A stretch of DNA of 37,851 bases, taken from the NCBI GenBank assembly GCA_026391315.1, contig JAPLDT010000060.1:1-37851 (forward strand), written 5' to 3'. The DNA comes from Bacteroidia bacterium. GTDB lineage: Bacteria; Bacteroidota; Bacteroidia; Bacteroidales; Prolixibacteraceae. Positions 1 through 37,851 of this stretch are shown piece after piece (within the stretch, counting starts at the first letter, position 1; each line of letters starts with the position of its first letter). Under the pieces are notes generated by a model that worked only from the letters and a program-made list of their open reading frames with translations, ran no database searches and was not told where the DNA came from. A program made the translations under genes and the position numbers.

Positions 1-127
1 TACCAGACTTATTAATGATGTCAATGCATCATGGTTTTGACGGTTTTTACTGCATGGGGCAATGCTTAAATTTACATAGCTTCTTCCAGTTATTCTATTT
101 GGGGCCATATTCCCATATACTGAGGGA

Positions 128-220
128 CTTATTACCTTATTCCCGGATTTCAAAAAGAAATAATCGAAAAAATTTTGGCTTTTGGCCTCATAAATAAGGT
201 AATAAGGTAATAAGGTTGGG
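128..220. repeat. Mirrored tandem array, unit AATAAGGT
   Basis: The left arm at 128-144 contains TTATTACCTTATT. The right arm at 193-220 is its reverse complement, expanded to three copies of AATAAGGT. The spacer is about 49 bp. The layout matches the other mirrored arrays in this window, but the unit is different (period 8). Confidence 0.6.
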
Positions 221-324
221 AGTAGTCTTTTGAAACGGCTTTTCTACTAAGGTTTCCAAACGAAGATAAGGTTTAGAACAACCATAGATAGAACATTTCC
301 CATCAGGACGATTTACCATCGGTT

Positions 325-384
325 GACTCGTCATCCCAACCCTTCGACCCTTCGACAGGGCAGTGCAGCTCAGGGAGCATCCTC
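325..384 (-). repeat. Dispersed repeat (CCCTGAGC..GTCGAAGGG family), reverse copy
   Basis: Read on the minus strand this segment gives GATGCTCCCTGAGCTGCACT followed by CCCTGTCGAAGGGTCGAAGG. The same composite order occurs on the plus strand at about 12826-12870 and in shorter form at 2880-2910. It is a dispersed intergenic repeat with no coding potential. Confidence 0.7.
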
Positions 385-398
385 TGCACCAATCCGGG

Positions 399-426
399 AT
401 TTAGTCCCGCAGGTGCGGGACTAAAT
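399..426. repeat. Perfect 12-bp-stem hairpin
   Basis: ATTTAGTCCCGC (399-410) and GCGGGACTAAAT (415-426) are exact reverse complements around the loop AGGT. There is no U-tract, so a REP-like palindromic repeat fits better than an intrinsic terminator, although an insulating role upstream of the toxin-antitoxin pair is possible. Confidence 0.65.
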
Positions 427-504
427 ATTGGTAGCCAGGATTCGTATGCAGGCTTTGTAATGCTTCTCTTTACATATAAACGAGTTACCAACAATACAAG
501 AAAA

Positions 505-536
505 TTTGCAAGTGGTGTATATTTGGTGTATATTTG
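505..536 (+). promoter_or_regulatory. parDE promoter with tandem 11-bp operator-like repeat
   Basis: A TTTG box (505-508) is followed after 20 bp by TATATTTG (529-536), an exact match to the Bacteroidota primary-sigma pattern TTTG-N17-23-TAnnTTTG. The -7 box lies in the second copy of an exact 11-bp direct repeat, TGGTGTATATT (513-523 and 524-534); the first copy contains another TATATTTG. Predicted transcription starts only about 10 nt before the ATG at 554, which rules out the upstream ATG at 506. The repeat position suggests the antitoxin's autoregulatory operator; that is inference. Confidence 0.7.
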
Positions 537-553
537 CATCAAAACAAAATATT

Positions 554-799
554 ATGGCAAGACAAAGTATATCGTTCACAAAACCAAATGAAGAATGGTT
601 AAAAGTACAAGTGAATAATGAAGAATACACTAGTAAAAGTGAACTAATTAATGATTTGATTAGACAGGCTAGAAAGCAGCAAGTTCAAGTTGATTTTATT
701 AGAGCTAAATTAGATAAATCTGAAAGTAGTGGATTTACTGATGATACTAAAGAACTAATTTTAAAACAATCAAAGTCATTACTTAATGGTCAGATATAG
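554..799 (+). CDS. parD: ParD-family antitoxin
   Basis: This 81-aa protein begins MARQSISFTKPNEEWLKVQV and has the ParD/CC2985-type layout: an N-terminal ribbon-helix-helix DNA-binding segment (about residues 1-45, with TSKSELINDLIRQAR as the dimer-forming helix pair) and a charged C-terminal tail that would wrap the toxin. Such antitoxins bind their own operator and neutralise ParE. The start at 554 is chosen because the promoter -7 box ends at 536; a longer frame from 506 would begin inside the promoter. The stop overlaps the next gene by 14 bp, typical of translationally coupled antitoxin-toxin pairs. Local AT content is high compared with the housekeeping genes, which fits horizontal acquisition. 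Confidence 0.87.
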   Translation: MARQSISFTKPNEEWLKVQVNNEEYTSKSELINDLIRQARKQQVQVDFIRAKLDKSESSGFTDDTKELILKQSKSLLNGQI

Positions 800-1082
800 A
801 ATAAGTAATGAAGCTAAGGAAGACTTGATACGGATTCATCATTACGGCATCGAAAAGTTTGGAGTGACTCAAGCTGATAAATACTTTGATTCATTTTTTG
901 AGTATTTTGACATTATAGCCCAACGACCTTTTTCATTTGAATCAGTCGATTATATAAAAACAGGATATAGACGTTGTGTTTGCGGGTCTGATAGTATATT
1001 TTACAGACTAAACAATGGAGTAGTTGAGATAATGGCAATTGTTGGAAGACAAGATTTGAATAGTATCCTACAATTTTTATGA
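786..1082 (+). CDS. parE: ParE/RelE-family toxin
   Basis: The 98-aa product has the compact RelE/ParE fold signature: an N-terminal strand and helix pair (YRISNEAKEDLIRIHHYGIEKFG), a central GYRRCVCGSDSIFYRL strand block and a C-terminal VVEIMAIVGRQDL strand. The A-x-x-D-L-x-x-I-x-x-Y-x-x-x-x-F-G opening and the final GRQD are characteristic of ParE toxins, which usually poison DNA gyrase, though some family members cleave mRNA; the target cannot be read from sequence. The gene overlaps the antitoxin frame by 14 bp and has no separate promoter signal, so it should be co-transcribed from 505-536. The length is normal for the family and nothing looks broken. Confidence 0.87.
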   Translation: MVRYRISNEAKEDLIRIHHYGIEKFGVTQADKYFDSFFEYFDIIAQRPFSFESVDYIKTGYRRCVCGSDSIFYRLNNGVVEIMAIVGRQDLNSILQFL

Positions 1083-1144
1083 ACAGATTACCCGATTTCA
1101 ACAATATCAAGGGTGAAAAACGACATAGAAACTGACTGAGATTT

Positions 1145-1321
1145 ATGAATGTAAAACATGGCATTGAATCACTGATTGAATGTGATGAATATTTTGGATT
1201 TATTGCAGGATATACTTCAAATGGAGTGCCTTATGGTTTGTCCCACAAAGAAATGGATGAGATAAGGGATGAAATCAAGAACGAAATAATAGAAAAGAAT
1301 AATTTAGATTTGCCATTTTAA
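1145..1321 (+). CDS. Small conserved-looking protein (58 aa), function unknown
   Basis: An uninterrupted 58-codon frame opens with ATG at 1145 and ends with TAA at 1319-1321. It encodes MNVKHGIESLIECDEYFGFI followed by AGYTSNGVPYGLSHKEMDEI and an acidic/basic helix ending NNLDLPF. The F-I-A-G-Y-T-x-x-G-x-P-Y-G-(I/L)-(S/T) core resembles a motif I associate with small uncharacterised bacterial proteins; this is recalled similarity, not a search result. It starts 62 bp after parE in the same orientation, and its stop touches the attC-like element. It may be a third cassette-borne gene or an accessory to the toxin pair. No function is assigned. Confidence 0.6.
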   Translation: MNVKHGIESLIECDEYFGFIAGYTSNGVPYGLSHKEMDEIRDEIKNEIIEKNNLDLPF

Positions 1322-1470
1322 CGATAGAATGAAGTACGGTTGGCAACACATGGTATAGTGCATGCGGGTTTCAGCGGTTTTCGAGGGTTCGTGGCTCGTA
1401 AATAAAGTAGGTGTGAACTGAAGCTATAGCTTCGTAATCCCGCACGCACCTTACCCTCGACCGTTAGACA
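1315..1470. mobile_element. Structured attC-like element ending in GTTAGAC
   Basis: The left boundary TTTAACGATAG (about 1317-1327) is an imperfect inverted match to CGACCGTTAGAC at the right (1458-1469), whose last seven bases GTTAGAC fit the integron R' pattern GTTRRRY. Inside, CGAGGGT (1382-1388) pairs with ACCCTCG (1453-1459), a GCGGG near 1364-1368 can pair with CCCGC near 1439-1443, and GAAGCTATAGCTTC (1420-1433) is a perfect palindrome. At about 155 bp it is at the long end for attC sites, and no integrase is in view. An unrelated dispersed palindromic repeat is the main alternative. Confidence 0.4.
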
Positions 1471-2321
1471 TAGAGCGACCCTATCACAAACACGGCAAAA
1501 ATAACCCCTGCAATCCCGTTCATGGTGCCGAATGCCAGATTGACCCGGCTCAGGTCATCGGCTTTAACAATCAGGTGTTGGTACACCATCAGAGCCCCGA
1601 AAATGCCGGCGCCCAGCCAGTAAATATAATTGGATTCCATAACTAATCCTGCTGCAATTACAAGAATAAAGGTCGCCACATGCAGCAAAACCGAGATTCT
1701 CAGCGCGTTTTTTACACCAGTTAGTACCGGTATGCTTTGTAGGCTGTACTGCCGGTCAAACTCGACATCCTGGCAAGCATAAATAACATCGAACCCGCTT
1801 ACCCAGAAAAAGACCACTCCCGAAAAGAGCAAAGGCGCCACAGCAAACGAACCGGTCACAGCCAGCCAGGCCCCGATGGGTGCAAGCGACAGTCCAAGGC
1901 TAAGCACAAAATGGCAAAGAGGCGTGATCCTTTTGGTAAAACTGTATCCCAAAACGACAAACAGAGCGACGGGAGAGAGGGCAAAACACAAGGGATTGAT
2001 CAGGTAGGTGACAGCCACAAACAGCAAAGTATTGACGATGACAAAGGCAAGGGCTTTGGGCGCTGAAACCAAACCTGCGGGGATCTCCCGCCTGGCCGTG
2101 CGGGGATTGGCTGCATCAAATCTTCGGTCAAGGTAGCGGTTAAAACCCATAGCCGCGTTGCGGGCAAAAACCATCGAAAGAATTACGGTACCCAAAAGCC
2201 GCCAGAAATGAACCTGGTCTGTGACCCGTGTAGCCATAAAAAATCCAATCAGCGCGAAAGGCATCGCGAATATCGTATGTTCGAATTTGACGAGACGGGA
2301 GTAAAGGAGGAGTTTGTTCAT
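1464..2321 (-). CDS. UbiA-family polyprenyltransferase (menaquinone pathway candidate)
   Basis: This 285-aa integral membrane protein has the two aspartate-rich motifs of UbiA prenyltransferases: N61-x3-D65-x3-D69 (NRYLDRRFD) and D178-x6-D185-x3-D189 (DVIYACQDVEFD). These bind Mg2+-prenyl diphosphate and position the aromatic acceptor. About eight or nine hydrophobic segments follow the usual topology, and the N-terminus (SRLVKFEHTIFAMPFALIG) is typical of the 4-hydroxybenzoate polyprenyltransferase-like group. In quinone-using Bacteroidota this subgroup is often assigned to the futalosine menaquinone route (MqnP), but the acceptor cannot be determined here and no other mqn gene is in the window. 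The stop codon lies inside the GTTAGAC end of the preceding structured element. Confidence 0.85.
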   Translation of the reverse strand: MNKLLLYSRLVKFEHTIFAMPFALIGFFMATRVTDQVHFWRLLGTVILSMVFARNAAMGFNRYLDRRFDAANPRTARREIPAGLVSAPKALAFVIVNTLLFVAVTYLINPLCFALSPVALFVVLGYSFTKRITPLCHFVLSLGLSLAPIGAWLAVTGSFAVAPLLFSGVVFFWVSGFDVIYACQDVEFDRQYSLQSIPVLTGVKNALRISVLLHVATFILVIAAGLVMESNYIYWLGAGIFGALMVYQHLIVKADDLSRVNLAFGTMNGIAGVIFAVFVIGSLYV

Positions 2322-2326
2322 AAGGA

Positions 2327-2472
2327 AGTGCCTAGAGTGCCTAAAGTATTTAAAGTGCCTAAAGTTACGACATGTTCGTAAGTTGTGGAAACCCGGGTGC
2401 TAATTTGTCTAAAAATTCAACTAATTTTGGTTATCCTAAGACTTTAGGCACTTTAAATACTTTAGGCACTCT
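2327..2472. repeat. Mirrored 9-bp array, AGTGCCTAA/AGTATTTAA family (copy 1)
   Basis: The left arm (core 2335-2365) reads as 9-mers AGTGCCTAA, AGTATTTAA, AGTGCCTAA; the right arm (2441-2471) is its exact reverse complement over 31 bp. The 75-bp spacer has no array. The element fills the divergent gap between the prenyltransferase and the SRPBCC gene, ending 4 bp before the latter's ATG. A second member of the same family is at 28160-28311. Confidence 0.85.
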
Positions 2473-2475
2473 ACC

Positions 2476-2850
2476 ATGAAAGACTTCAAAAAACGCTACA
2501 CCCTCAATGCGACCCCGCAGGATGTTTACAGTGCGATGACCAATCCGCTGATGATAGAAATCTGGACCGGTGAGCCCGTGGTAATGAGCACCGAACCCGG
2601 CAGTGAATTTGAAATCTGGGATGGCGCCATCACCGGCCAGAATCTCGAATTTATCCAGGATAAGCTGATTGTTCAGAAATGGTTCTTTGGTGAAGAGGAG
2701 GATTCAATCGTGACCATCAAACTCCATCCCGACAGAAAAGGAACCCTTGTGGAGCTGCACCAGACCAATATCCCTGACAACGCCTACGAAAATATGGTAG
2801 AAGGCTGGGATCAGGAATACTTCGGGAATTTGAGGCAGCTATACGAATAG
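2476..2850 (+). CDS. SRPBCC/AHSA1-like domain protein
   Basis: The 124-aa product consists almost wholly of one SRPBCC (START-like, AHSA1) domain. It opens with FKKRYTLNATPQDVYSAMTN, the usual first strand and helix with P-x-x-V-Y-x-A-x-T, then has WTGEPVVMSTEPGSEFEIWD and the later strand TLVELHQTNIPDNAYENMVE before the long C-terminal helix (GWDQEYFGNLRQLYE). The domain forms a hydrophobic cavity; in eukaryotic Aha1 it stimulates Hsp90, while bacterial relatives have diverse or unknown ligands. It is a stand-alone gene facing away from the prenyltransferase. Start codon follows the mirrored repeat by 4 bp, which leaves an unusual 5' untranslated region if transcription starts upstream. Confidence 0.8.
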   Translation: MKDFKKRYTLNATPQDVYSAMTNPLMIEIWTGEPVVMSTEPGSEFEIWDGAITGQNLEFIQDKLIVQKWFFGEEEDSIVTIKLHPDRKGTLVELHQTNIPDNAYENMVEGWDQEYFGNLRQLYE

Positions 2851-2882
2851 GGGGACGGGGATGACTGGGATGACGGAAAGAT

Positions 2883-3143
2883 GCTCCCTGAGCCTGTCGA
2901 AGGGTCGAGTAATCACACACAATTTTCGGTCCCTGAGCTTGTCGAAGGGGAGAAGGGGCGACCGGAACTCCGAACAATAAGAAGATCGAAACGGGGAAAC
3001 GATGAAACAGAGAAATTAAGAAGATGAAACGGAGAACCGGTCCCTGAGCTTGTCGAAGGGGAGAATGGGTGAGGGGGCGATCGGAACTCCGAATGTCTGA
3101 GATCTTGAAAAATGAGACCGGTCCCTGAGCGTAGTCGAAGGGC
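2883..3143 (+). repeat. Four dispersed CCCTGAGC-x-GTCGAAGGG repeats
   Basis: The core CCCTGAGC(C/T)TGTCGAAGGG occurs near 2885, 2931 and 3041, and as CCCTGAGCGTAGTCGAAGGG near 3121. All four are in the same orientation and are separated by unrelated sequence. The core is an imperfect palindrome (CCCT..AGGG), so each copy could form a small hairpin. Further copies are at 325-384 and 12826-12976. Confidence 0.8.
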
Positions 3144-3215
3144 ACAATCCTAAATTTCCTGACCACCATTTGGATCATTCTCAAATCCTACCCAGGAGGG
3201 GTTAAATGTCAATAG

Positions 3216-3250
3216 CCCTGGGTTAAGCGACGAAGGAGCGTTACCCAGGG
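3216..3250. repeat. Palindromic repeat (CCCTGGGT ... ACCCAGGG)
   Basis: CCCTGGGTTAAGCG pairs imperfectly with GCGTTACCCAGGG around ACGAAGGA. It follows GTTAAATGTCAATAG, a context I recall from dispersed repeats of other Bacteroidota. There is no poly-U run, so a terminator is not supported. A second hairpin, CCGTCCG with CGGACGG, follows at about 3272-3318. Confidence 0.5.
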
Positions 3251-3380
3251 TAAAGAGACGAACAAAGACCACCGTCCGCGGTAGCATGCAGAGAAATGAG
3301 ATTGGATCCTTTCGGACGGAAGGTACAAATTAAGAAGAACGTGGAACTAACAGCTAAATGCCAACCGCAACAGCCAATTC

Positions 3381-3887
3381 CTACCTTGGGCTAATCCTCA
3401 GCCTCATCAGATAATCGTCCATCACATAACCTTTCCCGATGTCGGTAACCACTTCGCCGTAGTTTTCGAATCCCAGTTTTTCGTAGGCACAAATTGAGTT
3501 GAAATTCTGTTTGTTAACCGTCAGGGTGATGTATGGGGCTCCAATCTCCCTGCATCTTGCGATCAGAAAGTCGATGGCAGCGTGTCCGATTCCCTTTCCG
3601 CGCTCCGAGCTGAGGATGTATAATTTACTGAGAAATAGTTCGTTGTGCTTTTCGATAATCCCGATATATCCAACAGGTACAAAATCGGAGTAGATCAAGA
3701 AATAGTAATTACCTTCCTGATCCATCTGTGCCAGAATCGACTTTGGGGTCTGGTATTTTCCCAGCATGTAATCAACCTGTTCCTTACCGATGATGGGCGA
3801 ATAATGGTCCGGCCATATGGTTTTGGCCAAACTTGCTACCAGATCAACTTGTGATGCAGTGGTAACCTTAATAATCTGAACTTCCAT
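3381..3887 (-). CDS. GNAT-family N-acetyltransferase
   Basis: This 168-aa protein is a single GNAT domain. The acetyl-CoA pyrophosphate-binding loop is visible as R96-G-K-G-I-G101 (SSERGKGIGHAAIDFL), preceded by the beta-4 strand ELFLSKLYIL and followed by the beta-5/alpha-4 region YITLTVNKQNFNSICAYEKLGFENYG, where N127-x-x-x-C-A-Y-E-K-L-G-F is the classical motif B. It would transfer acetyl from acetyl-CoA to an amine; the substrate is not predictable. The ATG lies one base after the pheT stop, so the two are almost certainly one transcript, although no functional link with aminoacylation is implied. The length is normal. Confidence 0.87.
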   Translation of the reverse strand: MEVQIIKVTTASQVDLVASLAKTIWPDHYSPIIGKEQVDYMLGKYQTPKSILAQMDQEGNYYFLIYSDFVPVGYIGIIEKHNELFLSKLYILSSERGKGIGHAAIDFLIARCREIGAPYITLTVNKQNFNSICAYEKLGFENYGEVVTDIGKGYVMDDYLMRLRISPR

Positions 3888-3888
3888 T

Positions 3889-6345
3889 TTACCTGATCTG
3901 TGCTCCTAACTCTCTTTGAAAGGTGTTCATCAATTTTTCCATTGTTTTTTCAATCTGCTTGTCTTGTAGGGTTTTGGAATCATCTCTTAGCAGGAAGCTC
4001 ACGGCGTACGATTTCTTCCCCTCCGGGAGATGCGCGCCTTCGTAAACATCGAAAATGGAGACTGACTTAAGCAGTTCCCGCTCGGTACTGAAAGCCCACA
4101 TTTTAATGGAGCTGAAAGAAACCTCCTGGTCGACCAGCAATGCAAGATCCCTCTTCACTTCCGGGAATTTTGGAAGCGGGGTGTAGGATACTTTCTGTTT
4201 TTTGATAGCGTTGAGCAGCAACGTCCAGTGAATGTCGCCATAGAAAACGTCGGCAGAGAGGCCGTTTTGCTTCAATATATTTTTGCCTGCAATGGCTATT
4301 TGCGCAATCTGCTGGTTGTTGAATGTGTAAATCAATCCGTCGGAGAAAAGCTCCGAAGAGAATGACTTGATCTGACATGCATCAGGAGATATACCCAAAC
4401 GGGAGAGTATCTTTTCAATGTAACTTTTGAGGGTAAAAAAGCTGGTCGGCTGTGCCTTCGACACCCAGTTCTCATTCTCTTTGTTTCCTGTAATCCAGAT
4501 ACCAATGTGCTCCTCTTCCGAATAATTCTTAACAGGATTCGTGTAGGTTTTGGACCCGTCATACCTATAAACATTCCCAAACTCGTACAATTTCAGGTCG
4601 GCATTTCTGAAATTGGTGTTTCTGAGTACAGTTTCCAGTCCACCGAAAAGCAGCGTCTGACGCATCACGTTCAGATCCGAGCTGAGTGGATTATAAAGTT
4701 TCACGCAATTCTCCTCTTTGAACGAACTGAGTTGCTCGTAGTAGGTGGATTTTGTGAGTGAGTTGCACATGATCTCATTGAATCCGTTGGCCGTCAAAAT
4801 CTCAGAAATCAGGTTTTGCAGTTTCTGCTTGTCAGGAAGGGTGCCATGCTGAAGGGTTGATTTTACAGATTTTCCGGGTTCAACATTGTTGTAGCCGTAA
4901 ATGCGGAGAATCTCTTCGATGACATCGGCTTCCCGACGTACATCCACCCGGTAAGGCGGTACAGCAAGTTCAAGGCCTTCCTGGTTTTCCGAAACGATTT
5001 TTATCTCGAGAGAGGTGAGAATGTTTTTTATCTGTCCGGCAGGTATCTCTTTGCCGATCAGTCTGGTAATATTATTATAGCTGACACTTACTGCAAAAGG
5101 CTCCAGCATGGCGGGATCAGCAACCACATCAATGATTTCCGAAGCGATCTCTCCGCCTGCAATTTCACAGATCAGGATGGCTGCGCGTTTGAGCGCGTAG
5201 ATAGTGCTATTTGGATCCACTCCGCGCTCGAACCGAAAGGAGGCATCGGTATTTAAACCATGGCGACGGGCTGTTTTGCGGATGTAGACAGGATTGAACA
5301 GCGCACTTTCCAGAAACATCTCGGTCGTCTCATTTGTGATACCGGAATCTATTCCTCCGAAAACGCCACCGATACACATTCCCTCCGATTTGTTGCAAAT
5401 CATCAGGTCTTTTTCGTCTAGCGAGCGTTCCACCTCATCCAGGGTACGAAATTTGGTGCCGGCAGGTAGTGTTTTCACAACAATCGTCTGCCCTTTGATG
5501 GCTTTCAGATCAAAAGCATGCAATGGCTGACCGGTTTCGAACAGGACAAAATTGGTGATATCGACCACATTGTTGATTGGTTTGAGGCCAATGACCCGAA
5601 GACGGTTTTTTAACCAGTCGGGAGATTCCTTGATGGTAACTCCTTTGATGGAAACCCCGGCATACCTGGCGCAAGCTTCAGGATTTTCGATGGTAACAGG
5701 AATGGCATGGGTATTCGAAGTAACTTTGAAACCATCGACCGACGGTTTGGTGTAGCTGATCTCCTCTGTTTGACGTAAAAATGCGGCCAAATCGCGGGCT
5801 ACACCAATGTGCGAGGCACTGTCGATGCGGTTTGGGGTAAGGTCTACCTCAAGACAAAAGTCGCTTTCGATTTGAAAATATGCAGAGGCAGGGGTTCCGG
5901 GCACAGCTGAAGGATCCAATACCATGATGCCATTGTGGTCGGTTCCAACTCCGATTTCATCTTCGGCACAGATCATTCCGGCCGAAATTTCCCCACGGAT
6001 CTTGGATTTTTGAATTGTGAACGACTCCTCTCCTTTGTACAGAGTGGTACCAACGGTGGCTACAATTACTTTTTGTCCTGCCGCAACATTTGGCGCACCG
6101 CAGACGATAGGAGCAATCTCGCCGTTGCCCAGATTAACTGTCGTGATACTTAAATGGTCTGATCCCGGATGTTTCTCACAGGTGAGAACTTCACCCACGA
6201 CCAACCCTTTCAGTCCGCCTTTGACAGACTCAACCTCCTCAATACTTCCGGTTTCCAGACCCAGTTGTGTAAGGATTGCGGCAATTTCGTGAGGATTCAG
6301 CGAGGTATTCAGGTAATCTTTCAGCCATTTGTACGATATGTTCAT
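3889..6345 (-). CDS. pheT: Phenylalanine--tRNA ligase beta subunit
   Basis: The 818-aa length and full domain order match bacterial PheT: N-terminal MNISYKWLKDYL, an OB-fold tRNA-binding (EMAP-like) domain at about residues 40-150 (GLVVGEVLTCEKHPGSDHLS), the B3/B4 editing domain (about 210-380, including NNVVDITNFVLFETGQPLHA), the B5 domain (about 400-480), the catalytic-like core (VRREADVIEEILRIYGYNN onward) and a C-terminal FDX-ACB anticodon-binding domain (about 725-818, PKFPEVKRDLALLVDQEVSF). With PheS, absent from this window, it forms the alpha2beta2 enzyme that charges tRNA-Phe and hydrolyses mischarged Tyr-tRNA. It is followed immediately by the GNAT gene. pheS is clearly unlinked, which is common in Bacteroidota. 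Confidence 0.97.
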   Translation of the reverse strand: MNISYKWLKDYLNTSLNPHEIAAILTQLGLETGSIEEVESVKGGLKGLVVGEVLTCEKHPGSDHLSITTVNLGNGEIAPIVCGAPNVAAGQKVIVATVGTTLYKGEESFTIQKSKIRGEISAGMICAEDEIGVGTDHNGIMVLDPSAVPGTPASAYFQIESDFCLEVDLTPNRIDSASHIGVARDLAAFLRQTEEISYTKPSVDGFKVTSNTHAIPVTIENPEACARYAGVSIKGVTIKESPDWLKNRLRVIGLKPINNVVDITNFVLFETGQPLHAFDLKAIKGQTIVVKTLPAGTKFRTLDEVERSLDEKDLMICNKSEGMCIGGVFGGIDSGITNETTEMFLESALFNPVYIRKTARRHGLNTDASFRFERGVDPNSTIYALKRAAILICEIAGGEIASEIIDVVADPAMLEPFAVSVSYNNITRLIGKEIPAGQIKNILTSLEIKIVSENQEGLELAVPPYRVDVRREADVIEEILRIYGYNNVEPGKSVKSTLQHGTLPDKQKLQNLISEILTANGFNEIMCNSLTKSTYYEQLSSFKEENCVKLYNPLSSDLNVMRQTLLFGGLETVLRNTNFRNADLKLYEFGNVYRYDGSKTYTNPVKNYSEEEHIGIWITGNKENENWVSKAQPTSFFTLKSYIEKILSRLGISPDACQIKSFSSELFSDGLIYTFNNQQIAQIAIAGKNILKQNGLSADVFYGDIHWTLLLNAIKKQKVSYTPLPKFPEVKRDLALLVDQEVSFSSIKMWAFSTERELLKSVSIFDVYEGAHLPEGKKSYAVSFLLRDDSKTLQDKQIEKTMEKLMNTFQRELGAQIR

Positions 6346-6831
6346 CTGTATATTATTTGTTGTTAAGTTGGATATTCCGATTATTTGAAGGAAGATCCGG
6401 CCGGATGTTCACCGAGAGAGAGACTTTTCTGAAAGATTCTGACGATGATAATTTTTAACGCGACAAATTTAGGCAATTATACCCTAAAGTCAAATTCATT
6501 TCTACGATCTTGCATCAGTTCCTCTATATGAAAAAAATTAGATGAATGGAATGAACAACTTCCTGTTTGAGTTGTTCCAAGGCTATAATAATTTGCCGGG
6601 ATTGGATTCCAAAGAAATTAAAATTATTCTCTGTGTAAAAATTTTTGCAATTTCTCAAAAAAGCATTTCTTTGACCCAAGATCACCATTATATTAAAAAA
6701 TAAATAATTTTTGACTAAAATATTGTTTGGATTTAATGAATTACTATTTTGCATCACTTTTCTGACCTTAACGATTAAACATCAAGATAAGTATAACATA
6801 TTAAATACTAATAGAATAAAACATTTTTCGC
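6346..6831. other. Divergent AT-rich intergenic region
   Basis: This 486-bp gap separates divergent pheT and the acidic-protein gene and must hold both promoters. No array or large hairpin is visible. On the plus strand TTTG near 6725 and TATTTTG near 6737 approximate the Bacteroidota promoter, but the spacing is short. A minus-strand 77-aa frame at 6524-6757 has no recognisable features and is not called. Confidence 0.5.
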
Positions 6832-7191
6832 ATGGCTCCAAGCAACAAACCTCGTTTGGTAAAAGATTACGATAAGCTCCCACTTGATATCCAGGGGCAA
6901 ATAAAACTGAACTACCCCCAGGGTTTTGCCGGAAGTCTTATTACATACATTGATGCGAAAGGGAAAGTGGTCTCCGCATTACCGTATGAAACAGACGATT
7001 TCCATTACCTTGTCAGAATGACATTGGCTGAAGCTTACGACATTATCGAGAATGATGAAGATTTTGGTGATGATGGTATCCTGAGAGATGATTTCGCTCT
7101 CCAGGGATTTGAAGGGGGCGATGAAGAGGATGATGTGGAAGAGATCGCCGATGAGCCGCTGGAGGACGATGATGATGATGATGATATCTAA
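6832..7191 (+). CDS. Acidic protein of unknown function
   Basis: The 119-aa product has a folded-looking N-terminal half (residues about 1-80: PRLVKDYDKLPLDIQGQIKL, then SLITYIDAKGKVVSALPYET and DDFHYLVRMTLAEAYDIIEN) and an extremely acidic tail that ends in seven consecutive aspartates plus isoleucine. I do not recognise a named domain. Acidic tails like this often bind basic partners or nucleic-acid-binding proteins, but that is only inference. The gene stands alone, read away from pheT, and is closed by a strong terminator two bases after its stop, so it is probably expressed as a monocistronic message. Codon use looks like that of neighbouring core genes, arguing for an ancestral rather than an acquired gene. 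Confidence 0.75.
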   Translation: MAPSNKPRLVKDYDKLPLDIQGQIKLNYPQGFAGSLITYIDAKGKVVSALPYETDDFHYLVRMTLAEAYDIIENDEDFGDDGILRDDFALQGFEGGDEEDDVEEIADEPLEDDDDDDDI

Positions 7192-7192
7192 A

Positions 7193-7220
7193 TAAAAAAA
7201 CCGGGAGACCGGTTTTTTTA
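7193..7220. terminator. Bidirectional intrinsic terminator
   Basis: A perfect 12-bp stem, TAAAAAAACCGG (7193-7204) and CCGGTTTTTTTA (7209-7220), encloses the tetraloop GAGA. A-runs and T-runs on both sides make it work in both directions, for the acidic-protein gene and for convergent miaA. The miaA stop codon (7218-7220) is part of the stem. Confidence 0.92.
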
Positions 7221-8123
7221 TTTAGATATCAATTCGAGTATTTCTGTCTCCTGGTCGGGATGAAACCAATGAATATCCGGATCTTTCCGAAACCAGGTGA
7301 GTTGCTTGCGGGCATATTTTCTCGAATTTGCCTTGATCTTTTCAATTGCCTCCTCCAGCGAGCAGTTCCCATCAAAATAATCAAACATTTCGCGGTAGCC
7401 AACCGTGTTGAGGGTGCTTAATTCCCGGTGGGGATAGAGACTCCGCGCCTCCGCTTCCAGTCCGGCAGCCATCATTTCATCGACGCGACTGTTGATTCGG
7501 TTGTGGAGTACAGATCTGTCGCGGTTCAGGCCAATTTTCAAGATATTGAAGGCTCTTGGTTTGACTGTTTTTGTGCGTTGGGCAGAGAATGGCTTTCCGG
7601 TAGTGTAACAGATTTCCAGTGCATGGACGATCCGTACCGGATTCCGGAGATCAACTTCATGGTGATATACCGGGTCCAAAAGTCTTAGCTCGGCTCTCAA
7701 TCGTTCGATTCCCTCCTCTTTCATCCGATTCATCAGTGTCGCCCTTAGTTCGGGATCTACATCGGGAAGGTCGTCGATCCCCTTGCAGACCACATCGATG
7801 TAAAGCATCGAGCCTCCGGTCATCAGGACAACGGGATGTACGGCAAAGAGCTTCTGTAGTTTTTCCAATACCTCAGTCTCGAACCTGGCTGCGTTGTAAT
7901 TTCCGAAAATTGAGTTGGATTGTACAAAGTGGTGCGGAATCTGTTTCAGGATCTCCTTTTCGGGTACTGCTGTTCCAATTTGCATCTCTTTGAACAACTG
8001 CCTGGAGTCGCAGGAGATAATTTCGGTGTGGAAATGATTGGCAATTTTGATACTGAGGGCTGTTTTTCCGACGCCGGTGGGACCGAGCAGGATAATGAGT
8101 GTTGGACGGGTCGTATTATTCAA
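7218..8123 (-). CDS. miaA: tRNA dimethylallyltransferase
   Basis: MiaA transfers the dimethylallyl group to N6 of A37 in tRNAs reading UNN codons. The 301-aa protein has the P-loop G14-P-T-G-V-G-K-T21, the DSRQLFKEMQIGT segment whose aspartate and arginine contact substrate, the GGSMLYIDV motif, the later LNTVGYREMFDYF signature (usually VGYRQ/REM) and the C-terminal RKYARKQLTWFRKDPDIHWF block, all standard landmarks in the right order. The length is normal. Its stop lies inside the shared terminator. Upstream toward 8249 there is no operon partner in close contact. Together with the TrmN6-like gene at 28317, this gives the window two A37-directed tRNA modification enzymes. Confidence 0.96.
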   Translation of the reverse strand: MNNTTRPTLIILLGPTGVGKTALSIKIANHFHTEIISCDSRQLFKEMQIGTAVPEKEILKQIPHHFVQSNSIFGNYNAARFETEVLEKLQKLFAVHPVVLMTGGSMLYIDVVCKGIDDLPDVDPELRATLMNRMKEEGIERLRAELRLLDPVYHHEVDLRNPVRIVHALEICYTTGKPFSAQRTKTVKPRAFNILKIGLNRDRSVLHNRINSRVDEMMAAGLEAEARSLYPHRELSTLNTVGYREMFDYFDGNCSLEEAIEKIKANSRKYARKQLTWFRKDPDIHWFHPDQETEILELISK

Positions 8124-8248
8124 AGGAGAAGGAGTTTCAGATAAATGGACGTTCGGAATTGAACTGGTAAAAGTTCGAAATTTTGTCCCTAAAAAAAAGT
8201 GTGAGATTTTTGGTCTTCAGCAGATGAGTGGCTTTCCTTAAACCGGCA

Positions 8249-8437
8249 TCAGATGATGTCGTTCTTGTCGCCGTAAAGTTCAGTCAAATCTTCCAGTTCA
8301 CCTAGGTCGTTGAGTACACTCATCATTTCGGTGTTCTCGTCCAAAAGTAAATCGGTGTCGTTCTGTAAATTTCTCATTTTAAATTCTGCCTTATTTTTAT
8401 AAGCCATTTTATCATAAGAATTTGAGCTCGTCTTCAT
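8249..8437 (-). CDS. Possible small protein (52-62 aa)
   Basis: The frame encodes 62 aa from ATG at 8437 or 52 aa from the internal MAYKNKAEFK start at 8407. The C-terminal part (LLLDENTEMMSVLNDLGELE, then DLTELYGDKNDII) is acidic and helix-prone. I recognise no family. Support comes from a promoter-like pair on the minus strand directly upstream (-7 box TAAATTTG at 8492-8499) and from the absence of any other explanation for this interval between miaA and aconitase. Base composition resembles coding sequence only weakly. It may equally be a spurious frame, so confidence is limited. Confidence 0.42.
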   Translation of the reverse strand: MKTSSNSYDKMAYKNKAEFKMRNLQNDTDLLLDENTEMMSVLNDLGELEDLTELYGDKNDII

Positions 8438-8491
8438 AGTCGATCATTTTTAAGAGATTAACCATCGTTGAAATTTGCTCCTTACGCCGGT

Positions 8492-8525
8492 CAAATTTAT
8501 TGCGCAATGAAATAAATTGTTCAAT
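8492..8525 (-). promoter_or_regulatory. Promoter candidate for the small ORF
   Basis: On the minus strand ATTG (8522-8525) is followed after 22 bp by TAAATTTG (8492-8499), an exact TAnnTTTG -7 box with a one-base deviation in the -33 box. Transcription would start near 8485, about 48 nt before the ATG at 8437. Confidence 0.45.
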
Positions 8526-8593
8526 AATTGTCTTAAAAAATGTTAAATTTTAAAACAAATTTGGGAGGATCATTCTATCAGGTGATTAGCTAA

Positions 8594-8646
8594 TGCATAA
8601 AAGAGGAACGGCTGGTAATCATTACCAGCCGTTCCTCTTTTATGCA
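8594..8646. terminator. 53-bp near-perfect palindrome downstream of aconitase
   Basis: Twenty-six base pairs flank a single central base at 8620, with arm core AAAAGAGGAACGGCTGGTAA. It starts 7 bp beyond the aconitase stop and in that direction ends with CTTTTATGC, a short T-run. It is a probable terminator; its stem is much longer than usual, so a protein-binding palindrome is an alternative. Confidence 0.75.
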
Positions 8647-8652
8647 ATATGT

Positions 8653-10920
<2,268 letters not shown>

Positions 10921-11472
10921 TCAAATTAAAGATTAAAGATTAAAAATGAATGTCAGAAAGAGTTGTAAACACTTCTAATCTGTTATTATGCAGTCAATGG
11001 TTTAACCCTATTTTCGTTTCGCAAAATTGGCTATTTTATCTGAATAAATTCAATAGGAATCTTGAAATTGAATAATGAGTCCAACTCCATAAAGAAAAAA
11101 ATTAAGAAGGCCACTAAGTCACAAAATCACTAAGGTATCACAAAGATTTAAATATCAGCACTATGATTCTTTGTGAACCTTTGTGTCATTGGTGTCTTTG
11201 TGGCAAGAAAAGACTTGTCGGAGCTGACTCAATGATGAAAATTGTACAGTTGTCAATTGCCTCGGTTTTTACATTTTGGTATTGCATCATCCTTAATTCA
11301 TTATTACCTTTATACGTTCAAAGTTTAAAAAAATAGACTACCTTGTCATTTATAATTACAGTAAAAATACCTACAAATCCTCCCGCTTTTGCCTTTTTAA
11401 CCGAAAGGCAATCAGACACTAAGTTGTAATCTTTAATCTGTAATTTTTAATTTGTAATCCGTTAGTTCAGTT
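10921..11472. other. Divergent intergenic region with nested inverted arrays
   Basis: No gene is supported in these 552 bp. An outer pair sits at the edges: ATTAAAGATTAAAGATTAAA (about 10925-10944) next to aconitase and its approximate reverse complement, AATCTTTAATCTGTAATTTT (about 11428-11447), next to the permease. An inner mirrored array lies at 11106-11207. Promoters for both flanking genes should be here, but none stands out. Confidence 0.65.
11106..11207. repeat. Mirrored array, CACAAAG/CTTTGTG family
   Basis: The left arm (11106-11145) contains spaced CACTAAG, CACAAAA, CACTAAG and CACAAAG. The right arm (11169-11207) has 9-bp units CTTTGTGAA, CCTTTGTGT, CATTGGTGT and CTTTGTGGC, the degenerate reverse complement. 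The spacer is about 23 bp. It is more diverged than the other arrays and so may be older. Confidence 0.65.
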
Positions 11473-12720
11473 ATGTTACTAAAACCGCTTGTTGTAGAAA
11501 ATATTCACATCGCTTTTCAGTCGATTCGGAGCAATTTGCTTCGGTCGGTACTGACGATCCTGATTATAGCTGTGGGAATATCGGCGCTTGTAGGCATCCT
11601 GACTGCCATCGACTCCATCAAGAATGCCATTACTGCCGATTTCACCCGTTTGGGAGCCAACACCTTTTCCATCCAGAGCAGGGGAATGAGAATTCAGATT
11701 GGCAATCAGCGATATCGTTCCAAAAATTACAGCTACATCAGTTATTTTCAGGCCAAGGATTTCAGGGATCAGTTCCATTTTCCCGCATTAGTCTCTATTT
11801 CAACAATGGCAACCAATACTGCCACAGTGAAATACGAATCGAAGAAGAGCAATCCAAATGTGATCGTCAGGGGCGTCGATGAAAATTACCTTTCCACCGA
11901 CGGATATGATATAGAAAGCGGGCGCAACATATCGATGCAGGAGGCCTTCGACGGAACCAACGTGGCTTTGATCGGTGCTGAGATGGTACCTAAGATGTTC
12001 CCAAAAGGTGTTGATCCCATTGGAAAGTTGCTTACAATCGGAAGTGGAAAATATGTCGTGGTGGGCACACTGAAGTCGAAGGGAAGTGGTTTTGGTGAGA
12101 CCGGCGACAGACTTGTTTTCCTCCCCTTTGCCAATGTGCGCCAATATTTTGCCCGGCCAAAAATGAATTTCAGGATCAGTGTGCATCCCAACTCCGCGCA
12201 GCTGATGGATGCTGCCACCGGTGAGGCTGAAGGAGTTTTTAGAAATATCCGTAAGCTCAATATTCTGGATGACAGTGATTTTATCGTAGAAAAGAGTGAC
12301 AACATAGTCAATATACTGCTCGAAAACATCAAATATGTAACCATGGCCGCCACCATTATCGGTGTCATCACTTTGTTGGGCGCTGCCATTGGGTTGATGA
12401 ATATCTTGTTGGTTACGGTTGCCGAACGTACCCGGGAGATCGGCATCCGCAAAGCCATTGGTGCCAACTCCGGCACCATCCGGCAGCAGTTTCTGATCGA
12501 ATCGATCATCATCGGTCAGATGGGAGGAGCATTGGGAATAGTTTTGGGAATTCTGGCCGGTAACGGTATCTCCCTTTTTATTGGAAGCGCCTTCATCATC
12601 CCATGGAACTGGATAATTGGTGGAGTGACCGTCTGCCTGCTGGTCAGCTTTGCCTCGGGTGTTATTCCTGCTGTAAAAGCTGCCAAGCTGGATCCGATAG
12701 AGGCGCTGCGTTATGAATGA
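11473..12720 (+). CDS. MacB/FtsX-type ABC transporter permease
   Basis: The 415-aa protein has the MacB-like topology: one N-terminal membrane helix (about residues 20-45, LLRSVLTILIIAVGISALVG), a large periplasmic domain (about 50-285, MacB_PCD type) and three C-terminal helices (about 290-315, 340-370 and 378-405) forming the FtsX-like permease domain. The motif AERTREIGIRKAIGA between the first two C-terminal helices is diagnostic, as is the ending AAKLDPIEALRYE. Such permeases couple a cytoplasmic ATPase to mechanotransmission across the envelope. No ATPase gene is adjacent; the LolD-like ATPase at 27513 is 15 kb away and pairing with it is speculative. The 9-bp tandem array starts inside the last codons and includes the TGA stop. 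Confidence 0.92.
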   Translation: MLLKPLVVENIHIAFQSIRSNLLRSVLTILIIAVGISALVGILTAIDSIKNAITADFTRLGANTFSIQSRGMRIQIGNQRYRSKNYSYISYFQAKDFRDQFHFPALVSISTMATNTATVKYESKKSNPNVIVRGVDENYLSTDGYDIESGRNISMQEAFDGTNVALIGAEMVPKMFPKGVDPIGKLLTIGSGKYVVVGTLKSKGSGFGETGDRLVFLPFANVRQYFARPKMNFRISVHPNSAQLMDAATGEAEGVFRNIRKLNILDDSDFIVEKSDNIVNILLENIKYVTMAATIIGVITLLGAAIGLMNILLVTVAERTREIGIRKAIGANSGTIRQQFLIESIIIGQMGGALGIVLGILAGNGISLFIGSAFIIPWNWIIGGVTVCLLVSFASGVIPAVKAAKLDPIEALRYE

Positions 12721-12823
12721 CGGAGAGGACTGGGATGACTAGGATGACGGAGATGACTAGGATGACTAGGACGACTGGGATGACGAAGACGACTAGGATG
12801 ACTAGGACGACTGGGATGACGGA
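12716..12823 (+). repeat. Twelve-unit 9-bp tandem array (GATGACTAG-like)
   Basis: Twelve consecutive 9-mers with no gaps begin AATGACGGA, GAGGACTGG, GATGACTAG, GATGACGGA and end GACGACTGG, GATGACGGA. Every unit fits GA-N-GAC-N-N-N or a one-base variant. The first unit overlaps the permease stop. Units alternate among at least five variants, suggesting higher-order duplication. No mirrored arm is found nearby. The following AAGATGCTCCCTGAG junction is shared with position 2875. Confidence 0.92.
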
Positions 12824-13073
12824 AAGATGCTCCCTGAGCTGCACTGCCCTGAGCCTGTCGAAGGGTCGAAGGGGAGATGGGGGCGAGTGGGAGAAGGTGC
12901 GAATGCGACTCCCTACTAGTCAAGCCAAATTTGAAAAGGTGAAACAGTGAACCGATCCCTGAGCTTGTCGAAGGGCGGATGGTCTATTATTATCAGTTTG
13001 CAGGTAGCTTCCTGCTACTTTAGCTAACCGTTAGGCAAAATCACAGAAAAATCAATAATTATCAACTTAGAAT
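12824..13073. other. Repeat-rich gap before the transglutaminase gene
   Basis: It holds CCCTGAGC-type repeats near 12833, 12850 and 12956, then a small hairpin GTAGC/GCTAC (13004-13018) and CTAACCGTTAGGC (13024-13036). The last 37 bp are AT-rich and presumably form the leader of the next gene. A reverse-strand frame that looks like short R/H-P-S repeats is a translation of the arrays, not a gene. Confidence 0.65.
13002..13036. mobile_element. Small GTTAGGC-ended site (attC-like half)
   Basis: GTAGC-TTCCT-GCTAC forms a hairpin at 13004-13018, and GCTAACCGTTAGGC follows at 13023-13036. GTTAGGC fits the integron R' pattern GTTRRRY, and CTAAC/GTTAG are inverted around one base. It sits 37 bp before an AT-rich gene. 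No matching site is found after that gene and no integrase is present, so the evidence is weak. Confidence 0.3.
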
Positions 13074-14219
13074 ATGAAAATTAATTTGGTGTTTCTTATT
13101 GTCTTTTTGTTTAGCACAGAATTATTTGGCATCAATAATTATTCTGAAATTGATAAAAGATCTATTTCTGTTCCAGATTCATTAAGAACAGTAGATCAAA
13201 TATCGACTTATTTGACAAAGGATTTAAAGAGTGAAGAAGAAAAAGTAAGAGCTTTTTATATTTGGATATCACACAATATAAAATATGATTTAGATAAAAA
13301 GAATTCAGGAAAAAAGTACATTTCAAAAACAGCGCAAATAGATGATGTTCTTGAAAAGAGACAAGGGATATGTTCGCACTACTCAGCGTTATTCAATGTT
13401 TTTTGTCAAAAATCCGGTATTAAATCTTATGTGATTAAAGGATATGGACGGAAGGGAACTGGAGAGATTTCGGATTTAGCACATTCTTGGAATGCGGTAC
13501 AAATAGATACAAATTATTATTTTATCGATGTTACTTGGGCGTCAGGATACGTACAAAATAATATTTATGTCAATCAGTTTCGAGATGAATATTTTTTAAT
13601 TGAACCTAAGATATTTATAAAAACGCATTTGCCATTTGATCCTGTTTGGCAATTTTCAGATAATCCGATTAATATTCTGGAATTCAATAATCAGAATTAT
13701 TTAAAGCTTTCGATAAAAGGCAATTATAATTTTCGTGCTTTAATTTCCGAAATTGAAAATCAAAATAGCTTAATATATTTTGAACAATTGAACAAAAGGC
13801 TTCTTAGTCTTGAAGAGTTTAATGATTTGATTTTGACGGAAATAATGGACAATGCTTTTCAAATTACATTTGAAAAGTGCAGAATAGCCGTAGACTCATT
13901 GAATTTTGCAACAGACAATTTTAATTTATATATAAAGCAGAAAAATTTCAGGTTTCGTATACCCCATATTGAAGACAGCGAGCTTAGAGAACTAATTAGC
14001 AGTGTAGAGCGGCCTTTATATAAGGCAGATGTAATACTTCAAAATGTATTTACATTTAATCCTGATTTAAACATTCAGATTTCCAGGTTCAAAAAAAATA
14101 TACAAGAATTTGAATCAAAGATGAAGATTGAAAAAGACTTTATCGATAAGTATATTAATACAAAGAAGTCATTTAGATTTTTATTATTTATTGAGTTGAA
14201 AACTGCAAATAGCCAATAG
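13074..14219 (+). CDS. Secreted transglutaminase-like protein
   Basis: The 381-aa product begins with a signal peptide (MKINLVFLIVFLFSTELFG). A transglutaminase-like domain occupies about residues 40-160 with a complete papain-like triad: C100 (KRQGICSHYSALF), H137 (DLAHSWNAVQID) and D152 (YYFIDVTWASGY). Bacterial members are usually cysteine proteases or amidases; the substrate is unknown. The C-terminal 200 residues match no family I know and are rich in N, F, I and K. Codon use is strikingly AT-rich compared with both flanking genes, and a GTTAGGC site precedes it, pointing to horizontal acquisition. The last codons and TAG stop lie in an ATAGCCA repeat. Confidence 0.85.
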   Translation: MKINLVFLIVFLFSTELFGINNYSEIDKRSISVPDSLRTVDQISTYLTKDLKSEEEKVRAFYIWISHNIKYDLDKKNSGKKYISKTAQIDDVLEKRQGICSHYSALFNVFCQKSGIKSYVIKGYGRKGTGEISDLAHSWNAVQIDTNYYFIDVTWASGYVQNNIYVNQFRDEYFLIEPKIFIKTHLPFDPVWQFSDNPINILEFNNQNYLKLSIKGNYNFRALISEIENQNSLIYFEQLNKRLLSLEEFNDLILTEIMDNAFQITFEKCRIAVDSLNFATDNFNLYIKQKNFRFRIPHIEDSELRELISSVERPLYKADVILQNVFTFNPDLNIQISRFKKNIQEFESKMKIEKDFIDKYINTKKSFRFLLFIELKTANSQ

Positions 14220-14236
14220 CCAACAGCCAATAGCCT
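14209..14236 (+). repeat. 7-bp tandem repeat at the gene 3' end (ATAGCCA)
   Basis: Four units, ATAGCCA, ATAGCCA, ACAGCCA and ATAGCCT, run through the transglutaminase stop codon (TAG, 14217-14219). Related ACAGCCA words occur at 3368-3374, just beyond the GNAT gene's 3' end. Confidence 0.7.
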
Positions 14237-14243
14237 CCCCTCC

Positions 14244-16709
14244 TCAAAACTTAAAATTCAACGTAAACTTATATGCGAAATTGAGCTTGTCGGCGCTAAA
14301 GCGGTAAGGTCCATACCTGTAATAAACACCCATACCCAGTCCTGTAAAACTTGAATTCAGGATTCTGTTCAACTCCACCCCTGATTCAAAGAATCCTTTT
14401 CTGAAATCCGTTGCGCCGGTAGGAACCGAATATTTGGGTTGGAGTGAGCCAAATCCGATGTTTTGTGCCAATGCCAGTTCCGGTCGGATAAAATACCAGG
14501 ATGGAATGAATCCGGTTCCAAAACTGTGCCTGATATGCAGGGAGCTAAACTGGTCGACAGAAAATTCATTGAGGCGCATGGTGGCAAAAGTATAGGGCGC
14601 CATGATGGTAAAGCCTCCCGAATAGCTGCCGTATCCGTTGAACCATTCTGTGGATGGCGCCGTACGCAAGATTTTGCCTCCTCTGATCATAAACGAAGTG
14701 GTTCCCAGTGCGGACAACCGCAGTTGGAATTTACCTTTGGCCTCAAATTTGGTGTACTGATAGTCACTATTAGAAATTTTAAGGCCCTGAATAGCGGTAA
14801 AATAAATATCTGCACGTGGCGGAGCACTCTGAATCAGTTCATCGACATCGTGCAGAAAGGCAATACCAGGTGAATAGCGCAACTGAAAACCAACCCGAGT
14901 CAATTGGAAAGGGTCCCAACCCGCAACAACCACATCGCCGTAGGCATTGTCGAGGTTGGTGGCTTTGTCGAAAAAGAGCCTCAGGTTCAAGGGCTGAATC
15001 GGTCGCATCTCGACACTGGCGGTGTAGCTTTTGGTGTGGAACATGTGCTGAAGCAGGAGTGACCTGAAATATTCAGGTTCGAAAATGTCATACTCTTCGA
15101 GTAGCGTTGATTCTCCAAACTCCTTCTTCATATCCTTGTAAGCCAACTGTATCTTCAAATCGGGATAGCCTGTCGGATAGATCCTTAACCACTCTCCGTG
15201 CCTGAAAAGCCCATCCCGGGTACTGTAGATGAAATAGGTGCCTGTCGCGAAATATTTTGAGAATTTACGGTTGGTCTCCACGCCAAGACCAATTTTATAA
15301 CCTTCGTTGATGTTGTACCCGAAAAGGTAGGTGTAATTAACACTTATCACCCCAAGCGGGACGGTTCCGAGTGAAAGGGAGTGCAGTAATTTTGCTTTTT
15401 CATTTAGCCTAAGTTTATTCCCCAGACTGTCGAGATATTGATAGGTGACAGAATCCTTGGTGGTGAGCGGAATGTATCTAAAACCCTTTGTATCCATGAG
15501 CGAGTCACGCTGCTCGGGTGAAACAGTTACTCCGTATTTCGGGAACGATTTTGGGTCAAGTGGAATGTTCGCCTCCCTTTGATACAAGTAGGTTCGACTG
15601 TTAGCGGTGACTGAAAGCTCCAGCGTTTCTCGTTTTTTCCCCAATGAATCCAACGGATAACTGGTCATCATCTTGAAATTGATGGCGGCATTGAGCTCGG
15701 AGGGAAACCATCGGTCCGAATCCAGCCTGTCATAATGTTGCCAAATCGAGGCAAAGATCTCTTTCTTGTCTGTTATCGCAGGCTCTGCGATAACGCTCTG
15801 TACCGCATAACCGTGGGTGTTGATGTGCAGAAACCCTTTTAATCCATCAAAATTTCTATCCCTTGAAGGGTGAAACCGAATCAGGAAAACAGTGTCTTGA
15901 TGGTCAATCAAAAGAGTATCTTCCAGAATAAACGAATAGTTTTTCAGCGCCGTTTTTGAGACCGGAGAGAGGTACTTTTTGCTTAGAAGGGAGAAATTTT
16001 CCTCGTAAATCGAAAAGCTTTGTAGCTGGGTTGCCAGGAGGAAGAAACTCTCCTTTTTCAACCCTGAAACTTTGGAGGAGAGAATTTCTTCACTTTCATG
16101 CTGGGGCTGCAGAAACATTTTCTTGCTCAATGTCTCTATCAACAGCATGTGGTTGGCTTCGAACTTTTGCTGCAGCTTCTGTAGTTCAATGGCCGAAATT
16201 TTTAATTTTCCGCTGATTTTGCTGTCAGTTACCGGATCTGCCGATAGCCAGAATTTGTGGTAAGAAGTATACTGGTAACTTTCCAGTTTGTTGGGATCAT
16301 TCTCTTTTGCATGATCTACTACCGATTGCATGATACGGTATGCCGGATCCCTTCCGGGACGAACCTCAATGGTACTGAGCAAGTGTTCGTCAGGAGTTAG
16401 TTTGATGATCCATGTCTCGTCATTCGCTTTCCCAACAGCCATATTTAGCGGTTGGAAACCGATGTAACTCAATTGGATTTCGCCAACGGTATCCGGAATC
16501 GTAAAATTCCCGTCGATGTTGCTGATGGTTCCGCTGTTGCCAAAGTCAAACCGAAGATGGACAAAGGGAAGTGGAGAAAGATCGGCCGAGCTCACTACAC
16601 GACCATGTATCTGTTTTGTCTGAGAAGATCCAAGGGTACTGAAGAGACAGAGGAATAGCAACGAAAAGGTGAAAAGTTGCCAGCTATTCTTCGTGCTCCT
16701 GAAGCTCAT
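14244..16709 (-). CDS. DUF5686 outer-membrane protein with carboxypeptidase-regulatory-like domain
   Basis: The 821-aa protein has a cleavable signal region (about 12-31, FTFSLLFLCLFSTLGSSQ), then a CarboxypepD_reg-like beta-sandwich at about 32-110 (IHGRVVSSADLSPLPFVHLR, ISNIDGNFTIPD, LSYIGFQPL), then a DUF5686 region to the C-terminus. The C-terminal 400 residues alternate polar and hydrophobic residues with many aromatic strand ends and finish in KFTLNFKF, consistent with an outer-membrane beta-barrel. The family is common in Bacteroidota, related in layout to TonB-dependent transporters but lacking a plug; its function is not established. Its start overlaps the upstream membrane-protein gene by 26 bp, placing it last in a sigma-factor operon. 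Confidence 0.88.
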   Translation of the reverse strand: MSFRSTKNSWQLFTFSLLFLCLFSTLGSSQTKQIHGRVVSSADLSPLPFVHLRFDFGNSGTISNIDGNFTIPDTVGEIQLSYIGFQPLNMAVGKANDETWIIKLTPDEHLLSTIEVRPGRDPAYRIMQSVVDHAKENDPNKLESYQYTSYHKFWLSADPVTDSKISGKLKISAIELQKLQQKFEANHMLLIETLSKKMFLQPQHESEEILSSKVSGLKKESFFLLATQLQSFSIYEENFSLLSKKYLSPVSKTALKNYSFILEDTLLIDHQDTVFLIRFHPSRDRNFDGLKGFLHINTHGYAVQSVIAEPAITDKKEIFASIWQHYDRLDSDRWFPSELNAAINFKMMTSYPLDSLGKKRETLELSVTANSRTYLYQREANIPLDPKSFPKYGVTVSPEQRDSLMDTKGFRYIPLTTKDSVTYQYLDSLGNKLRLNEKAKLLHSLSLGTVPLGVISVNYTYLFGYNINEGYKIGLGVETNRKFSKYFATGTYFIYSTRDGLFRHGEWLRIYPTGYPDLKIQLAYKDMKKEFGESTLLEEYDIFEPEYFRSLLLQHMFHTKSYTASVEMRPIQPLNLRLFFDKATNLDNAYGDVVVAGWDPFQLTRVGFQLRYSPGIAFLHDVDELIQSAPPRADIYFTAIQGLKISNSDYQYTKFEAKGKFQLRLSALGTTSFMIRGGKILRTAPSTEWFNGYGSYSGGFTIMAPYTFATMRLNEFSVDQFSSLHIRHSFGTGFIPSWYFIRPELALAQNIGFGSLQPKYSVPTGATDFRKGFFESGVELNRILNSSFTGLGMGVYYRYGPYRFSADKLNFAYKFTLNFKF

Positions 16710-17364
16710 TTAAAGATTGGATTAATTGATCGCGGTATTTGCCGAATAAAAGATTGAAACCCTTGTGAAAGATATAGAATATCGATCCAATTAGCAAACC
16801 CAGCAATACAAGCATCGCAGAAGCAACAACGACTATGGCCATGACAGAAGGCGTTTCGCTTATTTTGATGGATTCGAACCCTTTGGTCGCCCCCAGCAGA
16901 AATCCCAAACCCACCCCCGATATGAGGATGATAACAGCAAGGTAAAACTCTTTCTTGAATGTATCCAGGAGGGTGAGAGCCTTTTGAACGGCCCCTTTCA
17001 AATCCTGATTGGACAATGTTTGCAACTGTAGTCGCCTATACCTGATCACAAAGAGCAAAATGGTAAGCATCAGCACAATATTGACAAACCACTCCAGCAT
17101 ATTGATCCACATTGGAACCTCAAGTTCAGCTTTCCAGCGGGAAGGGAAGATAATGTCGGCAGGCATAAATTGATCCGCCAGTGTAAAAAGGAAGAAGAGG
17201 ACCAGAAACCAGATTCCAATTTTGACGCTACGGTCGAGACGGGATAAGATACCTTTACTCCTTTTCTTCAGAAGTTCGTTAATTGATGTCGCATCCAGCT
17301 CTTTTTGCTGGATCGTATCAGAAGTTGCCTTTTGCCAGGCCTTTTTAAATTCGTTCAATTCCAT
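16684..17364 (-). CDS. Membrane protein, putative regulator of the adjacent ECF sigma factor
   Basis: This 226-aa protein has a soluble N-terminal region (1-45, MELNEFKKAWQKATSDTIQQ) and about four membrane segments (near 47-67, 87-107, 138-158 and 178-205), followed by an acidic C-terminus. I recognise no named domain. Its position, starting directly after the sigma-factor stop with no spacer, is where Bacteroidota often encode an anti-sigma factor or a membrane protein of unknown role. The N-terminal helix could bind the sigma factor, but no zinc-binding HxxxCxxC anti-sigma motif is present, so that role is inference. It overlaps the DUF5686 gene by 26 bp. Confidence 0.75.
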   Translation of the reverse strand: MELNEFKKAWQKATSDTIQQKELDATSINELLKKRSKGILSRLDRSVKIGIWFLVLFFLFTLADQFMPADIIFPSRWKAELEVPMWINMLEWFVNIVLMLTILLFVIRYRRLQLQTLSNQDLKGAVQKALTLLDTFKKEFYLAVIILISGVGLGFLLGATKGFESIKISETPSVMAIVVVASAMLVLLGLLIGSIFYIFHKGFNLLFGKYRDQLIQSLNELQEHEE

Positions 17365-17859
17365 CTAATTGCACTCTCGGCTTTTAACAAAGTACTCCAG
17401 TTTTTTCTTGATTCTGTTCATTTTCACCCGTACGTAGTTCTGTGAAATCCCTGTAATCTCTGATATCTCTTCGTAAGGTTTATCTTCAAGATAGAGTAAA
17501 ATGATTGATTTTTCTATTCCCGTTAGTTGATTTATGGCTTCGTGAAGCAGATTCAGATGCTCCTCTTTTTCATAATCGTAAACTTCATCCTCCAGAAGAT
17601 AGATCTCTTTCCCCAACTCGCTCTTTCTTCTGTTTTTTACCTCCTTCTTGAAATTTGTTATCGCTGTGTTTATGGCTACCCGGTACATCCAGGTCGAAAA
17701 TTTGGATTGTTCCCTGAATTTGTCGTAGGATTTCCACAACTGGATCAAAATCTCCTGGAAAAGGTCTTTGCGATCATCCTCATTGTCACAGTATATCCTG
17801 GTGACCTTGTGGATGATCCCCTGATTTTGGGTGATATTTCGCAAAAAATCCTCTTTCAC
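17365..17859 (-). CDS. RNA polymerase ECF sigma factor
   Basis: The 164-aa length and two-domain structure are those of an ECF sigma-70 factor. Region 2 spans about residues 10-80 (IYCDNEDDRKDLFQEILIQL, then WKSYDKFREQSKFSTWMYRV and AINTAITNFKK), with the DLFQEI and FSTWMYRVAIN landmarks for core binding and -10 recognition. Region 4 covers about 105-160 (LTGIEKSIILLYLEDKPYEE, ISEITGISQNYVRVKMNRIK) and contains the helix-turn-helix for -35 contact. It leads the operon with a membrane protein and a DUF5686 outer-membrane protein, so an envelope-signal role is plausible. No autoregulatory promoter could be identified in the 56-bp upstream gap. Confidence 0.93.
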   Translation of the reverse strand: MKEDFLRNITQNQGIIHKVTRIYCDNEDDRKDLFQEILIQLWKSYDKFREQSKFSTWMYRVAINTAITNFKKEVKNRRKSELGKEIYLLEDEVYDYEKEEHLNLLHEAINQLTGIEKSIILLYLEDKPYEEISEITGISQNYVRVKMNRIKKKLEYFVKSRECN

Positions 17860-17915
17860 AGCTATTGAATTAGTCTCCCTGCGGCGGAGAAAATTACAGT
17901 ATCGGATATTTTAAC

Positions 17916-19103
17916 CTAATTGGAGCTCATTTTAAGCATATTGACCTCGTCTTGCGTCAGGAAGCGCCATTTCCCGCGTGGAAGGTTCTTCTTCGTTAAT
18001 CCGCAGAAATAGACCCTGTCGAGTCTCACAATTTTGTATCCGAGGTGTTCAAATATGCGGCGTACAATTTTATTCTTTCCTGAATGGATCTCGATGCCAA
18101 CCTGCTTCTTGTCCTCTTCGTCGGCATAACTGACCGAGTCGGCCGCGACGAATCCATCTTCGAGCGTTACACCATTGACTATCTCATCCAGATGCGCTTT
18201 GGTCACTTTCTGATCAAGATGCACATGGTAGATTTTCTTCCGGTTGTATTTTGGATGGGTGAGCCTTTTGGTCAGATCACCATCATTGGTAAACAATAAA
18301 AGTCCTGTAGTGTTTTTATCCAGCCGGCCAACCGGGTAGATTCGCTCATAACAGGCATGCTGTACCAGGTCCATCACCGTTTTTTCTGCATGAGGATCTT
18401 CCACGGTAGTGACGAATCCTTTTGGTTTGTTGAGCAGAACGTATACTTTCTTCTCAATGGAGAGGAGCCTGCCATTGAAGCTGACCGAGTCGCTGGTCAT
18501 CACTTTGTGTCCCATCTCAGAAACAATCTCGCCGTTAACAGTCACGCATCCTGTTGCGATGTAGGTGTCGGCCTCTCTCCTGGAGCACATCCCGGAATTG
18601 GCAATAAATCTGTTCAACCGGATTGTTCCGTCGTTTTTTGGCGCTTTTGAAACAGGATTTCTCTTCTCCCTGTCCAGTCCTTCAATCACATTTCGCTTGC
18701 CCAGCCTGCCGCGCAGAACTTTACCTTTGGTAGTCATCAAACTATCGGTTTCTGTCTCCTCGAACCGTTTTTGAACCGGCTTGTTGATCACATTCCGGCG
18801 AAATACATCTGATGTACGCTCTTTAAAGACTCTCCTGGGTTTTACACTCTCCGCCTTGGCAGCTTCGGATTTAGATTTTCCTATCCGTTTTCCTGCACTG
18901 ACAGGGGGAGGAATCACTGTTTTTTTTCTGGCTTTGACCACCTCTTCGGGGTAGGCAGAACCTGTTCTGATCACTTTATTGGATCGTCCGGTCGTTCCGG
19001 TTGTCACCTCTTTTTTGATGCGGGGTCTGCTCCCCGGACTACGTTTCTCGACGGTACGCTTAGAATCGCGCTCCTGTCCTCGTTCTCGCTTCATGGTATT
19101 CAA
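17916..19103 (-). CDS. RluB/RsuA-type rRNA pseudouridine synthase with long basic N-terminus
   Basis: Residues about 160-205 form an S4 RNA-binding domain (IRLNRFIANSGMCSRREADT), and about 210-385 form the RsuA-family pseudouridine synthase domain. The catalytic aspartate is D262 in GRLDKNTTGLLLFTNDG. The later KNKIVRRIFEHLGYKIVRLD block and the ending GLTKKNLPRGKWRFLT are typical of RluB-like enzymes, which modify 23S rRNA near position 2605. The first 155 or so residues are a low-complexity extension with many K, R, S and V (for example TVEKRSPGSRPRIKKEVTTG), probably disordered RNA-binding sequence; such extensions occur in Bacteroidota homologues. Exact rRNA target is not readable from sequence. 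It is divergent from glmM. Confidence 0.9.
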   Translation of the reverse strand: MNTMKRERGQERDSKRTVEKRSPGSRPRIKKEVTTGTTGRSNKVIRTGSAYPEEVVKARKKTVIPPPVSAGKRIGKSKSEAAKAESVKPRRVFKERTSDVFRRNVINKPVQKRFEETETDSLMTTKGKVLRGRLGKRNVIEGLDREKRNPVSKAPKNDGTIRLNRFIANSGMCSRREADTYIATGCVTVNGEIVSEMGHKVMTSDSVSFNGRLLSIEKKVYVLLNKPKGFVTTVEDPHAEKTVMDLVQHACYERIYPVGRLDKNTTGLLLFTNDGDLTKRLTHPKYNRKKIYHVHLDQKVTKAHLDEIVNGVTLEDGFVAADSVSYADEEDKKQVGIEIHSGKNKIVRRIFEHLGYKIVRLDRVYFCGLTKKNLPRGKWRFLTQDEVNMLKMSSN

Positions 19104-19235
19104 CTAATTATACAATTCCGCTGCAAATTTCGCAAAAAAAAGCGGATAAAAAACAGTCGTCCAATTCAATGTCGGACAATACTTTGAAAAACAACTATAT
19201 TTTAACAATTTTGTACATTTAAATTTTGGAATTAA

Positions 19236-20624
19236 ATGAGTCTCATAAAATCGATTTCAGGTATCAGGGGTACGATTGGTGGTTTGCCGGGTGACGGATT
19301 AACACCGATTGATGTGGTCAAATTCACAGCGGCATATGCGGTCTGGGTCAAAGAGCGGCATGCTTCGGGTATGAAACTCAGGGTCGTTGTTGGGCGGGAT
19401 GCACGCATCTCAGGATCAATAGTGAACAGTTTGGTGACTGCAACCTTATCAGGAATGGGAATTGATGTGACAGACATTGGTTTGGCAACTACACCTACTA
19501 CCGAACTGGCTGTGGTCGCCGAAAGGGCGCATGGCGGTATCATCCTTACTGCCAGCCACAACCCCAAACAGTGGAATGCCCTTAAATTGCTGAACGAGGA
19601 AGGGGAATTTCTGAACGATGCGGAAGGGAAGAGAATTTTGGCGCTTGCCGAAGCCAACGAATTTATCTTTTCAAATGTTGAGGATCTTGGGACGATTACA
19701 CTTGCTGATTACGCTGATTACCATATCCGGAAAGTCCTGGAATTGAAGTTGGTGGATGTTGATGCCATTCGGAAAGCCAAATTTTGTGTGGCCATCGATG
19801 CCGTCAATTCAGTTGGAGGGACCATTGTACCGCAATTGCTGAAAGCCCTCGGTGTAGCCCGGATTGTTGAGATCAATTGCGACCCTACCGGGAATTTTGC
19901 CCACCAGCCTGAACCGCTGCCGGAAAATCTGGTGGATACGGCCGCTCTGGTATTAAAAAATAACGTAGATGTCTGTTTTGTGGTGGATCCTGATGTCGAC
20001 AGACTGGCCATCATCAGCGAAGATGCCACCATGTTCAATGAAGAGTACACCCTGGTGGCCGTTGCCGATTATGTCCTGGCCCATACGCCCGGAAATACCG
20101 TTTCCAATCTCTCCTCATCGAGGGCCCTGCTGGATGTATCGGAAAAGCATGGCGTAAAATATACTCCATCAGCCGTAGGGGAAGTGAATGTCACTAAGGC
20201 AATGAAAGAGACAAACGCAGTGATAGGAGGCGAAGGCAACGGAGGCATCATCTATCCGGAAAGCCATTATGGCCGCGATGCGCTGGTCGGCATCGGACTC
20301 TTCCTGACCCATCTTGCCAAAAGCGGAGTGAAATGCTCTGAACTCAGGGCACAGTATCCCTCCTATTTTATGGCCAAGAAAAAGATAGAGTTGGATGATA
20401 GCGTCAACCTCGAAGCTGTTTTGATGAAGATGAAGGCTCTGTACAAATCTCAAAAAATCACAGATGTGGATGGCGTGCGCATCGATTTTGACCACGAATG
20501 GGTTCATCTACGCAAATCAAACACGGAACCCATCATACGAATCTATTCCGAAAGTAGTACCATTATACAGGCCAATACTTTGGCTGACAATATTATAGCT
20601 GACGTAAAAAGATTAATTAATTAA
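19236..20624 (+). CDS. glmM: Phosphoglucosamine mutase-like phosphohexomutase
   Basis: The 462-aa enzyme belongs to the alpha-D-phosphohexomutase superfamily. The phosphoserine is S107 in LTASHNPKQWNALKLL, the metal loop is D251-x-D253-x-D255-R256 (DPDVDRLAI), the sugar-binding loop is GEGNGGIIYPESHYGRDAL (around residue 330), and the C-terminal phosphate-binding loop is RKSNTEPIIRIYSES. GlmM converts glucosamine-6-phosphate to glucosamine-1-phosphate for UDP-GlcNAc, peptidoglycan and lipid A synthesis. The opening SLIKSISGIRGTIGG matches Bacteroidota proteins annotated as phosphoglucosamine mutase; a phosphomannomutase/phosphoglucomutase activity cannot be excluded. It is followed 88 bp later by mdh on the same strand with its own -7 box. 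Confidence 0.9.
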   Translation: MSLIKSISGIRGTIGGLPGDGLTPIDVVKFTAAYAVWVKERHASGMKLRVVVGRDARISGSIVNSLVTATLSGMGIDVTDIGLATTPTTELAVVAERAHGGIILTASHNPKQWNALKLLNEEGEFLNDAEGKRILALAEANEFIFSNVEDLGTITLADYADYHIRKVLELKLVDVDAIRKAKFCVAIDAVNSVGGTIVPQLLKALGVARIVEINCDPTGNFAHQPEPLPENLVDTAALVLKNNVDVCFVVDPDVDRLAIISEDATMFNEEYTLVAVADYVLAHTPGNTVSNLSSSRALLDVSEKHGVKYTPSAVGEVNVTKAMKETNAVIGGEGNGGIIYPESHYGRDALVGIGLFLTHLAKSGVKCSELRAQYPSYFMAKKKIELDDSVNLEAVLMKMKALYKSQKITDVDGVRIDFDHEWVHLRKSNTEPIIRIYSESSTIIQANTLADNIIADVKRLIN

Positions 20625-20672
20625 TTTTTCGTTTATCTTGGTAAAAGGAAACAGAGTATTGATATTCTGATA

Positions 20673-20680
20673 TATTTTTG
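20673..20680 (+). promoter_or_regulatory. -7 box for mdh
   Basis: TATTTTTG matches TAnnTTTG and lies 32 bp before the mdh start. No good -33 TTTG is seen at the expected distance. Confidence 0.45.
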
Positions 20681-20712
20681 CATTCGCATTTAATCTCAAT
20701 AAAAACAATAAC

Positions 20713-21645
20713 ATGAAAGTTACAGTTGTAGGAGCAGGAAACGTAGGTGCCACATGTGCAGATGTATTGGCGTCGCGCGAAATAGTGAACGAAGTGATCC
20801 TTCTGGACATCAAAGAGGGAATCGCTGAAGGAAAAGCGCTGGATATCTGGCAAAAAGCCCCGATCAATAGTTACGATACCAAAACCATTGGTGTTACCGG
20901 CGATTATTCGAAGACCGCCAATTCGGATGTTGTGGTAATCACATCAGGACTTCCCCGTAAACCGGGAATGAGCAGGGATGACTTGATTCAGGTGAATGCC
21001 GGGATTGTCAAATCTGTAACTGAAAACATTGTAAAATATTCACCCAATACCATTCTGGTAATCGTCTCCAATCCGCTTGACGTTATGACTTATCAGGCGC
21101 ATGTTACCTCCGGATTTCCACGCGAGCGGGTTTTGGGCATGGCTGGTATCCTGGATACTGCCCGTTACCGCGCATTCCTTTCTGATGAACTGAATATCTC
21201 ACAAAAGGAGATTACGGCCATGCTGCTGGGTGGTCACGGTGATACCATGGTTCCACTGACACGTTATACCACCGTTGGCGGTATCCCGGTTACGGAATTG
21301 GTTTCGGAGGAGAGACTTGAAGCCATTGTTCAACGCACCAAAGTGGGTGGCGGAGAGCTGGTAAAACTGATGGGAACATCCGCATGGTATGCTCCGGGCG
21401 CTGCTGCAGCTCAGATGGTTGAGGCTATCGTGAAAGATCAGCGCAGAATCTTCCCTGTTTGTATTCAACTGAAAGGAGAATACGGCATTGACAACTGCTA
21501 CCTGGGTGTACCGGTTGTTTTGGGTAAAAACGGAATTGAGAAGATCTTCGAACTTCAACTGAACGAAAAAGAGGCTGCCATGATGAAAGAGAGTGAAGGC
21601 CATGTCAGGGAGGTGATGAATGTGTTGGATGAGCTGAATAAATAG
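20713..21645 (+). CDS. mdh: Malate dehydrogenase
   Basis: The 310-aa protein is an LDH-like malate dehydrogenase that oxidises malate to oxaloacetate with NAD+. The dinucleotide-binding loop G7-A-G-N-V-G-A13 opens the Rossmann fold, D32 at the end of beta-2 (ILLDI) indicates NAD+ preference, R82 and R88 (GLPRKPGMSR) bind substrate, and the catalytic pair is D148 (GILDTARYR, with R151) and H175 (GGHGDTMVP). R82 rather than Q at the specificity site argues for malate over lactate. The length is normal. With the aconitase at 8653 it supplies a second TCA-cycle enzyme. The downstream gap is filled by a MITE-like element. Confidence 0.96.
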   Translation: MKVTVVGAGNVGATCADVLASREIVNEVILLDIKEGIAEGKALDIWQKAPINSYDTKTIGVTGDYSKTANSDVVVITSGLPRKPGMSRDDLIQVNAGIVKSVTENIVKYSPNTILVIVSNPLDVMTYQAHVTSGFPRERVLGMAGILDTARYRAFLSDELNISQKEITAMLLGGHGDTMVPLTRYTTVGGIPVTELVSEERLEAIVQRTKVGGGELVKLMGTSAWYAPGAAAAQMVEAIVKDQRRIFPVCIQLKGEYGIDNCYLGVPVVLGKNGIEKIFELQLNEKEAAMMKESEGHVREVMNVLDELNK

Positions 21646-22086
21646 AGAATTACAAATTACTGAATTTGTGTATGATCTGCACAGTTTTTGATTCAAGTAA
21701 TGCTTCAGATTGCTTCACACTTCGTGCCTTCCCGATGAAAAATCGGGACAGGCAGTGTTACCAATGACAGATTTTGTAATATACTGAATATCAAATAGGT
21801 GCAAAAATGTATTTAACAGCTTCATTATGCACAAATATTTTCTGTCATCTTCACATTGTGCCCAAAAAGGCGGGCGAAGATTCAGCTATTACCGAAAACT
21901 GATGACCCGCCTCCTTCTCTCCACCCTCACGAAATCCACAGCATACCGTCATTGCGAGGAGGTACGACGAAGCAATCTACTGATAATCAGTAAAATATAC
22001 AACAGACCGAATATTCAAATATTCATAATCTTCAACGTCGCACAATCCATTTATGACAATTTTGAAAAATTTGTCAGAGGTAGATA
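21646..22086. other. Gap occupied by a MITE-like element
   Basis: No gene is supported between mdh and nhaD. Most of the gap is the inverted-repeat-bounded element at 21707-21976. The remaining approximately 110 bp before the nhaD stop are AT-rich without clear structure. A 92-codon plus-strand frame at 21827-22105 is repeat-derived. Confidence 0.6.
21707..21976. mobile_element. MITE-like element with subterminal inverted repeats
   Basis: The left end AGATTGCTTC...CCAATGACAG (21707-21770) is an imperfect inverted match to CGTCATTGCGAGGAGG...GAAGCAATCT (about 21946-21976). The left end also has the hairpin TCCCGAT-GAAA-AATCGGGA near 21730-21748. Bases 21759-21866 (108 bp) recur exactly at 37744-37851. 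There is no coding capacity, so it would move in trans or be a decayed remnant. Confidence 0.6.
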
Positions 22087-23367
22087 CTATAGCCCCAAAA
22101 AATAGTTTTGGAGTATATAAGCAAAACATCCTGCCAAATATCCGATCAGCGCCGGCAGGCTTATCTTGCGCAAGTACCAAAAGAAATTGATCTTTTCCAT
22201 TCCCATCGCAGCGACACCTGCAGCCGATCCAATAATCAAAACACTCCCCCCAGTGCCTGCCGCGTAGGCCAAAAATTCCCAGAAAAAATGGTCTGTAGGG
22301 TAGAGGGTCAGATTGTACATTCCCTGCGTTGCTGCCACCAACGGGACATTATCGACGATTGCTGAAAGTAAGCCTATGGAGATAGCAATTACATTGATGT
22401 TCCTGATGGTCACAGTCATCCAGTTCGCCGTCATCGTCAATATCCCGGTTGATTCGAGGGCTGCAATACAAATCAATATTCCGAGGAAAAAGAGGATGCT
22501 TGGCATATCGATTTTCCGAAGCGCCTGAGCAACAGAGAGGGTATGCTTTGTAGGAACATCCTTTTTACCATGAATGATCTCGGTGATAACCCAAAGAATT
22601 CCGAGACCGAAAAGTATGCCCATGTAAGGCGGAAGATGCGTAACCGTTTTAAAAACAGGAACCAAAACAAGCACGGAGACTCCTGAAAAAAATACGATAG
22701 ATTTATGGTTTTGAGAAAGACCTTGATACCTGACCTCCTTGTTCAAAGATGATTCAACAGCCCCCCTTATTTTGAAAGAGACAAAAATAAGTGGAAAAAT
22801 CAGGCACAATAAACTTGGAAGAATCAGTTTCGCCATAATGTTTAGCGTGGTAATTTGTCCGCCCATCCAAAGCATGGTGGTGGTGACATCTCCGATAGGT
22901 GTCCATGCACCTCCGGCATTGGCCGCGATAACTACGATTCCTGTGAAAAACATTCGGTCTTTGTCATCTTTGATCAATTTTCTGAGCAGTGAGACAATGA
23001 CAATGGTCGTTGTTAGATTGTCGAGGATAGAAGATAAAAAAAATGTTATAAAACCGATGATCCACAATAGTTTACGCTTGTCTTTCTGCATGATCCGCGA
23101 GGTAATAAGATCAAAACCACTGTGGGCATCTACCAGCTCGACAATTGTCATTGCCCCCATCAGAAAGAAGATGATACCGGAAAGATCACCGAGATGACGG
23201 GTGAGTTCATCGGATACAAATACCTTGTCAGAAGAGAAAAGAATGTAGGTAGTCCAGCATAGAACACCTGTTATCAGCGCCGTGGCGGATTTATTTATTT
23301 TGATGGTATGCTCAAAAGCAATTGCAGCATAACCAAGAACAAAAATTATAATTACTATTTCGATCAT
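22087..23367 (-). CDS. nhaD: NhaD-type Na+/H+ antiporter
   Basis: The 426-aa polytopic protein has 11-13 hydrophobic segments and belongs to the ion transporter superfamily NhaD branch. Recognisable stretches are GDLSGIIFFLMGAMTIVELV (DAHSGF follows), ILDNLTTTIVIVSLLRKLI (the first D-N-L-T-T loop), ANAGGAWTPIGDVTTTMLW and the repeat-related SAIVDNVPLVAATQGMYNLT; the paired D-N motifs form the ion site. It exchanges Na+ or Li+ for H+ across the inner membrane, aiding sodium and pH homeostasis. Family length and order are normal. It stands alone, convergent with mdh. A 14-bp palindrome, AGCAATATATTGCT (23413-23426), lies 46 bp upstream of its start and could be an operator. Confidence 0.93.
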   Translation of the reverse strand: MIEIVIIIFVLGYAAIAFEHTIKINKSATALITGVLCWTTYILFSSDKVFVSDELTRHLGDLSGIIFFLMGAMTIVELVDAHSGFDLITSRIMQKDKRKLLWIIGFITFFLSSILDNLTTTIVIVSLLRKLIKDDKDRMFFTGIVVIAANAGGAWTPIGDVTTTMLWMGGQITTLNIMAKLILPSLLCLIFPLIFVSFKIRGAVESSLNKEVRYQGLSQNHKSIVFFSGVSVLVLVPVFKTVTHLPPYMGILFGLGILWVITEIIHGKKDVPTKHTLSVAQALRKIDMPSILFFLGILICIAALESTGILTMTANWMTVTIRNINVIAISIGLLSAIVDNVPLVAATQGMYNLTLYPTDHFFWEFLAYAAGTGGSVLIIGSAAGVAAMGMEKINFFWYLRKISLPALIGYLAGCFAYILQNYFLGL

Positions 23368-23412
23368 GAATTGTGGTGTGAAAATCCTTAGTCGGAATAC
23401 TTAATTCGACAC

Positions 23413-23426
23413 AGCAATATATTGCT
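23413..23426 (-). promoter_or_regulatory. 14-bp palindrome upstream of nhaD
   Basis: AGCAATATATTGCT is perfectly self-complementary. It lies upstream of nhaD in an AT-rich region where a promoter is expected. Binding of a dimeric regulator is a guess. Confidence 0.25.
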
Positions 23427-23533
23427 TTTTTCAGTTTTATCCTAATTTGACGAACTAAAAAGTTATCCTTCTTTAATTTATCGGTTTTCATCTTTACCGA
23501 AGACCAAATGGCATTTTTGGTTTACTTTGTGTT

Positions 23534-23953
23534 ATGGGAAAAGTGCAGAAGATTCCGATGGAAATTGTCTTTTTGGAGGAGGGGACCATTCATTTGCTGG
23601 TTCAATTCATCCATCACGGAATTGAAAACTATTGGTGGGTTGTAGATACCGGAGCTTCAAAAAGTGTGGTAGAAAGGGCCTTGGCAGACCAGGTTGTTCA
23701 TCACGAATCGGAAGGGGCGATGGCCACGGGGCTGGGGCAGGAGATGGTCGAAACTTCAACTGGGACCATTACCGATTTTCGGTTGGGAGAAAGCGGCTTC
23801 GGTGATCTGCTGGTAGCCATTGTTGATCTTCACCACATCACAGAGGAGTATTCAAAATATTCGGACAAAAGGATCGCCGGACTCCTTGGCAGTGATTTCT
23901 TTTACCGCGAAAAGGCAGTGATTGATTATGAGAACTTAGTCATCCTGATTTAG
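23534..23953 (+). CDS. Retropepsin-like aspartic protease domain protein
   Basis: The 139-aa product has a single clan AA (retropepsin-like) domain. The catalytic triplet is D38-T-G-A-S42 (WWVVDTGASKSVVE), and the matching hydrophobic-hydrophobic-G signature is IAGLLGSDFF near residue 118, where the fold closes with YENLVILI. As a one-lobe enzyme it would act as a homodimer. There is no signal peptide or membrane segment, so a cytoplasmic location is expected. Bacterial relatives are often annotated as aspartyl protease or retropepsin-like but have few known substrates. It precedes secDF by 134 bp, which contains secDF's own -7 box, so an operon is unlikely. Confidence 0.82.
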   Translation: MGKVQKIPMEIVFLEEGTIHLLVQFIHHGIENYWWVVDTGASKSVVERALADQVVHHESEGAMATGLGQEMVETSTGTITDFRLGESGFGDLLVAIVDLHHITEEYSKYSDKRIAGLLGSDFFYREKAVIDYENLVILI

Positions 23954-24015
23954 TTCCTTAGCGGCAGAAGATGAGTTTTCGGGTAAACTCAACTATTTAA
24001 TATCAAAAAAATAAA

Positions 24016-24023
24016 TATCTTTG
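24016..24023 (+). promoter_or_regulatory. -7 box for secDF
   Basis: TATCTTTG fits TAnnTTTG exactly and lies 64 bp before the secDF ATG. The region upstream is AT-rich, but a -33 TTTG is not obvious. Confidence 0.5.
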
Positions 24024-24087
24024 CGCACTACAAATTTTTAGGATTAGGAAGTTAACAAAGATTAAAAAATAAATAACCGAATTTCCA

Positions 24088-27000
24088 ATGCAGAATAAAG
24101 GATTGATCAGGCTCATAGCCATTTTGATAGGATTGGTGTGTTTTTACCAGCTCTACTTTACCTACAAGGCAATTTCTGTCGAAAACGATGCAACCGCTTA
24201 TGGTATTAAGAAGGCAAAAACAGAGAAACCTGGCGCTACACAAGTTGAAGCAGAGCACATTGCAAAGACGTTTGAAACGCGCTATTTGGATTCTATCGCC
24301 AACCAGCCGGTTTACAACTTCGCTGGTTTGAGGAAGTATACCTTCAAAGAGGTAAAAGAGTTTCAATTGCCACTGGGTCTTGACCTGAAAGGTGGTATGA
24401 ACGTGACCCTCGAGGTATCTGTGGTAGACCTGATTCATGCCCTTTCGGGATACAGCACTGATCCCACTTTCACCAAAGCCATCGAACTGGCACTGCAGAA
24501 GCAGAAGAGCAGTCAGGATGATTTCGTGACCCTCTTTGGAAAAGCTTTTGAACAAATAGACCCCAATGCAAAATTGGCCTCCATCTTCAATACACTTGAA
24601 CTGAGAGACAAGGTAAGCTATAACTCGACCAATTCGCAAGTTCTTTCTGTGATTCGCAAAGAGACAGATGCAGCTATCGATAACTCATTCCAAATTCTTC
24701 GGACACGTATCGACCGTTTTGGGGTGACACAACCCAATATTCAGCAGCTTCAGACCAAAGGCCGGATACTAGTTGAGCTTCCTGGTATTCAGGATGCCAA
24801 CCGCGTTCGCAAACTGCTTCAGGGTACTGCTAACCTGGAATTCTGGGAGACCTACGAAAACAATGAAGTGTATTCCTACCTGCTCGAAGCCAACAAAAGA
24901 TTGCGTGAAGTAAAAGCCGTTCAGGCTGCAGCAACTCCTGCCATTACTTCAACTCCTCTTACTGCCACTGCTGCAAAAGATACAACAAAATCAGCCAGCA
25001 GCCTGGTTAGTGAGATCAAGAAACAGGAGAAAGATTCACTTGCTGCAGGTACGACAGAAGACATTGCCAAGAATTACCCGCTTTTCTCTGTTTTGACACC
25101 CAACACCTCCCGTGAAGGTCAGATCGCACGTGGTCCGATCGTTGGTTATGCACATATTAAAGATACAGCCCAGGTGAACACCTACCTCAAAATGCCGCAG
25201 GTGAAATCGGTTTTCCCGCGCACGATGATCTTCAGGTGGACGGCAAAGCCAATGCCGGGTAATGAAAATTTTTACTCCTTACTTGCCATCAAGGTTTCCA
25301 GTCGTGATGGCCGCGCTCCGCTCGATGGTGGATCTGTGACTGAAGCACGACAGGATTTCGGTCAAAACAAGGCTTCCAGCGTGGTCGATATGACCATGAA
25401 TGCTGAAGGAGCCAAGATTTGGCAACGAATCACCCGCGAAAATGTGGGCAAAAGTGTTGCTGTCATCTTGGATGATTACGTTCAATCCTATCCAACCGTA
25501 CAAGGCGAAATTCCTAACGGTCGTACAGAAATTTCCGGACAGTTCACCGTGGATGAGGCGAAAGACTTGGCAAACATGTTGAAATCAGGTAAGATGCCGG
25601 CACCTGCCCGTATCGTTCAGGAAGAGATAGTAGGTCCGACATTGGGTAAGGAGTCGATTACAAGTGGTATGTGGTCATTCTTTATTGCCTTCATATTGGT
25701 ATTGACATACATGTTGTTCTTTTACAGCACAAAAGGTGGATGGTCGGCCAACGTGGCGCTGCTTGTCAACCTCTTCTTCCAGATAGGTATTCTGGCCTCA
25801 CTCGGCGCCGTGCTTACCCTTCCGGGCATCGCGGGTATCGTGTTAACCATGGGTATGGCAGTCGACGCTAATGTTTTGATCAATGAGCGTATTGAAGAGG
25901 AGGTTCGAGCTGGTAAAGGGATGCGATTAGCCATTAAGGACGGATACCGCCACGCCTTATCAGCGATCATCGACGGTCACGTCACTTCTTTCCTGACTGG
26001 GGTCGTATTGTATATATTCGGTACAGGTCCGATCAAGGGATTTGCTTCCACATTGTTGGTAGGTATAGCGATGTCGCTTGGTACCGCTGTCTTCATCTCC
26101 CGTTTTATGTTCGAGAGATGGTTGGATACCAACAAAAAGATCACCTACGTAACTAAATTTTCAGCTGAATGGTTACGTAATGTTCACTTACCGTTCATTC
26201 AGAAAAGAAAGTTTTTCTACATATTTTCAAGTGTTCTTGTAGGTATCTGTATCCTATCGGTTATTTTTAAAGGGATGAACTACTCCATCGACTTCAAAGG
26301 AGGCCGTACCTATGTGGTTCGTTTGAACAAAGATGTGATGGTGGAAGATGTAGCCAAATCACTGGCGCCAGAATTTGGGAATGCCCCTGAAGTGAAAACG
26401 TATGGTTCCAACAACCAGGTTCGTATAACCACCGATTACAGGATTGATGAGACCACTGATGCAGTTGATGCAGAAGTTGAGGCCAAACTTTACAAAGGGA
26501 TGAAACCATACCTTGGATCTGATGTTACTCTAGAGAAGTTCCTTACCGACTACAGGATGAGTTCTCAGAAAGTTGGACCAACTATTTCGTATGATATCAA
26601 GAAGCATGCGGTTTTAGCGGTAGTATTTTCATTGCTCATCATCTTCCTCTACATTGCCGTCCGTTTCAGAAACTGGCATTTTGGCTTGGGAGGTCTGGTA
26701 TCACTGGCACACGACACCATTATTGTCATTGGGATGTATTCCATACTGGATGGCTTTCTTCCTTTCTCACTTGCCGTCGATATGTCCTTTATTGCAGCGG
26801 TACTGACCATCATTGGATACTCGATCAACGATACAGTTATTGTCTTTGACCGTATCCGTGAATACGTAGGACTGCATCCAAAGCAGGATCCGGAAAAAAC
26901 ATACAACGATGCCATGAACAGCACTTTAAGAAGAACCTTCAGTACTTCACTGACAGTTTTGGTGGTATTGTTGGCCATCTTCCTCTTCGGCGGAACTTCG

Positions 27001-27123
27001 ATCAAAGGATTTGTCTTCGCCCTTCTGTTCGGTATTATTTTTGGGACATACTCATCTGTATTCATCGCAACACCTATTGCTTTCGATACGATGAAATTGA
27101 ATAAGAAGAAAGAAGAGAAATAA
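24088..27123 (+). CDS. secDF: SecDF fused protein-export membrane protein
   Basis: The 1011-aa protein joins SecD (about 1-690) and SecF (about 700-1011), which use the proton motive force to complete Sec-dependent translocation. SecD starts with a membrane helix (about 7-27) and the motif GLDLKGG at 97-103; its large periplasmic part contains an Ala/Thr-rich insertion near 285-320. SecD helices cluster at about 530-690 with GMAVDANVLINERIEEEV. SecF begins near 710 and has its own DFKGG at 735-739 and a helix bundle (about 835-1000) with TIIGYSINDTVIVFDRIRE. The paired DxxV-type proton-relay regions are intact. The fusion is standard in Bacteroidota. A strong terminator follows. Confidence 0.97.
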   Translation: MQNKGLIRLIAILIGLVCFYQLYFTYKAISVENDATAYGIKKAKTEKPGATQVEAEHIAKTFETRYLDSIANQPVYNFAGLRKYTFKEVKEFQLPLGLDLKGGMNVTLEVSVVDLIHALSGYSTDPTFTKAIELALQKQKSSQDDFVTLFGKAFEQIDPNAKLASIFNTLELRDKVSYNSTNSQVLSVIRKETDAAIDNSFQILRTRIDRFGVTQPNIQQLQTKGRILVELPGIQDANRVRKLLQGTANLEFWETYENNEVYSYLLEANKRLREVKAVQAAATPAITSTPLTATAAKDTTKSASSLVSEIKKQEKDSLAAGTTEDIAKNYPLFSVLTPNTSREGQIARGPIVGYAHIKDTAQVNTYLKMPQVKSVFPRTMIFRWTAKPMPGNENFYSLLAIKVSSRDGRAPLDGGSVTEARQDFGQNKASSVVDMTMNAEGAKIWQRITRENVGKSVAVILDDYVQSYPTVQGEIPNGRTEISGQFTVDEAKDLANMLKSGKMPAPARIVQEEIVGPTLGKESITSGMWSFFIAFILVLTYMLFFYSTKGGWSANVALLVNLFFQIGILASLGAVLTLPGIAGIVLTMGMAVDANVLINERIEEEVRAGKGMRLAIKDGYRHALSAIIDGHVTSFLTGVVLYIFGTGPIKGFASTLLVGIAMSLGTAVFISRFMFERWLDTNKKITYVTKFSAEWLRNVHLPFIQKRKFFYIFSSVLVGICILSVIFKGMNYSIDFKGGRTYVVRLNKDVMVEDVAKSLAPEFGNAPEVKTYGSNNQVRITTDYRIDETTDAVDAEVEAKLYKGMKPYLGSDVTLEKFLTDYRMSSQKVGPTISYDIKKHAVLAVVFSLLIIFLYIAVRFRNWHFGLGGLVSLAHDTIIVIGMYSILDGFLPFSLAVDMSFIAAVLTIIGYSINDTVIVFDRIREYVGLHPKQDPEKTYNDAMNSTLRRTFSTSLTVLVVLLAIFLFGGTSIKGFVFALLFGIIFGTYSSVFIATPIAFDTMKLNKKKEEK

Positions 27124-27139
27124 TTGTGACACGATATTG

Positions 27140-27176
27140 TGAAAAAACCCGGAACCATAAATTCCGGGTTTTTTCA
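27140..27176 (+). terminator. Intrinsic terminator after secDF
   Basis: A 15-bp perfect stem (27140-27154 with 27162-27176, core AACCCGGAA/TTCCGGGTT) encloses a 7-nt loop and ends in a T-run. It lies 16 bp beyond the secDF stop. Confidence 0.92.
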
Positions 27177-27218
27177 TGACTTAAATTGGTGAAGTCGAAT
27201 CAATTTTGTCAGGATTGT

Positions 27219-27226
27219 TATCTTTG
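27219..27226 (+). promoter_or_regulatory. -7 box for tatA-lolD
   Basis: TATCTTTG matches TAnnTTTG and ends 17 bp before the tatA ATG. The nearest TTTG (27205-27208) is too close to be a normal -33 box. The location directly after the secDF terminator supports an independent promoter. Confidence 0.5.
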
Positions 27227-27243
27227 CAAAAAAGTATATTCTT

Positions 27244-27510
27244 ATGTCACATCCTTTGCTTTTTTTCAGTGGCGGTGAGATCATGGTCATCGTCTTTTTT
27301 GTCCTCATCCTGTTTGGTGCGGATGCCATTCCCGGAGTAGCCAGAACCATTGGAAAGCTGTATGGTGAGTTTCACAAGGCAACTGATGATATTAAGCGTG
27401 AAATCACTGACCATACATCAGGCATACAAAATGAATTTGGTAATCTCAAAGATAAGATTGAGAAAAAGGGTGGCGATTTTACACGAAAAATTGATGAGGA
27501 ACTTAAGTAG
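27244..27510 (+). CDS. tatA: TatA/TatE-family twin-arginine translocase subunit
   Basis: The 88-aa protein has the TatA plan: a short N-terminal membrane helix (about 9-27, [20 protein letters not shown]), the F-G hinge at [10 protein letters not shown], an amphipathic helix ([20 protein letters not shown]) and a charged tail. TatA multimers form the pore that exports folded twin-arginine proteins. The usual helix-hinge P is present, and the tail is lysine- and glutamate-rich. It is translationally close to the ABC ATPase gene (2 bp gap), and both follow secDF, making a small envelope-export cluster. No tatC is in the window. A TatB-like role cannot be ruled out from sequence. Confidence 0.85.
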
Positions 27511-27512
27511 CC

Positions 27513-28169
27513 ATGCTTGAAGCCAGCCTGATTACCAAATCGTATGGAAATCTTCAGGTACTGAAAAGTGTCTCGCTGAAGGTCGAAGAACACGAGATTG
27601 TCTCAGTTGTTGGCGCCAGCGGAGCAGGAAAAACTACGCTTTTACAGATATTGGGATCTTTGATCCAACCCGATTCCGGAAAGGTTTTGATACATGGGAA
27701 CGACCTGTTCTCATTGGGGGAAAGGGATTTATCGCGGTTCAGGAACAAAGAGATAGGCTTCGTCTTCCAGTTTCACCACCTGCTTCCCGAATTTACAGCA
27801 TTTGAAAATGTTTGCATACCGGGCTTTATTGCAGGAACAAAGAAGAGTTCAGTTGAAAAGAGGGCTGAAGAGCTATTGCAGATTCTGGATTTGTTACCAC
27901 GAAAGCAACATAAGCCATCTCAATTGTCTGGTGGAGAGAAGCAGCGGGTAGCCATTGCCCGGGCATTGATCAACAACCCCTCTGTTATTCTGGCCGATGA
28001 ACCATCCGGTAACCTGGATTCTCAAAATCAGGAGGAGCTCTATCGGCTTTTCTTCTCAATCCGCGAGAAATTTGGCCATACCTTTGTCATTGTCACCCAT
28101 GACGATCATTTTGCCGGAATGACGGATCGGATGATCAGGCTGCAAGATGGCTGCATAAGAAGTGCCTAA
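27513..28169 (+). CDS. LolD-type ABC transporter ATP-binding protein
   Basis: The 218-aa ATPase has Walker A G34-A-S-G-A-G-K-T41, Q-loop [14 protein letters not shown] (about 83-96), signature LSGGEKQR (138-145), Walker [13 protein letters not shown] (158-169) and H-loop VIVTHDD (about 192-198). The [16 protein letters not shown]-like stretch and DEPSGNLDS are typical of the LolD/MacB/FtsE group that energises lipoprotein release or mechanotransmission. Its permease is not adjacent; the MacB-like permease at 11473 is one candidate. It is co-transcribed with tatA. The last two codons and the TAA stop (AGT GCC TAA) are the first 9-mer of a mirrored repeat, so the natural C-terminus may have been altered by repeat insertion. 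Confidence 0.92.
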
Positions 28170-28311
28170 AGTATTTAAAGTGACTAAAGTGCCTAAAATA
28201 CTTTCGCCACAATCACATTTTGTTCGGAGTCCAAACTTTAGGCATACTTTTAGCAAATCTTCGGAGTTCCCAACTTTAGGCACTTTAAATACTTTAGGCA
28301 TTTTAGGCACT
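28160..28311. repeat. Mirrored 9-bp array, AGTGCCTAA/AGTATTTAA family (copy 2)
   Basis: The left arm runs AGTGCCTAA, AGTATTTAA, AGTGACTAA, AGTGCCTAA (28161-28196). The right arm (28273-28311) reads ACTTTAGGC, ACTTTAAAT, ACTTTAGGC and ATTTTAGGC, its reverse complement. The 5' edge is the lolD stop codon, and the right edge is 5 bp before the next ATG. The spacer contains a further partial unit near 28235. It belongs with the element at 2327-2472. Confidence 0.88.
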
Positions 28312-28316
28312 CTATT

Positions 28317-29027
28317 ATGAGCAACACCTGGTTTCAGTTCAAACAATTCCTAATCACTCAGGAAAATTCCGCCCTGAAGGTAGGCACCGATGGGGTACTG
28401 CTGGGAGCCTGGTGCGGGGTGACAGGAGCAAAACGTATCCTGGATGTCGGGACGGGCACCGGTGTGATAGCCCTGATGCTGGCACAAAGATCGGATGCTG
28501 AGATTACTGCTGTTGAAATAAGCGAAGGCGCTTGCCTGGATGCGCGGCACAACTTCCAAAATTCCCCATGGAGCGAAAGGCTTGCACTTTATTCCGGTGA
28601 CTTCAATAATTTTCTGAAATCGCATGCTTTGTCTTTCGATTTGGTTGTTTGCAACCCGCCCTTCTTTAAACAATCGCTGAAATCTTTCGATCTGGCCTCC
28701 TCCATCGCACGTCACGATGTAATGCTCACTTTTGAACAGCTAATCACCGGGACGAAAAAATTATTGACGAGCCAAGGCAGACTGGCGGTGATCCTTCCCT
28801 TTGAAGCATTGGATGATTTTCGGGAAACCGCACGGCTTGCAGGCTTCTACCTTGGCAGGAAAACCACCATCATTCCAAAAGTTGGTAGACCACCCAAGAG
28901 GGTTTTACTTGAGTTCTCTGTTTCAGTAACCTATCCGGAAGCCAACGAATTGATGGTTCTGCTTGATTCCCAAACGTATTCTGAAAAATTCATTGAATTG
29001 ACCAAAGAGTTCTACCTTGGAAGTTAA
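28317..29027 (+). CDS. trmN6: tRNA1(Val) (adenine37-N6)-methyltransferase
   Basis: The 236-aa enzyme has a class I SAM-dependent methyltransferase fold. Motif I is LDVGTGTGVIALMLAQR (about residues 42-58), the acidic end of beta-2 is ITAVEISEGACLDA, and the N-methylation motif is VVCNPPFF (about 108-115). The N-terminal FKQFLITQENSALKVGTDGV LLG layout (the QxxxAxKVGTDG signature) identifies the YfiC/TrmN6 group, which methylates A37 next to the anticodon of tRNA-Val. The length matches. It follows the mirrored repeat and its stop is directly followed by another array, so it is bracketed by two repeat families. Together with MiaA it is the second A37 enzyme in the window. Confidence 0.92.
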   Translation: MSNTWFQFKQFLITQENSALKVGTDGVLLGAWCGVTGAKRILDVGTGTGVIALMLAQRSDAEITAVEISEGACLDARHNFQNSPWSERLALYSGDFNNFLKSHALSFDLVVCNPPFFKQSLKSFDLASSIARHDVMLTFEQLITGTKKLLTSQGRLAVILPFEALDDFRETARLAGFYLGRKTTIIPKVGRPPKRVLLEFSVSVTYPEANELMVLLDSQTYSEKFIELTKEFYLGS

Positions 29028-29030
29028 TTT

Positions 29031-29154
29031 GTTTGAAATGTTTGAAATGTTTGAAATGTTTGAAATGTTTGAAATGTTAAACCTCACAAACAATTTTTAA
29101 ACCCTTTAAACCCTTTAAACCCTTTAAACCCTATAAACATTTCAAACTCTTCAA
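29031..29154. repeat. 9-bp array, GTTTGAAAT then ACCCTTTAA units
   Basis: Five perfect copies of GTTTGAAAT (29031-29075) start 3 bp after the trmN6 stop. After about 25 bp a second run keeps the 9-bp period: ACCCTTTAA three times (29101-29127), ACCCTATAA, ACATTTCAA and ACTCTTCAA (to 29154). The last units restore the reverse complement ATTTCAAAC of the first run, so the layout is mirrored but with a substituted unit in the middle. Confidence 0.9.
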
Positions 29155-29217
29155 AACAATATCTGATTTTTTTTGTAGTTTAGTCCACTATCAAATCAAC
29201 CATTTAAATTTCAAGAT

Positions 29218-29637
29218 ATGGAAATGTTAGCGTCTTTTGCCAAGGTAAATATATGGTCGGTTATTTTGGCCGGCTTTGCATACCTGATTCTCGGGGCCCT
29301 TTGGTATTCACCTCTGTTGTTTGGCAAGCGATGGATGGAACTGAACGGATTTACAGATAAAGATTTAAAATCGAACAAACCGCTGTGGATGATTACCTTG
29401 CTCACCTTCCTGTCGGCCTTTGTCGCATCTTTTGTGATCTCTATGGTACTCGGTCCCCGTTCCAGTGCTGTGTTTGGAGCCATCATCGGAGCCTGCATCG
29501 CTTTTTTCTGGATTGCCATGTCCAAGTTGACCAGTGTTTTATTTGAGAATCAGCCCGTTAAGCTTTATCTTCTGCATGCCGGTTTTGATCTGGTGGCCTT
29601 CATGATCATGGGAGCCATTGTGGGATTCTGGCGCTAG
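29218..29637 (+). CDS. DUF1761 small membrane protein
   Basis: The 139-aa protein has about four membrane helices (near 8-30, 58-80, 83-105 and 115-138). The motifs ILGALWYSPLLFGKRWMELNGF after helix 1, SFVISMVLG in helix 2 and the ending GFDLVAFMIMGAIVGFW match the DUF1761 family of uncharacterised integral membrane proteins. Function is unknown. It lies between a 9-bp repeat array and the DUF4105 gene with 77 bp to the latter, so co-transcription is possible but not required. Length and topology are normal for the family. Confidence 0.85.
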   Translation: MEMLASFAKVNIWSVILAGFAYLILGALWYSPLLFGKRWMELNGFTDKDLKSNKPLWMITLLTFLSAFVASFVISMVLGPRSSAVFGAIIGACIAFFWIAMSKLTSVLFENQPVKLYLLHAGFDLVAFMIMGAIVGFWR

Positions 29638-29714
29638 TTTTAGCGCATTTTTTATTGGGCAACGAATTGATATTTAATGACTTAATCTCCTGTTTTCATA
29701 ACATAAACTGACAG

Positions 29715-30884
29715 ATGCGCAAATTTTTTCTCCTGTTCCTGACAGTCATGCTCTGTATCAATCAGGGCCACGCTCAGCCTTTGTCTCCATCGGCGAAAGT
29801 TAGCCTGCTCATCTGTGCCCCCGGTGATGAGATCTACTCCTTTTTTGGTCATGCTGGTATCCGTGTCAATGATCCGTTATACGGCAAAGATATTGTTTTC
29901 AATTATGGGGTTTTCAGTTTTCAAACATCCTATTTTATCTGGCGTTTTGCCAAAGGAGAGACCGACTACATGGTAGATGTGTGGAGAATGAACACATTTA
30001 TGCGTGAATATCAGGAAGATAAACGGAAAGTGGTCGAGTATGAATTGTTACTATCCCCGGCAGAGCGTGAGTCCATGTATGAAGCGTTGGTCGAAAACTG
30101 CAAACCGGAGAACAGGGTCTATCGTTATTCTCATTTTGAAGACAACTGTTCAACAAGGATACGAGATCAGATTGAGAAGGTTGTCGGCGGGAAAATCAAG
30201 TACGATACTTCCGGTGATAAGAGAATGTCGTTCAGGAATTTAATTGACCTTTATCTCCAGGACAATAGCTGGAGCGGATTGGGCATCAAGCTGGCATTGG
30301 GGATTCCAACGGATCATATCTCTACTTTTTCGCAAAAGATGTTTCTACCGGATTATTTGGGGGATGATATGTCCAAAGCAGTTGTGGTAAGGGATGGCGT
30401 TGGTTCCCCGGTTACCGGACCGGCGGTGGTTATTTTTGATGCTCCTCCCTTCGTACGAACCTTTTCCGTTACTTCACCGGCTGTCGTGGTTCTTCTCTTT
30501 TTCTTTGTTGTGCTGGCTTTAACCCTTTGGGAGAGAAAGAAAAAACGCAGGTTAGACTGGCTGGATATTGGTGTGTTCATAACCTTCGGAATTGCCGGAA
30601 TGATTCTATATTTCACCACATTTATCTCGGTGATGCCCTCCACCAAATGGAATCTCAATCTCATTTGGGCATTTCCGACCCATTTCCTTCTCGGTGTTTT
30701 GTGGATATTTCCCTCCATGAGGCCAAAATTGTTTTGGTATGTCCGCCTGACAGCCATTGTTACCACTCTATTTCTTGTTTCAATGTATTTCCTTCCCCAA
30801 ACCTTCCATTGGCTGGTGGTACCGTTGTGTTTGATTTTGATCATTAGAACGGGGACGTTGGTGAATATATTTAGTCGAAAATAA
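29715..30884 (+). CDS. DUF4105 envelope protein with C-terminal membrane domain
   Basis: The 389-aa product has a signal peptide (MRKFFLLFLTVMLCINQGHA), a DUF4105 domain at about 25-175 and four or five membrane helices (about 255-385). Typical DUF4105 features are LLICAPGDEIYSFFGHAGIR, DIVFNYGVFSFQTSYFIWRF, the basic AKGETDYMV segment and YRYSHFEDNCSTRIRDQIEK, where H, D, N, C look like a catalytic cluster reminiscent of papain-like peptidases. The Lnb-type assignment in databases suggests hydrolytic activity, but the substrate is unknown. The protein would face the periplasm. Its stop codon is directly abutted by the first REP palindrome unit (30885), so the 3' end was probably remodelled by the element. 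Confidence 0.88.
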   Translation: MRKFFLLFLTVMLCINQGHAQPLSPSAKVSLLICAPGDEIYSFFGHAGIRVNDPLYGKDIVFNYGVFSFQTSYFIWRFAKGETDYMVDVWRMNTFMREYQEDKRKVVEYELLLSPAERESMYEALVENCKPENRVYRYSHFEDNCSTRIRDQIEKVVGGKIKYDTSGDKRMSFRNLIDLYLQDNSWSGLGIKLALGIPTDHISTFSQKMFLPDYLGDDMSKAVVVRDGVGSPVTGPAVVIFDAPPFVRTFSVTSPAVVVLLFFFVVLALTLWERKKKRRLDWLDIGVFITFGIAGMILYFTTFISVMPSTKWNLNLIWAFPTHFLLGVLWIFPSMRPKLFWYVRLTAIVTTLFLVSMYFLPQTFHWLVVPLCLILIIRTGTLVNIFSRK

Positions 30885-31122
30885 TCTACAAAACTGTAAC
30901 CGCTACGCGGTATGGATTTTCGATTTACGTGGATATTCTACAAAACTGTAACCGCTACGCGGTATGGCATGATTTGGATTGTATTTGCAGGCCATTTTAC
31001 TACCATGAAGCGGTTGTGGTAATGTGGCGATATAATGTGCAAATGCTGGCCTACCGCGTAGCGGTTACAGTTTTGTAGAAATATTTTATAACGAATGAAA
31101 ATTTACCGCGTAGCGGTTACAG
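30885..31122. repeat. REP palindromes upstream of the transposase
   Basis: Four copies share the stem ACCGC-TAC-GCGGT. Two exact 31-bp direct copies, starting TCTACAAAACTGTAACCGCT, lie at 30885-30915 and 30937-30967. Two inverted copies, TACCGCGTAGCGGTTACAG, begin at 31052 and 31104, the former continuing into TTTTGTAGA. Paired opposite orientations resemble BIME units. A degenerate AAGCGGTTGTGGTA sits between at about 31008. Confidence 0.9.
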
Positions 31123-31165
31123 AAATGATAAAAATCGATTTCAAATAATCCAAAAACCACTAATC

Positions 31166-31630
31166 ATGAAACCTGGATCTTTCACCCAAATCTACATTCA
31201 TCTGGTTTTTAGTCCCAAGCATCGGGAATACTTACTGACGGAAAAAATCAGACCACGAATTCTTGAATATATGAATGGTATTGCATCAAATCTCGGTCAT
31301 AAGCCGATCATCATTAACGGGGTTGATGATCATGTGCACATCTTTCTGGGTCATAATCCTAAAATATCTGTTTCCGATACGGTCAAAGAGTTGAAAAGAA
31401 GTTCATCCATTCTTATCAATGAAAAGAGGCTCGTTGTTGGGAAATTTGAATGGCAGGAGGGTTATGGGGGATTTTCTTATGGGCATTCTCAAATAGAAAA
31501 TGTTTACAATTACATCAAAGATCAAGAAATTCATCATCAAAAACGAACCTTCAAAGAGGAGTATTTGGAGTTTCTGAGCCGGTACGAAATAAAATTTGAA
31601 GATCCATATTTGTTTGAATTCTTTGATTGA
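31166..31630 (+). CDS. REP-associated tyrosine transposase (IS200/IS605 Y1 family)
   Basis: This 154-aa protein is a Y1 HUH transposase. The HUH motif is H56-V-H58 (NGVDDHVHIF), the catalytic tyrosine is most likely Y116 (NVYNYIKDQEIHHQ, with Q120 as the metal-site glutamine) and the opening SFTQIYIHLVFSPKHRE is standard. Such enzymes cut single-stranded DNA beside small hairpins. It is enclosed by eight ACCGC-type palindromes but no target-site or left/right IS ends typical of IS200, which fits the domesticated RAYT subgroup that spreads REP sequences. The length is normal and the active site is intact, so it may be active. Inserted between the DUF4105 gene and mutS. Confidence 0.9.
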   Translation: MKPGSFTQIYIHLVFSPKHREYLLTEKIRPRILEYMNGIASNLGHKPIIINGVDDHVHIFLGHNPKISVSDTVKELKRSSSILINEKRLVVGKFEWQEGYGGFSYGHSQIENVYNYIKDQEIHHQKRTFKEEYLEFLSRYEIKFEDPYLFEFFD

Positions 31631-31636
31631 GATTTC

Positions 31637-31821
31637 TTTAACCGCTACGCGGTAAGGGAATTGTGTATGGCATGATTGTTCTACAATACTTTAAGCCCTA
31701 CGGGCTAAGGATTGATTGTATGCTATTTGACAGGATATTTTGCTTACCGCCTAGCGGTTAAAGTATTGTAGAAAAAAATTGATCGGATTTTGCGTTACCG
31801 CGTAGCGGTTAAAGAATTGTA
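31637..31821. repeat. REP palindromes downstream of the transposase
   Basis: Four copies: TTTAACCGCTACGCGGTAAG (31637-31656); a variant with stem AGCCC-TAC-GGGCT (31692-31708); TTACCGCCTAGCGGTTAAAG (31744-31763); and TTACCGCGTAGCGGTTAAAG (31795-31814). The second copy changes two stem bases on both sides so that pairing is kept. Flanking TACAATACTTTA and AAGTATTGTAG words extend the inverted layout. Confidence 0.9.
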
Positions 31822-31917
31822 TGGGGATCTTAAATTTACTGCATTGTGGCTAAAGTCTTGTAGACCTTTTTAGCGGATTTCCGTATATTTACCTGATCAA
31901 TCATAATAAACCAACAA

Positions 31918-34536
31918 TTGACTACTACCCCCAATAAATACGTTGAGACCCCGTTGATGAAGCAATATTATGCAGTCAAGAACAAATATCCTGACGCGGT
32001 GCTGCTCTTCAGGGTAGGCGATTTCTATGAGACTTTCGGGGAGGATGCCATCAAAGCTGCAGAGATTTGCGGAATAACGCTGACCCGCAGGGCAAACGGC
32101 TCGGCCAGCTTTGTCGAACTGGCCGGATTCCCTTACCATGCATTGGATACTTACCTGCCCAAACTGGTCAGAGCCGGTCAGCGGGTGGCGATCTGCGAGC
32201 AGCTCGAAGATCCCAAACTCACCAAAACAATCGTCAAGAGGGGAATCACCGAACTGATCACCCCCGGAGTTTCGATCAATGACAATGTTCTTGAACACAG
32301 GGAGAACAATTTTCTGGCATCGGTTCACATCGAAAAAAATATAGCAGGTGTAGCCTTCCTCGATATCTCTGCCGGTGAGTTTATTACTGCAGAAGGGAGC
32401 TTCGAACACGTAGACAAGTTGCTCAGCAGCTTTCAGCCCAAAGAGGTGCTTTTTCAAAAAGGAAAGGAGAAACTCTTTACCGAACTATTCGGACCCAAAT
32501 TCTACACTTACAAACTCGACGACTGGGTCTATACCTTCGATGCAGCCAACGACCGGTTGCTTCGCCATTTCGAGACTGTCAACCTCAAGGGTTTCGGCGT
32601 TCAGAATCTTGAGATGGGCATCATCGCATCCGGTGCCATTCTCTATTACCTCGATATCACCCAACACAAGCAGGTAAGCCATATTACGGCACTCTCACGA
32701 ATAGAGGAGGATCAGTATGTCTGGCTCGACCGCTTCACGATCCGCAATCTCGAACTTTTTCATACCATCAACGAAGGGGCGAAAACACTGATCCAGGTGA
32801 TCGACCGCTCCATCACCCCCATGGGTGCAAGGTTGCTGAAACGCTGGATGGCCTTGCCATTGAAAGATACGGGCAAAATCCGTGAACGGCAAGAGGTGGT
32901 GGAACGTTTCGTCACCCATCCTGAATTAAAGGAAGAGATCGAAACACAGCTCCACCTGGTGGGTGATCTCGAGCGAATCATCTCAAAGGCTTCGGTTGGG
33001 CGTATCAATCCCCGCGAAATGGTGCAGCTGAAAAACTCCCTGCTGGCCATTGCCAAAATCAGAAGCTATTGCGAATCTTCAGAGAACAACGTCCTGGTAA
33101 GGGTTGCCGAACAACTGAACCCTTGTCATACCATTTGCGAAAGAATTGCGAACGAATTGGTTGCGGAGCCTCCGGTGATGCTGGTTAAGGGAAACGCTAT
33201 AGCACCAGGTGTCTCGGCAGAGCTGGATGAACTGCGCTCGCTGGCTTTTTCGGGCAAAGACTACCTGCAAAAGCTGCAGGAACGAGAGAGCATACGCACA
33301 GGCATCTCGTCGCTGAAGGTCTCCTACAACAATGTTTTCGGCTATTTCATCGAAGTGCGCAACATGCACAAGGACAAAGTCCCGAATGAATGGATCCGCA
33401 AACAGACCCTTGTTAACGCGGAACGTTATATTACGGAGGAACTGAAAGCGTATGAGACCAAAATTTTGGGGGCGGAAGAGCGTATTTTGGCGCTGGAAAC
33501 CACCCTTTTCAATGATCTGATCAATTCGCTGACAGAATATTACCAGGCCATTCAGCTCAATGCCAGCCTGACGGCTCAGATCGACTGTCTTCGGTCGTTC
33601 GCCACAGTGGCAGTTCAGTACAAATACACCCGCCCGGATGTGAACGACAGCGATATGCTTGAGATCAAAGGAGGGCGTCATCCGGTGATCGAACAGCAAC
33701 TCCCGGTCGGCGAAAAGTATATTGCCAATGACCTGACGCTCGACAACACCGAACAGCAGATCATCATGATTACTGGTCCCAACATGGCGGGTAAATCGGC
33801 CTTGCTCAGACAGACGGCGCTGATTGTGCTGCTGGCGCAGATGGGATCGTACGTGCCGGCCGAAGCGGCAAGTATTGGATACATCGATAAGATATTTACC
33901 AGGGTAGGTGCATCCGATAATATTTCGTCGGGCGAATCCACCTTTATGGTAGAGATGACAGAAGCGGCCAGCATCCTTAACAATATCTCGGACCGGAGCC
34001 TGATCCTCTTCGACGAGTTGGGCCGCGGTACCAGCACCTACGATGGCATCTCCATTGCCTGGTCGATCGTCGAATACATCCACGAACACCCACGGGTAAG
34101 GGCCAAAACCCTGTTTGCCACCCATTACCATGAGTTGAACGAGATGGAAAAATCGTTTGGCCGTATCCGGAATTTCAACGTTTCGATCAAGGAGATGGGG
34201 AAAAACATCATCTTTTTGCGCAAGCTGGTACCGGGAGGCAGTAACCACAGCTTTGGTATCCACGTGGCCCAGATGGCCGGGATGCCAAGGAGTGTGGTGG
34301 CCCGCGCCGAAGATATCCTTTCACAGATGGAGAAGAGCAACCGGAAGGAGTATCCGGCGAAACCGGTTGGAGACCTGGCCCAGAACAGGGAAGGATACCA
34401 ACTCAGTTTCTTCCAACTCGACGACCCGGTTCTCAAACAGATCCGCGATGAGATCAAAAATCTGGATATCAACCGGATGTCGCCATTGGAAGCACTGAAT
34501 AAATTGAATGAGATCAAAAAGATTATAGGTGTATAA
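31918..34536 (+). CDS. mutS: DNA mismatch repair protein MutS
   Basis: The 872-aa protein recognises mispaired bases and small loops. The mismatch-reading F-x-E motif lies in [13 protein letters not shown] (about 32-44). The connector, core and clamp domains follow, then the C-terminal ATPase with Walker A G620-P-N-M-A-G-K-S627, the [12 protein letters not shown] Walker B/signature (about 700-711), and THYHEL. A C-terminal helix-turn-helix dimerisation segment closes the chain. The start is the TTG at 31918: an in-frame stop occurs 10 bp upstream, and the conserved [13 protein letters not shown] would be truncated if ATG at residue 14 were used. No mutL is nearby. The transposase and REP cluster lies directly upstream. 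Confidence 0.96.
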
Positions 34537-34540
34537 AAGG

Positions 34541-34705
34541 GTTACACAGAGATGCACAGAGTTACACAGAGAAAAAATAGTTTGAAAAGTTTTTATTGTT
34601 TAAGAAGTTTAAAATGTTGTGATTGGTAAACGCTTCAAACCCTATAAATTTTAATTTTCTCTCTGTGTAACTCTGTGCGACCTCTTGGTGTTCCTCTGTG
34701 TAACT
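34541..34705. repeat. Mirrored 10-bp CACAGAG array after mutS
   Basis: The left arm has TTACACAGAG, ATGCACAGAG and TTACACAGAG (34542-34571), period 10. The right arm (34657-34705) carries CTCTGTGTAA, CTCTGTGCGA and, after an interruption, CTCTGTGTAA. The spacer contains degenerate TTTGAAAAG and CTTCAAACCC words like those at 29031-29154. The 5' edge is 5 bp after the mutS stop. Confidence 0.85.
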
Positions 34706-34739
34706 GGAATTTAATAACCACTAATTAAAAATTAAGGAA

Positions 34740-35162
34740 ATGAGTATCGGAAAAGAGTTCAAAGAGTTTGCCATGCGCGGCAATGTCGTGGATATGGCAG
34801 TAGGTATCATTATTGGGGCCGCTTTCGGCAAGATTATCACCTCTTTTGTGACGGACGTACTAATGCCGCCACTGGGTATGATTGTTGGTGGGACTGACTT
34901 TCGAGCATTAAAAATACAGTTGAGCGAGCCGGTTATCTCTGGTGGGAAGGCGGTTTTGCCCGGGGCAAGTCTTAATTATGGCAACTTCATTCAGGTGACG
35001 GTCGATTTTTTGATTATCGCTTTTGCCATCTTCATGATGATCAAAATGATGAACCGCTTCATGAAGAAAAATGAAGTGCCTGCGGCCCCTCCTGCTCCGC
35101 CAGAGCCATCCAGGGAAGAGTTGCTGCTTACAGAGATCAGGGATTTGCTGAAGAATAGGTAA
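34740..35162 (+). CDS. mscL: Large-conductance mechanosensitive channel
   Basis: The 140-aa protein is MscL, a homopentameric inner-membrane channel that opens under membrane tension to release solutes during osmotic downshock. The N-terminal amphipathic helix ([18 protein letters not shown]), the pore-lining TM1 with [34 protein letters not shown], the periplasmic loop and TM2 ([20 protein letters not shown]) match the family closely, and the C-terminal coil ends [15 protein letters not shown]. The length is typical. The gene sits between two related CACAGAG arrays, suggesting the repeats have spread between neighbouring gaps. Confidence 0.96.
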
Positions 35163-35167
35163 AATAG

Positions 35168-35357
35168 CTACACAGAGTTTCACAGAGAAGCACAGAGTTA
35201 CACAGAGGGAGAATTATAAAGCTCTAAGGGTCTGAAATGGTTATAATGTTTGAAGGGTTTACCCGCACAACATTATAACCATAATAAACAATAAAAACAT
35301 TTCTAACTATTTTTGTCTCTGTGTAACTCTGTGCTTCTCTGTGAAACTCTGTGTAAC
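35168..35357. repeat. Mirrored 10-bp CACAGAG array after mscL, with nested inner arms
   Basis: The left arm has CTACACAGAG, TTTCACAGAG, AAGCACAGAG and TTACACAGAG (35168-35207), period 10. The right arm (35316-35357) is its nearly exact reverse complement over about 40 bp. Inside the spacer ATGGTTATAATGTT (35237-35250) and AACATTATAACCAT (35269-35282) form a second, unrelated perfect inverted pair, so the whole is a hairpin within a hairpin. Confidence 0.92.
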
Positions 35358-35381
35358 ATTTCTAATTATTTTCATTTTGTT

Positions 35382-35412
35382 TTTGGCTGTATAATCAAAA
35401 TGATTACTTTTG
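35382..35412 (+). promoter_or_regulatory. rplU-rpmA promoter
   Basis: TTTG (35382-35385), a 19-bp spacer and TACTTTTG (35405-35412) match the Bacteroidota sigma-A consensus exactly. Transcription would start near 35419, giving a leader of about 73 nt before rplU. Confidence 0.75.
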
Positions 35413-35491
35413 CAGTCCGAAATAGTTCGCACAGGCTCAAAAAGAGGAGCGTTTAGCCCGCCTGCCGGACCCAAATATTTAAATTGTAAAC

Positions 35492-35803
35492 ATGTACGCA
35501 ATTGTAGAAATCGCCGGACAGCAGTTCAAGGTGGAAAAAGAAAGGAAAGTATATGTTCACCGTCTTCCAAACGAAGTGGGAACAGAGGTAACTTTCGACA
35601 AAGTATTATTGGTCGACAACGAGGGGGTAATTAGCATCGGAGCACCTGTTGTTGAAGGCGCCAAAGTTAGTGCGACAGTTCTTTCGCACCTGAAAGGGGA
35701 GAAGGTAATTGTTTTCAAAAAGAAACGCCGCAAAGGCTACAGAAAGAAAAACGGTCACCGTCAATTCTTTTCCCAGATTCAAATTTCAGAAATAGTAGCG
35801 TAA
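35492..35803 (+). CDS. rplU: 50S ribosomal protein L21
   Basis: The 103-aa protein is L21, a 23S rRNA-binding component of the large subunit. The opening [20 protein letters not shown], central [20 protein letters not shown] and the basic tail [28 protein letters not shown] are the family's standard landmarks, and the length is normal. It heads the conserved rplU-rpmA operon under a consensus promoter. Its stop codon TAA (35801-35803) lies within the first copy of a 20-bp tandem duplication, so the duplication lies fully between the two genes apart from the final codons. Confidence 0.97.
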
Positions 35804-35835
35804 CCCTCTAAAAACTAGCGTAACCCTCTAAAAAC
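35796..35835 (+). repeat. 20-bp tandem duplication in the rplU-rpmA spacer
   Basis: TAGCGTAACCCTCTAAAAAC occurs twice without gap (35796-35815, 35816-35835). The first copy contains the rplU stop codon and the second ends 8 bp before the rpmA ATG. It is a recent-looking exact duplication. Confidence 0.95.
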
Positions 35836-35843
35836 AATTTACC

Positions 35844-36116
35844 ATGGCACATAAAAAAGGGGCGGGTAGTTCTAAGAACGGCCGCGAATCAGAAAGCAAA
35901 CGACTTGGAGTGAAAATATATGGTGGTCAGACTGCCAAAGCAGGAAACATCCTGGTTCGCCAGCGTGGAACTGTTCACAATCCGGGAGCAAATGTAGGAA
36001 TCGGTAAAGATCATACACTTTTCGCATTGATCGATGGTACCGTTGCTTTCAAAAAGAAGACCAACGCAAAATCGTATGTGAGCGTTGAGCCGTTGAAAGT
36101 AGAAGTAGCAGAGTAA
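35844..36116 (+). CDS. rpmA: 50S ribosomal protein L27
   Basis: The 90-aa protein is L27, whose N-terminal tail reaches toward the peptidyl-transferase centre. [29 protein letters not shown] is the canonical start with the A-H-K-K-G-x-G-S-S motif and needs no N-terminal cleavage, unlike the Firmicutes form. [10 protein letters not shown] and [20 protein letters not shown] are conserved. It is second in the operon, 40 bp after L21, and is closed by a strong terminator. Confidence 0.97.
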
Positions 36117-36127
36117 ACCTCCTATAC

Positions 36128-36179
36128 AAAAAAAAAGTCCTGTTTTGTTGCATCCGCAATAAAACAGGACTTTTTTTTT
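36128..36179 (+). terminator. Intrinsic terminator after rpmA
   Basis: A long stem, AGTCCTGTTTT with AAAACAGGACT, extended by A9/T9 runs and inner GTTGC/GCAAT pairs, closes on the loop ATCC. It lies 12 bp beyond the stop. The A-run on the other strand makes it potentially bidirectional. Confidence 0.94.
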
Positions 36180-36243
36180 GTTGTAACTTAGCCCCTTCAT
36201 TTGTAATCTGTAATTTTTAATTTTTAATTATAAGCCCCTCATC

Positions 36244-37518
36244 ATGTTAAGCTTAAAATTTATCCAGGAAAATCCGGAATTTGTGATCGAAAGACTTGCT
36301 GTCAAATATTTCGATGCACGGGAAATTGTTCAGCAGGTTTTGGCCCTCTACCAAAAGCGCAACGAATACCAGATCGAAAGTGATGGTTGCAAGGCCGAGA
36401 TGAACCAATTGTCGAAAGAGATCGGACTTCTGTTCAAAGAGGGTAAAACTGAGGAGGCCAACAAAGCCAAGGAGCGGACGGTGGTTCTCAAGGAGTTGAT
36501 TCGTCAGCACGATGAAGATTTTGTGAACATTGATTCTCAAATGGCAGCACTGCAGGTGCAGATGCCAAATCTGCCTTCGTCCCTGGTTCCGGCAGGCAGA
36601 ACCCCTGAAGACAACCTGGTGGTTGCCACTGGCGGTACCATACCGCAACTTTCCGAAGGCTCCAAACCCCACTGGGAGCTGGCTGCCCAATATGATTTAA
36701 TCGATTTTGAACTGGGCGTAAAAATTGCAGGAGCAGGGTTTCCTGTTTATAAAGGATTTGGCGCGCGCATCCAGCGCGCTCTGATCAACTTCTTTCTCGA
36801 CCAGGGAAGGGCCGCAGGTTATCTGGAGGTGCAACCCCCTTATGTGGTGAACGAGGCTTCAGGTTTTGGTACCGGTCAGCTTCCAGACAAGGAGGGTCAG
36901 ATGTACCACTGCCCAGTAGATGGTCTCTACCTGATTCCTACCGCTGAAGTTCCTGTAACCAATATTTTCCGTGATGTGATTGTGGAGGCAAAAGATCTTC
37001 CCATCAAAACAACTGCCTACTCTGCCTGTTTCCGCCGTGAGGCAGGTTCTTACGGAAAGGATGTACGTGGACTGAACCGTTTGCACCAATTTGACAAAGT
37101 GGAGATCGTGCAAATCGCACATCCTGATAAATCGTATGAGTCATTGGATCAAATGGTTGCCTACGTTAAATCGCTGGTCGAAAAACTGGGACTGCCTTAC
37201 CGGATTCTCCGACTTTGCGGTGGCGATATGAGTTTTACCTCCGCACTGACTTATGATTTCGAAGTATGGTCGGCAGGGCAGGGGCGATGGCTGGAGGTCT
37301 CTTCGGTCTCCAACTTTGAGTCGTTCCAGGCCAATCGTCTGAAATTGCGCTACCGCGAAGAGGGCAACAAGAAACTTCAGCTGGCCCATACCCTGAATGG
37401 CAGCGCGCTGGCTTTGCCACGGATAGTAGCTTCAATTCTGGAAAACTACCAAACACCGGAAGGGATAAAGGTGCCGGAGGTGCTGGTGCCGTATATGGGG
37501 TGCAGCATTATCAACTAA
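36244..37518 (+). CDS. serS: Serine--tRNA ligase
   Basis: The 424-aa enzyme is a class II synthetase charging tRNA-Ser (and tRNA-Sec where present). Residues about 1-105 form the N-terminal coiled-coil arm that grips the long variable arm of tRNA-Ser (SLKFIQENPEFVIERLAVKY, QIESDGCKAEMNQLSKEIG). The catalytic core follows: motif 1 near 175-200 (GARIQRALINFFLD), motif 2 FRREAGSYGKDVRGLNRLHQ (about 261-280) and motif 3 NGSALALPRIVASILENYQ (about 385-403), with the serine-pocket TAEV segment near 232. Length is typical. It is separated from rpmA by a terminator and seems monocistronic. A half CACAGAG array follows. Confidence 0.97.
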   Translation: MLSLKFIQENPEFVIERLAVKYFDAREIVQQVLALYQKRNEYQIESDGCKAEMNQLSKEIGLLFKEGKTEEANKAKERTVVLKELIRQHDEDFVNIDSQMAALQVQMPNLPSSLVPAGRTPEDNLVVATGGTIPQLSEGSKPHWELAAQYDLIDFELGVKIAGAGFPVYKGFGARIQRALINFFLDQGRAAGYLEVQPPYVVNEASGFGTGQLPDKEGQMYHCPVDGLYLIPTAEVPVTNIFRDVIVEAKDLPIKTTAYSACFRREAGSYGKDVRGLNRLHQFDKVEIVQIAHPDKSYESLDQMVAYVKSLVEKLGLPYRILRLCGGDMSFTSALTYDFEVWSAGQGRWLEVSSVSNFESFQANRLKLRYREEGNKKLQLAHTLNGSALALPRIVASILENYQTPEGIKVPEVLVPYMGCSIIN

Positions 37519-37851
37519 ACAAAATAGTTACACAGAGGGAGAAAAGGAAATAGTTGTTCCTGAAAAGCGAAACAGATTGCTTCGTTCCCGATGTGAAATC
37601 GGGACAGGATGTTCCTCCTACCAATGATAGATACTTATCATCTGTCGTGATTGGCATTGTGCGGCTATTTGTTGTCAAATATTGTCACAATAGGCTTGCG
37701 ACATATTTGGCTGTAGATCAACGGATTGCTTCGTCGTTCCTCCTACCAATGACAGATTTTGTAATATACTGAATATCAAATAGGTGCAAAAATGTATTTA
37801 ACAGCTTCATTATGCACAAATATTTTCTGTCATCTTCACATTGTGCCCAAA
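37519..37851. other. Repeat-filled right edge
   Basis: No gene is supported. GTTACACAGAGGGAG (37529-37543) is a single CACAGAG arm without its mirror. Then come a TCCCGAT-GTG-AAATCGGGA hairpin near 37587-37605, two copies of TTCCTCCTACCAATGA (from about 37610 and 37737) and the 108-bp exact repeat. A 72-codon frame at 37554-37772 is repeat-derived. Confidence 0.7.
37744..37851 (+). repeat. Second copy of the 108-bp MITE-like core (truncated by window edge)
   Basis: These 108 bases are identical to 21759-21866 and run to the end of the window, so the match may continue. It is preceded by GATTGCTTCGTCGTTCCTCC, which fits the inverted end of the first copy better than that copy's own left end does. 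Confidence 0.93.

What the first reader, a model, noticed from the sequence alone, without database searches (positions are those of the whole stretch)
128..35357. Mirrored short-tandem arrays in many gaps, same architecture but different units
At least six gaps (128-220, 2327-2472, 11106-11207, 28160-28311, 34541-34705, 35168-35357), plus the hybrid at 29031-29154, hold a run of 8-10 bp units, a spacer of roughly 25-110 bp, then the reverse-complement run. Unit sequences differ between most gaps (AATAAGGT; AGTGCCTAA; CACAAAG-like; GTTTGAAAT; NNNCACAGAG), but period and layout are shared. This suggests a common generating process, for example replication slippage coupled to hairpin-templated copying, rather than spread of one sequence. 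Each transcript end would carry a long hairpin.
Basis: partly seen in the sequence, partly recalled or inferred. Interest (0 to 1): 0.72.

Follow-up and report, generated by a model that had tools for sequence, protein, structure and literature searches.

The report
Mirrored repeat hairpins whose middles flip
Many gaps between genes in this bacterium carry two mirror-image runs of short repeats around a short middle piece, and related species show that the repeat words often change on both sides together and that the middle piece can turn round, which points to a DNA-level copying or recombination process acting on small dispersed hairpin elements.

Summary
All seven named gaps score above every one of 500 shuffles. 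Of 171 gaps in 423 kb of this genome, 29 hold an inverted repeat, 19 with periodic arms; 60 shuffles gave none.

The units form families shared by many gaps: AGTGCCTAA doublets (up to 2 mismatches) occur 61 times, and many copies share a core, so dispersal is part of the story.

Six same-genus relatives show two further things. First, a gap can stay mirrored while its units differ: the MutS-MscL gap carries at least four unit families in five species. Second, spacer orientation is mixed (13 inverted, 12 same, 30 unresolved pairs) against 127 same and 3 inverted in control pairs. Two gaps look like in-place inversions.

Terminator function is not favoured: divergent gaps carry them, and arm mismatches show no G·U excess (46 against 51).

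Best reading: foldback-like miniature elements with tandem-repeat arms, kept mirrored by arm-to-arm exchange that also flips the spacer. Against it, most array pieces show no clear partner (92 of 139) and 4 of 20 G004 elements have mixed arms.

The parts
128..150 (.). left arm, AATAAGGT unit (about 1.6 units)
192..216 (.). right arm, AATAAGGT x3
2326..2365 (.). left arm, AGTGCCTAA-type units; 4 bp lie between it and the UbiA start codon
2366..2440 (.). spacer with a promoter-like TAATTTTG box (consensus recalled); inverted in G002, G006 and G013 relative to G000, G003 and G004
2441..2473 (.). right arm, 33/33 mirror of 2333-2365; 2 bp lie between it and the AHSA1 start codon
10921..10955 (.). 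outer left arm, ATTAAAG units, directly beside the 5' end of the aconitase ORF
11110..11146 (.). inner left arm, CACAAAG-like
   Evidence: coordinates read
11168..11204 (.). inner right arm, CTTTGTG-like
   Evidence: coordinates read
11425..11460 (.). outer right arm, TGTAATC/TTTAATC units, close to the next ORF
28160..28197 (.). left arm, AGTGCCTAA type; its TAA at 28167-28169 is the stop codon of the upstream ABC-transporter ORF
28198..28272 (.). spacer holding the family core (..CGCCACA..TTTGTTCGGAGTCC..); core inverted in G003
28273..28311 (.). right arm
29030..29078 (.). left arm, TGTTTGAAA x5
29096..29155 (.). right hybrid arm, TTTAAACCC then AAACATTTC
34541..34572 (.). left arm, TACACAGAG units, about 5 bp after the MutS stop
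34661..34705 (.). right arm
35169..35207 (.). left arm, TACACAGAG units, starting within 7 bp of the MscL stop
35317..35357 (.). right arm, 39/39 mirror of 35169-35207 over 35317-35355; RNA fold of 35160-35365 is -98.6 kcal/mol, z -17.6

Best explanation
The gaps hold small foldback-like elements of several families. Each is arm - spacer - reverse-complement arm, and each arm is a tandem array of 7-11 bp units. Steps shown: the arms mirror each other far beyond chance; families with a common core occur at many places; at one and the same gap different species carry different units, in most cases matched on both arms; and at two gaps the spacer lies the other way round between species, best read as inversion in place. 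Inferred: slippage changes unit number and spreads unit variants inside an arm; exchange between the two arms (recombination through the inverted arms, or template switching on the folded strand) copies the change to the other arm and, when it resolves that way, flips the spacer; elements or single arms also move between gaps by ectopic exchange or by an unidentified mobilising enzyme. No function for the cell is needed.
For: Frequency: 29 of 171 gaps with an inverted repeat, 19 with periodic arms, against 0 in 60 shuffles of all gaps; 48 against 0 in one shuffle of the whole 423 kb sample. Dispersal: AGTGCCTAA x2 (up to 2 mismatches, overlapping hits counted) 61 hits in G000, reversed control 0; core shared between loci; one 118-bp element (L169:11823-11940) matches many places in G002, G003 and G004, mostly at 74-87%; the 29031 array matches many places in relatives at 95-100% over about 49 bp. 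Units that differ on both arms at orthologous gaps: UbiA-AHSA1 mainly GTGCC in G000, G002, G003, G013, GTACTT in G001 and G004, GTGAC/GTGAAC in G006, none in L035. MutS-MscL: CACAGAGTTA (G000), ATCAACACATTA-like (G001, weak), ATGTGCTA (G006), AATGTGGAA (G013) and TTTGAAAAT (G004, wording close to G013); G002 is cut by the contig start and shows only TAGCACAT on the right. L158:3154-3331: mirrored in 6 of the 6 species in which the gap was recovered (G013 not), with two unrelated unit groups. Genome-wide unit dominance differs: AGTACTTAG doublets G000 0, G001 52, G002 5, G003 0, G004 177, G005 0, G006 21; AGTGCCTAA doublets 61, 9, 132, 136, 68, 0, 20; reversed controls 0-2 in these genomes. G001 and G004 are not sisters. 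Arms of one locus resemble each other more than arms of other loci in G000: 22 loci, 0.782 against 0.719, 0 of 200 permutations. Arm type agrees in 16 of 20 G004 loci (Fisher p 0.022). Inversion: 13 INV, 12 SAME, 30 unresolved of 55 pairs, against 127 SAME, 21 unresolved, 3 INV of 151 control pairs; the 13 fall at five of 43 gaps, six of them at the UbiA gap. UbiA spacer: 8 INV, 5 SAME, 8 unresolved of 21 pairs, all resolved ones consistent with two groups. L158:18431-18588 matches G003 at 89% over 109 bp on the opposite strand while its flanking genes keep their direction. Among held loci that spacer and the UbiA spacer hit only their own gaps.
Against: Most array pieces (92 of 139) show no clear partner, though the test misses degenerate mirrors. 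Arms differ in type in 4 of 20 G004 and 2 of 8 G001 loci. The same-locus arm similarity is not significant in G001 (54 of 200 permutations reach it), G002 (78 of 200) or G004 (14 of 200), and G003, G006 and G013 had too few loci. At the UbiA gap a cruder comparison of gap halves put same-side similarity between species level with partner similarity (35.9 and 28.4 against 35.6). For three of the five gaps with inverted spacers the core is dispersed, so independent insertion in the other orientation is not excluded. Target-site duplication, transposase and excision were not tested. Species are only 75-78% identical, so single events cannot be followed.
Confidence: 0.5

Rival explanations
1. Local slippage plus hairpin-templated copying alone, with no dispersal: each gap invents its own unit and copies it to the other side.
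For: Exact mirroring including variant units (33/33, 39/39); different units at the same gap; long pure arrays such as CATTAGCA repeats in G002.
Against: The same unit families with shared cores recur at many places, and AGTGCCTAR doublets occur in 15 of 198 genomes of the order, this one included.
Confidence: 0.17
2. RNA hairpins (terminators or mRNA stabilisers) kept by selection; units are free to change as long as both arms pair.
For: Very stable predicted fold (35160-35365, -98.6 kcal/mol, z -17.6); in G004 a U-rich intrinsic terminator stands where several other species have arrays (MscL downstream); arms begin at stop codons in several gaps.
Against: Orientation follows gap abundance: 7 ++, 7 --, 3 -+, 2 +- of 19 elements (the UbiA gap is miscounted as -- because of a spurious ORF) against 75, 75, 33, 28 of 211 gaps; 14 ++, 16 --, 5 -+, 6 +- in a wider G000 set. 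Divergent gaps carry them. Some lie beyond an intrinsic terminator (L158:9630-10117; window 36116-36244 in G002 and G013; by reading). Transition mismatches on the transcribed strand: 46 G-U against 51 A-C (p 0.68).
Confidence: 0.12
3. REPINs moved by a RAYT transposase (REP doublets forming hairpins).
For: Dispersed extragenic inverted doublets with a spacer; singlets also occur, as for REPs.
Against: Arms are tandem arrays with different unit sequence per family, not one conserved 16-mer; unit and length vary within a family.
Confidence: 0.1
4. Site-specific invertible promoters (invertons) of the Bacteroidota kind.
For: Spacer inversions between species; promoter-like box in the UbiA spacer.
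Against: Arm sequences differ totally between loci that invert, so one recombinase site is unlikely; a convergent gap with a terminator-like hairpin in its spacer also shows opposite orientations (L158:3154-3331).
Confidence: 0.04

Closest known systems
Foldback-type transposons with internally repetitive terminal inverted repeats (Drosophila FB recalled; Galileo PMC3573991, passages)
   Same: Arm - middle - inverted arm; tandem repeats inside the arms; arm length varies; sequence exchange among copies proposed there
   Different: Bacterial, roughly 100-200 bp, units of 7-11 bp, no transposase identified, many unit families in one genome
REPINs (PMC3116915, passages)
   Same: Dispersed extragenic inverted doublets forming hairpins; singlets present
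   Different: REPIN arms are conserved short palindromic REP sequences tied to a RAYT; here arms are tandem arrays of changing units
Nostoc tRNA-Leu(UAA) intron P6b stem made of heptanucleotide repeats (PMC4476775, passages)
   Same: A stem built of tandem 7-mers; one repeat class repeatedly replaced by another, origin of the classes unknown
   Different: One structural RNA locus in cyanobacteria; here many intergenic loci, many unit families, spacer inversion
Small flip-flop inversions at plastid hairpins (PMC6824564, passages; Kelchner and Wendel 1996 seen only in its reference list)
   Same: The loop between inverted arms turns round repeatedly between species in non-coding DNA
   Different: There the hairpins are not described as tandem arrays or dispersed families in the passages seen
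TAACTGA heptamer direct repeats in Beggiatoaceae, Cyanobacteria and some Bacteroidetes (PMC4679880, passages)
   Same: Intergenic 7-bp arrays close to start codons, patchy distribution
   Different: Direct repeats; one inverted case reported in the main genome studied
Quasipalindrome correction by template switching (PMC7202029, listing and start of abstract only)
   Same: A DNA-level process that acts on imperfect inverted repeats through a template switch
   Different: Studied as mutation hot spots; link to tandem-array arms not seen

Membership tests
Foldback element | Long inverted arms made of short tandem repeats around a middle segment | tested here: met
Foldback element | Dispersed copies of one family in the genome | tested here: met
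   61 doublet hits, shared core
Foldback element | Target-site duplication and movement shown by empty sites | tested here: inconclusive
   Orthologous gaps without the element exist (36116-36244, 23953-24088) but flanks are too diverged to read junctions; no systematic duplication test was made
REPIN | Inverted doublet with spacer, extragenic, dispersed | tested here: met
REPIN | Conserved REP 16-mer arm | tested here: not met
   Arms are tandem arrays with several unit variants and family-specific units
REPIN | Associated RAYT transposase | not tested
   no genome search left
Intrinsic terminator | Placed at 3' ends of genes, absent from divergent gaps | tested here: not met
Intrinsic terminator | Short-loop stem followed at once by a T run | tested here: not met
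   Periodic-arm spacers run from about 30 to 120 nt (shorter for a few 7-bp arrays). By reading, no T run follows the right arms at 2473, 28311, 34705 and 35357; a T run lies about 10 bp after 29155, but it is kept in species without an array there
Inverton | Spacer inverts between inverted repeats | tested here: met
   between species only
Inverton | Recombinase-dependent, reversible within a population | not testable with these tools
   no reads or strains available
Known Rfam RNA | Match to a family model at gathering score | tested here: not met
   0 matches in the window

The most novel reading that the evidence does not exclude
A sequence-independent DNA process in these bacteria writes and rewrites mirrored arms at gene borders: whatever unit is amplified on one side of a gap is copied in reverse complement to the other side, the spacer flips as a by-product, and the favoured unit drifts genome-wide from species to species. 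Intergenic DNA would then be under concerted evolution by arm-to-arm copying rather than ordinary point mutation.
Probability: 0.3. Interest if true: 0.82.

Novelty: new variant of a known kind. Interest (0 to 1): 0.62.

Why it matters
Hairpins in bacterial gaps are usually read as terminators or as REP-like elements. Here the same gap keeps a mirrored hairpin while its repeat units differ between species, and the middle turns round. That makes a DNA-level homogenising process directly testable with strain-level genomes, could bear on the unexplained class switches in the Nostoc intron stem, and warns against calling conserved hairpins RNA structures from covariation alone, since DNA copying also keeps arms complementary.

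Tried and rejected
Rejected: chance; a known Rfam RNA; a single spreading sequence (several unit families); different units in every gap.

A first half-gap comparison was set aside because the halves included homologous spacer, which favours same-side similarity. Its result is told here: at the UbiA gap, mean partner score 35.6 against same-side 35.9 and 28.4; at the three other gaps partners won on the mean (27.0 against 21.0 and 18.3; 25.8 against 12.3 and 14.4; 25.4 against 9.1 and 12.7).

A strict period-first detector missed the degenerate AGT arrays and was replaced by inverted-repeat-first detection. The 3 INV calls in the control set come from two gaps that are themselves mirrored (L158:3154 and L158:18431) but missed the cut-offs; they were not removed from the count. 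In the orientation census, 19 of 48 inverted repeats were counted: 26 were left out as short-looped or aperiodic, one had an ORF inside, and the rest lacked a flanking ORF. One search used 70 elements, some of them aperiodic inverted repeats.

Literature: one search found 0 papers for six unit arrays; one search returned 338 papers, and the 20 listed were not about bacterial intergenic repeats by title. Searches listed no paper that I recognised as describing this pattern; listings and abstract starts only, except passages of the papers named in Closest known systems and of PMC4060949 and PMC11892184. PMC13155455, a survey of hairpins in many genomes, was seen only as a listing.
Full report
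What the window is. It is contig 40 of a 4.69-Mb, 111-contig genome. Its UbiA protein is 80-84% identical to those of six MAGs titled Bacteroidia, Marinilabiliales or Tangfeifania, and 65% to Prolixibacter denitrificans, so it is probably a Bacteroidota bacterium near Prolixibacteraceae (inference). Eight genomes of its genus are held. I worked with G000 (own) and G001, G002, G003, G004, G006, G013, and only on parts of each. G005 (locus L035) gave no hit for either unit type. The seven species are 75-78% identical in nucleotides over the genes compared, and the tree is ((G000,G004),(G013,(G001,G002)),G003,G006). A tree from UbiA and AHSA1 alone differs, so recombination between lineages is possible.

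Observation. All seven named gaps are confirmed against 500 shuffles each. Within 423,018 bases of the genome (window plus 20 stretches, about 9%), 48 inverted repeats passed the cut-off and one dinucleotide shuffle gave none. Of 171 gaps of at least 80 bp, 29 held an inverted repeat with a 20-250 bp spacer, 19 of them with periodic arms; 60 shuffles of all gaps gave none. Unit families seen include AAGTGCCTA-type, TACACAGAG, CACAAAG, TGTTTGAAA, AAAGGAT/AAAGTAA, AATGTGAA, GAAATAGGTT, ATTAAAG/ATTACAA and TTATGAG. At least a third of intergenic array pieces have a mirrored partner (47 of 139 against 3.4% expected); the rest are single, weakly mirrored or too degenerate for that test.

Dispersed families. 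AGTGCCTAA doublets (up to 2 mismatches) occur 61 times in G000 with none for the reversed control. Their spacers often share a core of about 35 bp (ACTTCGCCACAA..ATTTGTTCGGAGTCC), including copies in G001 and G004 with GTACTT units in an arm. A 118-bp element of this kind (L169:11823-11940) matches many places in G002, G003 and G004, mostly at 74-87%. The longer pattern AGTGCCTAR x2 plus AGT (1 mismatch) occurs in 15 of 198 genomes of the order, this one included, in 14 of 151 genera, and on both strands in 9 of the 15. One of these (L275) is mirrored and holds an odd TTTG unit in both arms, though in a different order; another (L273) is single-armed. CACAGAG triplets occur in 5 of 296 genomes of the phylum, with 56 hits in G000 and 1 to 3 in each of the others.

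Same gap, other units. At UbiA-AHSA1 all seven species keep a mirrored array, with mainly GTGCC units in four, GTACTT in G001 and G004, and GTGAC/GTGAAC in G006, on both arms; the innermost unit beside the spacer is still GTGCC-type on one side in G001 and G004. L035 and more distant relatives such as L037 have none. At MutS-MscL the five species with the whole gap carry CACAGAG, TTTGAAAAT, ATCAACACATTA-like, ATGTGCTA and AATGTGGAA units; G004 and G013 are close in wording, and the G001 mirror is weak by the ungapped score (12). G002 shows a right-hand array only because the contig begins there. At MscL-L21 (L21 assigned by reading, not by a family search) the arrays are CACAGAG, AATGTGG-like (G001, G013) or CACAAAG, with a simple U-rich terminator in G004 and a REP-like stretch in G006. 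At the convergent gap L158:3154-3331, 6 of the 6 recovered species are mirrored, with AAAGGAT-type or AGATATAA-type units. Genome-wide the dominant unit differs between species.

Spacer inversion. Over 43 gaps of three G000 regions, spacer comparison gave 13 inverted, 12 same and 30 unresolved of 55 pairs in mirrored gaps, and 127 same, 21 unresolved and 3 inverted of 151 pairs in control gaps. Pairs are not independent: the 13 fall at five gaps. For L158:18431-18588 the G000 element matches G003 at 89% over 109 bp on the opposite strand, while the genes on both sides keep their direction; among held loci its spacer hits only these two places. The listing is capped, so weaker copies are not excluded, and G000 itself was not searched with it. 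For UbiA-AHSA1 the groups {G000,G003,G004} and {G002,G006,G013} are consistent in all 13 resolved pairs of 21, and among held loci the spacer hits only orthologues; the capped whole-genome listing also shows one other G004 place matching arms and spacer at 75%. By hand on the concatenated tree this needs at least two changes. At the other three gaps the core is dispersed, so opposite insertion is possible.

Arm agreement. In G000, arms of one locus are more alike than arms of different loci (22 loci, 0 of 200 permutations); in G001 (8 loci), G002 (4) and G004 (20) this is not significant, and the other species had 1-2 loci. In G004, where two unit types coexist, both arms are of one type in 16 of 20 loci (p 0.022); in G001 in 6 of 8 (p 0.375).

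Function. The arrays occur in all gap orientations about as often as gaps do. In co-directional gaps, arm mismatches of the transition kind are 46 G-U and 51 A-C on the transcribed strand, so there is no sign that RNA pairing is what is kept; flanking-gene strand is a proxy for the transcribed strand. The one RNA fold made is very stable all the same, and effects on transcripts may be by-products. Several arms lie between a promoter-like box and a start codon (my reading; the Bacteroidota promoter consensus is recalled).

Mechanism. Slippage in tandem arrays, exchange between inverted arms and occasional movement between gaps explain the facts together. Which enzyme moves them, and whether exchange is by recombination or by template switching, is not shown. 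Foldback elements are the closest in architecture, REPINs the closest bacterial element, plastid flip-flop hairpins the closest for inversion, and the Nostoc intron stem the closest for wholesale unit switching.

Noticed in passing
window 30885-31122 and 31634-31816: REP-like palindromes (ACCGCTACGCGGTA and relatives) in two gaps, several copies in both orientations; also in G004 at the same gaps.
   Followed up: partly
window 338-360, 2883-2960, 12826-12873: TCCCTGAGC..TGTCGAAGGG-type repeats; the last two stretches match many places in the relatives' genomes.
   Followed up: no
window 3142-3340: Another stretch of gap sequence that matches dozens of places in the relatives' genomes at 71-91%; a separate dispersed repeat.
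   Followed up: no
window 12728-12820: GATGACTAG x10 array, 9-bp period, with no mirrored partner found; an example of the unmirrored class.
   Followed up: no
window 503-1082: Two small overlapping ORFs that look like a toxin-antitoxin pair (by reading, no family search); a 91% match of 550-895 in G003 stands out against the 73-82% of most neighbouring long matches, suggesting recent movement.
   Followed up: no
L160:155-262 (G000:C99): Pure GAAATAGTTT array of more than 10 units near a contig end; several relatives' contigs also begin within or close to arrays, so short-read assembly may break at them.
   Followed up: no
L158:3174-3332: The spacer of this mirrored element contains a terminator-like hairpin (GACGC..GCGTC TTTTTT), and the element matches other places in the relatives.
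   Followed up: partly
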